46,526 bases of DNA from a virus: the IMG/VR virus record IMGVR_UViG_3300042876_000947, positions 1-46,526 of that record; one strand, given 5' to 3'. Positions 1 through 46,526 of this stretch are shown here, in pieces. How positions within the stretch are numbered: position 1 is the stretch's first letter; every line of letters begins with the position of its first letter. The notes beneath the pieces are model-generated. The model saw only the letters and a list, made by a program, of their open reading frames with translations. It ran no database searches and was not told where the DNA came from. The translations under genes and the position numbers were made by a program.

Positions 1-472
1 CTGTCGCAAGAAGAGCCGCCTCCGGAAGGACTCGAAGGGCGGGGTGTGCGGCGCCTGCAGGGAGCGGATCCTCGGCGGCTACCTCGTCGACGCCGAGCCC
101 GTTCGCGCGCACCTCCGGAAGCTCTCCCGGCAGGGCGTCGGCTACAAGTCGGCCGCGGCCGCGTGCGACGTCTCGAAGACGACGCTCGCGGAGGTGCTCT
201 CGCGCAAGAAGAGGACGATCAGGAAGGCGACCGCCGATCGCGTGCTGCAGGTGACCAAGGAGGCGCTCGCCGACGGCGCGCTCGTCTCGGCCGGGCGGAC
301 GTGGCGGCGGATCAACGGTCTCCTCGAGGAGGGCTTCACGCGGGCCGAGCTCGCGCGGCGACTCGGGTACAAGAGCCCGGCCCTGCAGTTCCGCCGTGGT
401 CGGATCACCGCACGCAACGCCCTGCGCGTGCAGCGGCTCGAGGTCCTCGGCACGCTCGTCGAGGCCCCGTAG
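1..472 (+). CDS. Zinc-ribbon / double HTH DNA-binding protein, C-terminal part
   Basis: The reading frame is already open at the left edge (first whole codon at 2), so the gene starts outside the window. The visible part begins with a Cys-rich stretch (one Cys in codon 1, then C-G-A-C at residues 16-19). It is followed by two helix-turn-helix-like segments, around YKSAAAACDVSKTTLAEVL and FTRAELARRLGYKSPALQF. Zinc-ribbon plus HTH proteins of this layout are common in phages of high-GC hosts as DNA-binding regulators; that role is inference. The fragment at 46417-46526 continues into this frame if the two ends are joined, giving about 193 aa. It lies upstream of the integrase on the same strand. 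Confidence 0.7.
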   Translation, partial: CRKKSRLRKDSKGGVCGACRERILGGYLVDAEPVRAHLRKLSRQGVGYKSAAAACDVSKTTLAEVLSRKKRTIRKATADRVLQVTKEALADGALVSAGRTWRRINGLLEEGFTRAELARRLGYKSPALQFRRGRITARNALRVQRLEVLGTLVEAP

Positions 473-475
473 ACC

Positions 476-679
476 ATGCCGCGCGCGAAGGTCATCCCGC
501 TGCAGCGCCGCGACGCGAAGCGCGTCCGCGTCGTCGTGCGCGGACCGGCCGACCCGCTCGAGGCCGATGCGCTGCGCCGCGCGATCGTCCGTGATCTCGC
601 GGGGCTGGCGGTCGATCTGCTCGCCGAGGACCGTCTCCCGCCCTCCCCTGCTTGCGCAGCGGCCGGCTCAGAACGGTAG
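476..679 (+). CDS. Small basic hypothetical protein
   Basis: A 67-aa basic protein starts with ATG three bases after the stop of the preceding HTH gene and ends 11 nt before the preferred integrase start. The spacing fits a polycistronic unit ending with the integrase. No family is recognised. A C-terminal Cys (PPSPACAAAG) is the only notable residue. Because it sits between a DNA-binding protein and the integrase, an excision or directionality role is conceivable, but nothing in the sequence demonstrates it. Confidence 0.55.
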   Translation: MPRAKVIPLQRRDAKRVRVVVRGPADPLEADALRRAIVRDLAGLAVDLLAEDRLPPSPACAAAGSER

Positions 680-690
680 GATGCGACGCC

Positions 691-2394
691 GTGCCCTCCC
701 GCGCCGCCATCTACGCGCGCTACTCGACCGACCGGCAGGACGCCAGGTCGATCGAGGACCAGCTCCGGCGATGCCGACGCTTCGCCGAGGAACGTGGCTA
801 CGAGGTCGTGTCCGAGCTCTCCGACGCGGCGCAGAGCGGCGCCACGCTCGATCGCGACGGGATGCAGCAGCTGCTCGCCCGCGCCCGCTCGCGCCCCGTA
901 CCCTTCGAGGCGGTCCTCGTCGATGACCTCTCGCGCCTCTCCCGAGACCTCGGGAACACCTGGCGGATCGTCTTCGAGGACCTCGCGTCCGCGCGCGTGC
1001 GCGTCGTCGACTGCACGACCGGCATGGCCTCGGACGGCGCCGGCGCCCGCCTCACGTTCGGCGCGATGGCTCTCGTCAACGACACCTTCCTGCAGCTCGT
1101 CCGGACCGAGACGCACCGGGGGCTCGAGGGGCGCGCGCTCGCCGGCTTCCACACCGGCGGTCGCTGCTTCGGTTACACGACCACGCCGGAGCCGACCCCG
1201 GTCGATCCGGAGCACCCGCGCGCCGTCGTCCGGATCCAGCCCGATGAGGCGCGCGTCGTCCGCCAGGTGTTCGAGCGCTACGCCGCGGGGGAACCCGCTG
1301 CGAGGATCGCGGCCGCGCTGAACGCCGCCGGCGTCCCCGCCCCCTACGACCGCCTCGGCTACGAGAAGCGGGCCGGCAAGGGCTGGGCAACGAACCAGGT
1401 CCAGAACCTGCTCCGCAACGAGCGCTACATCGGGCGGATCGTCTGGAACAAACGCGAGTTCTTCCGCGACCCGATGACGAAGAAGCGGCGCGCCAGGATG
1501 CGGCCGGAGGCGGACTGGGTCGTCCAGGAGGCGCCCGAGCTGGCGATCGTGCCGAGGGAGCTCTGGGAGGCCGCCCAGGAGCTTCACCGGACGCACCGGC
1601 CCGGGGGCCAGGTGAACGGGAAGCGGACCACCCGGCTCCTCGCCGGGCTCCTCCGCTGCGGGGTGTGCGGCAGCGCGATGGCGATCTCGGACATCACGAA
1701 GCGCGGCGGCGAGGCCTACGCGCGCTACCGGTGCTCGGCGAACAAGGGGAAGGGCGACACCGTCTGCCCGAACCGGGCGCGGGTCTCGGAGCGCCGCGTC
1801 AACGCGATGGTCCTGGAGGGGCTCGAGGGCTACCTGCAGAGCGACGGGTTCCAGGGGTGGCTCGATGCCTCGCTGGTCGCGGCCGAGCGCGCGAGGGCGC
1901 GGCGTGGCGGCGTGCAGGAGACGGACCTGGAGGCGGAGGTCCGGGGTCTGGAGGGGCGCGTCGAGCGGCTCGTCACCGCCATCACGGAGACCGGCGTCTC
2001 GGAGTCGCTCCGGGCGGCCCTCGTGCGCGAGGAGGATCGCCTACGGGACGCCCGGAAGCGGCTGGCCGAGGTCCGGCGGCCCAAGGTGGTGCGGCTCGCC
2101 CTGGACCTCTCCTGTGCGGCTGAAGCGGTGCGGGAGATCGCTCAGCTCGCGGCCGCCGACGTCGCCGCGGCCCGCGCACGCCTGACCCCCTACCTGGACC
2201 ACGTCGTCCTGTCGCCGGACGCCGAGGGCTACTCGGCCGAGGTGGTGCTCAGAAACACGACGGCCGCCCTGGTGGGCGGCCGGTCGGTGCCATCACTGGC
2301 AGATGGCTATGGTTGCGGGGGCAGGATCGAGGAGCCATCTGCTACGTCCAACCCCCGGTTTCCCGGGCGGATCCCCAAGCGGTCGGCCGGATAA
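691..2394 (+). CDS. int: Large serine recombinase (phage integrase)
   Basis: A 567-aa large serine recombinase. The N-terminal resolvase domain carries the catalytic serine in AIYARYSTDRQ (about residue 10), with R in the following DRQDARSIEDQ. A recombinase domain follows (FGYTT...VRQVFERYAAGEPAARIAAALNAAG, about residues 165-215). The zinc ribbon has CGVCG and a downstream YRCS...C pair (about residues 330-365). A coiled-coil segment lies near residues 420-480. GTG at 691 is preferred to the longer TTG at 652 because the conserved domain starts there and AGGTAGG-like purines lie about 10 nt upstream. The last 40 or so residues follow the conserved core and are encoded by the putative attP, so integration would replace this tail. 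It catalyses integration, and excision with a partner factor. Confidence 0.93.
   Translation: MPSRAAIYARYSTDRQDARSIEDQLRRCRRFAEERGYEVVSELSDAAQSGATLDRDGMQQLLARARSRPVPFEAVLVDDLSRLSRDLGNTWRIVFEDLASARVRVVDCTTGMASDGAGARLTFGAMALVNDTFLQLVRTETHRGLEGRALAGFHTGGRCFGYTTTPEPTPVDPEHPRAVVRIQPDEARVVRQVFERYAAGEPAARIAAALNAAGVPAPYDRLGYEKRAGKGWATNQVQNLLRNERYIGRIVWNKREFFRDPMTKKRRARMRPEADWVVQEAPELAIVPRELWEAAQELHRTHRPGGQVNGKRTTRLLAGLLRCGVCGSAMAISDITKRGGEAYARYRCSANKGKGDTVCPNRARVSERRVNAMVLEGLEGYLQSDGFQGWLDASLVAAERARARRGGVQETDLEAEVRGLEGRVERLVTAITETGVSESLRAALVREEDRLRDARKRLAEVRRPKVVRLALDLSCAAEAVREIAQLAAADVAAARARLTPYLDHVVLSPDAEGYSAEVVLRNTTAALVGGRSVPSLADGYGCGGRIEEPSATSNPRFPGRIPKRSAG
2299..2342. other. attP: Putative attP: tRNA 3'-end core inside a perfect dyad
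   Basis: Perfect 10-bp inverted arms GCAGATGGCT (2299-2308) and AGCCATCTGC (2333-2342) are centred between 2320 and 2321. Between them, 2310-2327 is TGGTTGCGGGGGCAGGAT. Its complement reads as the 3' end of a tRNA: end of the T-loop, T-stem strand CCTGC, acceptor strand CCCCGCA, A discriminator and CCA. The CCCCGCAACCA ending is that of bacterial initiator tRNA. Serine integrase sites are about 50 bp with dyad symmetry around the crossover, as seen here, next to the integrase gene. The site is inside the 3' end of the integrase gene itself. Confidence 0.72.
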
Positions 2395-2411
2395 CGTCCT
2401 CGCCTGCGACG

Positions 2412-2432
2412 TGGCCCGGAAGCGGTGGGCCA
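2412..2432. terminator. Hairpin between convergent integrase and Cys-rich gene
   Basis: TGGCCC (2412-2417) pairs with GGGCCA (2427-2432) across a 9-nt loop. It lies in the 44-bp space between the plus-strand integrase stop (2394) and the minus-strand gene ending at 2439. Position suggests a bidirectional terminator for the two converging transcription units. There is no T-tract, so the call is weak. Confidence 0.35.
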
Positions 2433-2438
2433 GGTGAG

Positions 2439-2789
2439 CTACCCGCCGCGAGCCTTCGCCCTGCGCCGGCACTCCGGCGTGCAGGTGCGGACCCTGGGAT
2501 CCAGCGGAGACAGGCCGGAGCGGAGGCGCTTCTGGTGCGCCTCCTCGGCCGAGCATCCGCAGAGCTGGCAACGCCAGCCCTTCGGGATGCCCGGCACGCG
2601 GTAGGAGGAGCCCGGCCCGTAGTTCGCACGCATCCGGCGGCGCTCGTGCTCCCGACCGCATTCGGGCGAGCAGGCAGCGGCGTGATCCATCAGGGACGGA
2701 AGGCCTAGGAGCTGGCGGCGCGTCTGTGCCGAATCCCGGCCGCAGCCGCACACTGAACAGCGCCACGCGCGTCGAGATCCGGGCCGCAC
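2439..2789 (-). CDS. Tandem-duplicated Cys-rich zinc-finger protein
   Basis: A 116-aa protein built from two copies of the same Cys-rich unit. Copy one (residues about 9-52) has W-R-C-x2-C-G-C, then A-C-S-P-E-C. Copy two (about 72-114) has W-R-C-x2-C-G-C, then T-C-T-P-E-C. Each can hold one zinc ion, so it is probably a small nucleic-acid or protein binding factor; the function is unknown. The GTG start at 2789 lies 51 bp after the end of the tail block and has no clear Shine-Dalgarno, but TAGTAT lies 8 nt before the start, compatible with its own near-leaderless promoter. It is the last minus-strand gene, converging on the integrase. Confidence 0.7.
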   Translation of the reverse strand: MRPGSRRAWRCSVCGCGRDSAQTRRQLLGLPSLMDHAAACSPECGREHERRRMRANYGPGSSYRVPGIPKGWRCQLCGCSAEEAHQKRLRSGLSPLDPRVRTCTPECRRRAKARGG

Positions 2790-2840
2790 GGTGCGTGATA
2801 CTAACCGAACCTGACCCTCAGGCCAGCAGCCCGGTGACGA

Positions 2841-3164
2841 TCACGAGATCCCGGCCTTGAACGACAGCGTGCCCTCGCCCACGTGGTAGACGTCCGACGC
2901 GATCCCCACCTTGCCGTCGTACTCGTACCAGTCGGCCGAGAACGCCCCCGTCACCGCCGGGAGCCAGGTCGCGCGCCACCGGCCAGACGTCGCGGCAGGG
3001 GCGACCGCCGCGGCCGAGCTGCAGGGGATCGCGGTCGCGGTGCCGACGCGCCGCATGGACGCGGCGAGGGTGGCGGACGTGAGATCGAGCACGGTCCCGT
3101 CGTCGAGCTTCGCCTCGAACTCGATCGTGATCGTGTCGCCGATGATCTGCTTGTCGCTGCTCAT
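2841..3164 (-). CDS. Small tail/fibre-associated protein (BppU-N-like)
   Basis: A 107-aa protein whose N-terminal half (ITIEFEAKLDDGTVLDLTSATLAASMRRV) resembles the beta-strand module found at the N-terminus of baseplate and receptor-binding proteins (BppU-N type). The remainder is Gly/Trp rich beta-type sequence ending with VYHVGEGTLSFKAG. ATG at 3164 overlaps the stop of the LamG-type fibre gene by 4 nt (ATGA), indicating translational coupling. A structural role at the tail tip or fibre is inferred from the position and fold-like pattern. The last gene of the main late transcript. Confidence 0.65.
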   Translation of the reverse strand: MSSDKQIIGDTITIEFEAKLDDGTVLDLTSATLAASMRRVGTATAIPCSSAAAVAPAATSGRWRATWLPAVTGAFSADWYEYDGKVGIASDVYHVGEGTLSFKAGIS

Positions 3165-4561
3165 GGGTTCACCGTGGTGGGCCGGCGGGCGTGGATGACG
3201 CGCACGCGGCGAGGAGCGGCGGACACGACGACGGCGTGGCGGACGATCGCGGCGCGGGGTTGCGGGAGGTAGACCGGAGAGTCCTCGATCGTGACGATTG
3301 CCCCCGCGATGGTCGCCGCCCCGAGTTGGATGGCCGGCTGCGCGTCGCTCGTCGGCGTGGCGACGGAGACGGGGGCCTGCGAGAGCGTCACATCGATCGC
3401 GCCGGCGCGGGAGTGGATCGCGTCCACGGTCACGGAGAGGACCGGGGCCGGCTCCTCGTAGAGAGCGACCGGCCCGCCACCGAGGGAGTCCGCGATCCAC
3501 GGCAGGTCGTCGATGTGGTTGTGGACGAGGTCCGCGTCGAGGTAGCAGGCCGCGCCCGCCGGTATGCTCACGCTCAGGTCGTCGCCCGGGTCGAACTCGA
3601 CCCGAGGGTCCGCGCCGATCTGGTAGTAGACGCGGACCCCAAGGCGCGTCAGGTCCGCACGAGCGAGACGGCCGGGGAGCTGGACCCCCTTGAGCGTGCG
3701 ATCCTGAGCGGCGTCAGCGGGGAGCGTCCAACGGGCCGTGCCGCAGGGAGTCGCTGCGTCAAGGATGGCGCACTGCGCGTCCGTGAGCCTGCGGTTGTTC
3801 CAGATGGCGACACCGCCAAAGAAGGTGGTGGCGCTCTGGATCCCGTAAGCTACACGCAGGGTACCGGTTCCAATGTTCGCGGGAGACCCGCTGGCAGTCA
3901 CCGTAAGTGGTGCAACGACGCCTGACTGCCGAAGGGACCAACTCGCTGCCGACGTGAGCGCACCACCGTTGTAGCGGAGGATGGTGGGCGTTATCCACGG
4001 CTGGCCCCACTCGAACGGATAGACGTAGCTCAACGTCTTGACAGTGGCGTACGCCCCGGTCGTCGAGCTGAAGTTCGCCTCGAAGTAACGCCCGATGTTG
4101 TTGCGGACAAAGAATCCCGGGATGGCGGGGTTCACCTGACCGTTGTTGGTGATCGCGAAGTTCGACGACGCGCCGTTCCCGATCTGCCACCAAAACATCA
4201 TGGTGAATGGAGTGCCGACGGCGATCTGGTGCTCCGGGTAGGTGCCGCTGGCCGCCGAGTTGCCAGTCCCCGAGGCGTTGATGGCGTAGCTAACCTCCCC
4301 GCCCCGGAGGTAGGTCATGGCTCGCCTGACCGCGTAGTTGGCCGTCGGAGTGAGGTCGCGGGCGTTTGGGCTTCGGTCTATGAAGTTCCCAGACGCCTCG
4401 TCGAGCGGCCAGTAGCCCGAGGGCGCGAGGTCGATCACGTGCTGCGTGTAGCGTGCCCCCATCACCCTGCGGGGAAGCCCTCCCCCGGCGTCCCTGATCA
4501 CCGCGCCCCCGGAGAGGGTAGCGTCGTCGAGCGAGAAGACGTGCGAGCGGCCGACCGTCAC
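3161..4561 (-). CDS. Tail fibre / receptor-binding protein with LamG-like domain
   Basis: A 466-aa protein starting with GTG at 4561, overlapping the previous stop by 4 nt (GTGA). Residues about 35-250 form a concanavalin/LamG-like lectin domain: APSGYWPLDEASGNFIDRS at the start, TMMFWWQIGN in the first strands, and GGVAIWNNRRLTDAQ near the end, the usual signature of the jelly-roll. The C-terminal 200 residues are other beta modules. Such domains bind host glycans, so it is probably a receptor-binding fibre. Bases around 3700-4450 are visibly less GC-rich than the flanks, consistent with exchange of the receptor-binding region. Confidence 0.72.
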   Translation of the reverse strand: MTVGRSHVFSLDDATLSGGAVIRDAGGGLPRRVMGARYTQHVIDLAPSGYWPLDEASGNFIDRSPNARDLTPTANYAVRRAMTYLRGGEVSYAINASGTGNSAASGTYPEHQIAVGTPFTMMFWWQIGNGASSNFAITNNGQVNPAIPGFFVRNNIGRYFEANFSSTTGAYATVKTLSYVYPFEWGQPWITPTILRYNGGALTSAASWSLRQSGVVAPLTVTASGSPANIGTGTLRVAYGIQSATTFFGGVAIWNNRRLTDAQCAILDAATPCGTARWTLPADAAQDRTLKGVQLPGRLARADLTRLGVRVYYQIGADPRVEFDPGDDLSVSIPAGAACYLDADLVHNHIDDLPWIADSLGGGPVALYEEPAPVLSVTVDAIHSRAGAIDVTLSQAPVSVATPTSDAQPAIQLGAATIAGAIVTIEDSPVYLPQPRAAIVRHAVVVSAAPRRVRVIHARRPTTVNP

Positions 4562-4911
4562 ACCGGCGTCCCGTTGACGGTCATCACGATCGGCGCGGTC
4601 CCCCACGCCGGGTCATCGTAGACGCCCATCGTGTTGAGCGCCTTCGCGCGGAGGAGGACGATCCCCATGATCTGCTGCACGTCCTCGGGCGTCAGGGCGA
4701 CCGTGAACGGCTCGCTCGAGTCCTGGGTGCTCGGCTGCGTGGGATCCGCCGGGACCTCGCGGATCAGCCCCTGGAAGCCGCGCACCTCCGCTGCGGCGAG
4801 ATCGATGGTCGTGCTGGACTCGACCTGGAAGCCGATCCACGGCGGGATGCTCGGCTTCGGGTTGGGCTTCGGGATCGGGAAGATGCCGCGGATCACGAAC
4901 GGGACGGCCAT
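4558..4911 (-). CDS. Conserved-type tail-region hypothetical protein
   Basis: A 117-aa protein with a Pro-rich N-terminal stretch (IFPIPKPNPKPSIPPW) and a mixed alpha/beta remainder. It lacks Cys and membrane segments. The start ATG lies 3 nt after the stop of the upstream membrane protein (TGA-GCC-ATG), a reinitiation layout seen repeatedly in this block. Its stop overlaps the fibre start. No family is recognised; a structural or fibre-accessory role is possible from the position only. Confidence 0.6.
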   Translation of the reverse strand: MAVPFVIRGIFPIPKPNPKPSIPPWIGFQVESSTTIDLAAAEVRGFQGLIREVPADPTQPSTQDSSEPFTVALTPEDVQQIMGIVLLRAKALNTMGVYDDPAWGTAPIVMTVNGTPV

Positions 4912-4914
4912 GGC

Positions 4915-5280
4915 TCAGTACCCCATCGCCCAACAGGCGGCGCCGGCGACGATGCCCAGCAGGAAGACGATGAAGGGGGCCTGCTTCGGCGGCAGGTCCC
5001 CGTGCAGGCGGCGCCAGCCGTCCACGGCGATGAGCGCCAGCGTCAGGCACAGCAGGATCACCCAGAGGCCGTCACCCGCGGTCACCCAGTACCACCAGTG
5101 ACCGGGCAGCACGCCCCAGAGCCACGGCCAGATGAGCCAGAGCCGGCCGTTGTAGCGCATCACCGGCGAGATCAGCGGGATGCGCCATGGGATCCACCCG
5201 CGGCGGGACGCCATCCCGAGCCCCTCCCAGAGGAGCCCGAAGGCGGCGATGCAGGTCAGCACGACGCCGGTGATGTCCAT
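4915..5280 (-). CDS. Multi-pass membrane protein, lysis cassette candidate
   Basis: A 121-aa very hydrophobic, Trp-rich protein with about four membrane spans: ITGVVLTCIAAFGLLWEGLG, a Trp-rich segment LWLIWPWLWGVLPGHWWYWV, LWVILLCLTLALIAV, and APFIVFLLGIVAGAACWAMGY. A GAGG Shine-Dalgarno precedes the ATG. It lies within a run of membrane proteins (5285-6471) next to the endolysin, which suggests lysis or envelope functions. A holin role is plausible but no holin family is recognised. Confidence 0.6.
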   Translation of the reverse strand: MDITGVVLTCIAAFGLLWEGLGMASRRGWIPWRIPLISPVMRYNGRLWLIWPWLWGVLPGHWWYWVTAGDGLWVILLCLTLALIAVDGWRRLHGDLPPKQAPFIVFLLGIVAGAACWAMGY

Positions 5281-5284
5281 GGTC

Positions 5285-5638
5285 TCAGTCCTCCCTCGGG
5301 GGAAGCGGCGTCAGGGCGGGCGCGAGCTGCAGCCGCAGCGCGCGAATCTCGCCCCGGATCGACACCGACTCGCGGAGCTGCCCGAGTTCGCGCAGCAGGC
5401 TCTGGTGGCGCTCGTGGTCGAGCTCGGACTTCAGCCGCTCCCGCTCCGCGTCCGCCTTGGCGTGGTCGGACATCTTCCGTTCGATGCGCCGGTCGATCCA
5501 CGCGATCATCACGGCCACCACGCCGACCACCGCCGCGAGCAGCGCCACGAAGCCGACGTGGTCCGGCGTCGCGACCACGCCCACCTCGGCCACCGCCACC
5601 GGCCCGATCGCCATCACCATCCGGCTGGCGTCCAGCAT
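5285..5638 (-). CDS. Single-span membrane protein with coiled coil
   Basis: A 117-aa protein. The N-terminal 50 residues are hydrophobic (VGFVALLAAVVGVVAVMIAWI is the clearest span). They are followed by a charged, probably coiled-coil segment (RRIERKMSDHAKADAERERLKSEL and on, about residues 50-100) and a Pro-rich tail. The ATG at 5638 overlaps the stop of the upstream gene by 4 nt. One span followed by a long coiled coil is the layout of an inner-membrane spanin, and the position in the lysis cassette fits, but no family match can be asserted. Confidence 0.6.
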   Translation of the reverse strand: MLDASRMVMAIGPVAVAEVGVVATPDHVGFVALLAAVVGVVAVMIAWIDRRIERKMSDHAKADAERERLKSELDHERHQSLLRELGQLRESVSIRGEIRALRLQLAPALTPLPPRED

Positions 5639-5970
5639 CACCGCCTCCAGAGCTTCGCGCCGAGCCAGAGCCCGCCGGCGAGGCCTAGCGTCACGCTGAC
5701 GCCGCCGATGACCAGGACCGGCCGCCAGCCGCCGGGCGGCGGGGCTCCCTCGAGCTTCCGGAGGCAGACGTCCCGCTCCTCGATCAGGAACCGCCGGCGC
5801 TCCTCGTCGTAGACCGCCCAGGGGTGGGTGGCGAGGAGCCCGGCCGCGGTAGCCGGCTCGCCGGCGGAGAGGATCGGGCGATTCCCCGGCGGCGGGACTG
5901 GCGGGCCCTCCGCCCGCGCCGACCCGACCACCAGGGCCGCCACCAGTACCGCCGCCAGGAAGACGCGCAT
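5638..5970 (-). CDS. Exported protein with C-terminal membrane anchor (spanin-like layout)
   Basis: A 110-aa protein with a clear signal peptide (MRVFLAAVLVAALVVGSARA, cleavage near residue 20). A Pro-rich and charged periplasmic segment follows. A C-terminal span (PVLVIGGVSVTLGLAGGLWLGAKL) ends in RR. This N-signal plus C-anchor layout resembles unimolecular spanins, except that no lipobox Cys is present at the cleavage site. It sits inside the lysis cassette with coupled neighbours. A role in outer-membrane disruption is inferred from layout and position only. Confidence 0.58.
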   Translation of the reverse strand: MRVFLAAVLVAALVVGSARAEGPPVPPPGNRPILSAGEPATAAGLLATHPWAVYDEERRRFLIEERDVCLRKLEGAPPPGGWRPVLVIGGVSVTLGLAGGLWLGAKLWRR

Positions 5971-6471
5971 CTACCGCACCGGCCGGTCGGCCTCGGCCCG
6001 GAGCTGCTCGAGCGTCGCGTCCTTGGGCACCGGCGCCACGGTCTTGCCGGCCTCCGCGGCGACCTGCGCGCTCACGTCGCCCCAGATGAGGCGCCGCACG
6101 CCGACCCACCCGCCGATGCTCGTCAGGCCGAAGAGGACGGAGTCGATCAGGAGCTTGGTCGTGATGTGCGCGCCGCCGGCGAGCGCCGGAACGAGCGTGC
6201 CCACGATGCCCAGGAAGAGCGCCAGCGCTGCGCCGCCGCGGGCCGTGCCGAGGAAGGGCCAGACCTTCGCGCCGTACTTCTTCGCCGCCCAGGTGACGCC
6301 GATCGCCACGAGCACCGCGAGGCCGCGCCAGTCGCCGCCCTGGATGGCGGTCACGATCGCGAGGAGGAACGAGGAGGGGTCGGTGCCGGGGTCGGCCGCG
6401 ACCTGGGCGAGGACGAAGAGGGGGAAGCAGGCGACGGAGATCAGCGCGAGCAGCGAGAGGTGGATCTTCAT
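5971..6471 (-). CDS. Membrane protein, holin candidate
   Basis: A 166-aa protein with an N-terminal hydrophobic segment (IHLSLLALISVACFPLFVL) and two or three further spans (LAVLVAIGVTWAA; AALALFLGIVGTLVPALAGG; LLIDSVLFGLTSIGGWVGV). The C-terminus is charged and cytoplasmic-looking. A GAGGG Shine-Dalgarno precedes ATG 6471. Located two genes from the endolysin, it is the most holin-like protein of the cassette by size and topology. Holins are too diverse for a firm family call. Confidence 0.55.
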   Translation of the reverse strand: MKIHLSLLALISVACFPLFVLAQVAADPGTDPSSFLLAIVTAIQGGDWRGLAVLVAIGVTWAAKKYGAKVWPFLGTARGGAALALFLGIVGTLVPALAGGAHITTKLLIDSVLFGLTSIGGWVGVRRLIWGDVSAQVAAEAGKTVAPVPKDATLEQLRAEADRPVR

Positions 6472-6473
6472 GG

Positions 6474-6722
6474 TCAGCCCTCCACCGGCGCCGGGGTGAA
6501 GTCGACGAAGTAGTCCTTGCCGACCTGGAACTCGTTGAACGCCGTCGGGTTGTCGATCTGCATCTGGATCTGGCCGCAGGGCGTGTACTGCGACCACGGC
6601 TTGTTCTCCGGCCCCGAGACCGGGGTGAGGGTGACGTGGGCGCTGGTCGGCTGGCTGGTCGCGCCGTAGCTGGTGGCGCGATCGGCCTTCTCGGTGCAGC
6701 GGAACTTCGCTCGGACGGGCAT
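6474..6722 (-). CDS. Conserved small phage protein (VDFTPA type)
   Basis: An 82-aa soluble protein starting MPVRAKF and ending GKDYFVDFTPAPVEG. The pattern of an N-terminal Cys strand, the motif PVSGPENKPWSQYTPCGQIQM and the terminal YFVDFTPA is one I recognise from many phage genomes as a small uncharacterised family, usually near structural genes. A strong AAGGAG lies 8-9 nt upstream of ATG 6722. The function is unknown. It is placed between the endolysin and the membrane proteins of the lysis cassette. Confidence 0.65.
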   Translation of the reverse strand: MPVRAKFRCTEKADRATSYGATSQPTSAHVTLTPVSGPENKPWSQYTPCGQIQMQIDNPTAFNEFQVGKDYFVDFTPAPVEG

Positions 6723-6742
6723 GTGCGTCTCCTTGGTGCCGG

Positions 6743-7144
6743 CTACCCGCCGGCGGGGGTGGGGTCGAACTCGATGTGCAGGTGCGCGCCGGTCCACTGG
6801 CCGCCCACGCCGGCGGCGGCCGCACTCGCGTTCGTTCGCTCGTCCAGGACGTCGAACGCGCCCGCCGGCTTCGAGAGCCGGGCGCGGATCGCGGCAATGA
6901 CGGCGGGGGCCTTCTCGGCCAGCGGGTAGCTGAAGTCGCAGGCGTCGACCACGCCCTTGCGGTGCGCCCGCTTCGGGTCCCGATCGGTCCCGTGGAGCAG
7001 CGTCACTCCCCACGGCCCGGCCCGGTAGCAGCTCGTCACCGTCGCCTCGAGGCCGGCGCGGCGGAACTCCTCCTCCACGACGGCGATCCCGTGGAGCAGC
7101 TCAGCGGAGGCGTGGTCGAGGCTGGCGCCCGGCTTGATGCGCAT
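6743..7144 (-). CDS. Endolysin: M15-like peptidoglycan peptidase
   Basis: A 133-aa protein of the zinc D-Ala/L-Ala-type carboxypeptidase/endolysin fold. The visible metal-site candidates are H and D in KRAHRKGVVDACDF (about residues 69-79) and the closing GAHLHIEFDP near the C-terminus. The N-terminal segment contains SCYRAGPWG. It would cleave peptidoglycan cross-links at lysis. ATG 7144 is preferred to the upstream GTG (7153) because TGATACGT sits exactly 7 nt before it, as at four other genes here; there is no Shine-Dalgarno. It is divergent from the plus-strand lipoprotein gene. Confidence 0.72.
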   Translation of the reverse strand: MRIKPGASLDHASAELLHGIAVVEEEFRRAGLEATVTSCYRAGPWGVTLLHGTDRDPKRAHRKGVVDACDFSYPLAEKAPAVIAAIRARLSKPAGAFDVLDERTNASAAAAGVGGQWTGAHLHIEFDPTPAGG

Positions 7145-7151
7145 GGCCCCC

Positions 7152-7159
7152 ACGTATCA
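7152..7159 (-). promoter_or_regulatory. TGATACGT start-proximal element, endolysin
   Basis: Read on the minus strand this is TGATACGT, then exactly 7 nt (GGGGGCC), then ATG at 7144. The same 8-mer with the same 7-nt spacing precedes three more minus-strand genes, and a one-base variant a fourth. No Shine-Dalgarno is present. The divergent plus-strand gene has a related TGATACGC at 7220-7227, 6 nt before its ATG. Confidence 0.65.
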
Positions 7160-7219
7160 AGGGACGCGCGCCAGGCGATTCGCGCGCTTGATCCGCCTCG
7201 CGAGCAGCTCCTGCTCCGC

Positions 7220-7227
7220 TGATACGC
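7220..7227 (+). promoter_or_regulatory. TGATACGC variant before the lipoprotein gene
   Basis: TGATACGC lies 6 nt before ATG 7234 on the plus strand, with GGGAG between. It differs from the minus-strand elements by the last base and the spacing. It may belong to the same control class, linking the cargo gene to late expression, or be a coincidence. Confidence 0.4.
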
Positions 7228-7233
7228 GGGAGC

Positions 7234-7740
7234 ATGAAGACCGCGATCGTGACGGCGATGATGCTGGGGGCGGCGGGGTGCGGGCGCTTCGATCCCTGTG
7301 AGGGCGCGACCTTCTGCGTCGACGAGGTCGGGATCTACGTCGAGTCCGGCGAGACGTGGATGCACGCGGCCGACACCGAGCAGCGGATCCGGCGCGCGCT
7401 GGCGATCTCGATGGCCTACTGGGGCGCCGCCTCGCTTCCCGGCGTGCGGATCCACTTCATGGACGCGAGCGCCTGCGGAGGCGCCGGGGGCGGCTGCACC
7501 GCCTACTACGACCCGGACGGATGGGTTCCGAGCGGCTCCGACTACACCTACCGCGAGATCGAGATGAACGTGGCCGACGGCGTCGGCGCCGGTCACTGCG
7601 TCGAGTCGACCCCGCTCGCACACGAGGTCGGGCACGCAGCAATCTGGGACCCCGGCCACACCGATCCTCGGTGGGCCGGTCAGGTCACGCTCTACCTCGA
7701 GCAGCTCGCTCCGGTGAGCCTCTACCCGGACTGCTACTAG
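7234..7740 (+). CDS. Lipoprotein with HExxH metalloprotease motif (lone plus-strand cargo gene)
   Basis: A 168-aa protein with a lipoprotein signal (MKTAIVTAMMLGAAGC, lipobox AAGC, Cys 16) and a zinc-peptidase motif TPLAHEVGHAAIWDPGHTD near residue 130: HEVGH plus a later His in GH, recalling metzincin HExxHxxGxxH sites with altered spacing. Further Cys pairs suggest disulfides. It is the only plus-strand gene inside the minus-strand late block. It has its own start region, and its stop shares the CTAG (7737-7740) with the convergent fibre gene. The layout is typical of a moron acquired from a host; it may alter the lysogen's surface. Substrate unknown. Confidence 0.72.
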   Translation: MKTAIVTAMMLGAAGCGRFDPCEGATFCVDEVGIYVESGETWMHAADTEQRIRRALAISMAYWGAASLPGVRIHFMDASACGGAGGGCTAYYDPDGWVPSGSDYTYREIEMNVADGVGAGHCVESTPLAHEVGHAAIWDPGHTDPRWAGQVTLYLEQLAPVSLYPDCY

Positions 7741-8264
7741 TCCGCCGGCGCCACCATCGTGACGCTCACCCTGTCGCCCGCGCCGATCACGAACATCGAC
7801 TGCATCGCGGTGCCGTCGTCATAGAGGGCGGCGCGCAAGGTGCCGCCGTCCATCGCGAAGAAGCACGGATGCGTGACCCCGGTCGAGGAATCCAAGACGG
7901 TGCCCATGGCGAAAACCGACGCGGTGCAGAAGAACCCCTCCGGAACCGTGCAGATGCTCGTCCAGGCAGCGCCGGCGCCAGCTTCGGCTGAGATCGTCAC
8001 GCAGGAAACGCGTCCCGCTCGCCGCACCTGAGGCGTTGCCACCGTTGACCATCCCGTGGACATGGTCGGCGACGCCACCTCGTCCAGCCACTGCAACCAC
8101 TTGTAGACGAGCCGCATCCACCAGTTGAGCCCGCCGCTCGTCGGGATGTCGCCGCCCGTCGCGTAGCCGGAGTCCTTCTTCCCCTCCGTGGGCTCGAGTT
8201 CGTTCGCGCCGGGAACGCCGGCGACGGTCTCGGACCAGCGGGGGAGCGATGCGGGCTTCGCCAT
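7737..8264 (-). CDS. Tail fibre-like protein
   Basis: A 175-aa protein. Its N-terminal 65 residues (MAKPASLPRWSETVAGV..., PTEGKKDSGY, then a Trp-rich NWWMRLVYKWLQWLDE) match the start I recognise from many phage tail-fibre or fibre-attachment proteins. The rest is Ser/Thr/Gly-rich beta-type sequence with several Cys. It follows the DUF2612-type baseplate gene, the usual place of the first fibre gene. GTAGGAG precedes ATG 8264. Probably the fibre or an adaptor to the LamG fibre farther downstream. Confidence 0.7.
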   Translation of the reverse strand: MAKPASLPRWSETVAGVPGANELEPTEGKKDSGYATGGDIPTSGGLNWWMRLVYKWLQWLDEVASPTMSTGWSTVATPQVRRAGRVSCVTISAEAGAGAAWTSICTVPEGFFCTASVFAMGTVLDSSTGVTHPCFFAMDGGTLRAALYDDGTAMQSMFVIGAGDRVSVTMVAPAD

Positions 8265-8273
8265 GGGGATCTC

Positions 8274-8837
8274 CTACGCCGGCAGCGCGTCGGCGAGCTT
8301 GCCGACGTCGAGCCCCGGGCCGATGTCGAGGGTGAAGGTGTTGGCCGGCACGTCGTTGGGGGCCTCGACGATCGCTCGCACCCCGCCCGCCTTCGCGAGG
8401 TGAAGCAGCGACGCGAGCTCCTGCGCCGCCACACCAGGGCTCAGGCCAACCCGGAGAACGAAAGCCGCTGGGTACTGCTCCTCCAAGTCGAGCGCCGTCA
8501 TCCCCTGCGTGATGCCGGCGAAGATCTGGAGGATGTCCTCGGGGCGTCCGCTCCCCTTGTTGAGCCGCACGCGAGCGAGGATCCAGATCCGATAGACCGG
8601 ATCCGTCCGCCCTTCGCGCGGCTGCCCGACGATGCGCCCGAGGACGTCGAGCTGCGCGCCCTCGGCGGTCGCCACCGCGCGCCGCAGCCGTATGTCCCAG
8701 AGGACGTCCTCCAGCTCCTGGAGCGGCGCGCAGAGCGCGGAGATAAGCGCCGGAACCGAGACCCCTTCGCGGTACTGCTGCAGGAGCCGCGCGACAGCCT
8801 GGTCGGCGTGGTCCGTGATGTGGGTAGGCGTTCCCAT
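8274..8837 (-). CDS. Baseplate protein, DUF2612 / P2 gpI type
   Basis: A 187-aa protein with the family pattern of myophage baseplate wedge/fibre-connector proteins: an N-terminal helical part (HADQAVARLLQQYREGVSVPALISALCAPLQELEDVLWDI), then AEGAQLDVLGRIVGQPREGRTDPVYRIWILARVRLNKGSGRPEDIL. The second stretch is the hallmark of DUF2612-like structural proteins. It acts at the baseplate periphery connecting the wedge to fibres. It lies directly after the gpJ gene (3-nt gap) and before the fibre gene, the usual myophage order. Confidence 0.82.
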   Translation of the reverse strand: MGTPTHITDHADQAVARLLQQYREGVSVPALISALCAPLQELEDVLWDIRLRRAVATAEGAQLDVLGRIVGQPREGRTDPVYRIWILARVRLNKGSGRPEDILQIFAGITQGMTALDLEEQYPAAFVLRVGLSPGVAAQELASLLHLAKAGGVRAIVEAPNDVPANTFTLDIGPGLDVGKLADALPA

Positions 8838-8840
8838 GAT

Positions 8841-10154
8841 CTACAGGTGGTTGACCCGCACCCGAGCGGAGTCGAGGACCGCGAGCTCGCGGGCGGCGAT
8901 GGCGAGCGTCGTCTCCGTCGCTGGCCAGGCCGTGAGGCCGATCCGGATCACGGGAACGTCCGTCACGCCCGACACGGTGACGAGCTTCTTCAGCGCCCAC
9001 GCGATCACGTCGTCGCCGGCGGCGTAGACCTTCGCCACGAGCTGCGCCTTCACCTGGTCGTCCCCGTCCGCCGGGTAGCTCGCGTCGTGGACGATGTCGA
9101 CGTCGAGGTAGACGAGCTTCTCGGTCGGCCGGCTGAACTCGACCGTGTGGCTCACGCCCTGCGAGTCGAGGACCGTCCCCGTCACCCCGCCGTGCGTCTC
9201 GATCCCCGCCGCCTTCGAGCCCCAGAGCGCGTCCCGGATCGCCTGGTCCGCGCCGCCCGAGACCATCACCTCGATCGCCTTCGGCGGGATCCCGTCGCCG
9301 TCGGTCGCCGACGTCGTGTTTTCGAAGACCGTCACCGCGGTGACGTTGTCGACCGCGAGCACGTCGGCCCGGATCGCGTCGAGCGCGGCACCACCGACCG
9401 ATCGCAGCTCGTCCTCGCGCCGGATCCGGAGCGCCGCGGCCGTCTCCAGGTCGGCCCCCACCACCGCGTCGAGCGGGTTCCGCACCGCGTTCCAGCCGGA
9501 GACCGGCGTCTCGATGACGGTGACCGTCCCGGCGAGCGCCTGCTTCGGGCCGGTCTCCTCGGCCACCGCGGCGACCTCGGCGCAGGCCGTGCCCGTGATG
9601 ACCCACTTCCAGGTCACGCCACCGTCGGTGATCGCGCTCCCCTGCCCCGTCGGCCCGCCCGAGGCGGCCGAGGTGCCGGCGACCGTGACCTCGTAGATCT
9701 CCCCGCCGTTCTCCCGACGCTGCCCCACCGTGTAGGCGGTGCCGCCCGCCCACGCGGTCACCGCCGCGATCGTGGCCGCGGCCGTCGTCGCGAAGCGGTA
9801 GGCCGTCCCGGTGGCGCTCGCCACCCGACCCGCCTCGAGCACGGTCCCCGCGGTCCCGGCCGCCACCAGCGTCACTGTGCTCGCGCGCGCGGGCTCTCGC
9901 AGGGTCCCCGTGATCGCCGCGATGGCGTCCTGCGCGTCGCCCTCGTTCGCGTCGGGGTCCATGGCCCGGTAGACGTCCTCGGCGAGCTCCCAGAGCTGCG
10001 CCTCGCGCTCGGCGAGGCCTCCGACGAGCTGCCCCTCGACGCTGCGCGGGTCGCTCGGGTCCAGCCCGGCCGACCGGAATACGGCCTCGAGCTCCTCCCT
10101 GCAGACCGAAAGGGGCTTCGCCACGAAGCCGGTGAGGGTCACGCCGTAGGCCAT
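8841..10154 (-). CDS. Baseplate wedge protein, gpJ-like
   Basis: A 437-aa baseplate assembly protein J. The N-terminus (GVTLTGFVAKPLSVCREELEAVFRSAG) and the central GWNAVRNPLDAVVGADLETAAALRIRREDELRSVG are diagnostic, followed by AIRADVLAVDNVTAVTVFEN. An inserted module near residues 130-190 (YTVGQRRENGGEIYEVTVAG...GGVTWKWV) is the small beta domain often carried by these proteins. The wedge protein joins the baseplate hub and sheath initiator. ATG follows the upstream stop by 3 nt (TAA-CCC-ATG) without a Shine-Dalgarno, suggesting reinitiation. Confidence 0.9.
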   Translation of the reverse strand: MAYGVTLTGFVAKPLSVCREELEAVFRSAGLDPSDPRSVEGQLVGGLAEREAQLWELAEDVYRAMDPDANEGDAQDAIAAITGTLREPARASTVTLVAAGTAGTVLEAGRVASATGTAYRFATTAAATIAAVTAWAGGTAYTVGQRRENGGEIYEVTVAGTSAASGGPTGQGSAITDGGVTWKWVITGTACAEVAAVAEETGPKQALAGTVTVIETPVSGWNAVRNPLDAVVGADLETAAALRIRREDELRSVGGAALDAIRADVLAVDNVTAVTVFENTTSATDGDGIPPKAIEVMVSGGADQAIRDALWGSKAAGIETHGGVTGTVLDSQGVSHTVEFSRPTEKLVYLDVDIVHDASYPADGDDQVKAQLVAKVYAAGDDVIAWALKKLVTVSGVTDVPVIRIGLTAWPATETTLAIAARELAVLDSARVRVNHL

Positions 10155-10157
10155 GGG

Positions 10158-10511
10158 TTAGATCGTCCCCTCCACGGCGCCGAACTCGGTGGCCGCGGTG
10201 AAGCGGCCCGAGAGAGCGCGCGCCGCGGCGTCGAGCGAGAGGGTGAAGGTGAGGATGCCGGTGACACCCGGGACGTCGAGGATCTCCGCCCGCAGGCGCC
10301 GCTCGATCGCCCCCAGGTTCGGCCGCTTCTTCCCAAGGACCTCCGTCCAGTACGGCACGCCGATCGACTCGTCGAGGAACCACTCGCCCCTGAAGGTCTT
10401 CAGGCGGGCGGCGATGTCCTGGGCGACCAGGTCCTTCCCGGTCGCGAGCGCGAAGTGGCCGCGCTCGATCACGAGCTCGCCCGACGACGTCTTGATCCGG
10501 ATCGCAGCCAC
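10158..10511 (-). CDS. Baseplate protein, gp25 / gpW-like
   Basis: A 117-aa protein of the T4 gp25 / P2 gpW family. Visible signals are an acidic N-terminal beta region, EWFLDESIGVPYWTEVLGKK (about residues 40-60) and the C-terminal RRLRAEILDVPGVTGI. It nucleates sheath polymerisation at the baseplate. GTG 10511 (V-A-A-I-R-I) is preferred to the GTG at 10520 because the start-proximal element lies exactly 7 nt before it and the N-terminus then starts at the domain. There is no Shine-Dalgarno. It is followed by gpJ, the universal order. Confidence 0.85.
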   Translation of the reverse strand: MAAIRIKTSSGELVIERGHFALATGKDLVAQDIAARLKTFRGEWFLDESIGVPYWTEVLGKKRPNLGAIERRLRAEILDVPGVTGILTFTLSLDAAARALSGRFTAATEFGAVEGTI

Positions 10512-10518
10512 GGGGACC

Positions 10519-10526
10519 ACGTATCG
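10519..10526 (-). promoter_or_regulatory. CGATACGT start-proximal element, gp25-like gene
   Basis: On the minus strand CGATACGT, 7 nt (GGTCCCC), then GTG at 10511. It differs from TGATACGT only in the first base and keeps the exact spacing. It lies after the TAG stop of the spike gene (10537), so the stop codon does not explain the motif. Confidence 0.6.
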
Positions 10527-10536
10527 CCAGCCGGGC

Positions 10537-11184
10537 CTACTCGGAAACCTTCACGGTTCCCGACTTGACGGTCTTCGCCGCCCCCAGGCTTGCCGTCGTC
10601 GCCGAGGCCACGGCGGCGCCCGTGACGGGACTGCCCGGCGACGCCGACACGAGGCCAGCGGCGGGCACCGGATGGGTGTGGCTGGCGAACTTGCTGCGGA
10701 GGTCATCGAGCTCGTCCCGCACGTCCTGCCCCAACGCCGCGGGCTGGAACGTCCCCCCGTCCTTCCCGAGCGTCACCCCGTCCGCAGCCGCGCCGCTCCA
10801 CGGGGAGCTGAACGACCTGAGCCCCGGGATCGCGATGGCGTCGGAGAGCGCGTGCCGCCGGGGATCCCCGGGGTCCACTTCCCCACCCTTCTCGAGCCAG
10901 AGGTCGAGCGAGCGGTCCGAGAAGACCAGGAGGACGACATCCTCGACCGCGAGGGGGAACGTGAGGCGGAACCCGCCGGCGCCGGGCCACATGATCGGCA
11001 CGTTGGTGATGACCGGGACCGAGACCGCCTGCCCTTCGAAGACGTCCTTCACGAGCGGCTTCGCGTCGAGCTGGCCCTTTGCGAGGTCGACCCGGACAAC
11101 CTTCGCCGGAATCGACACATGCAGGTCCGCCGCCCCCTCGCGCACGAAGGCCCGGATCACGTCAGCGAGGGAGGGCGCGCTCAC
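10537..11184 (-). CDS. Baseplate spike, Gp138-N / gpV-like
   Basis: A 215-aa protein. The N-terminal 110 residues carry the OB-fold pattern of the Gp138 N-terminal domain of membrane-piercing spike proteins (LHVSIPAKVVRVDLAKGQLDAKP, VPIMWPGAGGFRLTFPLAVEDVVLLVFSDRSLDLW). A C-terminal repetitive region with HTHPVPAAG, typical of spike tips, follows. It forms the central needle that punctures the outer membrane. GTG 11184 overlaps the hub gene stop by 4 nt (GTGA). Confidence 0.85.
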   Translation of the reverse strand: MSAPSLADVIRAFVREGAADLHVSIPAKVVRVDLAKGQLDAKPLVKDVFEGQAVSVPVITNVPIMWPGAGGFRLTFPLAVEDVVLLVFSDRSLDLWLEKGGEVDPGDPRRHALSDAIAIPGLRSFSSPWSGAAADGVTLGKDGGTFQPAALGQDVRDELDDLRSKFASHTHPVPAAGLVSASPGSPVTGAAVASATTASLGAAKTVKSGTVKVSE

Positions 11185-12032
11185 AGGGGCCGCGCCTCCA
11201 CGTTCGAGAACCACTCCTGGCCGTGCGAGTCGCCGGCGTGCTCCACCGACTCGATCCGGTAGAAGCCGCTCAGGCTCGCCGTCTCGAGCCTCATCGCGCG
11301 CATCGGCCGCAGTTCGCCGTTGAGGAGTGCCCGCGCCTTCAGGAGGGACACGGGGGACGCCTCGCCCTCGACCTTCTCCGGCGCCCCGTGGTCGGGGCTT
11401 CCGAGCAGGCCCGTCGCCGGCGACAGCACCACCGCGGGCTCGCTCGTCGGCTTCTCGATCTCGGTGATGACGAGACCCCCGTCCTGGACGGAGTACTCCG
11501 CCGCGATCGACGCCATGAGGCGGTCGCCCTCCTTCATCGTCCGCCCGTGCGCCGTGTAGCCCTGGGCGAAGACCTCCCTGAGCCCCGGGAGGCCGCGCTC
11601 CTGGATGGCTCGCCTCGCGTCGCCGACGTCGACGCCGAGCTGCTTCAGGTCATCCGCCCAGCGCGCAAGGACGTCGCCCTTCTTCGTCCCAGCCTTGAAC
11701 GAGAAGGAGGAGAACCCCTGGTAGGCCTGCTCTCCGTCCCCACAGCGGATTCGCGTCGACCAGTCGGCGCCGTCCCGCACGTGGTCGATGGTGCGCGCCG
11801 GCCCGGCGAAGATGACGCCGGCCGAGCCCTTGTAGCCCGCGAAGAGGACCACGGGGGGCCTGGCCGTTGCCGAAAGCTTCGCTCGCGTGGCGGCCGCGAG
11901 GTTCGAGATCTCGAGCTCGAGCGTGTTCGCGTCCGCCTTCGCCGTCTTCTTCGCCTTGAAGCGGATCCGGAGGCCGACGATCTCGGTCTCCCCGACGATC
12001 GCCTTCCAGTCGCGCTGGAAGTTGGCCGCCAT
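11181..12032 (-). CDS. Baseplate hub protein (gpD / gp27-like)
   Basis: A 283-aa protein in the position of the tail hub between the baseplate plug and the spike. Its pattern (LRIRFKAKKTAKADANTLELEISNLAAATRAKL, then VVLFAGYKGSAGVIFAGPARTIDHVRDGADWSTRIRCGDG) is that of the Mu/Bcep-type hub proteins related to P2 gpD. The C-terminal SGFYRIESVEHAGDSHGQEWFS closes the fold. It connects tube and spike. It overlaps its neighbours at both ends, so expression is coupled. Confidence 0.82.
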   Translation of the reverse strand: MAANFQRDWKAIVGETEIVGLRIRFKAKKTAKADANTLELEISNLAAATRAKLSATARPPVVLFAGYKGSAGVIFAGPARTIDHVRDGADWSTRIRCGDGEQAYQGFSSFSFKAGTKKGDVLARWADDLKQLGVDVGDARRAIQERGLPGLREVFAQGYTAHGRTMKEGDRLMASIAAEYSVQDGGLVITEIEKPTSEPAVVLSPATGLLGSPDHGAPEKVEGEASPVSLLKARALLNGELRPMRAMRLETASLSGFYRIESVEHAGDSHGQEWFSNVEARPL

Positions 12033-12352
12033 CAGCTCGCCTCGACGTAGAGCAGCTGGACCCGCGACCCGAGGTCCATCCTCCCCGCGTCACGGTTCTC
12101 GCCTGACGTGTCGTAGGCGATGAGCGTCCCCGGCGGGAGGCGGGCGTCGGAGGACCGCCCGAGAAGGGCAGCCCCGAGGACGACGCGGCGACCGGAGAGG
12201 AGCGCGGTCCCGTCGGTCGCGAAGAGCGACAGGAACCACGCCTCCGATCGCCCGTTCCAGCGCAGCTCGAGCGTGTAGACCCGCCCCTCCAGCGTCGTGG
12301 AGAAGTCGTAGTGCGGAGCTGCGGCGTCGGCGGCGAGGACGAGGGTGGCCAT
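12032..12352 (-). CDS. Baseplate plug protein, DUF6983-like
   Basis: A 106-aa beta-rich protein (FSTTLEGRVYTLELRWNGRSEAWFLSLFATDGTALLSGRRVVLG) with the pattern of the small baseplate plug family placed between the Dit-like gene and the hub in many myophages. The strand pattern of alternating hydrophobics with a conserved W-N...W-x-L is visible. ATG follows the upstream stop by 3 nt (TGA-GCC-ATG). It probably closes the tube inside the baseplate before spike release. Confidence 0.75.
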   Translation of the reverse strand: MATLVLAADAAAPHYDFSTTLEGRVYTLELRWNGRSEAWFLSLFATDGTALLSGRRVVLGAALLGRSSDARLPPGTLIAYDTSGENRDAGRMDLGSRVQLLYVEAS

Positions 12353-12355
12353 GGC

Positions 12356-12946
12356 TCAGGGGGTGTTGAAGAGCAGCTTCTCCCCGGCTTCCTTCCCGGC
12401 CTTGAACATCGTCTTGGGCGGCCCCTCCGCCTTCTTCGTCGGCTGCCGGCCCTTGTTCTTCTTCGGCTGCGCCGCCTCCACCTTCGGCGTCTGGACCGTC
12501 CTCGTCTCCGTCGTCCGGATCTCCCGCGCCGAGATCGAGAACGACAGCGCGTCGCCGGTCTCCGCCGACTCGCTCGTTTCCAGCGACTCGATCACCATGT
12601 TCTCGAAGAAGCGCAGCGGCGTGTCGATCGTGACGGGCTCCCCGGCCTCCTTCACGCGGACGAGCGCGGCGTAGACCAGCCCGGCGCGACCCGCGAACCT
12701 CTCGCGCATGTCGGTGGCGACGGCCTCGAAGCCCATGCCGACGTTGGACGGAAGCGGCGTGTTGGTCACGAGCCCCTCGAACCGCACCAGGTCCGCGTCC
12801 TGCAGGACGTGGTCCGTGATCGTCGCGCCCTTCTCCACCGGGAACTGCGTCGCCTTCGCCGAGTGCGAGGGCGCGTAGCTCACGAGGACGTCGAACTCGA
12901 GGACCTCGTCGGTGCCGCTGGCGCTCTTCCAGGAGATCGAGGCCAT
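12356..12946 (-). CDS. Dit-like phage tail protein
   Basis: A 196-aa protein. The N-terminal 110 residues have the Dit-like pattern FDVLVSYAPSHSAKATQFPVEKGATITDHVLQDADLVRFEGLVTNTPL, recognised in myophage proteins after the tape measure. The C-terminal third is basic and Pro/Lys rich (QPKKNKGRQPTKKAEGPPK) and probably disordered. It is a structural connector between tube end and hub. GAGGTG lies before ATG 12946. Confidence 0.8.
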   Translation of the reverse strand: MASISWKSASGTDEVLEFDVLVSYAPSHSAKATQFPVEKGATITDHVLQDADLVRFEGLVTNTPLPSNVGMGFEAVATDMRERFAGRAGLVYAALVRVKEAGEPVTIDTPLRFFENMVIESLETSESAETGDALSFSISAREIRTTETRTVQTPKVEAAQPKKNKGRQPTKKAEGPPKTMFKAGKEAGEKLLFNTP

Positions 12947-12949
12947 CGG

Positions 12950-14425
12950 TCACCTCGCCGCTGCGGGAAGCGCCGCGGAGAACTCGATGCCGAGCTGCTC
13001 GCGCACCTTGGTCACGAACTGCTCGCCGGCGTCCGTCCCGTCCGCCGCGTTGATGTGGATGTCGCCGAAGGTCATCCGGACGAAGGAGCCAGCAGGCGCC
13101 GCGGCCGCGGCGGGGCTGTACCCGGCGGCCAGCGACTCCTGCTGCTTTCGGAAGAGGGAGTGACGTCCGTACTTCCGCTCCAGGGTCTCGAAGTCGCCGG
13201 CGCGCACCAGATCGTTGAAGGTCGGATCGCTCGCGACGGCGAACTCGGCACCAGGTACCTCCGCAAGGCCCGTTCTCCGGTAGGCCTCCGAGAGGTTCTT
13301 CGAGTAGTCCTGATGATCCTGAATCTCCGGCGTCGTGCCGGTCTTCAGGAAGGTAGCGAGGCGCGCGATCTTCGAGAGGCCGTCCGCGGCCTTCTCCGCC
13401 GCGTCCGCGATGGCCTCGAGCATCTGGACGATCGGGTTGTTCTCGAACCCCTTCTTGAACTCGTCGAACGGTCCGAGCCAGTCCCCGAGCAGCGTGTCGC
13501 GCTTCCCGGTGATCCAGCCCCAGACCTCCTCGAGCGCGCCGAGGAAGAGACCGATGGCCAGAACCGCGCCCAGCCATGGCGCTGTGATCACCGCTCCGAA
13601 CACCATGAGCGCCGTGACGATCTGTCCCCACGTGCTGGACATCATCCAGTTGCCGAAGCGGAAGAGGATGTCGACCACCGGCTCGATGAGCTGGAAGGCG
13701 TACTTGAAGGCGGTTCCGATCACGCGCGCGACCACCTCGACCCGCTGGGCGATGAGCTGCCGATTCGCCCGGAGCCAGTCAGTCATCCGCAGGACGATCT
13801 CCTTGAGCGGCTTCAGGAACGGCCCCGCGATCGTTCGCGAGAGGCCAATGAGGTAGCCCTGCAGGTCCTCGATCGCATCCTTCAACTCCGCGCCTGCCAC
13901 GATCGTTTCCTCGTCGAGGACCAGCCCCATGTCGCGGGCCTTCTGCATCATCTCGTCGAGGCCGGCGGTCCCCTTGTTCAACATCGGGATGAGCGCGGCG
14001 CCGTTCTTCCCGAAGAGCTTCATCGCCAGCGCGGACTTCTCCGCGCCATCGGGCATCCGCTCGAACTGGCCCGCCGCGCGCCGGAGCTCGCCCTCCAGAT
14101 CCTTCACGCCCCGCTTCGCCGCGAACCGCAGCGCGCCCTCGAGGTCGCCGGCGGAGACGTCCGCGCGCTCGGCCGCGTACTGGAGGGCCTGCAGGGACTC
14201 GACGGCGATCCCGGTCCGCTGGGACGCCTTCTCGACCTGGTCCGCGTAGGCCGCGGTCTTGACGGCCGCGCCGAGGACGGCTGCACCGACCGCCGCACCG
14301 GCTGCGGCCGCGGCGACCATTCCGCCGCGAACCACAGCGAGCATCTTCTCGGCGACGGCGAACGCCTCCCCGTCGACCTCGAGGCCCAGCTTCGCGGCCA
14401 GCTCTTCGACGATCTGGAGGCTCAT
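12950..14425 (-). CDS. Tail tape measure protein
   Basis: A 491-aa protein with the alpha-helical tape-measure pattern. The N-terminal Ala/Gly-rich hydrophobic helix is near residues 34-55. The sentence-like motif YADQVEKASQRTGIAVESLQALQYAAERADVSAGDLEGAL is diagnostic. The central hydrophobic part (VTALMVFGAVITAPWLGAVLAIGLFLGALEEVWGWITG) is membrane-active in character. It sets tail length and is threaded through the tube. Its ATG overlaps the -1 frame stop of the tail chaperone (CG-ATG-A), supporting the frameshift product as a real neighbour. Confidence 0.9.
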   Translation of the reverse strand: MSLQIVEELAAKLGLEVDGEAFAVAEKMLAVVRGGMVAAAAAGAAVGAAVLGAAVKTAAYADQVEKASQRTGIAVESLQALQYAAERADVSAGDLEGALRFAAKRGVKDLEGELRRAAGQFERMPDGAEKSALAMKLFGKNGAALIPMLNKGTAGLDEMMQKARDMGLVLDEETIVAGAELKDAIEDLQGYLIGLSRTIAGPFLKPLKEIVLRMTDWLRANRQLIAQRVEVVARVIGTAFKYAFQLIEPVVDILFRFGNWMMSSTWGQIVTALMVFGAVITAPWLGAVLAIGLFLGALEEVWGWITGKRDTLLGDWLGPFDEFKKGFENNPIVQMLEAIADAAEKAADGLSKIARLATFLKTGTTPEIQDHQDYSKNLSEAYRRTGLAEVPGAEFAVASDPTFNDLVRAGDFETLERKYGRHSLFRKQQESLAAGYSPAAAAAPAGSFVRMTFGDIHINAADGTDAGEQFVTKVREQLGIEFSAALPAAAR

Positions 14426-15041
14426 CGCTTGCTCTCCCGCTCCATCGCCTCATCCATCGCGTCGAGCAACTGGTTCGCCGCGACGACGTCCTCCAGGGTC
14501 CAGTGCCGGTCGATCTCCTCGAGCGAGGCGATCCCCTTGCCCGAGAGGACTACTCGCCAGGCTGGCCACTCGGCCGCGAGGTGGTCGACGCCTTCGAGAG
14601 CGCGGCCGCCCCCGCCGCCCGCGCGAACGCGACGAGGGGCGCGATAAAACCGCCGAAGTTCGCCTCCAGTGCGGCCCAGCAGACCTTGAAGACCGCAGGC
14701 AGCCTCCCGTCGAAGTGGGCGTCGAAGAGGGGCATCAGCGGCCCGCCCTTCCCGTCCGGGGTCGCGACGATGACGGTCGAGAGCAGCTCCGCCATGATCG
14801 CGTCCTGCTCATCGGGCGTGAGCTGCGCGAAGAGCCCCTGCAGCGCGGGACCGAGCGCGGCGAGGTTGAGCCGCTCGACGTCGGGCTTCCCTTCCTTCAG
14901 AGGCACGGCGGTCACCAGCGCGGCGACGCCCGGACCGAGCGCGCGCATCAGGCGGTTCTCGAGCTTCAGCGCGCGTCGTGGCGGCAGCCGGCCGATCGTG
15001 TAGGTGAAGCCGTCGAGCGAAAGCGTGCGGGGTTCGTTCAC
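14422..15041 (-). CDS. Tail assembly chaperone, probable -1 frameshift product
   Basis: Downstream of the frame-0 stop (14550-14552), the -1 frame stays open for another 43 codons and ends at 14422, overlapping the tape measure start. It encodes LEEIDRHWTLEDVVAANQLL followed by DAMDEAMERESKR, a composition and position typical of the second half of tail chaperones. The -1 frame is also open back to about 14640 and contains no ATG, GTG or TTG start in the overlap, so frameshifting is the simplest route. The full product would be 206 aa. No canonical slippery heptamer is seen. A run of five G (minus strand, 14609-14613) lies in the overlap. Confidence 0.65.
14550..15041 (-). CDS. Tail assembly chaperone, frame-0 product
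   Basis: A 163-aa protein placed between the tail tube and tape measure genes, the fixed position of tail assembly chaperones. The N-terminus (RTLSLDGFTYTIGRLPPRRALKLENRLMRALGPG) and the C-terminus FGGFIAPLVAFARAAGAAAL fit the myophage chaperone pattern. It would bind the tape measure while the tube polymerises. GTG 15041 has GGAG upstream. The last residues read through a region also open in the -1 frame, see the 14422-15041 entry. Confidence 0.8.
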   Translation of the reverse strand: MNEPRTLSLDGFTYTIGRLPPRRALKLENRLMRALGPGVAALVTAVPLKEGKPDVERLNLAALGPALQGLFAQLTPDEQDAIMAELLSTVIVATPDGKGGPLMPLFDAHFDGRLPAVFKVCWAALEANFGGFIAPLVAFARAAGAAALSKASTTSRPSGQPGE

Positions 15042-15051
15042 GGGTCAGCTC

Positions 15052-15477
15052 CTACGAGTTCCCGCCCGGGAGGATGAAGAGGTCGCAGGTGTCGAGGATC
15101 CACGTGCGCGTTCCCGCCTCCTTCGCGCCCTCGATGTCCGACGGCTTCCGGATCCAGGCCTCGGCCGCGCTGGAGAGCGTGGTCCCGTTCAGGTCCTTCA
15201 CCACGGCGGGCATCACGCCGTTGCCGAGCAGCTCGTCCGAGATGGCGACGCCGGCGAGGTAGTCGTTCGAGGGGGAGGTCTGCTCGAGCGTGAGCTCGAT
15301 CGAGCCCGCCCGGCTGCGCATCCGCGTGCGCGTCCCGAAGCCGTCCGCGCCCGTCCTCTTCGTGAAGGTGTCGTTGTCCCGGCTCGCCTTGACGAACGTG
15401 CCGTCCGCGTAGCCCGTGAGGACGTGGGGGCCGAAGGTGATGACGACGCGGCCGGCGTCGTAGGTGGCGGTACCCAT
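15052..15477 (-). CDS. Tail tube protein, DUF3277-like
   Basis: A 141-aa protein with the tube pattern of Bcep-type myophages: an early GPHVLTGYADGTFVKASRDNDTFTKRTGADG, then SRAGSIELTLEQTSPSNDYLAGV. These match the DUF3277 layout of a beta-sandwich tube subunit. It follows the sheath gene by 9 nt, the usual sheath-tube order. AAGGAG precedes ATG 15477. It polymerises as hexameric rings inside the sheath. Confidence 0.88.
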   Translation of the reverse strand: MGTATYDAGRVVITFGPHVLTGYADGTFVKASRDNDTFTKRTGADGFGTRTRMRSRAGSIELTLEQTSPSNDYLAGVAISDELLGNGVMPAVVKDLNGTTLSSAAEAWIRKPSDIEGAKEAGTRTWILDTCDLFILPGGNS

Positions 15478-15486
15478 CGTGGCTCC

Positions 15487-16803
15487 TTACGGGGCGAGCG
15501 CGCCCTGGATGGACAGCTTGTGGATGGCGCCGGCGAGGGTGCCGGCGAACGTCATGCCCGGGAAGTAGCGGTTCCCGCGATCGGTCGAGCTCTGGTCGAC
15601 CACCTTCGGGACGACGATCGACGTCGAGCCCTCGGCGATGAAGCCGGTCCGCTCGAACGCGCGCAGGCTCGCGGCGATCTCCCCCTGGACGATCGTCGCG
15701 CCGGCGTCGGTGTACGCGATCTTCTTCGCCTTGCGGAGCGCGTCGAAGATGCGCCCCTGCATGTCGACCTTCAGGGCGTCGCGTCCGCGGATGACGTCGA
15801 TCCACTCGTTGGCCGCGACCTTGCCCGAGTCGGACGAGCTCACGTTGACGCCGGCGAGGGCGTAGTACCAGTTGCCCCGCTTCGCCGCGAGGTTGGTCCG
15901 GTGCGTGCCGGTGAAGGCGCGGGCGGTCGCGCCCGAGACGGTCTTGAGCGCCCAGGTCTCGGAGCCGGGGTCCTCCGGGAAGAGCCGCCCCATGAGCCCG
16001 GCGTCGAGCACGGGCTTGTTGGACGGGTCGTACCAGAGCGACGTGCGGGCGTGCGCCAGGTCCTTCTCCGCCTTCATCACGTCCGTCGCTCCGGACTCGG
16101 CGACGGCGATGCAGGCCGTGTCCTGCGTCTGGGCGACGTACAGCTTCTCGTTCGCCTCGGCCCACGCGGCCGCCGCCTGGATGCAGGCCTTCGAGTTGTG
16201 GAGGGTGAGGAGCCCGTACCAGTCGGGGTCCTCGAGCGCGATGGCGGCGAGGTCGGTGGCGATGCCCGGGTCGGCGTGGTCCTGGACGAGCGACAGCAGG
16301 TTGACGTCGCCGACCTCGACCTCCTGCCACGCGCCCTGCGCCGCGGTGAGGACGAGGGTCGAGGTCCCGGAGGCGGTGAGGCCGTGGGTGCCCGTCGCCG
16401 CGTTGATGGCCGTGGTGAGGCCGGTCACGACCTCGGCCGCGGTCGGCGTGGCGTCGGAGACGAAGTCGTAGGCGACGCCGGCGATCTTCACCCGGTAGGT
16501 CTGGATCGCCTGCACGCTCACTTCCGGCGTGAGGGTCCACTTCTGCGTGGGCTTGAGCGCGGCGCGCCCGATCTTCACCCTCGGCGGGCACGGGTTCTGG
16601 CTGAAGATCGCCTGCGCGGCGAGGTACTCGGGCGTCGTCGCCGCGAAGTCCACGGCCACGTCGGGCAGGTTCGAGTAGGTCCGGACGCGCTCCGGCCAGG
16701 TCTTCGAGTAGCCGCCGAGGATGAGCGGGGTGCCGAAGCCGGGGAGGCTCAGGCCGCCGCCGGACGTCGAGATGGTCACCTGGGCAACGTCGGAAAGGGG
16801 CAC
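15487..16803 (-). CDS. Contractile tail sheath, DUF3383-like
   Basis: A 438-aa protein with the DUF3383 sheath pattern: N-terminal VAQVTISTSGGGLSLPGFGTPLILGG, central DPDWYGLLTLHNSKACIQAAAAWAEANEKLYVAQTQD, then SLWYDPSNKPVLDAGLMGRLFPEDPGSETWALKTVSG and TNLAAKRGNWYYALAGVNV. It forms the contractile tube, so the phage is a myovirus. AGGAGG lies 5-6 nt before GTG 16803. It is one of the best identified genes in the window and fixes the tail type. Confidence 0.93.
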   Translation of the reverse strand: MPLSDVAQVTISTSGGGLSLPGFGTPLILGGYSKTWPERVRTYSNLPDVAVDFAATTPEYLAAQAIFSQNPCPPRVKIGRAALKPTQKWTLTPEVSVQAIQTYRVKIAGVAYDFVSDATPTAAEVVTGLTTAINAATGTHGLTASGTSTLVLTAAQGAWQEVEVGDVNLLSLVQDHADPGIATDLAAIALEDPDWYGLLTLHNSKACIQAAAAWAEANEKLYVAQTQDTACIAVAESGATDVMKAEKDLAHARTSLWYDPSNKPVLDAGLMGRLFPEDPGSETWALKTVSGATARAFTGTHRTNLAAKRGNWYYALAGVNVSSSDSGKVAANEWIDVIRGRDALKVDMQGRIFDALRKAKKIAYTDAGATIVQGEIAASLRAFERTGFIAEGSTSIVVPKVVDQSSTDRGNRYFPGMTFAGTLAGAIHKLSIQGALAP

Positions 16804-16812
16804 GGGTTCCTC

Positions 16813-17358
16813 CTACGGCGCGTCGAACGACCCCCACGGCGAGGCGATCCCGACGGTGTCGATGTAGCCGGTCTTCTCGGTGGCGGTGTCCATGGTGCGG
16901 AGCCTCACGTCCAGCTTCGCCCTCGACTCGATGTCGCTGGCGAAGAGGGCTGACAAATCCTGCGTATCACCCACCTCGATCACGGCAACGCCGGCGACGC
17001 GCAGCTGCTCGAGCGCGCTCGGGAGGCGCAGCTTCATCACCGCGGCGCCCAGGAGGGCGGCGGCGGAGCTCGCGCCGGAAGTCGCTCCCGCGATCAGCTG
17101 GACGGTGAGCACCCACTCCTGGTGCTCGGTGAGAGTGATCTCGACCTCCTCGCCTGGCGGGTTGGCGAGGTTCGTGGCGTCGGTGAGCGCGCCGCCGAGC
17201 CCGAGCCTCGAGGGGCCGACGAGCTTCAGCGTGGCGAAGGGCTTCGCCGGCGACGGCGCGTTCGGGCCGTCCCAGATGACCTGGCCGGCGGCGAGCCCCA
17301 GCGCGGCGACGACCCGGGCGTGGAGCGCATCCTCGGCGGCGGCGCGGTCGAAGGCCAT
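16813..17358 (-). CDS. Neck / tail terminator protein
   Basis: A 181-aa protein between the head-tail connector genes and the sheath, the place of the tail terminator. The pattern PNAPSPAKPFATLKLVGPSRLGLGGALTDATN and EEVEITLTEHQEWVLTVQLIAG (first beta-sheet) followed by RVAGVAVIEVGDTQDLSALFASDIESRAKLDVRL is that of the phage neck terminator family (gp12-like / LIC_12616 type). It caps the finished tail. ATG 17358 has no Shine-Dalgarno; TGATACGT lies 7 nt upstream and overlaps the previous stop. Confidence 0.8.
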   Translation of the reverse strand: MAFDRAAAEDALHARVVAALGLAAGQVIWDGPNAPSPAKPFATLKLVGPSRLGLGGALTDATNLANPPGEEVEITLTEHQEWVLTVQLIAGATSGASSAAALLGAAVMKLRLPSALEQLRVAGVAVIEVGDTQDLSALFASDIESRAKLDVRLRTMDTATEKTGYIDTVGIASPWGSFDAP

Positions 17359-17365
17359 GCGCCCG

Positions 17366-17373
17366 ACGTATCA
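17366..17373 (-). promoter_or_regulatory. TGATACGT start-proximal element, tail terminator gene
   Basis: On the minus strand TGATACGT, 7 nt (CGGGCGC), then ATG at 17358. Its TGA is the stop codon of the upstream connector gene. No Shine-Dalgarno is visible between the stop and the ATG. Confidence 0.65.
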
Positions 17374-17709
17374 GGCGACCCGCGAGGCGAGCGCCTTGAA
17401 GTACTCGCCGAGGTCCCAGCGCTCGACGGCCTGCACCTCGTAGGTCCCGCCGCCGTAGGAGACGCGGTCGGCCTGCGCCCCCTCCCCTACCCGCAGCTCC
17501 GTCGTCGTCCAGATCGCGATGACCGCCTTCACGCGGTCGCCCTCCGGTAGCCGCTGCAGCTCCTTCGGCGTGGCGGGCTGGATCGACGCAGCGATCTCGA
17601 AGGTCTCGGCCGCCCCCTCGACCCAGCGCCCGGCGACGTAGCTGCCGCTCGGGCGGGTCACCGTGAACCGTCCCTGCGCGAGCCGCGCGATCGTAGCGCC
17701 CATGTTCAT
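17371..17709 (-). CDS. Head-tail joining protein
   Basis: A 112-aa beta-rich protein (RFTVTRPSGSYVAGRWVEGAAETFEIAASIQPATPKELQRLPEGDR, then GTYEVQAVERWDLGEYFKALASRVA). The pattern resembles small connector/stopper proteins of myophages in this gene position. ATG 17709 overlaps the stop of the HK97 gp10-like gene by 4 nt; a second in-frame ATG occurs two codons later. It would seal the capsid portal after packaging. The family assignment rests on position and strand pattern. Confidence 0.7.
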   Translation of the reverse strand: MNMGATIARLAQGRFTVTRPSGSYVAGRWVEGAAETFEIAASIQPATPKELQRLPEGDRVKAVIAIWTTTELRVGEGAQADRVSYGGGTYEVQAVERWDLGEYFKALASRVA

Positions 17710-18284
17710 GGCGAGGAGCTCTCCTTCCCAGTGGCGACCGCGTGCGTGATGGACCCGACCAGGCGGCCGGTGTCGACGAGGGGACGGGGGGTCGCGCCCG
17801 AGGACGCTCCACCCTCGTTCCACTCGCCCTTCTTGCGCTTCTGGCGGACGGTGCTCGGCGCGTTCGGCGGCGGGATGCCGGCGCCGGTGACGACCCGGCT
17901 CTTCATGTCGGCGGCCATCTTCAGGCCGAGGAGCCCGAGCGCGCGCCGGAGCGGCATCTTCCCGGAGCTCGTGGCGCGGTGGAACCAGGTCCCGGCGAGC
18001 GCCCGGAGCTGTGCCCGGTACTCGGCGCGGTGGAGCGCGAAGGTGCCGAGGATGAAGGGTCGTGCCGGAATGCGACCTGGAACGCCGAACTCGTGGATGG
18101 CGGCGAGCTGGACGTTGGTGAGCCGCTTCCCCTCTTCCTCGGCGGGATGCTGTTCCCTCGCCTGCTCGCCGATGATGCCCGCCTTCGCGTGCATGCCGCG
18201 GTCCGCCTCGAGCTGCTTCGCCGCGGAGAGCAGGTTCTTCCAGCCGCGGTCGATGCGCCGGAAGGTGAAGGCGCTCTTCGCCAC
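17706..18284 (-). CDS. HK97 gp10-like minor tail/neck component
   Basis: A 192-aa protein with the gp10-like motif AIHEFGVPGRIPARPFILGTF (about residues 64-83), the conserved H-E-F-G then I-P-A-R-P-F pattern. The C-terminus has the long basic loop PPNAPSTVRQKRKKGEWNEGG and PLVDTGRLVGSITHAV, as in this family. It is a head-tail or neck component. The start is GTG 18284 (V-A-K-S), directly after the DUF4054-type gene. Confidence 0.82.
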   Translation of the reverse strand: MAKSAFTFRRIDRGWKNLLSAAKQLEADRGMHAKAGIIGEQAREQHPAEEEGKRLTNVQLAAIHEFGVPGRIPARPFILGTFALHRAEYRAQLRALAGTWFHRATSSGKMPLRRALGLLGLKMAADMKSRVVTGAGIPPPNAPSTVRQKRKKGEWNEGGASSGATPRPLVDTGRLVGSITHAVATGKESSSP

Positions 18285-18286
18285 CG

Positions 18287-18631
18287 CTACACCAGCGCCG
18301 AGCCGAGGCCGAGCAGCGACCGCAGGCGCAGGAACTCGCGACCGGCGGAGGTTCGCATGATGTTGTGGAAGACGCTCCCGGCGACCGCGTATGAGCGCGA
18401 GACCGACCCGACCGACTCGCTCTGCACGGGGCCGGGGCCTTCGACCTCGGGGTGCGAGCCCAGGAGCAGGTGCGCCGCGAGGTAGGTGACGCCCAGCTCG
18501 TACAGGTCGCCCCAGGCGCTGGCGGAGACCTGGAGCTGGGCGTCTGCGATGGCCGCCTCCCACGCGGCCGGGTCGTCGACCACGACGAGCGCGGGGACCC
18601 GGGCGACGATCGAGGCGCGGGAGACGGCCAC
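18287..18631 (-). CDS. Head-tail adaptor, DUF4054-like
   Basis: A 114-aa mainly helical protein: VVVDDPAAWEAAIADAQLQVSASAWGDLYELGVTYLAAHLLLGSHPEV, then SVSRSYAVAGSVFHNIMRTSAGREFLRLRSLLG. The pattern of acidic start, Y-L-A-A-H-L-L and an S-R-S-Y loop before a G-x-E-F-L-R-L helix is that of DUF4054 / gp6-like connectors. It binds the portal ring from outside. The start is GTG 18631 without a strong Shine-Dalgarno. Confidence 0.82.
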   Translation of the reverse strand: MAVSRASIVARVPALVVVDDPAAWEAAIADAQLQVSASAWGDLYELGVTYLAAHLLLGSHPEVEGPGPVQSESVGSVSRSYAVAGSVFHNIMRTSAGREFLRLRSLLGLGSALV

Positions 18632-18634
18632 GGG

Positions 18635-19021
18635 CTACCCCTGCGCGCCCGCGACGGGCGCCGCCGGCGCCTGGGGCTTCGCCGGGGTGATCTCCTCGAG
18701 CTGCTCCTCGATCGCCTCGAGGACGCCCTTGCGCTGCTCGTCGGCGTACCACTTCTCGAGCAGGTCTTTGTCGACGGTCTTCTTCACCGTCGCGATGGCC
18801 TCCGGGACCTTCATCGCGGCGAGCCCCTGCGCGCCCGCGACGGGCGCCGCCGGCGCCTGGGGCTTCAGGACGCCGAGGCGGACGAGGTCACGCACGAGCT
18901 CGATCTTGAGCGCCTCCTTCCACGCGGCCTCCTCCACCTCGTTGATGCCCGGCATCAGGGTGCAGTGACCGCCGAGGTTGTGGATCCGCGGCTGGGTGTT
19001 CTCGACGAGCAGCTTCGGCAT
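18635..19021 (-). CDS. Capsid-region protein with internal duplicated tail
   Basis: A 128-aa protein. The first 50 residues (KLLVENTQPRIHNLGGHCTLMPGINEVEEAAWKEAL) resemble small proteins found between capsid and connector genes. The segment PQAPAAPVAGAQG occurs twice, at about residues 54-66 and again at the C-terminus, encoded by an exact 43-bp direct repeat. The linker between the copies is charged and helical. The C-terminal copy and linker look like an internal duplication that extended an older, shorter protein. AAGGAG precedes ATG 19021. The function is unknown. Confidence 0.72.
   Translation of the reverse strand: MPKLLVENTQPRIHNLGGHCTLMPGINEVEEAAWKEALKIELVRDLVRLGVLKPQAPAAPVAGAQGLAAMKVPEAIATVKKTVDKDLLEKWYADEQRKGVLEAIEEQLEEITPAKPQAPAAPVAGAQG
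18638..18680. repeat. 43-bp direct repeat, copy 1
   Basis: Exact copy of 18824-18866, beginning CCCCTGCGCGCCCGCGACGG and ending GGGGCTTC on the plus strand. It encodes the C-terminal PQAPAAPVAGAQG of the 18635-19021 gene. Confidence 0.85.
18824..18866. repeat. 43-bp direct repeat, copy 2
   Basis: Exact copy of 18638-18680, 186 bp away and in the same reading frame (186 is a multiple of 3), so recombination between the copies would delete 62 residues and keep the frame. Confidence 0.85.
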
Positions 19022-19108
19022 AGGTGACTCCTTGCTGAGGGCGGTGATGCAAGAAGGCCCGGCCGCCCGACGTGGACGGCCGGGCCGGGCGGTGCTGCCG
19101 GGGTAGAG

Positions 19109-20041
19109 CTAGATCCCGTCGCCGTAGGCCACGGAGAGCGGCAGCGGGCAGATGACGCCGCCGCAGCGCGCGTGGCACGCGATGACCGTCTCGAGGCCGT
19201 CCTGCTCCGGGGCGAGCTGCTCGAAGTCCTGGGGGATCTCGAGGGTGAGGTGCTCGGGGTCCCGCCGGTAGACGACCATGCGGTCCTTGCTCGCCGCGCC
19301 CGCGCCGGCCGCCTCGAAGAGCGGCTCGACCGCCTTGATGTAGGGGTCGTTGGCGAGGAAGTACTTGAGGATCGTCACCTCGGAGGTGGCGTCGATCCGG
19401 GTCGTCGCGATGTAGCCGTACTGCGAGGCCGGGAGGAGCATCGTGTCGGGGGACTCGACGCCCTTCGTCTGCTCGAAGACGTACTTCGCGATCCCGTGCA
19501 TGTCCTTCAGGATCTCGGTGGGCGTCTTGCCGGCGCCCGCGACCCACGTCGCCACGCCACCGGCGCCGTTCGGCACCGTGTAGCTGAGCGCGTTGGTGAT
19601 GTTGAGGAGCCCGATGAGCCCCATCGTCGCGTTGCCCTTGAGGCCGATCGAGTTGATCGTCTGCTCGATGGCGCGGCGGGCCATGGCGGCCTTCCGCATC
19701 TCGAGGTTCGCGCCGGACTTCGCCGAGGCCCGGACCTCCTGGAGGCCGTAGCCGTAGGAGGAGCCGATCCCCTTCACGGGCGAGCGGACCTCCTTCGCCT
19801 TCACGTCCGCGCGGGGCAGGTCGTCCGAGTAGGAGGCGAGGAGCTTGGCGACGCCGACGCCGTCGTACTCGTGGTAGACGATCGTCTCCGTCGCCGGGTC
19901 GGCCTCGAAGGAGACCGGGATGAGCGTCCGCGCCTTGAACTGCGCGTAGCGGGCCTCGTAGACGCGCGCCTTCACGAACTCGAGCTTGCGCTCGAAGGTC
20001 ATGTTCTCGGCGGCGTCGAGGTGCGGGTGCTGGAACTTCAT
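19109..20041 (-). CDS. Major capsid protein, DUF2184-like
   Basis: A 310-aa protein with the DUF2184 capsid pattern: LEFVKARVYEARYAQFKARTLIPVSFEADPATETIVYHEYD, then a region ending GYGLQEVRASAKSGANLEMRKAAMARRAIEQTINSIGLKGN, then SYTVPNGAGG and YIKAVEPLFEAAG. The C-terminal ending GGVICPLPLSVAYGDGI is typical. It forms the HK97-fold shell. AAGGAG lies 8 nt upstream of ATG 20041. It follows the decoration-like protein at 20072. Confidence 0.9.
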   Translation of the reverse strand: MKFQHPHLDAAENMTFERKLEFVKARVYEARYAQFKARTLIPVSFEADPATETIVYHEYDGVGVAKLLASYSDDLPRADVKAKEVRSPVKGIGSSYGYGLQEVRASAKSGANLEMRKAAMARRAIEQTINSIGLKGNATMGLIGLLNITNALSYTVPNGAGGVATWVAGAGKTPTEILKDMHGIAKYVFEQTKGVESPDTMLLPASQYGYIATTRIDATSEVTILKYFLANDPYIKAVEPLFEAAGAGAASKDRMVVYRRDPEHLTLEIPQDFEQLAPEQDGLETVIACHARCGGVICPLPLSVAYGDGI

Positions 20042-20071
20042 GTGCGGTCTCCTTGTGGCGGCGCGCGCCGC

Positions 20072-20569
20072 TTACGACAGGTTCACGAGCTGCGAGAACG
20101 AGACCGCGGCGATGCCGCCCGCGGCCGCCGTGGAACGGAACTTCGCGCCCTTGACGATCGCGGTCTCGCTCGTCACCGCGCTCTTGCGGAACCCGCCGAG
20201 CTGCGTGCCGCCGGCGCCCGTGGCGTACCGGACGTAGACGGGGTCGCCGTCGACCACGGCCTCCTCGGTGATGACGTACGCGACGCCCTCCTCGAGCAGG
20301 TTGAAGTCTCCGTCGATCGGGATCCCGTTCGTGTCGGTGAGGCCGAGCTGGTCGACGTCGTGGCTGTGGAGGGCGATGCCGTAGACCTTGTCGCCCGCCG
20401 CGTTGGGGAGGTCGTACTTCCCGTCGCCGGTCGCCTTGGTCACGGCGACGCCGAAGGGGATCTGCGCGCCCTGGGCGTTCACGCCCGTGGAGACGCGCTT
20501 GAAGGAGAGGTCGGCGAGCTGCCCGGCGAAGCCGGGAGCGAGGGTGTCGGAGTAGCTGGTCTGGGCCAT
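20072..20569 (-). CDS. Capsid decoration / structural protein
   Basis: A 165-aa protein in the slot between the protease/scaffold gene and the capsid gene, where Bcep-type myophages carry a decoration or minor structural protein. The pattern LAPGFAGQLADLSFKRVSTGVNAQGAQIPFGVAVTK, YGIALHSHDVDQLGL and EEGVAYVITEEAVVDGDPVYVRYATG fits these beta-rich proteins. AAAGGA precedes ATG 20569. It probably binds the outside of the capsid. The family name is not certain. Confidence 0.72.
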   Translation of the reverse strand: MAQTSYSDTLAPGFAGQLADLSFKRVSTGVNAQGAQIPFGVAVTKATGDGKYDLPNAAGDKVYGIALHSHDVDQLGLTDTNGIPIDGDFNLLEEGVAYVITEEAVVDGDPVYVRYATGAGGTQLGGFRKSAVTSETAIVKGAKFRSTAAAGGIAAVSFSQLVNLS

Positions 20570-20598
20570 CGGTCAGGGTCCTTTCGATCCGCGAGGGC

Positions 20599-21180
20599 TC
20601 AGGCCTTCACGGCGGAGAGCGGCTTCTTCCACGCGTCCTCGGCGTCCTTGCGCGCCTGAAGGCGGGCCTTCTCGGCGTCGAGGGGCTCGCCGTCCTTGCG
20701 CTCGCCCTTGTCGTCGGCGGCCGCGCGGGCGGTGCCGGCCGCGTTCTTCACGGCGGACTCGATCGCGGCGTCGAAGCGCGCGTCGACGTAGTCGGTGCTC
20801 TTCCCGTCGAGCTTCAGCTCGGGGTGGAGCTTCGCCAGGACGGCCGCCTTGATGGCCGGCGCGTCCATCTCGTCGAGCTTCGCCTCCGCGCCGAGGACCT
20901 CGCGGGCGCGGGAGATCAGAGCCACGCGGGCGTTGACCTGCCCGGTGATCTTCTTCGGGTCGGCCGCGTCGGCGCGCTCGGTCTCGAGCTTCTTCGCCTT
21001 CGCCTCGGCCTCGTCGGCGCGGGCGGTCGCCTTGTCGGCGGCGGTCTTCGACTCCTTCGCGATCTTGTCCGCGGCGTCCGCGCGCTGGTCGCGCGCCTCG
21101 AGCGCGCGCTGGATGAGCTGCGCGGCCTGGTCGTTGGCGACCTCGATCTCGATCCCGTCCAGCTTGAGCTTCACCGTCAT
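20599..21180 (-). CDS. Nested in-frame scaffold protein
   Basis: Inside the protease gene, an in-frame ATG at 21180 (M-T-V-K-L-K-L-D) is preceded by TTCAAGGAGACCCAG: AAGGAG 6 nt before the ATG, stronger than the gene's own start signal. The 193-aa product would be the coiled-coil scaffold without the protease, as in lambda C/Nu3. A GATACGT element lies about 60 nt upstream (21241-21248) and could supply a separate transcript. Seen: the start signal. Inferred: use. Confidence 0.65.
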   Translation of the reverse strand: MTVKLKLDGIEIEVANDQAAQLIQRALEARDQRADAADKIAKESKTAADKATARADEAEAKAKKLETERADAADPKKITGQVNARVALISRAREVLGAEAKLDEMDAPAIKAAVLAKLHPELKLDGKSTDYVDARFDAAIESAVKNAAGTARAAADDKGERKDGEPLDAEKARLQARKDAEDAWKKPLSAVKA

Positions 21181-21798
21181 CTGGGTCTCCTTGAAGGGTT
21201 CACGGGGGTCGCCCCGGCCCGGGTCCTGCTGACGATCCGCACGTATCGGCGGGTCTGCCTCGACGCAAATTGCGTCTTCGGAGTCGAGCTTCAGGCTCGC
21301 CACCGGGCCGGCCCGCGCGCGGTCGACGAGCGCGCAGTGGTTGACCACGATGTCGCGCTGGATCGCGTCGTAGCGCTGCCCGTTCCACTCGCCCGGCGTG
21401 GGATCGAGCTCGCAGACGTAGCCGAGGGAGAGCTGGTTGCGCCCGCCCCTCACCTTCGCGATGGTGTCGCCGTCGGTGATGAGCGCCACCGCGCGCACGA
21501 CGTCGCCGTCGCGCCGGATGCCCTCGCTCAGGTGCCCGACGGTGAGCGCCTTTGCGTTCTGCGGGGTCACGAAGCCCGCCGCCGGGTGGTCGTCGGTGAT
21601 CGGCGCCATGCCGATCGAGGCGAGCGAGTCGGGCCGGAAGACCTCCTCCGGGAGCCGAAGCTCGCGCCGCACCGTCCCGTCGGCACGGCGGTACTCGAAG
21701 ACCCCGACCCGGGTGAGCACGGCGGGCGCCCGGAGGAACCCGGACGCGGTGATCTCGGACTTGTCGAGCGTGGCAGTGTCGTAGCGGCGGACCGTCAT
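20599..21798 (-). CDS. Prohead protease fused to scaffold, DUF2213-like
   Basis: A 399-aa protein. The N-terminal 190 residues are DUF2213-like (FEYRRADGTVRRELRLPEEVFRPDSLASIGMAPITDDHPAAG..., NQLSLGYVCELDPTPGEWNGQRYDAIQRDIVVNHCALVDRARAG). Candidate catalytic positions are the H in DDHP and the S in LSLGY. The C-terminal 190 residues are Ala/Lys/Glu-rich coiled coil, scaffold-like. ATG 21798 is chosen over the GTG at 21807 because the start-proximal element lies exactly 7 nt upstream. An internal strong start at 21180 would yield the scaffold part alone. Confidence 0.85.
   Translation of the reverse strand: MTVRRYDTATLDKSEITASGFLRAPAVLTRVGVFEYRRADGTVRRELRLPEEVFRPDSLASIGMAPITDDHPAAGFVTPQNAKALTVGHLSEGIRRDGDVVRAVALITDGDTIAKVRGGRNQLSLGYVCELDPTPGEWNGQRYDAIQRDIVVNHCALVDRARAGPVASLKLDSEDAICVEADPPIRADRQQDPGRGDPREPFKETQMTVKLKLDGIEIEVANDQAAQLIQRALEARDQRADAADKIAKESKTAADKATARADEAEAKAKKLETERADAADPKKITGQVNARVALISRAREVLGAEAKLDEMDAPAIKAAVLAKLHPELKLDGKSTDYVDARFDAAIESAVKNAAGTARAAADDKGERKDGEPLDAEKARLQARKDAEDAWKKPLSAVKA
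21241..21248 (-). promoter_or_regulatory. Internal CGATACGT element upstream of nested scaffold
   Basis: CGATACGT on the minus strand inside the protease gene, 60 nt before the nested scaffold start at 21180. No start codon follows at 7 nt, unlike the other copies. If the element is a promoter it would make a short-leader scaffold mRNA; if it is a translation signal this copy is not used. Confidence 0.35.
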
Positions 21799-21805
21799 GG
21801 GCTGC

Positions 21806-21813
21806 ACGTATCA
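21806..21813 (-). promoter_or_regulatory. TGATACGT start-proximal element, protease gene
   Basis: On the minus strand TGATACGT, 7 nt (GCAGCCC), then ATG at 21798. The TGA is the stop of the head morphogenesis gene. No Shine-Dalgarno lies between. Confidence 0.65.
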
Positions 21814-22764
21814 GGAGCGCGCGCGCGGCCCCGGCCGGGCGGCCCAGGGCAGGCCCGGATCGGCCGCTGCAGCCTCCGCCGGCGGCGGCTCGGAGGTGTC
21901 CGGCGGCTCGCCGAGCAGCTCGTCGAGGACGGGATCGGCGAAGCACCGGCAGTTGATCGCCTCGCCGGGGTGCCCGTCCTCCGGCGGGTCGTCCCAGGAG
22001 AACGTTTTCCCCTCGAGGGCGGCGTGCTCGTCCCGGACGCGGTTGTCCTTCAAGGTGCGCCAGACGTAGCGGCTCACCCCGAGCTGCGTTTGGCGGGTCC
22101 GGTTGAGGTCGCCGTAGAGCTTCCCCACCTGGTCCCGCGCGATCAGCTTCGCCCGGCTCTCGGTGACGCCGTACCGTTCCTCGACGAGGTCCGCGAGCTC
22201 CTCCCAGCGCTGGCCCGTGCGCAGCCCCGCGACGAGCCGCTTCTCGAGGTCGCCGAAGAAGTCGGTCGCCACCGACTTGATGAGCGCGACGTTCTCGCCG
22301 GTGAAGGTCGCGATCTGGGGGCGCAGCCAGGGCTCGTAGCGCGCGACGTCGATCCCGAGGGTCGCCATCATCTGCTTCGCGAGCTGCTCGCGCTGGAAGT
22401 CGCTCGTCCGATCAGCGAAGACCTCCGCGAGGCGCCGGAGCCGCTCGTTCGGCCACTCGGCGAACCAGGCATCGGAGAGGGAATCGAGCAGGTCGTTGAC
22501 GGACTGCGCCCAGGCGTCCCGCCGGAGCCCATCCAAGCGCTCGAGCGCCGCCTCCGCGGCATAGGACGGCAGGAGGGGGACGAGCCGCGCCCGCACCAGG
22601 ACGCGCGCCCTGCCGATCGCGTCCAGGAGCGCCGCGAAGTAGGCCATGCGGACGGCGTCGGGCTGCAGCTGCGGTGCCGGCCGCCGGCGACGAGGCAGGA
22701 GCCCGATCGCCTTCATCCCGGCGCGCCGCGCTCGGATGGCGGCGATCGTCTCGGCCTTCGTCAT
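21811..22764 (-). CDS. Head morphogenesis protein, Mu gpF / SPP1 gp7-like
   Basis: A 317-aa protein. The N-terminal half is helical (MAYFAALLDAIGRARVLVRARLVPLLPSYA and on). The C-terminal signature is complete: RDQVGKLYGDLNRTRQTQLGVSRYVWRTLKDNRVRDEHAALEGKTFSWDDPPEDGHPGEAINCRCFADP, with the family H, W-D-D-P, H-P-G and C-R-C positions visible. It is a minor head protein bound to the portal. Located directly after portal and a small Cys protein. ATG overlaps the latter's stop by 4 nt. Confidence 0.92.
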   Translation of the reverse strand: MTKAETIAAIRARRAGMKAIGLLPRRRRPAPQLQPDAVRMAYFAALLDAIGRARVLVRARLVPLLPSYAAEAALERLDGLRRDAWAQSVNDLLDSLSDAWFAEWPNERLRRLAEVFADRTSDFQREQLAKQMMATLGIDVARYEPWLRPQIATFTGENVALIKSVATDFFGDLEKRLVAGLRTGQRWEELADLVEERYGVTESRAKLIARDQVGKLYGDLNRTRQTQLGVSRYVWRTLKDNRVRDEHAALEGKTFSWDDPPEDGHPGEAINCRCFADPVLDELLGEPPDTSEPPPAEAAAADPGLPWAARPGPRARS

Positions 22765-22931
22765 GGCTCCTCGAGGAGTCGAGGCCGGGCGCGCCGCTTC
22801 GGGACGAGGCTCGTCCGTAGGTCACGCCAGCACTGGCGGCACATGTCGTGGTCCTTCATCGAGGTCGAGCCCTTGCGCTTCCCGCGGGGCGGGACGATCG
22901 CCGGTCGCCCGCACTCGCAGATCCGCTTCAC
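22761..22931 (-). CDS. Small Cys-rich protein between portal and head morphogenesis genes
   Basis: A 56-aa protein from GTG 22931 (V-K-R-I-C-E-C-G) with two Cys pairs, C-E-C-G at the N-terminus and C-R-Q-C in the centre, and a basic remainder (GKRKG, KRRARPR). It overlaps the portal stop by 4 nt and the head morphogenesis start by 4 nt, so it is translationally coupled to both. Probably a one-zinc protein. No family is recognised; the position suggests a head or packaging accessory, or host-directed factor carried along. Confidence 0.68.
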   Translation of the reverse strand: MKRICECGRPAIVPPRGKRKGSTSMKDHDMCRQCWRDLRTSLVPKRRARPRLLEEP

Positions 22932-24343
22932 GGCGCCGGCGGCGCGCCCTTCGCGGGCGGGTCGTCCTCGGGGGCCGGCTCGGGCGTCTCCTTCGCCTTC
23001 GCGCGGATCGCGGCGTCGAGCACCAGATCCTCGCCGTAGGTGTCGCCTCCGAACCGCGAGACGGCGACCTCCTCGGGCATGACCGCGCCCATGTTCGCGT
23101 AGGCCTGGTCGGCCTGCGCGTTCTTTAGCCGGCGCTCGGCCTCCTGGAGCGGCGTGAGCTGGCGCAGCGGGCGGAACCGGACGGACCACTTCGCCGGCTC
23201 CTTCCCCCTCGTCGGCCCCTCCTTCGCCAGCATCACGAGGCGGACGAGCCGGTTGAGAGGCTCGCGGAGCTGCTCCTCCTGCATCCCCTCGATGTGCTCC
23301 GAGAACCAGTCCTGCCCCGACGCGTCGCCTGTGGAGAGGCCCTTCGGTGAGTCACCCCAGACGAGCGTCACCGGCATGTCGGCCGCCGCTGCGAAGCGCG
23401 TCTTGAACTGCTCGAGCATGTCCGAGTACCCGGCGAGCGGCGTCGCCTTGCGCTCGAACGTCTCGCCGGCGTCGCCGGTCTCCGGATCGCCGGCGTCGAG
23501 AAGCGCGGCGCGGACGATCGAGCGCCCCATCTCGATCGCCTCGATGCGCTTCCGGATGAGGTCCTCTTGCCCCGACGCGATGGCGGCCGCGAGGCCCTGA
23601 ATGCGGAAGACGGCCTGGGAGAAGTCGCTGAGCAGGTGGGCCGCGCCGCCGAACGCCATCCCGACGTCCGAGAGCACCTCCATCACTCGGACGAAGACGC
23701 TGTCGCCCCAGCTGTTGCGCTCGGCAGCGTGCCGGCGCGAGACCTGGATGCCGCGGAAGATGAGCATCCGCGACTCGTGCACCCGCGCCCCGAACTGCGC
23801 CGCCTGCCCGCGCGGGTGGATCTCGTAGACTGACGGCAGGCCGTACTTCTCGTCGCTCAGCCCCCGGTAGAACTCGACCGGCTGCAGCTCGTCGGCGTCG
23901 AAGACGGTGAGCCAGCGGATGGTCCGCAGCCGCTTCTCGTCGAGCGGCTTCGTGAGGTCGATCCAGCCGTCGTCGGTGCCCAGGAGGATGCCCGCGCCCC
24001 CGTAGGCGCGGCACTTCTGGAGCGCCTCCCGCAGCGCCGCCCGCGCCTTGAGCTCGTCGAGCCGCGCGGCAACCGCCTGCGCGACCTCCGCTTCGCCCTC
24101 CACGAGAACATCGATCCAGCGCCGCAGCATCTCGCGCGGGGGCTTCTCGACGATCTTCGCGGCGAGATCGTCCCCGCGCCAGAGCTCCTCGGCCTCCTGG
24201 GTGGTGATGTGGCGCGTCGCGATCCGGGTGCCGAGGCGCTTGTCGCGGGAGAGCCGGCCGAGCCCGGTGAGGACGTTCTCCCAACCGTCGGATCGCTGGT
24301 CAGGGGCTGCGTCGGTGCGAGGGCGGCGCTTCGATCGGGCCAT
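22928..24343 (-). CDS. Portal protein, DUF1073-like
   Basis: A 471-aa portal of the DUF1073 family: NVLTGLGRLSRDKRLGTRIATRHITTQEAEELWRGDDLAAKIVEKPPREMLRRWIDV, QKCRAYGGAGILLGTDDG, then RMLIFRGIQVSRRHAAERNSWGDSVFVRVMEVLSDVG and PVTLVWGDSPKGLSTGDASGQDWF. It forms the dodecameric DNA channel. The C-terminus is acidic and Pro-rich. ATG 24343 lacks a Shine-Dalgarno; TGATACGT lies 7 nt upstream. It follows the large terminase by 28 bp, a spacer otherwise empty. Confidence 0.92.
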   Translation of the reverse strand: MARSKRRPRTDAAPDQRSDGWENVLTGLGRLSRDKRLGTRIATRHITTQEAEELWRGDDLAAKIVEKPPREMLRRWIDVLVEGEAEVAQAVAARLDELKARAALREALQKCRAYGGAGILLGTDDGWIDLTKPLDEKRLRTIRWLTVFDADELQPVEFYRGLSDEKYGLPSVYEIHPRGQAAQFGARVHESRMLIFRGIQVSRRHAAERNSWGDSVFVRVMEVLSDVGMAFGGAAHLLSDFSQAVFRIQGLAAAIASGQEDLIRKRIEAIEMGRSIVRAALLDAGDPETGDAGETFERKATPLAGYSDMLEQFKTRFAAAADMPVTLVWGDSPKGLSTGDASGQDWFSEHIEGMQEEQLREPLNRLVRLVMLAKEGPTRGKEPAKWSVRFRPLRQLTPLQEAERRLKNAQADQAYANMGAVMPEEVAVSRFGGDTYGEDLVLDAAIRAKAKETPEPAPEDDPPAKGAPPAP

Positions 24344-24350
24344 GCGACCG

Positions 24351-24358
24351 ACGTATCA
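24351..24358 (-). promoter_or_regulatory. TGATACGT start-proximal element, portal gene
   Basis: On the minus strand TGATACGT, 7 nt (CGGTCGC), then ATG at 24343. Here the terminase ends upstream with TAG (24372-24374), so the TGA of the element is not needed as a stop codon. This copy therefore shows that the full 8-mer is maintained for another reason. Confidence 0.68.
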
Positions 24359-24371
24359 CCGGCCGCCGCCG

Positions 24372-25865
24372 CTACGTCGCCAACGCCTCGAGCGACGCCA
24401 GCCCGCCGCGCCGCTTCATGAACCGGAGCAGCGCCTGCGTCGTCTGGTCCACCTGGTCGTCGTGCGCGCCGTTCGGGAAGGCGGCGCACTCCTCCACGTA
24501 GTCCGAGACCCAGGGCGCGCTGAGCGGGATGAAGACGTTCCCGGCCTCGACCTCGGGCGAGACCGCGGCCGCGCGGCTCTCCTTCCCGCCCTCGGGGTTC
24601 ACCGGGATGATGCCCGGGACCTTCTTCTTCAGCACGTCGATCACGGCCGAGCCGTTCGCCTTGTCCTCGACGAGCTTCGCGCGCGCGCCTGGGAACTTCG
24701 CGACGACGCCGAGCAGCGCCTTCACGGTGTCCGTGAAGCCCATGCGGTCGCGCACTTGGTCGAGCAGGAACTTGTCGGGGCCGACGCGCCCCCACGCGCC
24801 GATCGCCACGAAGTCGGAGTCGGAGGTCGCCTTGAACGCCGCGTCGACCGAGAGGAGCAGCTCGTCGAAGCGATCGGGCAGCAGCCGCGACTCGACGCCC
24901 TCGGGCACGAAGTCGCCCGCGCGGTGCCAGCGCTTCCACCAGCTCCGCAGGAAGAGGTTGCCGTCGGGCGGTGACGGACGTTGCTGGTGCTGACCCGCGA
25001 AGCCCAGCGAGCCGAGGCGGCGCTTCTCCTCCGCGATGATGTCGGCCGGGAAGAGCTCCGGGAAGAGCAACTCGCCGGCCTCCTTGCGCCAGTCCTCCCA
25101 GATAGGGGTCTTGCACCGCGTCTTCGGCTCGAACTCGGTCGGCAGGCAGAGGTGCACCCAGCCACCCTGCCGCAGGAGGTGGCCCGAGAGGTCCTCCTCA
25201 TGGAGCCGCTGCATGATGACCACGCGCGCCCCCTTCTTGAGGTCGTTGAGCCGGTTCCCCATCTGCTGGTCCCACCAGAGCGTGACCGCGTCGCGGGCCG
25301 CCTTCGAGTGGGCGTCGATGGCGTTAAGTGGGTCGTCGACGAGGATCGCGTCGCCGCGGAAGCCGGTGCCCTTCCCTCCCACGGACAGCGACACGCGGAA
25401 TCCCATGCGCGTGTTCTGGAAGAAGCTCTTCACGTTCTGGTCGCTGGCCAGCTCCCACTCATCAGCGACGAACGAGCGCTGGTACCAGTCCGACTCGATG
25501 AGCGCGCGGCACTTCACGCTGTCCCGGATCGCGAGCTCGGCCGCGTAGGACGCGGCGAGGCAGCGCCAACCAGGCCCGCCCATCTCCAGCCTCTGCGGCC
25601 TGCGCGTCCACATCCACGCGGGCCAGAGGACCGAGACCACCAGTGACTTCGAGTGGCCCGGCGGAACGTTGATGAGGAGGTTCCGGATCGCCCCCTCTGC
25701 GACGGCCTGCAGGTGCAGGGTGAGCGCGTCGAGGTGCTTTCCGGGGATGAGCGGCGCGGCCGGCTCGACGATCGACCAGGCGTCCTCGACGAAGACGGAG
25801 AACTGCCGGCGCGCTCGCTCCGCCCGGACCTCATCGAGCGGGGGGATGGCCGCCGCGGCGAGCAC
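24372..25865 (-). CDS. terL: Terminase large subunit
   Basis: A 497-aa packaging motor. The ATPase domain has Walker A NVPPGHSKSLVV (about residue 65), Walker B DAILVDDPLNAIDAH (about residue 175) and a coupling motif region VVIMQRLHEEDLSGHLL. The C-terminal nuclease shows acidic residues in LLLSVDAAFK, LVEDKANGSAVIDVLK and NGAHDDQVDQTTQAL. It cuts concatemers and pumps DNA through the portal. The start is GTG 25865 directly after the small subunit (4-nt gap). Confidence 0.94.
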   Translation of the reverse strand: MLAAAAIPPLDEVRAERARRQFSVFVEDAWSIVEPAAPLIPGKHLDALTLHLQAVAEGAIRNLLINVPPGHSKSLVVSVLWPAWMWTRRPQRLEMGGPGWRCLAASYAAELAIRDSVKCRALIESDWYQRSFVADEWELASDQNVKSFFQNTRMGFRVSLSVGGKGTGFRGDAILVDDPLNAIDAHSKAARDAVTLWWDQQMGNRLNDLKKGARVVIMQRLHEEDLSGHLLRQGGWVHLCLPTEFEPKTRCKTPIWEDWRKEAGELLFPELFPADIIAEEKRRLGSLGFAGQHQQRPSPPDGNLFLRSWWKRWHRAGDFVPEGVESRLLPDRFDELLLSVDAAFKATSDSDFVAIGAWGRVGPDKFLLDQVRDRMGFTDTVKALLGVVAKFPGARAKLVEDKANGSAVIDVLKKKVPGIIPVNPEGGKESRAAAVSPEVEAGNVFIPLSAPWVSDYVEECAAFPNGAHDDQVDQTTQALLRFMKRRGGLASLEALAT

Positions 25866-25869
25866 GCCG

Positions 25870-26280
25870 CTACTCCGGATCGCCGTCCGCAGCGGGCGGC
25901 TGCGCGGCCTTGAGCATTGCCTCGAGCTGGACGAGGTCCTTGTCAGTCAGCTTCGACAGATCGTAGGCCCGCACCGGCTTCCCGTCGCCGTCCGTCACGG
26001 CGATCGGCTGGATCGGCCTCGCACCGGCGCGGTCGAGGATGGCGCAGGCCGCCGCGTGCGCGACCTTGAGCGCCTTCTTCTGGCGCATCAAGGTGACGAG
26101 TCGCTCGATCGCCTCGCGCGAGTGCGCACCCGCGAGCTCGCGGACCTCCTTCACCCACGCGGGCAGGCCGCCGGGGTTCGCGCTCTTGCCCGGCTCGAAC
26201 GGGCGCCCGGCGGGGGGAGACTTCCCCGCTGCATCGCCGCTGCTCTGAGCGGGCTTCCGCTTCCTCTTCTTCGCCGCCAT
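25870..26280 (-). CDS. Small terminase subunit candidate, DUF5681-like
   Basis: A 136-aa protein with the motif GRPFEPGKSANPGGLPAWVKEVRELAG (about residues 25-52), the DUF5681 G-x-F-x-P-G-x-S-x-N-P-G-G pattern, then a helical segment and AILDRAGARPIQPIAV. Such proteins precede the large terminase in many phages and act as DNA-recognition subunits. The N-terminus is highly basic. It is 4 nt from the large subunit. The function as small terminase is inferred from family and position. Confidence 0.78.
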   Translation of the reverse strand: MAAKKRKRKPAQSSGDAAGKSPPAGRPFEPGKSANPGGLPAWVKEVRELAGAHSREAIERLVTLMRQKKALKVAHAAACAILDRAGARPIQPIAVTDGDGKPVRAYDLSKLTDKDLVQLEAMLKAAQPPAADGDPE

Positions 26281-26283
26281 CGC

Positions 26284-26883
26284 CTACCCCTTGCTCCCGG
26301 TGATCTCACGTACTTCGTCCGTCGGGTCGAGGTCAGCTACCTCCGCCGCCGGCGACGTCGGCTCTGCCCGGCCCTGGCCGAGACGCTCGAGGTCGTGCTG
26401 CTTCATTCGCTTCCGCTGGACCCCCGCGTCCTTCCGGTAGGCCTGGTAGGTCGGGCGACCGTTCTTTGACTTGGATGCCCAGTCCTCCGCCGCCGAGTAG
26501 GCCGTGCGCAGACGGTACTCGTCGCCCTGAGCGCATTTCCCGCTGCCGCAGTACTCGTGGATCTTCGCCTTCTTCCCCGGCCACACCGCGTCCTGGCGCT
26601 GGAGGCAGGTCTTCAGCGGGATGACGCAAGGATGCTCCGGCGTCGACATGCGGTCGCACCGGACCGGCGTGTCGGCGCCGAGGCGGCCGCGCCACGGCGA
26701 CCCATCCTCCTCCCAGAGCGCGAACTGCCCCGGAAGCACCTCGGGCGAGCGTTGACGCTTCTCGATCGCCTTCTCGAACCTCGTCGCCGCCACGACCAGC
26801 ATCGGCGAGCCCGACCGCTGGGCCATCGCGAGGATGGCCTCCAGGTCCTTCCGCTGCGCGGTCGTGAGCGAGACGCCAGCCAT
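26284..26883 (-). CDS. Cys-rich protein, paralog A
   Basis: A 199-aa protein. An N-terminal helix-rich segment (TTAQRKDLEAILAMAQRSGSPMLVVAATRFEKAIEKR) is followed by a four-Cys core: V-R-C-D-R, K-T-C-L-Q-R-Q and Y-C-G-S-G-K-C. A basic C-terminal half follows. The gene at 27066-27944 repeats the same core (C-E-R, A-C-L-R-R-Q, Y-C-A-S-G-E-C). ATG 26883 overlaps the stop of the 59-aa upstream gene. The two-pair core is a probable zinc site. No known family is recognised. It lies directly before the small terminase. Confidence 0.7.
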   Translation of the reverse strand: MAGVSLTTAQRKDLEAILAMAQRSGSPMLVVAATRFEKAIEKRQRSPEVLPGQFALWEEDGSPWRGRLGADTPVRCDRMSTPEHPCVIPLKTCLQRQDAVWPGKKAKIHEYCGSGKCAQGDEYRLRTAYSAAEDWASKSKNGRPTYQAYRKDAGVQRKRMKQHDLERLGQGRAEPTSPAAEVADLDPTDEVREITGSKG

Positions 26884-27062
26884 CAGGGCTCCCGCCCTTC
26901 GCCGCCCCGCACCCGCTCCGCCTTCCCGAGCTCGCCGAGCAGGTAGGAGGCCTTCGCCCCCTCCCACTCGACCGCCTCGTCGCCTGCGAGCGCGCGCTCC
27001 CGCAGGCCCGCGAGCAGCTCGAGGACCTGGCGGTGCACGTTGTCGGGGACGGCGACGACCAC
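26883..27062 (-). CDS. Small acidic helical protein
   Basis: A 59-aa protein starting GTG 27062 (M-V-V-A-V-P-D-N-V-H) and ending TGA overlapping the next ATG. It is almost wholly helical and charged (RQVLELLAGLRERALAGDEA, then KASYLLGELGKAERV). It lies between the two Cys-rich paralogs with a 3-nt gap from the upstream stop. It is supported by position, codon usage and overlapping stop/start. The function is unknown; it could be a partner of either paralog. Confidence 0.6.
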   Translation of the reverse strand: MVVAVPDNVHRQVLELLAGLRERALAGDEAVEWEGAKASYLLGELGKAERVRGGEGREP

Positions 27063-27065
27063 GCG

Positions 27066-27944
27066 CTACGCCGCCTCCCCGAGCGCCGAGTTGAGCGTCG
27101 CGAGCGCCTTCTCCGCGGCGTCCTTCCGCCGACGGATCTCGGAGACCACCGCGTCCCGGAGCTCGAGCAGCTCGTCGATCGCCAGGAGCTCCAGGTCCCT
27201 GCCTCCCTTCAGCGCCACCTCCCGCGTCTGCACCACCTTCCGCGGCTTCTCGACCGCCTTGAGCGCGCGGGGAGGCTTCGCGGGGAGCTCCGGCTTCTCG
27301 ACCGGGGGCTTCCCGGGGCCGCCCGCCTCCTCGCACCACGACCGGTGCTTCGTCCCCTTTGAGTCGCAGCAGGTCCTCGGCTTCGTCGGAACTCCTCGCA
27401 TGTCGCTCTCCTTCGCCGGCGGCGCCGGCCGTGGGTCCATCGTTGACGGCGCCACCCTCGGCGCCGCTTCCCTCACCCGCCGCGCCACCGCGGCCGCGGC
27501 TTCCTCACCCGCCGTGGGCGCCCCCGGCGCGCGCCCGATCGGCACGTCCGGGACCTCGCCCGGCTTCCAGATGCGGTCCTGCGCCGGCGCGCCGACGAGC
27601 GGCAGGAACCCCTTCGCGGGCTTCGTCTTCTCCATCGCGGCCGCGGCGCACACTTCGCAGGCCGCGCCGTCGAAGAGCGCCGCGCCGCACGTCGAGCACG
27701 GCGCCGCGGCGATACCCCGCGCCTTCGCAGCCTCAGCCATCGCGTAGCCCAGGGCGCATTCTCCCGACGCGCAGTAGGGCTTCGTGGGCGGTCCAAGCGC
27801 GCCCTTCGCGCCGCGCTGCCGCTCCACCTGGCGCCGCAGGCAGGCGCGCACGGGCATCCCGGCCGGGAAGAGTGAGACGTGGCGCTCGCAGGGGACGAGC
27901 GTCGAGAGGAACTCGGTTGCAGACGTCTGCATGGCAGCGGTCAT
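27066..27944 (-). CDS. Cys-rich protein, paralog B, with zinc ribbon and coiled coil
   Basis: A 292-aa protein. The N-terminal core (residues about 14-62) is C-E-R, A-C-L-R-R-Q and Y-C-A-S-G-E-C, shared with paralog A. A second zinc ribbon follows (A-P-C-S-T-C-G and C-E-V-C, about residues 77-94). Then come a Pro/Ala-rich linker, a third Cys group (T-C-C-D...W-C) and a C-terminal coiled coil (LELLAIDELLELRDAVVSEIRRRKDAAEKA). The overall design suggests an adaptor binding DNA or protein. It overlaps the RuvC-like gene stop by 4 nt. No family is recognised. Confidence 0.7.
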   Translation of the reverse strand: MTAAMQTSATEFLSTLVPCERHVSLFPAGMPVRACLRRQVERQRGAKGALGPPTKPYCASGECALGYAMAEAAKARGIAAAPCSTCGAALFDGAACEVCAAAAMEKTKPAKGFLPLVGAPAQDRIWKPGEVPDVPIGRAPGAPTAGEEAAAAVARRVREAAPRVAPSTMDPRPAPPAKESDMRGVPTKPRTCCDSKGTKHRSWCEEAGGPGKPPVEKPELPAKPPRALKAVEKPRKVVQTREVALKGGRDLELLAIDELLELRDAVVSEIRRRKDAAEKALATLNSALGEAA

Positions 27945-28483
27945 GCGGCCTCCGTGAGCCGGCGCGCCATCCGGAGCGTCTCCGTCGGTAACGCCGCCAT
28001 CACCGCGCCGATCGCGTCGGCCGCGTGCTCGACCACGCCCCAAGGCTCCGGCCACACGACGCCGGGGTACCGGCGCTCCACCGCGGCGATCACGTCGTCC
28101 TTGTCGGCGGTCTTCCGGCCCGTGGTCGCGCGCTTCACGTCGAGCGGGGTGACCTGGACCAGCGGGATCCCGCGCACCCACGCAACCGCGACGACGGCAC
28201 CGACGACGAGCCCCAGGGACCGAGCAGCTCGAGCGCCCTTCGAGCCCGCCGGCGCCTCCATGACGAGCGCGTGCGGCCGGTGCTCCGTGATGGCGCGGTC
28301 GAGCCCCGCAGTGATCTCCGAGACACGGCGCTCGTCGTCGGCCGAGACGGCGACCTTGCGCTTCTTCGCCGAGGGCTCCGTCCGGACGACCGCGGTGGCC
28401 ACGACCTCCTCGCGGTCCGGGAAGAGCCGTACGGCCGCGAGGCCGACGTTGCAGAGGCTCGGGTCCACACCGAGGACGATCAC
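27941..28483 (-). CDS. RuvC-like Holliday junction resolvase
   Basis: A 180-aa protein starting GTG 28483 with I-V-L-G-V-D-P-S-L-C-N-V-G, the RuvC first catalytic Asp strand. The second acidic residue is in ALVMEAPAGSKGARAARSLG. The C-terminal pair is in VEHAADAIGAV (H, D), and KRATTGRKTADKDDVIAAV is the conserved loop. It would resolve branched phage DNA before packaging. It is coupled to its neighbours by 4-nt overlaps. Length (180 aa) is close to RuvC's. Confidence 0.88.
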   Translation of the reverse strand: MIVLGVDPSLCNVGLAAVRLFPDREEVVATAVVRTEPSAKKRKVAVSADDERRVSEITAGLDRAITEHRPHALVMEAPAGSKGARAARSLGLVVGAVVAVAWVRGIPLVQVTPLDVKRATTGRKTADKDDVIAAVERRYPGVVWPEPWGVVEHAADAIGAVMAALPTETLRMARRLTEAA

Positions 28484-28593
28484 AGGTCACCTCCGTCGTC
28501 GAGGTCGTCGTCGTCGAGAACCCGTGCCAGCGCGAGCAGCGTGGTGGCGCCCACGATCGCGAGCCCGAGCAGGACCAGGACGAGCGCCTTCAC
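28480..28593 (-). CDS. Single-span mini-protein
   Basis: A 37-aa protein, GTG 28593 to TGA 28480: one membrane span (ALVLVLLGLAIVGATTLLALA) and an acidic tail (DDDDLDDGGD). It overlaps the genes on both sides by 4 nt (GTGA), the same coupling used through this operon, which supports it as real despite the small size. The function is unknown. Confidence 0.55.
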   Translation of the reverse strand: MKALVLVLLGLAIVGATTLLALARVLDDDDLDDGGDL

Positions 28594-28739
28594 GACCGCT
28601 GCTCCCGGTCACCCCAGCGGTGCCCCGTCAGGTCGAGCGTCTCGTCCCGCCGCTGGACGGTCTTGTCCCAGGGCGCTCCGCGGTTGAGCACCCAGAGCCC
28701 GAGCGCGGCCGCGACGAGGAAGAGCAGGAAGTTGGTCAT
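28590..28739 (-). CDS. Small single-span membrane protein
   Basis: A 49-aa protein, ATG 28739: N-terminal span (NFLLFLVAAALGLWVLN) then a charged cytoplasmic-like tail (KTVQRRDETLDLTGHRWGDREQRS). It overlaps the replication gene by 4 nt and the next mini-protein by 4 nt. With the 37-aa neighbour it forms a pair of tiny membrane proteins in an otherwise DNA-metabolism operon. The function is unknown. Confidence 0.58.
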   Translation of the reverse strand: MTNFLLFLVAAALGLWVLNRGAPWDKTVQRRDETLDLTGHRWGDREQRS

Positions 28740-29539
28740 GAGCGTGCCTCCGTTCGCCGTCGCTGGGCGGCGTCGAGTTCTGCTTCGGTGACGGTGTCGA
28801 GCCAGCCCGCCCACCAGGACAGGTGCGCGGGAGAGACGCCCTTCTCGTGGGCGATGCTGAGGCAGTCGGTGACGAGTTCCTGCTCGAGCCCGCGGTCCAG
28901 GTAGCGGGCGAAGCTGGCCTCGACGCGCTGCTCGTCCTTCCCGATGCCGATGCGGTCGCGCCCGAGGGCGGAGGCAAGCCGAGAAGCGACTTCTTCGAGC
29001 CGGCCGCCGCCGCCGGCCTTCTGCTCGGAGGCGGTGGCTGTCTCGGAAACGATCTTGTCCTTGTTGGTGTCTTTGTCCTTGTCTGTGTTACCGGCTACGT
29101 CCGCGCTACGTCGCTCCGGTGTCGCGGCGACATCCGCGCGACTCCGGATGGACGCCGAGGCCTTCCCTCTCTTCTCGGCTATCCGCGCTCGGTCCGACTC
29201 CCGCTTCGCAAGGTGCGGCTCCAGTCGCTCAGCGACCCCACGCACCACCAGGGCGTCGCCGTCGCGCTCGAGGTACCCGACGCCGTCTGGCCTGACCCGG
29301 CACTCGATCGCCGCCTGGACGAAGGCGCCGCGCTTCCCAGGCCACCTCACGACGCGTTCGATCGCCGCCTCAGCGTGCGGTCCCTCGAAGCGGTCCGAGA
29401 GGTGGGTCCCGTAACAGTACGCCCAGAGCCGGGCGATGTAGGTGAAGGCCGCGTCGCTCTTCAGGAGCAGCTCGAGCGCGACCGTCTTCGGGTGGTCCGG
29501 GGCGGTCGTCTCGACCTCGAACCACGGTAGGCCGGCCAT
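28736..29539 (-). CDS. Replication organiser-like protein
   Basis: A 267-aa protein. The N-terminal domain (PWFEVETTAPDHPKTVALELLLKSDAAFTYIARLWAYCYGTHLSDRFEG) has the winged-helix pattern of phage replication organisers / DnaD-like N-termini. A low-GC, Lys/Asp-rich linker (TDKDKDTNKDK) follows. The C-terminal helical region (VEASFARYLDRGLEQELVTDCLSIAHEKGVSPAHLSWWAGWLDTV) may bind helicase. It would initiate phage replication. The linker bases around 29040-29090 are visibly AT-richer than the neighbourhood. ATG 29539 overlaps the previous stop by one base. Confidence 0.72.
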   Translation of the reverse strand: MAGLPWFEVETTAPDHPKTVALELLLKSDAAFTYIARLWAYCYGTHLSDRFEGPHAEAAIERVVRWPGKRGAFVQAAIECRVRPDGVGYLERDGDALVVRGVAERLEPHLAKRESDRARIAEKRGKASASIRSRADVAATPERRSADVAGNTDKDKDTNKDKIVSETATASEQKAGGGGRLEEVASRLASALGRDRIGIGKDEQRVEASFARYLDRGLEQELVTDCLSIAHEKGVSPAHLSWWAGWLDTVTEAELDAAQRRRTEARS

Positions 29540-29820
29540 CAGCGACACCCCTTCATCGCGGCCGCTCCGTCGCGGGCAGCGTTCGTGCACCACGGGCAGA
29601 GGTCGCGGTCGAGACCGATCGAGGCAGCGCACTTCAAGCAGAGCGGCGCGTCGCAGGTGCGTCGGGCCGACCCGATGCGAACGAGGCCGTCGCAGAGCTT
29701 CGGCGCGCCCATGGTCCCGCAGGCGCAGCAGCGCGTCCGTGAACCCGGACGCTTCCCGCGCGAGCAGATGAAGCCCATGACCATCCCGGTCCGGCGGTTG
29801 TAGATGGGGTCGCAGCCCAT
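29539..29820 (-). CDS. Cys-rich zinc protein (phage family)
   Basis: A 93-aa protein. It starts MGCDPIYNRRTGMVMGFICSRGKRPG, a pattern I recognise from small phage proteins of proteobacteria. Then come C-C-A-C-G, L-C-D-G, T-C-D-A-P-L-C-L-K-C and L-C-P-W-C-T, about 10 Cys, enough for two or more zinc sites. It is probably a nucleic-acid or protein-binding factor of the replication region. Coupled to both neighbours by overlap. Confidence 0.72.
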   Translation of the reverse strand: MGCDPIYNRRTGMVMGFICSRGKRPGSRTRCCACGTMGAPKLCDGLVRIGSARRTCDAPLCLKCAASIGLDRDLCPWCTNAARDGAAAMKGCR

Positions 29821-30089
29821 CAGCCCTCCGTCCCGGTAACGCGAGGTTCGTTCTCGGCGAGCCACCGCTCGAGGTCCGCCACCTCGACGTCGACGACGAT
29901 CTCGCCCGCCGCGTTGACGCAGACGACGCGGCCCATCACGCCGGGGAGGATCCGCATCCGCTCGCCCCGCGGCGAGTAGCCGGGGCGGCGCACGACCATC
30001 ACCACTTTGCCGCTCAGGAATTCCTGGGGGCGGTTGCGGTAGGCGCCCACGATGCCGCGGATCGCGGTCACGGCCTCGGCGAGGGTCAC
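29820..30089 (-). CDS. Hypothetical protein with KOW-like core
   Basis: An 89-aa protein: a helical N-terminus (LAEAVTAIRGIVGAYRNRP), then a beta stretch (GKVVMVVRRPGYSPRGERMRILPGVMGRVVCVNAAGEIVVDVEVADLERWL). The G-x-x-G-R-V-V-C-V pattern resembles an SH3/KOW-type barrel, but no family is claimed. It overlaps the methylase stop by 4 nt and the zinc-protein start by one base. The function is unknown. Confidence 0.62.
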   Translation of the reverse strand: MTLAEAVTAIRGIVGAYRNRPQEFLSGKVVMVVRRPGYSPRGERMRILPGVMGRVVCVNAAGEIVVDVEVADLERWLAENEPRVTGTEG

Positions 30090-30712
30090 GCGCGCCCCCT
30101 ATCCTTCCGCCAGAGGAGCGGCAGCCCGTGGATGGCGGGGCCGCGCTGGTCAGGCCGCCACCCGAAGACGCCGTACTCCGTGGCGTCCGATCCCTTCTTC
30201 ACCCGGAAGCCCGGACGCGGAACGACGGTGTCCGTCCGCGCGAAGTCGCGCGCCTCGGCCCACCACTCCGCCCGCTTGTTGGCGCCGAGGAAGTTGAGGC
30301 GGAGCAGGAAGACCAGCGCGTCGCCGGCGATGAGCTGCTCCCGGGCGGCATCGATGTGGCGCTGCGCCTGCCTGTAGGGAGGATTGCCTACGACCAGCAT
30401 GGGCCCGCCGCGGCTTCTGGCGAGCGACCGGGCGACGCGCGGCCAGCTCGCGCGGACGAAGGTCGAGGCGCCCGCGCGGAGGCACGCGCTTCGGCCGCGC
30501 TCGTCGACGTCGATCGCGATGATGCGGGCCCCCGGCCAGACCGCTCGCGCGGCCGCGACGAACGCCCCGCGCCCCGCGGACGGCTCCACGACCAGGCTCG
30601 GCTGGAGCCCCCACCCGTCCCGGAGCCGCTCGCAGATCGCCAGAGCGAGGGCTGGCGGCGTCAGGTAGGCGTCCCGCTTCACGCGGTCGGCTGCAGCTCG
30701 GGCGCGGCTCAT
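30086..30712 (-). CDS. DNA N6-adenine methyltransferase
   Basis: A 208-aa methylase. SAM-binding motif I is [19 protein letters not shown] (about residues 40-58), an acidic strand follows ([10 protein letters not shown]), and the catalytic motif IV is [17 protein letters not shown] (about residue 105, N-P-P-Y). A helix-rich C-terminus follows. N-P-P-Y indicates adenine N6 (or cytosine N4) methylation. No partner nuclease is seen, so it is an orphan methylase, probably protecting phage DNA. It overlaps both neighbours by 4 nt. Confidence 0.85.
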
Positions 30713-31125
30713 TCCCTGCCTCCGTCCACCGCCAGAAGCAGCGGGGCGACACGCTCGTAGAGGGCGCGGTCGAAGGCAGCGAGCTCCTCGACCTCCGCCC
30801 GGATCCGCTTCACGCGCTCCGCGGCGATAAACCTCCGGTCCTTCTCGTCCATGACGATGTAGATGCCCGACTGCGAAGTCCCGCCGACCGGGAGTTTCTC
30901 GACCCGGCGCAGGTGGCTCGCGGCCTCCTGGAGGCGCCTGACCACCTTGACCTCGATGCCCTCGCGCGAAACCTCGGCGAGGAGCTGCTCCCACGTCGCG
31001 GCGCTCTCCCGGCCCACGTGGCGCTCGAGGAGGATGCGCCGCAGGGTCAGGCAGAGCCCGCGGCTGACGGCCCGCTCCTCGGGGGCGCGCTTCGGTGGGC
31101 GCAGGTCGAGGACCGCCTGGATCAC
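30709..31125 (-). CDS. Hypothetical helical protein
   Basis: A 138-aa protein from GTG 31125 ([10 protein letters not shown]). Mostly helical and charged: [51 protein letters not shown], then a beta strand [14 protein letters not shown] and a long helix. The central part resembles a winged-helix layout, compatible with a DNA-binding accessory. GTGA overlap with the sigma-like gene. No family is recognised. Confidence 0.62.
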
Positions 31126-31577
31126 CTGGCTCCGCCTCCGTCGTCGCTGGCGATCGTCGCGAGGCGCGCGAGCGCCCGCTGTTCCATCTGGCGCACGCGC
31201 TCCCGCGTGACGTTGATGACCTTCGCGACCTCTTCGAGCGTGATGCCGCCGCGGTCGGCGACGTCGAGCGCGCAGGTGTCGCGCAGCTCCCACGGCTCCT
31301 TCCCGGGGAAGTTGAACTTGATGGATCCGACGTGCGGGTTGACGTCGAGGAAGAGGTGGTACCTGCAGCTCAGGAACGGGCACGGCCGCGGCAGCTCTTC
31401 GCAGTCCTGGCGGCGTTCCGGGCGCAGGCGCTGCAGCTCCGCGAGGAAGGGCGCGAGCTCCGGATCCGGCGCCTGCCGCCGCGCCTCTCGCGCGATCGTC
31501 TTCAGCGAGACGGTCGTGGAGCGTCGGCCGAACCTCGGGGCCTCGGCGTGATCCGGTGTCTCGGTGAGCATCTTCAC
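31122..31577 (-). CDS. Sigma-70 region 4-like DNA-binding protein
   Basis: A 151-aa protein. The centre has [48 protein letters not shown], a pattern I recognise from sigma-like proteins of Deltaproteobacteria. The C-terminus is a sigma region-4 [31 protein letters not shown], with the R-E-R-V-R-Q-x-E signature of -35 recognition. No regions 1-3 are present. Such a protein could redirect host RNA polymerase, for example to late phage promoters; that is inference. Position in the operon upstream of the late genes fits. Confidence 0.72.
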
Positions 31578-31867
31578 CGGCGTGGCCCCCCGAAGCGGAA
31601 CGCGCTGAAGCTCGCGTCGCAGTGGGCCTCGTAGGTGAGCTGGTCGGCGACGAGCTGCCGGGCCAGGGCGGCGTCCGCGTCCGACAGACGAACGGTCGCC
31701 GGGTTCGCGGTCCTGACCATCCGCTCCGCGTAGAGCTGCTGGCAGGCCGCCTCGAAGTCCCGCTGACGACGGGCGTGGTCGCGCCGGCGGAGCGCCCGAT
31801 AGACGTCGTACCGGTCGCCCTCGTGGGTAATTCGCCCTGGAGGCGCCGGAGGTACGCGAACGATCAT
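31574..31867 (-). CDS. Hypothetical basic protein
   Basis: A 97-aa protein: RVPPAPPGRITHEGDRYDVYRALRRRDHARRQRDFEAACQQLYAERM, then SDADAALARQLVADQLTYEAHCDASFSAF. Helical and strongly charged. ATG 31867 overlaps the previous stop and its own stop overlaps the sigma-like start (ATGA). Operon position and overlap support it as real. Function and family unknown. Confidence 0.58.
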   Translation of the reverse strand: MIVRVPPAPPGRITHEGDRYDVYRALRRRDHARRQRDFEAACQQLYAERMVRTANPATVRLSDADAALARQLVADQLTYEAHCDASFSAFRFGGPRR

Positions 31868-32121
31868 CGCGTGGCCACCTTCCAGGTCCGCGGCGGCGCC
31901 AGCGGGTGCACCCCCACGTCCCACTCCGCGAGACGGTCGGCCGCTGCGTGAGCGCGGAGGTGGAGGACCTCTAGATCGGAGAACAGCGCGGCGCCGGAGG
32001 CGAGGGGTGGGAGGGGGGGGACCGCCCTCACCTCCGGGGCCGCAGCCCCGCCCGCGAGGGCGAGGATTCCTGCAAGAAGAAGCGCCCCGAGCAGGGGCCG
32101 TGAGAGCTGGTCGGCGTTCAC
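31864..32121 (-). CDS. Small exported or membrane protein
   Basis: An 85-aa protein from GTG 32121: charged start, then a hydrophobic segment (LLGALLLAGILALAGGAAAPEV, about residues 10-30, possible signal or anchor) and a Pro-rich soluble remainder. GTGA overlap with the upstream gene. No lipobox Cys. The function is unknown. It is unusual among the DNA-metabolism genes around it. Confidence 0.55.
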   Translation of the reverse strand: MNADQLSRPLLGALLLAGILALAGGAAAPEVRAVPPLPPLASGAALFSDLEVLHLRAHAAADRLAEWDVGVHPLAPPRTWKVATR

Positions 32122-32327
32122 GCGGTCGCTCCCTCGCGGTGCGCCTTGCCGGCCTGCAGGAGTAGGTCCGCACCGAGGTCGAAGGCCTCCTTGACCCGCT
32201 CCATGTCGTCCGCGCGGCGGCGCATGTACTCGGCGCGGCCGCCGAGGATGCGGACCCGCGCGCACTCGGCCTCGCAGATCGCGCATTGCGCGGCGGCCGA
32301 GAGGGCCTCGGGGGCGAGCGCGATCAC
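32118..32327 (-). CDS. Small Cys-containing helical protein
   Basis: A 69-aa protein from GTG 32327 (V-I-A-L-A-P-E-A-L), chosen because it overlaps the upstream stop by 4 nt. C-x2-C-x3-C (AQCAICEAEC) at residues 13-20, then a helical charged segment (MRRRADDMERVKEAFDLGADLLLQAGKAHREG). The CxxC pair may bind zinc as in other proteins here. The function is unknown. Confidence 0.58.
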   Translation of the reverse strand: MIALAPEALSAAAQCAICEAECARVRILGGRAEYMRRRADDMERVKEAFDLGADLLLQAGKAHREGATA

Positions 32328-33310
32328 CTGTCCCCTCCCACGCGGCCGGCCCGCAGCGCGTAGCACTCCGACTCACGCCCCGCGCAGCCCCCGTCGAGGT
32401 GGTACGGGTTGGCGCAAGGCGCCGCGATGCCCCCGGGGGACGCGGGCGGCGATGAATCGGAGAGCGGGGTGCCAGCGACGGGGGATCCACCCGGGCTGGT
32501 CTTCGGCTCTGCGACGTGGCCGGAGACCGAGCCGGTTGGCTCCCTCCGGTCGTGGCCGACCCCTACTGTACGCGGCATCGCGGTGGGGACCGGATTTCCG
32601 GTTACCGGTCTTCCCCGCTCTCCAAATCGTTCGCGCGTCGCCTCGCCTCGCGTGGTGCGGGCGGCGCGCAGGCGCTCCTGTTCGCGGGCAATGGCCTTGC
32701 AGCCACCCAGCGTGGACTCGGGGCAGGTGTGACACGGACCGTGACACTCGGGCACCGGACCGTTCGGATTCGTCGTGGCCGTCGTGGGAGCGGACGGGGC
32801 GGGGGCGCGCGGGACGGGCACGAACGGGAGCGGCTTCCGCATCGGCGCGCGTGCGACCACATCAGCCAGTAGGTCGAGGGCCATTCGGCCGACGGTCTCC
32901 CACTCGAAACTCTTGTGAGGGCACGTTGCCCCCTCGGCATCCCAGCCAACGTGTCCGACGATGAACACGGCGGACTTTTGGATCTCGGCCCACTCCTCCG
33001 GCCGCGGCGCGGGCTCGTCCTCGGGGAGCGCCAGAGCCATCACGCAGAGGTCGGCAGGCAGGCCCCACGCACCGCCCGGGGTGAGGTAAGTCACCCGCCG
33101 CACGACCTCGCGCCCGGTGTGTCCTCGGAAGTTCCCGGTCGGGATCCACTCCCTCAGCCGGAGCACGTCACCCACTGCAAACGGCCGGTCAGCCTTGCGG
33201 ATCTCGTAGGTCTTCGTCCCGTCCAGCAGCGCCGTGAACGACTCGGGCCACGTCTTCAGGTCGTGCACCACGGCGCCCTGCTCGAACTTCTTCGTTCGCG
33301 TCGCGGTCAT
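32324..33310 (-). CDS. DUF3850 (ASCH/PUA-like) protein with long Pro-rich tail
   Basis: A 328-aa protein. The N-terminal DUF3850 domain (residues about 14-95) is clear: VVHDLKTWPESFTALLDGTKTYEIRKADRPFAVGDVLRLREW, then REVVRRVTYLTPGG, a PUA/ASCH-like RNA-binding fold. The rest is a long Pro/Ala-rich tail with two Cys clusters (C-H-G-P-C-H-T-C...C and C-A-N-P-Y...C-A-G-R-E-S-E-C). ASCH proteins often act on RNA or nucleotide modification. Coupled by 4-nt overlaps to the CII-like gene. The low complexity tail is partly non-conserved-looking. Confidence 0.72.
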   Translation of the reverse strand: MTATRTKKFEQGAVVHDLKTWPESFTALLDGTKTYEIRKADRPFAVGDVLRLREWIPTGNFRGHTGREVVRRVTYLTPGGAWGLPADLCVMALALPEDEPAPRPEEWAEIQKSAVFIVGHVGWDAEGATCPHKSFEWETVGRMALDLLADVVARAPMRKPLPFVPVPRAPAPSAPTTATTNPNGPVPECHGPCHTCPESTLGGCKAIAREQERLRAARTTRGEATRERFGERGRPVTGNPVPTAMPRTVGVGHDRREPTGSVSGHVAEPKTSPGGSPVAGTPLSDSSPPASPGGIAAPCANPYHLDGGCAGRESECYALRAGRVGGDR

Positions 33311-33807
33311 CGCCCGAGCCCCGGCAGCGACGCCTGCCCGCGGGGCGCGCCGCGGATGAGCGAGAGGGCGCGGTCGAACATGTGACGCGCGTGAGCGAGC
33401 AGCGGCTCGAGGGCACCGGCCTCCGCCGTCGTGATGGTCCCGTCGGCCGCGGCCTCGGCGATCCCGGCCACCGCCTCCCCCGCGGCGCCGGCCGCGTGCA
33501 GGCCGGTCGCCGCGAGGGAGTCCGCGTGGGCGGGGCGGGGGGCATGTCGAAGGTCCCAGCCGAGGGCGTTGAGGTCCAGCAGGCCGCGCACCAGCTCGAG
33601 CGCGTCCTCCTCCTGGTCGAGCGCGACCATGGCGCCGAGAACCAGGCGGAGGTCGGGCACCGTGAGCGGCGAGATCCCCTCCACGGCGTTGTAGAGGGAC
33701 CGGCCGGGGATGCCCGCCGCGGTGGAGAGGCGGAACGGGTTGCAGACCTCGTGGCGGGTGAGCCGCCCGAGCGCCAGCGTGTCGATCTTGCTCTGCCTGC
33801 CTGCCAT
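33307..33807 (-). CDS. CII-like regulatory protein (Phage_CP76 pattern)
   Basis: A 166-aa protein. The N-terminal half is HTH-like (LTRHEVCNPFRLSTAAGIPGRSLYNAVEGISPLTVPDLRLVLGAMVALDQEEDALELV). The C-terminal AAGEAVAGIAEAAADGTITTAEAGALEPLLAHARHMFDRALSLI matches the helix-pair seen in P2-type CII / CP76 regulators. It probably activates or tunes a lysogeny promoter. GGAGGGG precedes ATG 33807. It lies 42 bp downstream of the XRE repressor on the same strand with no terminator between, so probably cotranscribed. Confidence 0.58.
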   Translation of the reverse strand: MAGRQSKIDTLALGRLTRHEVCNPFRLSTAAGIPGRSLYNAVEGISPLTVPDLRLVLGAMVALDQEEDALELVRGLLDLNALGWDLRHAPRPAHADSLAATGLHAAGAAGEAVAGIAEAAADGTITTAEAGALEPLLAHARHMFDRALSLIRGAPRGQASLPGLGR

Positions 33808-33849
33808 GGTCCCCTCCGTGGCGGTTGACCTGCGGTGTTTCGCCTCGCG

Positions 33850-34113
33850 CTACTGCTTCGTGCCCGTCACCGTGGCTCCGTGCCCAAGCAGCTGCGCCGG
33901 CTCCACGGAGAGCGCTTTCGCGAGCACCTCGAGACGAGCAGTGCCGAGCCCTCGTCGGCCCGTGCGCGCGTTCTCGATCCGCGAGAGGCTCCCTTTGTCG
34001 ATCCGGGTCCGCTTGGCGAGGTCGTTGAGGGAGAGGCCGAGCTCGAGGCGGCGCCTGCGCGTATTCGCCCCGAGCCGCCTCGCCATCTCTGTCGTTCCCT
34101 GCGGTGACGCCAT
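33850..34113 (-). CDS. XRE-family phage repressor (single HTH domain)
   Basis: An 87-aa protein with an XRE HTH at residues about 22-66 (RLELGLSLNDLAKRTRIDKGSLSRIENARTGRRGLGTARLEVLAKAL). There is no C-terminal oligomerisation or self-cleavage domain, so it cannot be removed by RecA-style autocleavage. It is transcribed to the left with the CII-like gene. ATG 34113 directly abuts the 19-bp operator (34114-34132), and a -10 lies 8 nt before the ATG, so the mRNA is probably leaderless. A Cro-like role instead of the main repressor is possible. Confidence 0.82.
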   Translation of the reverse strand: MASPQGTTEMARRLGANTRRRRLELGLSLNDLAKRTRIDKGSLSRIENARTGRRGLGTARLEVLAKALSVEPAQLLGHGATVTGTKQ

Positions 34114-34132
34114 GGTTGCAATAGATACAACC
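34114..34132. promoter_or_regulatory. Operator O1 at repressor promoter
   Basis: GGTTGCAATAGATACAACC: 5-bp half-sites GGTTG and CAACC around a 9-nt spacer. It is identical to the early operator at 39170-39188 in 17 of 19 bases, and overlaps the -10 region of the repressor promoter, fitting autoregulation. Confidence 0.82.
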
Positions 34133-34150
34133 CGGACCGGCTCCAGTCAA
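34122..34150 (-). promoter_or_regulatory. Repressor promoter (leaderless transcript)
   Basis: On the minus strand TTGACT (34150-34145), 17-nt spacer, TATCTA (34127-34122), then 8 nt and the repressor ATG. The start point would fall at or next to the ATG. The operator O1 covers the -10. Confidence 0.7.
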
Positions 34151-34192
34151 GTTGGATCCCGAGCAACCCCGCGCGCGGAGCCTCCGTTAACC

Positions 34193-34211
34193 GGCGGGTA
34201 TGCTGCCCGCC
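34193..34211. promoter_or_regulatory. Inverted repeat before HTH gene
   Basis: GGCGGG-TATGCTG-CCCGCC, a perfect 6-bp dyad with 7-nt centre, 2 nt before GTG 34214. It encloses a -10-like TATGCT. It may be an operator of the 34214 gene or a start-site hairpin; no Shine-Dalgarno is present. Confidence 0.4.
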
Positions 34212-34213
34212 GC

Positions 34214-34603
34214 GTGCGACGAGAGAGACCCAAGGCGTTCGGTACCCGCTACGACCAGCGGAAAATCGGCATCAATGTCGAGCGGATGTGCAAGGTTCGG
34301 GGCAAGGAGCGGAAGTGGGCCTACGACCTCCTCGGCATCAAGAAGGGCGAGTACTCCAGGAAGGTGAACGGGGAGACGCCCTTCACGCTTTGGGAGGCGT
34401 CCGTCCTCGCCGATGCTCTGGATGCACCCCCGGGGTGGCCCTTCATCGACGCCGAGCTCGGCGAGCAGCTTCGCCGTTCGGCAGCCCAACCCGAGCAGCT
34501 CGCCACCCCCGCACTCGCGCCGACCCTCCGCGCCGCCGAGTCGCCACCGCCCTACGTCACAGCCCCGGCGAAGAAGTCCACGAAGAAGCCGCACCCGAAG
34601 TAG
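34214..34603 (+). CDS. Second HTH regulator, divergent from the repressor
   Basis: A 129-aa protein (GTG 34214 tentative; no other in-frame start fits the domain). The N-terminal 75 residues form an HTH-like region: GINVERMCKVRGKERKWAYDLLGIKKGEYSRKVNGETPFTLWEASVLADALDAPPGWPFID. The C-terminus is Ala/Pro/Lys-rich and probably disordered. It is divergent from the XRE gene across a 100-bp control region, the classic repressor/Cro arrangement. Which of the two maintains lysogeny cannot be told from sequence. Downstream on the same strand are exported cargo genes. Confidence 0.68.
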   Translation: MRRERPKAFGTRYDQRKIGINVERMCKVRGKERKWAYDLLGIKKGEYSRKVNGETPFTLWEASVLADALDAPPGWPFIDAELGEQLRRSAAQPEQLATPALAPTLRAAESPPPYVTAPAKKSTKKPHPK

Positions 34604-34619
34604 AGCTTGGAGGGGGACG

Positions 34620-35261
34620 ATGATCTCGCTGGCCGCCGCCCTACTGCTCGCCGCCGCGCCGGCCGCGAAGGTCGACTACCAGGGCCCGCTGGGCCTGAAG
34701 TGGGGGATGTCGCCGGAGGCCGTGAAGGGGGCGCTCTCGAAGCGACTTGAGTTCGTGGAGGAGAAGGAGACCGACGGCGGAGTGTCCTTCTCGCAGTACT
34801 TCGCTGGCACATTTGGAGACTTCGCGGCTGAGAAGATCGAAGTCACCTACTGGGAGCGGAAGCTCCTCGCAGCAGCTGTCGTTATCGCGCCGACGGAAGA
34901 ACGGCCAGTTGACCTGCTGTGGCAACAAGTCGTCGCCTCCATGTCCAGTGGCTACGGGCCCCCAACGAAGATGGACGATCCACTTCAACTCGCCCCCGGC
35001 GCCAAGAAGGATCGACGGCGCGCTAGCGTGCTGTACCGCATGACCGAGCGGAGCGAGATCGAGCGAGCGCTCCTCTCGCGAGAGGCAAGGGTTGCCGCTA
35101 AGTGGAGGTTTCGCAACGGAGCCGAATGCCTCGTCGGGATCAGCGCGGACCCCGACGCGACCGAAATCCAGGAGTTTCGCGTGATGTGGGCCTTCGCGGA
35201 CGGGACGAGGCTGAAAGGTTGGGATGCAGCGACTGACAAGGCGAAGCCTCCCGACTTCTAG
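34620..35261 (+). CDS. Exported hypothetical protein (cargo)
   Basis: A 213-aa protein with a short signal peptide (MISLAAALLLAAAPAAK) and a soluble domain: GPLGLKWGMSPEAVKGALSKRLEFVEEKETDGGVSFSQYFAGTFGDFAAEKIEVTYWERKLLAAAVVIAPTEE. The L-G-L-K-W-G-M-S start is typical of periplasmic domains of myxobacterial and other proteobacterial proteins. TTGGAGGGGG precedes ATG 34620. The coding sequence is less GC-rich than the phage backbone. It is probably expressed in the lysogen with the HTH gene 16 bp upstream. Confidence 0.68.
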   Translation: MISLAAALLLAAAPAAKVDYQGPLGLKWGMSPEAVKGALSKRLEFVEEKETDGGVSFSQYFAGTFGDFAAEKIEVTYWERKLLAAAVVIAPTEERPVDLLWQQVVASMSSGYGPPTKMDDPLQLAPGAKKDRRRASVLYRMTERSEIERALLSREARVAAKWRFRNGAECLVGISADPDATEIQEFRVMWAFADGTRLKGWDAATDKAKPPDF

Positions 35262-35268
35262 GAGCCCC

Positions 35269-35721
35269 ATGCGCCCTCCCCTCCTCGCCGCCCTCGCCGC
35301 GCTGGCCCTCGCCGGCTGCACTCACACGGCGACGGTGCCCGTGAACCTGGTCAGCCGCGCAGACTTCCCACCGTCGGAGCGCGACGCCGTCTGGTCGCGC
35401 GCGGTGCTGAGCCTGCACAGGGTAGGCACGCTCGCGCGGGTCGATGAGGCGGGGCTCGTCGCCACGACGGAGCCGATGTCCGGCGTCATGCAGTGCGGCA
35501 GGGCACGCTGCCCAGTGACCGCCACGCTCCAGGTGATCGTTGCGCCGGCCGGCCAGTTCTCGGCCCGGTACAACCGCCTCGTCTCGGGCGAGGCCGACAC
35601 CAGCTACGACGGCCGGTACGAGAAGATCCTCGCCGACGAGGAGATCGCGGCGCTGCAGGTCGAACTCGACCGGTGGGTCGCCGAGGTGACCGCCGGCGCA
35701 CCCCCGGCGCCCGCTCACTGA
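35269..35721 (+). CDS. Lipoprotein (cargo)
   Basis: A 150-aa protein with lipobox LALAGC (MRPPLLAALAALALAGC). The mature part (ATVPVNLVSRADFPPSERDAVWSRAVLSLHRVGTLARVDEAGLVATTE...) is a small soluble domain with two further Cys (MQCGRARC). It probably resides on the outer or inner membrane. It lies 7 nt after the previous cargo gene, so cotranscribed. Lysogenic conversion or superinfection exclusion is a possibility without direct evidence. Confidence 0.72.
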   Translation: MRPPLLAALAALALAGCTHTATVPVNLVSRADFPPSERDAVWSRAVLSLHRVGTLARVDEAGLVATTEPMSGVMQCGRARCPVTATLQVIVAPAGQFSARYNRLVSGEADTSYDGRYEKILADEEIAALQVELDRWVAEVTAGAPPAPAH

Positions 35722-35741
35722 GCGTCCGCACCGCCTCGTGA

Positions 35742-35759
35742 ACCCGTTCGAGAACGGGT
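35742..35759. terminator. Strong short dyad after lipoprotein gene
   Basis: ACCCGTTC-GA-GAACGGGT, a perfect 8-bp dyad 20 nt after the lipoprotein stop. It can fold into a tight hairpin; no T-tract follows. It may terminate the cargo operon or be a protein-binding site. Confidence 0.45.
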
Positions 35760-35804
35760 GGATCATCGCGTCCCCCGCCCGAGGGACAGGCAGCGATCCG
35801 CCCA

Positions 35805-35833
35805 TTGACGGCCCGGGTTGAGGCTCGTACCGT
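35805..35833 (+). promoter_or_regulatory. Promoter of the small Cys/His-rich secreted protein
   Basis: TTGACG (35805-35810), 17-nt spacer, TACCGT (35828-35833), then a 45-nt leader to ATG 35879. The -35 is good and the -10 weak, so the call is moderate. Confidence 0.5.
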
Positions 35834-35878
35834 CGGGCCTCGCGGGGCGATCCCGCTCCGCGCTTCGAGGGGGGCCTC

Positions 35879-36061
35879 ATGCTGCGCACGATACTGGCTG
35901 TCGCCGTTGGTCTGTTCCTGGGGTGGTCTTCAGCGAGCGCGGTGGCACCGCCCGCGGAGGATCTCGAGCACGGGGGCGGGCTCAACAAGTGCGGCTGCCA
36001 CGTGAACCACAAGACCGGCGAGTGCCACTGCCACCAGGACCGCGGCTGCCAACACTGCTAA
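35879..36061 (+). CDS. Small secreted Cys/His-rich protein
   Basis: A 60-aa protein: signal peptide (MLRTILAVAVGLFLGWSSASA) and a mature part of about 38 residues with G-L-N-K-C-G-C-H-V-N-H-K-T-G-E-C-H-C-H and a closing R-G-C-Q-H-C. The N-K-C-G-C-H-x-N-x-K-T-G-E-C-H-C-H motif is one I recognise from short exported proteins of many proteobacteria, usually next to nuclease or envelope genes. It may bind metal. GAGGGGG lies upstream. It is a likely host-derived cargo gene with its own promoter. Confidence 0.7.
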   Translation: MLRTILAVAVGLFLGWSSASAVAPPAEDLEHGGGLNKCGCHVNHKTGECHCHQDRGCQHC

Positions 36062-36084
36062 CTGGCCCCTCCTACGGGGTAGGT

Positions 36085-36100
36085 TTTAGATTTTTCTAAA
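36085..36100. promoter_or_regulatory. Operator-like palindrome of the HTH-ImmA gene
   Basis: TTTAGA-TTTT-TCTAAA, a perfect 6-bp dyad in a distinctly AT-rich patch 46 bp upstream of ATG 36146. HigA-like antitoxins usually autoregulate through such sites. The CCCC/GGGG hairpin at 36066-36079 before it may end the previous transcript. Confidence 0.6.
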
Positions 36101-36145
36101 GTTCTACATTGACGGGGGTCGGCGGCGCGGGCAGTATGCGGGGCG

Positions 36146-37321
36146 ATGTCGACCTCCGCCGAGCACCTCGCCCCCGGCCAGCTCATCCGGGAACTCCTGG
36201 ACCAGAAGGGCTGGCCTCAGCGCGTCCTCGCGCTCGTCCTCGGCTGGAACGAGGCCACCGTCAGCCAGATCATCGCCGGCAAGGCCGACATCGACGCCGA
36301 CATGGCGCTCGAGCTCGGTCAGGTCTTCGACCTTCCCGCCGAGCGGTTCTTGGACCTGCAGAAGAGCTACGATCTCGCCAGGGCGCGGATGCTCTCGCCC
36401 AACGGCCAACCCTGGCTTGCCCGCCGCGCAGCCCTCTACGGCGCGCTGCCGATTGGCGAGATGGCCAGGCGGGGCTGGCTCCAGCTCGAGCCCGACGAGG
36501 TCAGGAACGTCCCGCGCGTGGAGCTCGCACTCGCCCGCTTCTTCGGTGTCGAGAGCCCCGACGAGATCGAGGTCCTCCCACACGCCGCCAAGAAGACCGA
36601 GGTCTCCCGTCCAGCCACGCCCTCGCAAGTGGCGTGGCTGCATCGCGCCCGACGCATCGCCGAGGAGATCCTGGTCCCAAGGTACTCGTCATCCTCGCTT
36701 CAGGGCGCGCTCAGCGGCCTTCGCGGCCTCCTGAGCGCGCCCGAGAATGTCCGGCACGTGCCTCGGATCCTCATGGAGTGCGGAGTCCGGTACCTCCTGG
36801 TCGAGACGATTGGTGACGCCAAGATCGACGGAGCGTGCTTCTGGCTCAAGCAGGGGACGTCACCCGTCGTCGCGATGTCGTGCCGGTTCGACCGCATCGA
36901 CAACTTCTGGTTCGTATTGAGGCACGAGATCGAGCACGTGCTCCAGGGCCACGGACGGGACGCAGTGATGCTGGACGCCGATCTCGCGCCCGAGGAGCCG
37001 AAATCCGGGGTCGCGCAGGCGGGGCCGCCCGAGGAGGAGCGCATCGCGAATGAGGCGGCCGCGGAGTTCTGCGTGCCCCAGGCGAAGCTGCGCAAGTTCG
37101 TGACCGTGAAGGCGCCCTTCTACCAGGAGCGCGACATGCTCGGGTTCGCGCGGACCCTTCGCGTGCACCCCGGCATCGTGGCCGGCCAGATCCGCCACGC
37201 GACCGGCCGCTACGACCTCTACAAGAAGCACATGGTGAAGGTTCGAGCGAATGTGTCCCCTGCCGCCACCGTGGACGGCTGGGGGGATGTGGTTCCCCTC
37301 TCACGGCATGAGCGCACCTGA
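36146..37321 (+). CDS. HTH (HigA-like) fused to ImmA/IrrE metallopeptidase
   Basis: A 391-aa protein. N-terminal HigA-like HTH (residues about 10-70): PGQLIRELLDQKGWPQRVLALVLGWNEATVSQIIAGKADIDADMALELGQVFDLPAERFLDLQ. The C-terminal ImmA/IrrE domain has the zinc motif FVLRHEIEHVLQGH (about residue 260, H-E-I-E-H) and the later acidic AAAEFCVPQ. Such fusions are encoded by toxin-antitoxin, defence and mobile-element immunity loci. A likely role is autoregulation plus cleavage of a regulator. The next gene overlaps it (TGATG). The region is less GC-rich than the backbone. Confidence 0.82.
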   Translation: MSTSAEHLAPGQLIRELLDQKGWPQRVLALVLGWNEATVSQIIAGKADIDADMALELGQVFDLPAERFLDLQKSYDLARARMLSPNGQPWLARRAALYGALPIGEMARRGWLQLEPDEVRNVPRVELALARFFGVESPDEIEVLPHAAKKTEVSRPATPSQVAWLHRARRIAEEILVPRYSSSSLQGALSGLRGLLSAPENVRHVPRILMECGVRYLLVETIGDAKIDGACFWLKQGTSPVVAMSCRFDRIDNFWFVLRHEIEHVLQGHGRDAVMLDADLAPEEPKSGVAQAGPPEEERIANEAAAEFCVPQAKLRKFVTVKAPFYQERDMLGFARTLRVHPGIVAGQIRHATGRYDLYKKHMVKVRANVSPAATVDGWGDVVPLSRHERT

Positions 37322-37857
37322 TGTCCAGCAGGGACCAGATCATCCAGCGTCTTGCCCGCAGCTACCGCGAGGAGACGGGCGCCGAGGCTGTGGACGCCGA
37401 CGGGAGGTTCGCCGAGTACCTCATCGCGAAGGGCGTCCAGCGGCCCAAGATTCCAACCGAACGAGAGCTGATGGCCAGGATCGCCCGCCAGGCCCTGAAG
37501 CACGAGATCCGGAAGGATTCCGTCACCGGGCAGCCGTACCGCGGCTGGCATCCGGTTCCGTCCGGCGAGGACCCCAGCACGGGCCAGCGACGGTTCCTCT
37601 ACTTCGACATCGAGGACGCGCCCAGGCTGGCGATGGAGAAGGCGGTCCAGTTGCGCGTGAGCGGAATGGTCAGCGACGGTGTCCAGGTAGCGAGGGACGC
37701 CGCGCACTGGAACCGGATCAACCCCAACGAGCAGGCGCTCGAGGTCCAGGAGCTCCTCGATCTTCGGGACCCGGTCGAGTGGCGCATGAACTCCGACCTC
37801 GATGAGGACGACGATCCAGACGCAGGCGGCGACTCGGCCGAGGTGTCGCCCGACTAG
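37321..37857 (+). CDS. Partner protein of the HTH-ImmA gene
   Basis: A 178-aa protein, ATG overlapping the previous stop, so strictly coupled. N-terminus SSRDQIIQRLARSYREETGAEAVDADGRFAEYLIAKGVQRPKIPTERELMARIARQALKHEIRKDSVTGQPYRGWHPV, then RFLYFDIEDAPRLAMEKAVQLRVSGMVSDGVQVARDA, and an acidic C-terminal tail (DEDDDPDAGGDS). No family is recognised. Its fixed partnership suggests a toxin, effector or substrate of the protease. A strong hairpin (37880-37906) follows, closing the two-gene unit. Confidence 0.66.
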   Translation: MSSRDQIIQRLARSYREETGAEAVDADGRFAEYLIAKGVQRPKIPTERELMARIARQALKHEIRKDSVTGQPYRGWHPVPSGEDPSTGQRRFLYFDIEDAPRLAMEKAVQLRVSGMVSDGVQVARDAAHWNRINPNEQALEVQELLDLRDPVEWRMNSDLDEDDDPDAGGDSAEVSPD

Positions 37858-37879
37858 GCTCTGCTGGCCGAAACGACAA

Positions 37880-37906
37880 CGCCCCGCGGCCGAAGCTCGC
37901 GGGGCG
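37880..37906. terminator. Bidirectional terminator hairpin
   Basis: CGCCCCGCG (37880-37888) pairs with CGCGGGGCG (37898-37906) over a 9-nt loop. It lies between the convergent HTH-ImmA partner gene (plus) and the DUF2335 gene (minus). No long T-tract; still the strongest hairpin between genes seen here. Confidence 0.65.
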
Positions 37907-37908
37907 CG

Positions 37909-38334
37909 CTACTTCCTGGCCAGCATCGACGCCTGAACGTGCGCCTTGCCCTCGCGCTCCTTGCGTCGGGATCGAGTGCCGTAAACGAACACCCCGACTA
38001 CCGCCGCCAGATTGGCGGTCACGATGGTCGCCCCAGCGGTGTCGTGCCCGTTCATGACGCAGTAGACGCCGCCAGCGATCATCGCGAGGCTCACGATGGT
38101 GCCGCTGCCGAGCCCCAAGTAGGACCGCGTCAACTCGCCGTGGACGGTCGTCTTCTCCAGATCCATGCGGTGGTCCGACTGCTTCTGCGCCATGTCGATG
38201 ATGCGCGCAGCTGCTCCCGGCACCACCTCGTCGAACCGCGCCAGGATCTCGGGCGGGGGCAACGGGCCAGAGAAGGAAGCCGCCTGGATCTGAGCCCGGA
38301 CGACGGTGGTCTGCCCCGCCCCCTGCTGCGCCAT
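37909..38334 (-). CDS. DUF2335 membrane protein
   Basis: A 141-aa protein (ATG 38334, GGAG 8 nt upstream; an ATG at 38370 is possible). It has the DUF2335 signature FSGPLPPPEILARFDEVVPGAAARIIDMAQKQSDHRMDLEKTTV, then two membrane spans (GLGSGTIVSLAMIAGGVYCVMNG; AGATIVTANLAAVVGVFVYG) and a basic tail. This family is frequent in mobile elements of proteobacteria, function unknown. It follows the 70-aa gene closely and probably forms a two-gene cargo unit in the lysogen. Confidence 0.78.
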   Translation of the reverse strand: MAQQGAGQTTVVRAQIQAASFSGPLPPPEILARFDEVVPGAAARIIDMAQKQSDHRMDLEKTTVHGELTRSYLGLGSGTIVSLAMIAGGVYCVMNGHDTAGATIVTANLAAVVGVFVYGTRSRRKEREGKAHVQASMLARK

Positions 38335-38347
38335 GAGCTGTCTCCGC

Positions 38348-38560
38348 TTACGGTTGCGGTGCCTGCCCATCCGCCTGGTTCATCGCGTTCGAGAGGTCTT
38401 GGCCAACGGCCCGCCAGTCGGAGGCCAAAGCGATGGCGTCAGCCAACTCCGGCGTCGCGGACCTGTTGAACTCGGTCAAGGTGCCGCCGAGATCGATCGT
38501 CCGGCCCACGCCCTCGAAGAAGGACGGAGACGCGAACAAGAGTGCGCTGAACTCGCTCAT
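38348..38560 (-). CDS. Small conserved partner of the DUF2335 gene
   Basis: A 70-aa protein: SEFSALLFASPSFFEGVGRTIDLGGTLTEFNRSATPELADAIALASDWRAVGQDLSNAMNQ. The pattern (ASPSFFEGVGR, F/D-x-G-G-T-L-x-E-F-N, D-W-R-A-V-G-x-D) is one I recognise from short proteins of mobile elements adjacent to DUF2335. AGAGGAA precedes ATG 38560. With the membrane protein it forms a unit of unknown purpose. A weak promoter lies at 38577-38604. Confidence 0.68.
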   Translation of the reverse strand: MSEFSALLFASPSFFEGVGRTIDLGGTLTEFNRSATPELADAIALASDWRAVGQDLSNAMNQADGQAPQP

Positions 38561-38576
38561 CGATTCCTCTTGCTGA

Positions 38577-38604
38577 AGGGTACACCGAACAGCGTGCGAG
38601 CCAA
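38577..38604 (-). promoter_or_regulatory. Promoter of the DUF2335 unit
   Basis: On the minus strand TTGGCT (38604-38599), 16-nt spacer, TACCCT (38582-38577), 16 nt before ATG 38560 with AGAGGAA between. Weak but correctly placed. Confidence 0.4.
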
Positions 38605-38715
38605 ATAACCAGCGAGGGGGGCCACAGCAACGGTTCGAGGGGCGCACCCTACCCCATGCTCGCCGCACAGGGCAACGCCGACGCTTGTCCGACCCCCGCG
38701 CTAGACACTGAACGC

Positions 38716-39108
38716 ATGCACCCCTCCACGAAGGGGGTCCGCGGCCGCCGCCACCAGGTGACGCCCCTTGAATCCGCGGGTTCGTGGAAGCAGCTGCAGC
38801 AGCGGTACGTCACCTCCACCCTCTCCCTCCGCGCGCTCGCGCGTGAGGCCGCCGTCTCCTACGACGCGCTGAAACGACGCGCCCGGCGCGAGAGCTGGGC
38901 CGCAGCTCGCGCTGCGGCGATCGTCAGCGGCCGCAGGGAAGCTCTCCGAGAAGCGCTGCGTCAGCCGCTCGAGACGCTACGCCTGCGGACCGAGCTGGCG
39001 ATCGTGACTGGCTCGGGGGTGGAACCCGAGCTCGTCGCCGAGACGCTCCGCCTTGTGGAGCGTGATGCTGCTCGGCTGCGCGCCGTGATCCGGCGCTCTC
39101 GACGGTAA
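38716..39108 (+). CDS. HTH protein upstream of the early promoter
   Basis: A 130-aa protein with HTH segment WKQLQQRYVTSTLSLRALAREAAVSYDALKRRARRESWAAAR (about residues 24-66) and a helical C-terminus. Helices of this type (S-L-R-A-L-A-R-E-x-x-V-S-Y-x-x-L-K-R-R) occur in phage small-terminase-like and regulatory proteins. ATG 38716 is chosen; a longer form from 38656 is possible. It lies 113 bp before the early operon, so an early regulator is plausible. No Shine-Dalgarno is visible. Confidence 0.6.
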   Translation: MHPSTKGVRGRRHQVTPLESAGSWKQLQQRYVTSTLSLRALAREAAVSYDALKRRARRESWAAARAAAIVSGRREALREALRQPLETLRLRTELAIVTGSGVEPELVAETLRLVERDAARLRAVIRRSRR

Positions 39109-39154
39109 ACCCACCCCGCAAAGTGTTGGATCTCTTGCACCCCTCCTCGGTTGC

Positions 39155-39183
39155 TTGACTTACAACCGTGGTTGCAATAGAAC
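39155..39183 (+). promoter_or_regulatory. Early rightward promoter
   Basis: TTGACT (39155-39160), 17-nt spacer, TAGAAC (39178-39183), followed by a leader to ATG 39222 with GGGAGGGG. The -35 hexamer and the 17-nt spacing are the same as in the repressor promoter. The operator O2 covers spacer and -10. Confidence 0.75.
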
Positions 39184-39188
39184 CAACC
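39170..39188. promoter_or_regulatory. Operator O2 at early promoter
   Basis: GGTTGCAATAGAACCAACC, 17 of 19 identical to O1 (34114-34132), half-sites GGTTG and CAACC with the same 9-nt spacer. An extra CAACC half-site lies just upstream (39163-39167), making CAACCGTGGTTG a perfect 12-bp palindrome. Binding here would block the early promoter. Confidence 0.82.
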
Positions 39189-39221
39189 TCGTCCGCCACT
39201 CACGGCGGCAGGGAGGGGCAG

Positions 39222-39434
39222 ATGGCGACGAACCCGAAGCAGACCGAGAGCCCGACCGCCGGCGAGATCGCCGCGCTGGAGACGCTGTTCGAGCAGATCG
39301 TTCGCGAGCGGAACGCCGCGCAGGCGGCCCTTGCCGTCCTGGTGCTCGACCACCGAATCCAGGTCTTCCTCCAGGCTAACGACCCGAAGGCGCTGGAGCA
39401 GGCGCGCGCGGCGCTTCCCACGGAGGCCGCGTAG
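39222..39434 (+). CDS. Small helical early protein
   Basis: A 70-aa protein, first of the early operon: TAGEIAALETLFEQIVRERNAAQAALAVLVLDHRIQVFLQANDPKALEQARAALP, entirely helical, probably a dimeric coiled coil. GGGAGGGG lies 5-6 nt before ATG 39222. The function is unknown. As the first early gene it may act on host or phage transcription, but no evidence is visible. Confidence 0.65.
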   Translation: MATNPKQTESPTAGEIAALETLFEQIVRERNAAQAALAVLVLDHRIQVFLQANDPKALEQARAALPTEAA

Positions 39435-39436
39435 CC

Positions 39437-39748
39437 ATGGCCTCCGTTCTCGCCAGCGTCGAAGCGTCCCGCGACATGTCGGCCGCGTACCCGGACTCCA
39501 CCGGCTACATCGAGTGCCCGGACTGCGGCCGGGAGATCCACGGCGAGTCCGACGAGGCCGTGGTCCTGCTCGGCGTCGCCCGCTGCCCCGGCTGCACCCT
39601 CTTCCTCGCGCTGCAGATCTGGCTCGACCCCGCGCTCCTGGCGCAGCACACGCCGGCTGAGCAGGCCGAGATCCTTTCCAGCATCGCGGCGGAGGCTGGT
39701 CACCAGGAGCTCGAGATCCGCGAGCGCATCCGCGCGGGGAGGGGGTAG
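39437..39748 (+). CDS. Zinc-ribbon early protein
   Basis: A 103-aa protein with two Cys pairs: Y-I-E-C-P-D-C-G and A-R-C-P-G-C (about residues 27-55), a one-zinc ribbon. The remainder is helical (AQHTPAEQAEILSSIAAEAGHQELEIRERIR). ATG 2 nt after the previous stop. Possibly a DNA or RNA polymerase-binding factor; the family is not recognised. Confidence 0.66.
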   Translation: MASVLASVEASRDMSAAYPDSTGYIECPDCGREIHGESDEAVVLLGVARCPGCTLFLALQIWLDPALLAQHTPAEQAEILSSIAAEAGHQELEIRERIRAGRG

Positions 39749-39750
39749 CC

Positions 39751-40737
39751 ATGGCCCACGACTCCGCGGCCGTCTCCGACGCCTTCATCGCCACGCCCGC
39801 CCCCTCCCCTGCCGAGGAGCTGCAGGGGCTCTTCTGGAAGCTGAAGGCGAAGCGGGTCCGCGTCTCGCCTTCGCACACGACCCGCGCGAGCGCGATCGGC
39901 GAGCCCTGCGAGCGGAAGCTCTTCTACTCCCGGACCGCCGGCGAGATGGCCACGCCGCACAAGCCCGAGCTGCAGGCGATCTTCGACCTGGGCAAGGAGC
40001 TCGAGGGGTTCGTCCTCCGCGAGCTCGAGGCGATGGGGGTCGAGGTCGTCCAGCGGGAGCGGGACTACCACGACCGCCCGCTCGAGCTGACCGCGCACTC
40101 CGACGCCCGGATCCGGCTGCCGGGCTGGCCGAAGACCCTCACGGCCGAGGTGAAGGGCCTGAACCCCTACACGGCCGAGAGCATCGAGACGATCGAGGAC
40201 ATCCGCACGAGCCGTCAGCACTGGGTCCGGAAGTACTACGACCAGCTCCAGACCTACCTGCACTTCGACGGCGGCGAGCGCGGGCTCTTCGTCCTGCTCA
40301 ACAAGGTCTCGGGGCAGATCACCTTCATCGACTGCCCGCGCGACCAGGCGCGCATCGACGATCTGCTCGCCAAGGCCGCCCGGATCCGCGACGCCGTCCG
40401 CGCCAACGAGCCCCCGGCGCGGCACGAGGACGAGGACTGCGGCCGCTGCCCCTTCCAGCACGTCTGCCTGCCCAACCGCTCCTTCGGGCCCGGCGTCCAG
40501 ATCGTCGACTCGGAGGAGATCGAGCAGCTCATCCAGTTGCGGATGGAGCTCGCCGACGCGAAGCGCGACTTCGACGCGGCCGATCGCGCCCTCAAGAAGC
40601 TCCTCCCGGAGGCGGAGGAGATCCTCGTCGGCGACTTCGCCATCACCGGGAGGTGGGTCGAGCGCGAGGGCTACACGGTCGCGCCCACCCGGTACCTCAC
40701 CCGCAAGTTCACCCGTATCCACGGAGGGCAGCACTGA
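39751..40737 (+). CDS. Cas4/RecB-like PD-(D/E)XK nuclease
   Basis: A 328-aa nuclease. First Cys in IGEPCERKLFY (about residue 54). Catalytic core: ELTAHSDARIRL (D), LTAEVKGLNPYTAESI (E-x-K) and the helix YYDQLQTYLHF (Q-x-x-x-Y). The last three Cys are in CGRCPFQHVC, so a Cas4-like iron-sulfur cluster is likely. It would act as an exonuclease for phage recombination, paired with the annealing-type protein immediately downstream (overlapping TGATG). Confidence 0.82.
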   Translation: MAHDSAAVSDAFIATPAPSPAEELQGLFWKLKAKRVRVSPSHTTRASAIGEPCERKLFYSRTAGEMATPHKPELQAIFDLGKELEGFVLRELEAMGVEVVQRERDYHDRPLELTAHSDARIRLPGWPKTLTAEVKGLNPYTAESIETIEDIRTSRQHWVRKYYDQLQTYLHFDGGERGLFVLLNKVSGQITFIDCPRDQARIDDLLAKAARIRDAVRANEPPARHEDEDCGRCPFQHVCLPNRSFGPGVQIVDSEEIEQLIQLRMELADAKRDFDAADRALKKLLPEAEEILVGDFAITGRWVEREGYTVAPTRYLTRKFTRIHGGQH

Positions 40738-41747
40738 TGGCCACCGAGAACGCGGCTCCGGCCGCCACCCAGACGATCGAGGTCGCGCGCCCCCAGGCGC
40801 TCGGCACGGAGATCGACCCGCTCGCCATCATCGAGCGGCGCAACCAGATGCTCGAGCGGCTGCTCGACTACGCCATCAAGGCGACGCACGCCGGTCAGTG
40901 GACCGACCAGCAGGGCAAGCCGTTCCCCACCGCGGCCGCGGCCGAGGTGATGGCGCGCCGCTGCGCCGTCCGGATCTCCAACGTCCGGAAGCAGAAGATG
41001 GAGAGCCAGGACGACCTCGGGCCCTTCTACATGTACCTGGTCGAGGCGACCGCCTCGCTCCCCGGCGAGTGGGACTCCCTCGAGGCGATGGGGACCTGCA
41101 GCTCGCGCGACCAGTTCATCGGCACGAACGGGACGAAGCACCAGCTGAGCGACATCGACGAGGGGAACATCCTCAAGGCGGCCTACTCGAACCTGATCGT
41201 GAACGCCGTCACGCGGCTGCTCGGTGTCCGCAACCTGACGTGGGAGGCGCTCGGCAAGCTGGGGATCTCGCAGGACGGTGCGGCGAAGGTGGAGTACCAG
41301 CACGGCTCGCAGGGCGGCGGGCAGAGCCGCTCGTCGTCCGACGTCGACCTGAAGTTCGGCAAGTGCAAGGGCCAGAAGCTCTCCGAGGTCTCCGACTCCG
41401 ACGTCAGGTTCTACGTCGGCGTGTGGGAGAAGGACCTCGCCGACCCCGAGAAGTCCAAGTTCCACGGCTCCTGCAAGCGGAACCTCGAGATCGCGCAGGC
41501 GCTCTTCGCCGCGCGCGCCAACGCGGCGTCCGGGACCACGGCCGCGCCGGCTGCAGCGGGCGGCGCCGCGCTCTGGCAGCGCATCCGCGCGCTCGACAAG
41601 GAGATCCCCGACGGCGAGCTCCGCGAGCTCGTGAAGACCACGACGAAGAAGGCGAACGCGAAGGACCTCGTCGAGGCCGACGTCGCCCTGATGGCGGAGG
41701 CGCTGAAGAAGCGCGCCGCTGACCGCAACGAAGACATCCCGTTCTAG
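40737..41747 (+). CDS. Recombination protein, candidate single-strand annealing protein
   Basis: A 336-aa protein overlapping the nuclease stop. The N-terminal 190 residues (IIERRNQMLERLLDYAIKATHAGQWTDQQGKPFPTAAAAEVMARRCAVRISNV, AYSNLIVNAVTRLLGVRNLTWEAL) fit the layout of phage annealing/recombinase-type proteins. The centre has the small motif FGKCKGQKLSEVSDSDVRFYVGVWEKDLADPEKSKF, like the C-terminal module of exodeoxyribonuclease X (DUF3820 type). Exonuclease plus annealing protein is the usual phage recombination pair. The annealing role is inferred from context. Confidence 0.58.
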   Translation: MATENAAPAATQTIEVARPQALGTEIDPLAIIERRNQMLERLLDYAIKATHAGQWTDQQGKPFPTAAAAEVMARRCAVRISNVRKQKMESQDDLGPFYMYLVEATASLPGEWDSLEAMGTCSSRDQFIGTNGTKHQLSDIDEGNILKAAYSNLIVNAVTRLLGVRNLTWEALGKLGISQDGAAKVEYQHGSQGGGQSRSSSDVDLKFGKCKGQKLSEVSDSDVRFYVGVWEKDLADPEKSKFHGSCKRNLEIAQALFAARANAASGTTAAPAAAGGAALWQRIRALDKEIPDGELRELVKTTTKKANAKDLVEADVALMAEALKKRAADRNEDIPF

Positions 41748-41761
41748 CCCTGGAGCCCACC

Positions 41762-43066
41762 ATGTCGAAGATCACTCGTCTCGAAGTCTCCAACTTCAAG
41801 CGGATCCGCACCGTCGCGATCGAGCCCGACGGCGCGATCGTCGCGGTCCGCGGCCGCAACGGAGCCGGGAAGTCCTCGTGCCTCGACGCCATCGCCGCCG
41901 CGCTCGGGGGAGAGAAGCTCGCCCCGGCCGAGCCGATCCGTCGCGGCACCGACGGCGCCGTGGTCCGCATCGAGATGGACGACGGCACGACCGTCGAGCG
42001 CCGCTGGACCGCCAGCGGCTCGACGCTGAAGCTGATGAGCAAGGAGGGGGCGAAGTTCGACAAGCCCCAGAAGCGGCTCGACGACCTGATCGGCCGGCTC
42101 TCCTTCGATCCCCTGGCCTTCTCCCGGCTCCCCGCCAAGGAGCAGGCGGAGACCCTGCGGAAGCTCGCGGGCGTCGACTTCACGCTGCTCGACGGCAAGC
42201 GCCGCGCGGCCTACGACGGGCGGACCGAGGCGAACCGCCAGCTGGCATCGGCGAAGGCGCGCCTCGCGGCGATCCCCGTGGTCGACGCCCCCGACTCGCC
42301 CGTGAGCGCGGCCGACCTCCTCGAGGAGCAGGACCGGCGCCGGGCCCAGCACGACGCGAACGAGGCGAAGCGGCGGGCGCTCTCCGCGGCCCGGGCGAAG
42401 TACTCGACCTTCGAGGGGTTCGTTGCCTGCTCCCAGGCCGACGTGGCGAAGCTGGAGAAGGCGCTCGAGGACGCCCGCGCGCTCCTCGTCTCCAACCAGC
42501 GCGCCCTCGAGGCGCTGAAGGAACCCGGCAAGGCGCTCAAGTCCGAGGTCGAGCAGCTCGTCGACCCGAACCTCGACGAGATCCCCGCGAAGCTGCGGGA
42601 GGTCGAGACCGTCAACGAACTCGTCCGCCAGAAGAAGGCGCGCGCCACCGAGGCCGAGCACGTGAAGGCGGCCGAGACCGCGGCCGCGAAGCTCGACGCC
42701 GAGATCACCGCGATCGACGCGCAGAAGGCGGCCGCGCTCGCCGAGGCGAACCTGCCCGTGAAGGGGCTCGCCTTCACCGACGAGTGCGTGACCTTCGACG
42801 GCCTCCCGCTCTCCCAGGCGAGCCAGGCTCAGCAGCTCCGCGTCTCGGTCGCGATCGGCAGCGCACTCAACCCGAAGCTCCGCGCCATGCTCGTGCGCGA
42901 CGGGTCGCTCCTCGACGAGGACTCCCTCGCGCTTCTGAAGGACGAGGCGGAGCGCGCCGATCTCCAGGTGTGGCTGGAGATGGTCGGGCGCACGGGCGAC
43001 GGCATCGTCATCGAGGACGGCCTCGTCGAGGGCGCCGAGGTGGTCAAGGAGGTGGCGAATGGCTAA
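41762..43066 (+). CDS. SbcC/Rad50-like SMC-type ATPase
   Basis: A 434-aa ATPase. Walker A RGRNGAGKSSCLDAIAAALGG (about residue 30). A coiled-coil pair lies about residues 150-330. The ABC-type signature is LPLSQASQAQQLRVSVAIGSAL (about residue 342-363). The acidic Walker B strand is AMLVRDGSLLDEDSL, i.e. R-D-G-S instead of a canonical D-E. The protein is about 40 percent the size of SbcC, as in phage versions. It would tether or process DNA ends in recombination or replication. GGAG lies 9 nt upstream of ATG 41762. Confidence 0.82.
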   Translation: MSKITRLEVSNFKRIRTVAIEPDGAIVAVRGRNGAGKSSCLDAIAAALGGEKLAPAEPIRRGTDGAVVRIEMDDGTTVERRWTASGSTLKLMSKEGAKFDKPQKRLDDLIGRLSFDPLAFSRLPAKEQAETLRKLAGVDFTLLDGKRRAAYDGRTEANRQLASAKARLAAIPVVDAPDSPVSAADLLEEQDRRRAQHDANEAKRRALSAARAKYSTFEGFVACSQADVAKLEKALEDARALLVSNQRALEALKEPGKALKSEVEQLVDPNLDEIPAKLREVETVNELVRQKKARATEAEHVKAAETAAAKLDAEITAIDAQKAAALAEANLPVKGLAFTDECVTFDGLPLSQASQAQQLRVSVAIGSALNPKLRAMLVRDGSLLDEDSLALLKDEAERADLQVWLEMVGRTGDGIVIEDGLVEGAEVVKEVANG

Positions 43067-44957
43067 GCCCGCCACCGTCGAGGTCCTCGCCTCCGAGGCC
43101 GACTTCCGCGTCATCCCGATCGCGAAGCTCGTCGAGTCCCCCTCGAACCGCCGCCGCAAGAGCTGGGGCAACCTTGACGAGCTGGCCGAGAGCATCAAGG
43201 CGAAGGGGGTCCTCGTCCCGATCTGCGTCCGGCCGGCGCCGACTGGCCTCGTCGAGGGCGCCTTCGAGATCGTCTACGGGCACCGCCGGTTCCGCGCGGC
43301 CACGAAGGCGGGCCTGCCCGCCATGCCCGCGATCGTCCGCGAGCTGACGGACGTCGAGGTCATCGAGGCCCAGGTGATCGAGAACCTCCAGCGGACCGAC
43401 GTCCACCCGCTCGAGGAGGCCGAGGGGTACGAGCAGCTGCTCGCCGCGAAGGACCGGATCCGCACGGTCGACGACATCGCGGCGAAGGTGGGGAAGAGCA
43501 AGGCCTACGTCTACGCCCGGCTGAAGCTGCTCGACCTCACCGCGGAGAGCCGGGAGGCGTACTACGGCGGGAAGCTCAGCGCGTCGACGGCGCTCTGCCT
43601 GGCCCGGGTCACGCCGGAGCTCCAGAAGCAGGCGCTCGAGGCGCTCGTCCCGACGTGGCGCCGCATCGAGGAGGACGGACCGCTCCCCGCGCGGGAGGCG
43701 AGCAACATCCTGCAGCGGGGCTTCATGCGCGCCCTGAAGGACGCGCCGTTCCCCATCACGGACCCGGACCTGGTCCCGGCCGCCGGCACGTGCTCCGCCT
43801 GCCCGAAGCGCAGTGGCGCGCAGCCGCAGCTCTTCGAGGACGTCGGCAACGCAGACGTGTGCACGGACCCCGGGTGCTTCGACTCCAAGCGGGACGCCGA
43901 GTGGAAGAAGCGGGCCGCCGCGGCGGAGGCAGCCGGCAAGAAGGTGCTCGCCGCGAAGGAGGCTAGGGACCTCTTCGACGGCTACTCGCTCCTCCCCAGG
44001 GGCAACAGCGGCTATGTCTCGCTCGACGGCGACTGCCCCGAGGACCCCAAGCGTCGCTCCTACGCGAAGCTGCTCGGCAAGCGGGCGGCCGGGGTCATCG
44101 TCCTCGCGCAGGATCCGAAGGGGGCGACGCGCGAGCTGGTCCCGAAGAAGGAGATCGGGAAGCTGCTGAAGGCGGCTGGGCACGACTTCAAGGCGGCGCG
44201 CGCGGCGACGTCGTCCGTGAACAAGGCGGACCACGCGAAGCGGAAGGCCGAGCGCGAGGTGGAGCAGGAGGTCTCCCGGCGCCGCCACGCGAAGGTCCTC
44301 GCCGCGATCGGCGCGAAGGAGCCGGGGGACGAGTTCTGGCGGCTCGCGGCGGTGGCCATGGAGGACACGGCTCAGGAGATCGTCCGAGATGAGCGCGGCC
44401 TCGACGACGACCATGAGGACGTCAGCGTAACGGCCCACGTGGCAACGATGAAGGGGAAGGAGCTCCGTCTCTTCGTCCTCGGACTCGTCGTCGACCCCCT
44501 GCTCACCCCCTACCCCTACGGCGAGGTCGTGAAGGCGCAGAAGGCGCTCTACGCGTGGGCCGGCGTCGACGAGAAGGCGATCCGGGCGGAGGCGAAGGAG
44601 GCGCTGAAGGCGAAGGCCTCGGCGCCCCCAAAGAAGAATCCGGCCGAGCAGCTGGAGGACCTGTTCTTCGAGCGCGACCGGAACGACGTGCGCCTCCAGG
44701 TTGCGCGCGTCACCGCGGGCGCCTACCGCCTGCGCTTCGATGCGCCGGGCGCGCTCTGGGCCGCGACGTGGCTGCCTCTTTCCGGCAAGGGCCAGGTCCT
44801 GCTCGCCGGCGGAACCGAGAAGGAGTGCAAGGAGGCCTGCCGCAAGCACCTCACCGAGAGCACCGCGGACGCGATGCTCAAGAACGCCGGCGCCGGCGAG
44901 CTGACGAAGAAGGACACGAAGGGCGCCGCGGTGAAGCGGAATGGGTCGCGGCGATGA
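43059..44957 (+). CDS. ParB-like protein, large phage form
   Basis: A 632-aa protein. The N-terminal ParB domain has SPSNRRRKSWGNLDELAESIKAKGVLVPICVRP, then YGHRRFRAATKAGL (G-H-R-R motif) and EAQVIENLQRTDVHPLEEAEGYEQLL. An HTH follows (VDDIAAKVGKSKAYVYARLKLLDL). The centre has Cys groups (G-T-C-S-A-C-P...C-T-D-P-G-C-F). The rest is helical and charged. Phages of high-GC proteobacteria often carry such large ParB-like proteins in replication operons; function uncertain. ATG 43059 lies inside the previous gene end, with AAGGAGGTGGCGA before it. Confidence 0.8.
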   Translation: MAKPATVEVLASEADFRVIPIAKLVESPSNRRRKSWGNLDELAESIKAKGVLVPICVRPAPTGLVEGAFEIVYGHRRFRAATKAGLPAMPAIVRELTDVEVIEAQVIENLQRTDVHPLEEAEGYEQLLAAKDRIRTVDDIAAKVGKSKAYVYARLKLLDLTAESREAYYGGKLSASTALCLARVTPELQKQALEALVPTWRRIEEDGPLPAREASNILQRGFMRALKDAPFPITDPDLVPAAGTCSACPKRSGAQPQLFEDVGNADVCTDPGCFDSKRDAEWKKRAAAAEAAGKKVLAAKEARDLFDGYSLLPRGNSGYVSLDGDCPEDPKRRSYAKLLGKRAAGVIVLAQDPKGATRELVPKKEIGKLLKAAGHDFKAARAATSSVNKADHAKRKAEREVEQEVSRRRHAKVLAAIGAKEPGDEFWRLAAVAMEDTAQEIVRDERGLDDDHEDVSVTAHVATMKGKELRLFVLGLVVDPLLTPYPYGEVVKAQKALYAWAGVDEKAIRAEAKEALKAKASAPPKKNPAEQLEDLFFERDRNDVRLQVARVTAGAYRLRFDAPGALWAATWLPLSGKGQVLLAGGTEKECKEACRKHLTESTADAMLKNAGAGELTKKDTKGAAVKRNGSRR

Positions 44958-45262
44958 TCCGCATCCACGGTTCGAGCGACGACCTAGTTGAGATCGACGG
45001 GAGCGTCCGCGACGAGATCAACGTCATCGACCGGCCCGCCGTCATCACCATCACGGACGCGATTGGCCAGGGCTGCCGCGTGATCGCCGAGTACGCGCCC
45101 AGCCACGCGCCGGTGTGGCGACTCGCGGTCGAGCAGCTCGACGAGGACGGCGTGTTGCCGTGGCCGGTCCGCATCGTCCCGCTCCACGCCTACTCGCTCC
45201 AGGTCGAGATCGACTGCCCCGACACCGTGACCGTCGAGTGGACCCCGAAGGCGGAGGCCTGA
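44954..45262 (+). CDS. Hypothetical beta-rich protein
   Basis: A 102-aa protein overlapping the ParB-like stop (ATGA). Beta-rich: RIHGSSDDLVEIDGSVRDEINVIDRPAVITITDAIGQGCRVIAEYAPSHAPVWRLAVEQL. The N-terminus MIRIHGSSDDLVEIDG is a pattern seen in small phage proteins of replication regions. The function is unknown. Confidence 0.62.
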   Translation: MIRIHGSSDDLVEIDGSVRDEINVIDRPAVITITDAIGQGCRVIAEYAPSHAPVWRLAVEQLDEDGVLPWPVRIVPLHAYSLQVEIDCPDTVTVEWTPKAEA

Positions 45263-45265
45263 CCC

Positions 45266-45778
45266 ATGAAGCTCGACCCGCGATACCACCCCGAGGAGTG
45301 TGTCTCGGGCGAGGACGACCGCTACAACCTCTCGACGCCGTTCGTCGATGTCGAGGCGCAGAAGATCATCGCGACGGACGGGCACCTATTGATAGCGCTC
45401 CCGATTGAGGTCGAGAGCGGCGAACCGTCGCGGCACGTTGGCAGGCTCGAACTGGACCGCGCTCGGGGCGTGCCTCCGCCACCACCGCCGGAGCCTGACG
45501 CGCCGGAGCCCGGCACGCCGTTCCCAAGCTGGCGCGAGGTGCTGCCCGCGTTCAAACACGGCGATGAGGGAACGATCGCCGTGGCGCTCGACGCGGAGAA
45601 GCTCCTGAGGCTGGCGCGTGCGCTAGGGGCCGATCGGACGCAGGTCGTCCTCACCTTCAAGCCCGGCCCGAACCGGCACGCCACGCTCAACGCGATCCGC
45701 GTCTCCAAGCTCTTCGCCGACTTCGGGGAGTTGGCGTGCCTCATGCCCTGCCGGATCAGCGAGGACGACCGTGGCTGA
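45266..45778 (+). CDS. Clamp-like protein, possible half-size beta-sliding-clamp relative
   Basis: A 170-aa protein. Residues about 19-48 (YNLSTPFVDVEAQKIIATDGHLLIALPIEV) resemble the A-T-D-G-H-x-L strand of DNA polymerase III beta subunits. Later, SWREVLPAF...GTIAVALDAEKLLRLARALG resembles the matching helix. It is about half the length of DnaN, so a shortened or divergent processivity factor or clamp-binding mimic is possible. It sits in a replication-type operon. The similarity is weak, and a hypothetical label is also defensible. Confidence 0.5.
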   Translation: MKLDPRYHPEECVSGEDDRYNLSTPFVDVEAQKIIATDGHLLIALPIEVESGEPSRHVGRLELDRARGVPPPPPPEPDAPEPGTPFPSWREVLPAFKHGDEGTIAVALDAEKLLRLARALGADRTQVVLTFKPGPNRHATLNAIRVSKLFADFGELACLMPCRISEDDRG

Positions 45779-46004
45779 CGCCTACGTCTCCATCCAGGTC
45801 GAGGAGATCGACCCGCCGACCTGCTCCTACTGCGCGCTCGAGAAGAGCCGCGTGGTCCGTGCCACCCACGCCGTGAAGATCACTGGCTGGCACGGGCCCT
45901 TCGGCGCCGGCGGCGAGGTCCTCGCGTGCGAGCGCCACGCCGAGCAGGCGGCCGACGCCCTTCGCAAGAGCATCGGGAAGGACGTCGGCTATGTCGGCGG
46001 CTGA
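45771..46004 (+). CDS. Small Cys/His protein
   Basis: A 77-aa protein starting GTG 45771 (V-A-D-A-Y-V), overlapping the previous stop. C-S-Y-C at residues 18-21, and C-E-R-H near residue 53 suggest one zinc site; the middle is a basic beta region (RVVRATHAVKITGWHGPFG). Coupled to the next gene by a 14-nt overlap. The function is unknown. Confidence 0.6.
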   Translation: MADAYVSIQVEEIDPPTCSYCALEKSRVVRATHAVKITGWHGPFGAGGEVLACERHAEQAADALRKSIGKDVGYVGG

Positions 46005-46230
46005 CCATCCGCTCGGCATCCCCCTCGACGCCCACCAGGTCCGCCGCCTCGACCGCCTGCGCGAGCTTGCGGGCGGTGAGGTGGCGCCGAGCTGGGGCCG
46101 CGATGTCGCCGGCGAGTGGTTCGTGGACGTCCTCGGCCGGCGCTACCACGGCGACACGCTGAACGGGGCGATCGGCGAGGCGCTCCGCGCGCTCGAGGCC
46201 CGCCCATGGCTCCGGGGAGCGACGGTATGA
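45991..46230 (+). CDS. Small hypothetical early protein
   Basis: A 79-aa protein from ATG 45991, overlapping the previous stop. LDAHQVRRLDRLRELAGGEVAPSWGRDVAGEWFVDVLGRRYHGDTLNGAIGEALRAL: a helical start, then a short beta meander and a helix. The pattern is common in small phage proteins; function unknown. Confidence 0.58.
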   Translation: MSAADHPLGIPLDAHQVRRLDRLRELAGGEVAPSWGRDVAGEWFVDVLGRRYHGDTLNGAIGEALRALEARPWLRGATV

Positions 46231-46424
46231 AGCACCTCGACCCGCAGGTGGTGATCGCGATGGCCCCGGAGTTCGCCGCGGCGGAGAGCGCCCGCGCCGA
46301 CGCGATCGTGGAGATGGACCAGGGGAGCAGCCCCGCTGCCCTGCGGCGGCATCTGCTTCTGGCGGCGACGCACTACGAGCGCGCGGCGCAGCGGATCCCG
46401 ATGACGGAGGTGAAGCGTGGCTAG
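46227..46424 (+). CDS. Small hypothetical early protein
   Basis: A 65-aa helical protein (VVIAMAPEFAAAESARADAIVEMDQGSSPAALRRHLLLAATHYERAAQRI) from ATG 46227, overlapping the previous stop by 4 nt (ATGA). Its own end overlaps the next GTG. The function is unknown. Confidence 0.58.
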   Translation: MKHLDPQVVIAMAPEFAAAESARADAIVEMDQGSSPAALRRHLLLAATHYERAAQRIPMTEVKRG

Positions 46425-46526
46425 GACGAAGCCGCCGCCGCAGGCCTTCCCGAAGCCGACGCGGACCGAACGCCTGAAGACCGAGCGGGAGGAGCGAGAG
46501 CGGGAGATCCTCGCCCGCGGCGAGCT
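46417..46526 (+). CDS. N-terminal part of the zinc-ribbon/HTH protein (runs off the edge)
   Basis: GTG 46417 (V-A-R-T-K-P-P-P-Q-A-F-P-K-P) with GAGGTGAAGC before it. The protein is basic and runs off the right edge after 36 codons (ending I-L-A-R-G-E plus two bases). If the right edge is joined to base 1, the frame continues as L-C-R-K-K-S-R-L-R-K and the zinc ribbon is completed. That supports a circular molecule with the window edge inside this gene. Confidence 0.72.
   Translation, partial: MARTKPPPQAFPKPTRTERLKTEREEREREILARGE

Follow-up and report, generated by a model that had tools for sequence, protein, structure and literature searches.

Late genes and boxes in the window

The stretch of DNA analysed here (46,526 nucleotides, called the window below) comes from an uncultured, high-GC, contractile-tailed temperate phage. 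Its best portal match among 50,697 phage records reaches 31% identity, leaving the group without a close relative there; MCP scans of genome contigs returned nothing close, and searches for Rfam families and tRNAs gave none. On the minus strand lie the genes for the portal protein (22928..24343; Pfam Phage_portal_3, E 2.1e-74), the head maturation protease (20599..21798; Pfam DUF2213, E 1.2e-42; PHROG head maturation protease, E 1.2e-98), the tail terminator (16813..17358; Pfam Phage_tail_terminator_9, E 1e-17), the tail sheath (15487..16803; PHROG tail sheath, E 3.6e-93), with an AGGAGG Shine-Dalgarno sequence at its start, a gp25-like baseplate wedge protein (10158..10511; PHROG baseplate wedge subunit, E 6.8e-30) and a putative M15-type endolysin of 133 aa (6743..7144), whose H/D/HxH residues were read by eye and for which PHROGs gave no match, nor did Pfam at E 0.001. 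The protease gene also holds a predicted nested in-frame gene for a scaffold-like protein of 193 aa (20599..21180, minus strand), with an ATG at 21180 preceded by AAGGAG. A divergent gene within the late region (7234..7740, plus strand) encodes a metalloprotease-like lipoprotein with an HExxH motif (HEVGHA in the translation) that is 74% identical in the complete relative G001.

The minus strand carries TGATACGT four times, always with exactly 7 nt between it and an ATG, before the portal (24351..24358), protease (21806..21813), tail terminator (17366..17373) and endolysin (7152..7159) genes, and CGATACGT followed by 7 nt and GTG precedes the gp25-like gene (10519..10526, minus strand). An earlier, sequence-only reading of the window had reported these five copies, had estimated that fewer than one TGATACGT would be expected, and had noted that the five starts have no usable Shine-Dalgarno sequence, while many neighbours do, and that the upstream TGA stop lies inside two of the copies. 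All of this was borne out: the expectation is 0.12 by dinucleotide shuffle, with 0 of 100 shuffles reaching four, and the stops fall at 17371-17373 (tail terminator) and 21811-21813 (protease). The motif had been drawn too narrowly, however. The box is really YGATACGY, of which the window holds exactly eight copies, and the three that had been missed are CGATACGT inside the protease gene (21241..21248, minus strand), TGATACGC inside the tail terminator gene (16962..16969, minus strand) and TGATACGC before the divergent gene (7220..7227, plus strand). Every box points the same way as the gene that follows it, which holds also on the opposite strand, for the gene at 7234; the spacing there is 6 nt, not the 7 nt found in G001, which counts against the model proposed below.

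Under an order-3 Markov null, the eight copies of YGATACGY compare with a mean of 1.25, and the five with N7-RTG with a mean of 0.01. The two in-gene boxes are not above a synonymous-codon null (1.9 expected), and it is their conservation alone, not their number, that argues for them.

Conservation of the boxes in relatives

A search of relatives for the motif at fixed spacing, a check proposed with the earlier reading, bore out the observation. G001 contains exactly eight YGATACGY boxes, one-to-one orthologous to those of the window (null means for the two genomes, 1.25-1.49), and the complete distant relative G007, with about 50% protein identity, has YGATANGY variants at five of the window's positions. 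The G007 sites lie at the portal gene, the protease start and interior, the tail-terminator interior, the gp25-like gene and two other gene starts, and sites with N7-RTG number five against a null of 0.12; a match at 9882, which opens a 10-codon frame only, was taken as chance.

The portal box is kept in G001, L037 and G004 and reads CGATAAGT-N7-ATG in G007. At the protease start, G001 has CGATACGC-N7-ATG, L037 has TGATACGT-N7-ATG and G007 has TGATAGGT with a 13-nt leader. The box inside the protease gene is identical in L037 and is CGATAGGT in G007, and its rare codons ATA, CGT, GAT and CGT are kept in G001; the spacing to the nested gene and the Shine-Dalgarno sequence are identical in the window, G001 and L037, and G007 also has 53 nt, with GGAGG. 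The box at the tail-terminator start is TGATACGC-N7-ATG in G002 and is retained in G001, where an inserted gene with the leader AAGGAGACCCAC follows it, and the GGT GAT ACG codons of the box inside the gene are kept in G001, G002, G003 and G007. Overall retention of CGT, GAT and GGT codons is only 18-22%, yet they are kept in the internal boxes. The gp25 box is found in G001, G002 and L118 (ATG) and as TGATATGT-N7-GTG in G007, and the endolysin box in G001 and L118 (6-nt spacing). Of the four boxes in L118, two form a back-to-back divergent pair.

Architecture of the box

The following figures come from a set of 33 box copies, and promoter positions assume that +1 is the eighth base after the box. 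That base is a purine in 31 of the 33; in the remaining two, the seventh base is the A of the ATG. The conserved sequence overall is YGATANGY-SGGNNSC, with Y-15, G-14, A-13, T-12 and A-11 in every copy (T-15 in about two thirds, otherwise C) and with G-9 and Y-8 conserved. The box occupies -15 to -8, the place of an extended -10 element, and shows its TG at -15/-14 and TA at -12/-11, but it lacks the T at -7 that would complete TANNNT: this position is G, C or A in all 33 copies. Upstream of the box, the set stays at or below 0.35 bits over background at all positions, and hence there is no -35 or other upstream element.

On this convention, the predicted +1 falls on the A of the ATG at 24343 (portal, leaderless), on the ATG at 21798 (protease), 17358 (tail terminator) and 7144 (endolysin), on the GTG at 10511 (gp25-like) and, for the internal boxes, on a G at 21233 and at 16954. 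The first of these last two positions lies 53 nt 5' of the nested Shine-Dalgarno start, a distance shared by four genomes; the second precedes the sheath start of the window by 151 nt. Genes whose start codon includes the eighth base lack a Shine-Dalgarno sequence, the box standing near the start codon as a signal for leaderless mRNAs would; where the start lies further down (the inserted gene, the nested scaffold, the sheath and two others), one is present. Short leaders past the box with a Shine-Dalgarno or similar sequence occur in G001 (AAGGAGACCCAC-ATG), L118 (GGGAGGTCGTG-ATG) and G007 (GAGAGGGCCCCAT-ATG).

A probable single-element late promoter

The eight boxes of the window very probably switch on the particle and lysis genes, and the sequence comparisons make us fairly confident that YGATANGY forms the core of a promoter that is phage-specific, has a single element, is presumably active late and often gives leaderless mRNAs. 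A phage factor or an alternative sigma would redirect RNA polymerase to the box at -15 to -8, which would stand in for an extended -10 element with no -35 contact, and transcription would begin on the purine that is the eighth base past the box. If the ATG or GTG opens with that purine, the mRNA would be leaderless and a Shine-Dalgarno sequence unnecessary; if the start codon is further downstream, the mRNA would have a leader carrying one. Several such promoters would feed the portal, protease, nested scaffold, tail terminator, sheath, baseplate and lysis genes as well as the divergent late gene. Since sigma-70 normally needs T at -7, a modifying factor must be assumed for a box without it, a point that weighs against the model.

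Within the promoter model, no such factor would be required if the box served the primary sigma of the host as a weak extended -10 element (TGnTA). The geometry fits that of leaderless genes in high-GC bacteria, whose TANNNT signals sit about 12 bp ahead of the start (PMC3160421). In G008 the equivalent starts, those of TerL, portal, gp25 and a lysis-region gene, have a canonical extended -10 element, TGATANNNT, lying 6-7 nt 5' of the start codon, which also speaks for the promoter model as a whole; the enrichment of TGnTANNNT in that genome is weak by itself (5 against 1.37, with a maximum of 5 in 60 shuffles). Against an ordinary host promoter, T at -7 occurs in 0 of 33 copies whereas G-9 and Y-8 are conserved, and TGnTANNNT-N5-8-RTG is entirely absent from the window and G001, which leaves this version a possible but unlikely one.

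The earlier reading had offered two explanations, and its promoter for leaderless late mRNAs is supported, whereas its RNA signal replacing the Shine-Dalgarno sequence is disfavoured and appears quite improbable. Such a signal, UGAUACGU within a long polycistronic late mRNA, would recruit the ribosome or a factor at a fixed distance to the start codon, in keeping with the constant 7 nt before start codons that lack a Shine-Dalgarno sequence. The overlap of the upstream stop codon by two copies had also been held to favour an RNA role; this argument fails, as many copies begin with C and the TGA is merely part of the box. What speaks against the signal is that boxes lie 53 and 151 nt 5' of starts with their own Shine-Dalgarno sequences, that some relatives have, at the same distance, a short leader equipped with one, that some copies adjoin no start and contain conserved rare codons, and that copies lie between divergent genes, on both strands. 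Cleavage of a long late transcript 7 nt past the box, giving leaderless or short-leader mRNAs, would likewise yield defined 5' ends at the eighth base and could work inside genes, but it is very improbable: immediately 5' of the divergent pair in L118 and of the plus-strand gene at 7234, no gene of like orientation exists from which a precursor could come, and the purine at +1 and the TA at -12/-11 fit promoters.

Candidate factors

For the promoter model, the best phage-encoded factor candidate appears to be a Cys-rich protein of 199 aa encoded beside the small terminase gene (26284..26883, minus strand). It is present in the window, G001, G004 and G007, including all three complete box-bearing genomes, and was not detected in the 46 other records searched; its predicted structure is of low confidence (mean pLDDT 52). 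Tentatively, it might be a new kind of late factor that makes the host RNA polymerase specific for YGATANGY at -10 instead of TANNNT, whereupon T at -7 and a -35 would be unneeded and leaderless late mRNAs would be fired, although we rate this as possible rather than likely. The missing T at -7 raises the question of polymerase retargeting, and if the Cys-rich protein is responsible it would represent a new class of factor.

The sigma-like protein that the earlier reading had suggested for this role (P0006; 31122..31577, minus strand) does carry a Sigma70_r4 domain (E 1.1e-8) and has a homologue in L118, but it is extremely unlikely as a dedicated late sigma reading the box: region 4 reads the -35, yet the -35 is not conserved, and P0006 has no homologue in G001 and G007, two complete genomes that keep the boxes, and so cannot be the general factor. 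A ParB-like protein (43059-44957) is common to the three genomes but has homologues in box-free contigs as well, and it is also disfavoured by the asymmetry of the box, which is oriented with the genes. A sigma-28/FliA-like reading, suggested by the likeness of the box's CGATA to GCCGATAA, was set aside, no upstream TAAA being seen by eye.

Comparison with known systems

The late promoters of T4, served by gp55, gp33 and the gp45 sliding clamp, have an 8-bp box lying roughly one helical turn 5' of the start; their -35 region is not conserved, and their transcripts can have either polarity (PMC2988020). Here too an 8-bp box lies near -10 (-15 to -8) with no upstream conservation, but its sequence is YGATANGY rather than the T4 TATA box, the region downstream is G+C-rich (SGGNNSC) rather than A+T-rich, and the predicted transcript start is usually the start codon. 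No gp55 homologue was found among the window proteins scanned, only the region-4-like protein absent from G001 and G007.

The middle and late mRNAs of the Thermus phage P23-45 are leaderless. Its middle and late genes have extended -10 promoters, which are less affected when the phage protein gp39 displaces sigma region 4 (PMC7403470); the promoters proposed here resemble that class, but T-7 is missing and G-9 and Y-8 are fixed. In leaderless genes of Actinobacteria and Deinococcus-Thermus, which have no Shine-Dalgarno sequence, a TA lies about 12 nt ahead of the start codon (PMC3160421, PMC12340547). Both features match those seen here; the hexamer there is TANNNT, whereas the sixth base here is never T.

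The start-associated sequences of cluster K mycobacteriophages are likewise a short repeat linked to many phage gene starts, mostly in one orientation (PMC3203893). That repeat is GGGATAGGAGCCC, with a Shine-Dalgarno-like GGAG by our own reading, and is unrelated to the box; here, genes that start at +1 have no Shine-Dalgarno sequence, and it is not GGGATAGGAGCCC that stands near the starts. Phage Mu, whose late activator is C, also has several separate late promoters, a passage of PMC4461284 naming lys, I, P and mom, but an upstream activator site was not detected here, and none of the window proteins that were scanned against Pfam and PHROGs matched a Mor/C family activator.

Gene starts and nested genes

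The late regulon appears compact and readable straight from sequence, under the rule that a start at +1 has no Shine-Dalgarno sequence and a start downstream has one, and the box could be used to correct gene starts and to find nested genes. At the endolysin, gp25-like and protease genes the box contains an in-frame GTG (ACGTG), so gene callers may set the start 9 nt too early; in all three, the start that is conserved lies 7 nt past the box.

Distribution of the box in the window

Listed as a virus record in IMG/VR, the window has the gene content (serine recombinase, portal, DUF2213 protease, major capsid, tail terminator, sheath and gp25) of a temperate, contractile-tailed phage; no isolate phage comes close (31% for the best portal match). 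The sequence-only reading had placed four copies of TGATACGT and one of CGATACGT on the minus strand, with an ATG or GTG 7 nt further on, and both these positions and the rarity of TGATACGT (dinucleotide-shuffle mean 0.12) were borne out. The relaxed box, YGATACGY, occurs at exactly eight sites in 46.5 kb, against 1.25 expected under an order-3 Markov null: at the starts of the portal, protease, tail terminator, gp25 and endolysin genes, in the interiors of the protease (21248) and tail terminator (16969) genes, and at a plus-strand gene at 7234 directed away from the endolysin gene. Box-N7-RTG was observed five times (0.01 expected, same null). Throughout, start codons and genes are those given by a gene caller run in this analysis. 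The divergent gene (7234-7740, +), on the opposite strand within the late region, encodes an HEVGHA metalloprotease-like lipoprotein and is kept in the near relative G001.

G001 (IMGVR_UViG_3300034088_000041; complete, 127-bp terminal repeat) is 77% identical to the window at aligned residues, and its match covers nearly the full length of the window, which has no terminal repeat. A search of relatives for the motif showed that G001 keeps all eight boxes: it contains exactly eight YGATACGY sites, each orthologous to one window copy. The sequence flanking the box is not the same at four of the starts (portal, gp25, endolysin and the divergent gene), and at the endolysin position box and spacing are identical despite downstream genes with no mutual tblastn match. 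More copies were found in the related records L037, G002, G003 and G004; as copies in close relatives are non-independent through common descent, the most independent tests are the distant relative G007 and the contig L118.

The box as a probable transcription start signal

Across 33 copies the consensus is YGATANGY-SGGNNSC-R. With R as +1, Y-15 G-14 A-13 T-12 A-11 fall exactly on extended -10 positions; G-9 and Y-8 are fixed, and -7 is never T. No position upstream of the box exceeds 0.35 bits, hence there is no -35. The +1 base is a purine in 31 of the 33, and in the remaining two the start codon is nearer by one base.

Several boxes are set off from the start codon. In G001 an inserted gene follows the tail-terminator box (TGATACGT-CGGGAGG-AAGGAGACCCACATG), and the base that had been the A of the ATG now opens a 12-nt leader carrying a Shine-Dalgarno (SD) sequence. 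L118 has two boxes back to back, one leading to an ATG at +1 and the other to GGGAGGTCGTGATG, and in G007 GAGAGGGCCCCATATG comes after the protease box, TGATAGGT. The protease-interior box lies 53 nt upstream of an in-frame ATG with AAGGAG in the window, G001 and L037, and of an in-frame GTG with GGAGG in G007; the tail-terminator-interior box lies 151 nt upstream of the sheath start with its AGGAGG. These SD-bearing leaders and internal copies argue that the box sets its own 8th base rather than the start codon, and we infer that it marks a transcription start there. Of the two options in the sequence-only reading, the promoter is thus favoured, and an RNA signal replacing SD fails to account for the copies with SD leaders or within genes. 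The transcription starts, their late timing and the factor involved are all predicted from sequence.

Gene-internal boxes are about as numerous as synonymous resampling predicts (2 observed, 1.9 expected); what stands out is the retention of their codons. The protease-interior codons ATA, CGT, GAT and CGT are all unchanged in G001, where background retention is 22% for CGT and 18% for GAT, and the tail-terminator-interior GGT-GAT is unchanged in G001, G002, G003 and also G007. A frame nested in the protease gene (20599-21180, -), with its own SD and a start kept in four genomes, is probably a scaffold gene.

Distant relatives and known promoter classes

G007 (IMGVR_UViG_3300038549_000056; 49.1 kb, 127-bp terminal repeat) is about 50% identical in portal, capsid and baseplate J. 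Its box variants are CGATAAGT at the portal, TGATAGGT at the protease start, CGATAGGT and TGATACGC in the protease and tail-terminator interiors, and TGATATGT at gp25; TGATACGT itself precedes the head-morphogenesis gene and one lysis-region gene. The widening to YGATANGY was made after inspecting G007, so wider-form counts there are descriptive, not blind; in the strict form, N7-RTG sites number three against a null of 0.12, one of them (9882) probably by chance. G007 (L150-L152) lacks a homologue of the large terminase in the window, although identity is about 50% for most of the remaining virion genes.

The box is absent from other relatives, including L039-L043 (51-54% capsid identity). 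In one of these box-less relatives, G008, the genes for TerL, portal and gp25 and one gene of the lysis region have TGATANNNT, a normal extended -10, 6-7 nt upstream; its presence at equivalent starts suggests that leaderless late promoters are more widespread in the family, with an altered box in the window's clade. In the box-less sister phages L039 and L040 the DUF2213 protease start is preceded, at a distance of about 20 nt, by the inverted repeat AGTGCAA..TTGCACT, which may be another late control site.

T4 late promoters likewise have an 8-bp box and no -35 (PMC2988020), but the box sequence differs and gp55 was not found among the window proteins scanned. The extended -10 promoters in Thermus phage P23-45 work in a similar way (PMC7403470), and high-GC bacteria have a TANNNT signal with equal spacing at their leaderless genes (PMC3160421, PMC12340547), but the box lacks the T at -7 of both. 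On these sequence differences the box falls outside all three classes as defined.

Candidate factors

The only non-virion genes common to the window, G001 and G007 encode the small terminase, a ParB-like protein and a 199-aa Cys-rich protein (26284-26883, -). The last, also present in G004, is by its distribution a candidate late factor. Its four invariant Cys and one His could hold zinc; it has no match in Pfam, PHROG or PDB and no good structure model. It was not found in 46 other records searched, many of them fragments, and is absent from the box-bearing fragments G009 (15.5 kb) and G011 (which does not cover that region). A host factor may read the box instead. The sigma-like protein P0006 (31122-31577, -), put forward in the sequence-only reading, has a region-4 match only and is rejected as the general factor, being absent from G001 and G007, which carry boxes.

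A P0006 homologue (52%) lies directly upstream of late tail genes in L118 (6059-6301), a contig that looks rearranged because several baseplate genes are missing. The proteins at 26284-26883 and 27066-27944 (both -) have a common Cys-rich stretch, CxxRQ ... C.SG.C..G, and in G001 the profile of the former weakly matches the counterpart of the latter. The protein at 45266-45778 (+) contains ATDGHLLI, reminiscent of a DNA polymerase clamp; it has no Pfam match, and neither G001 nor G007 encodes a homologue.
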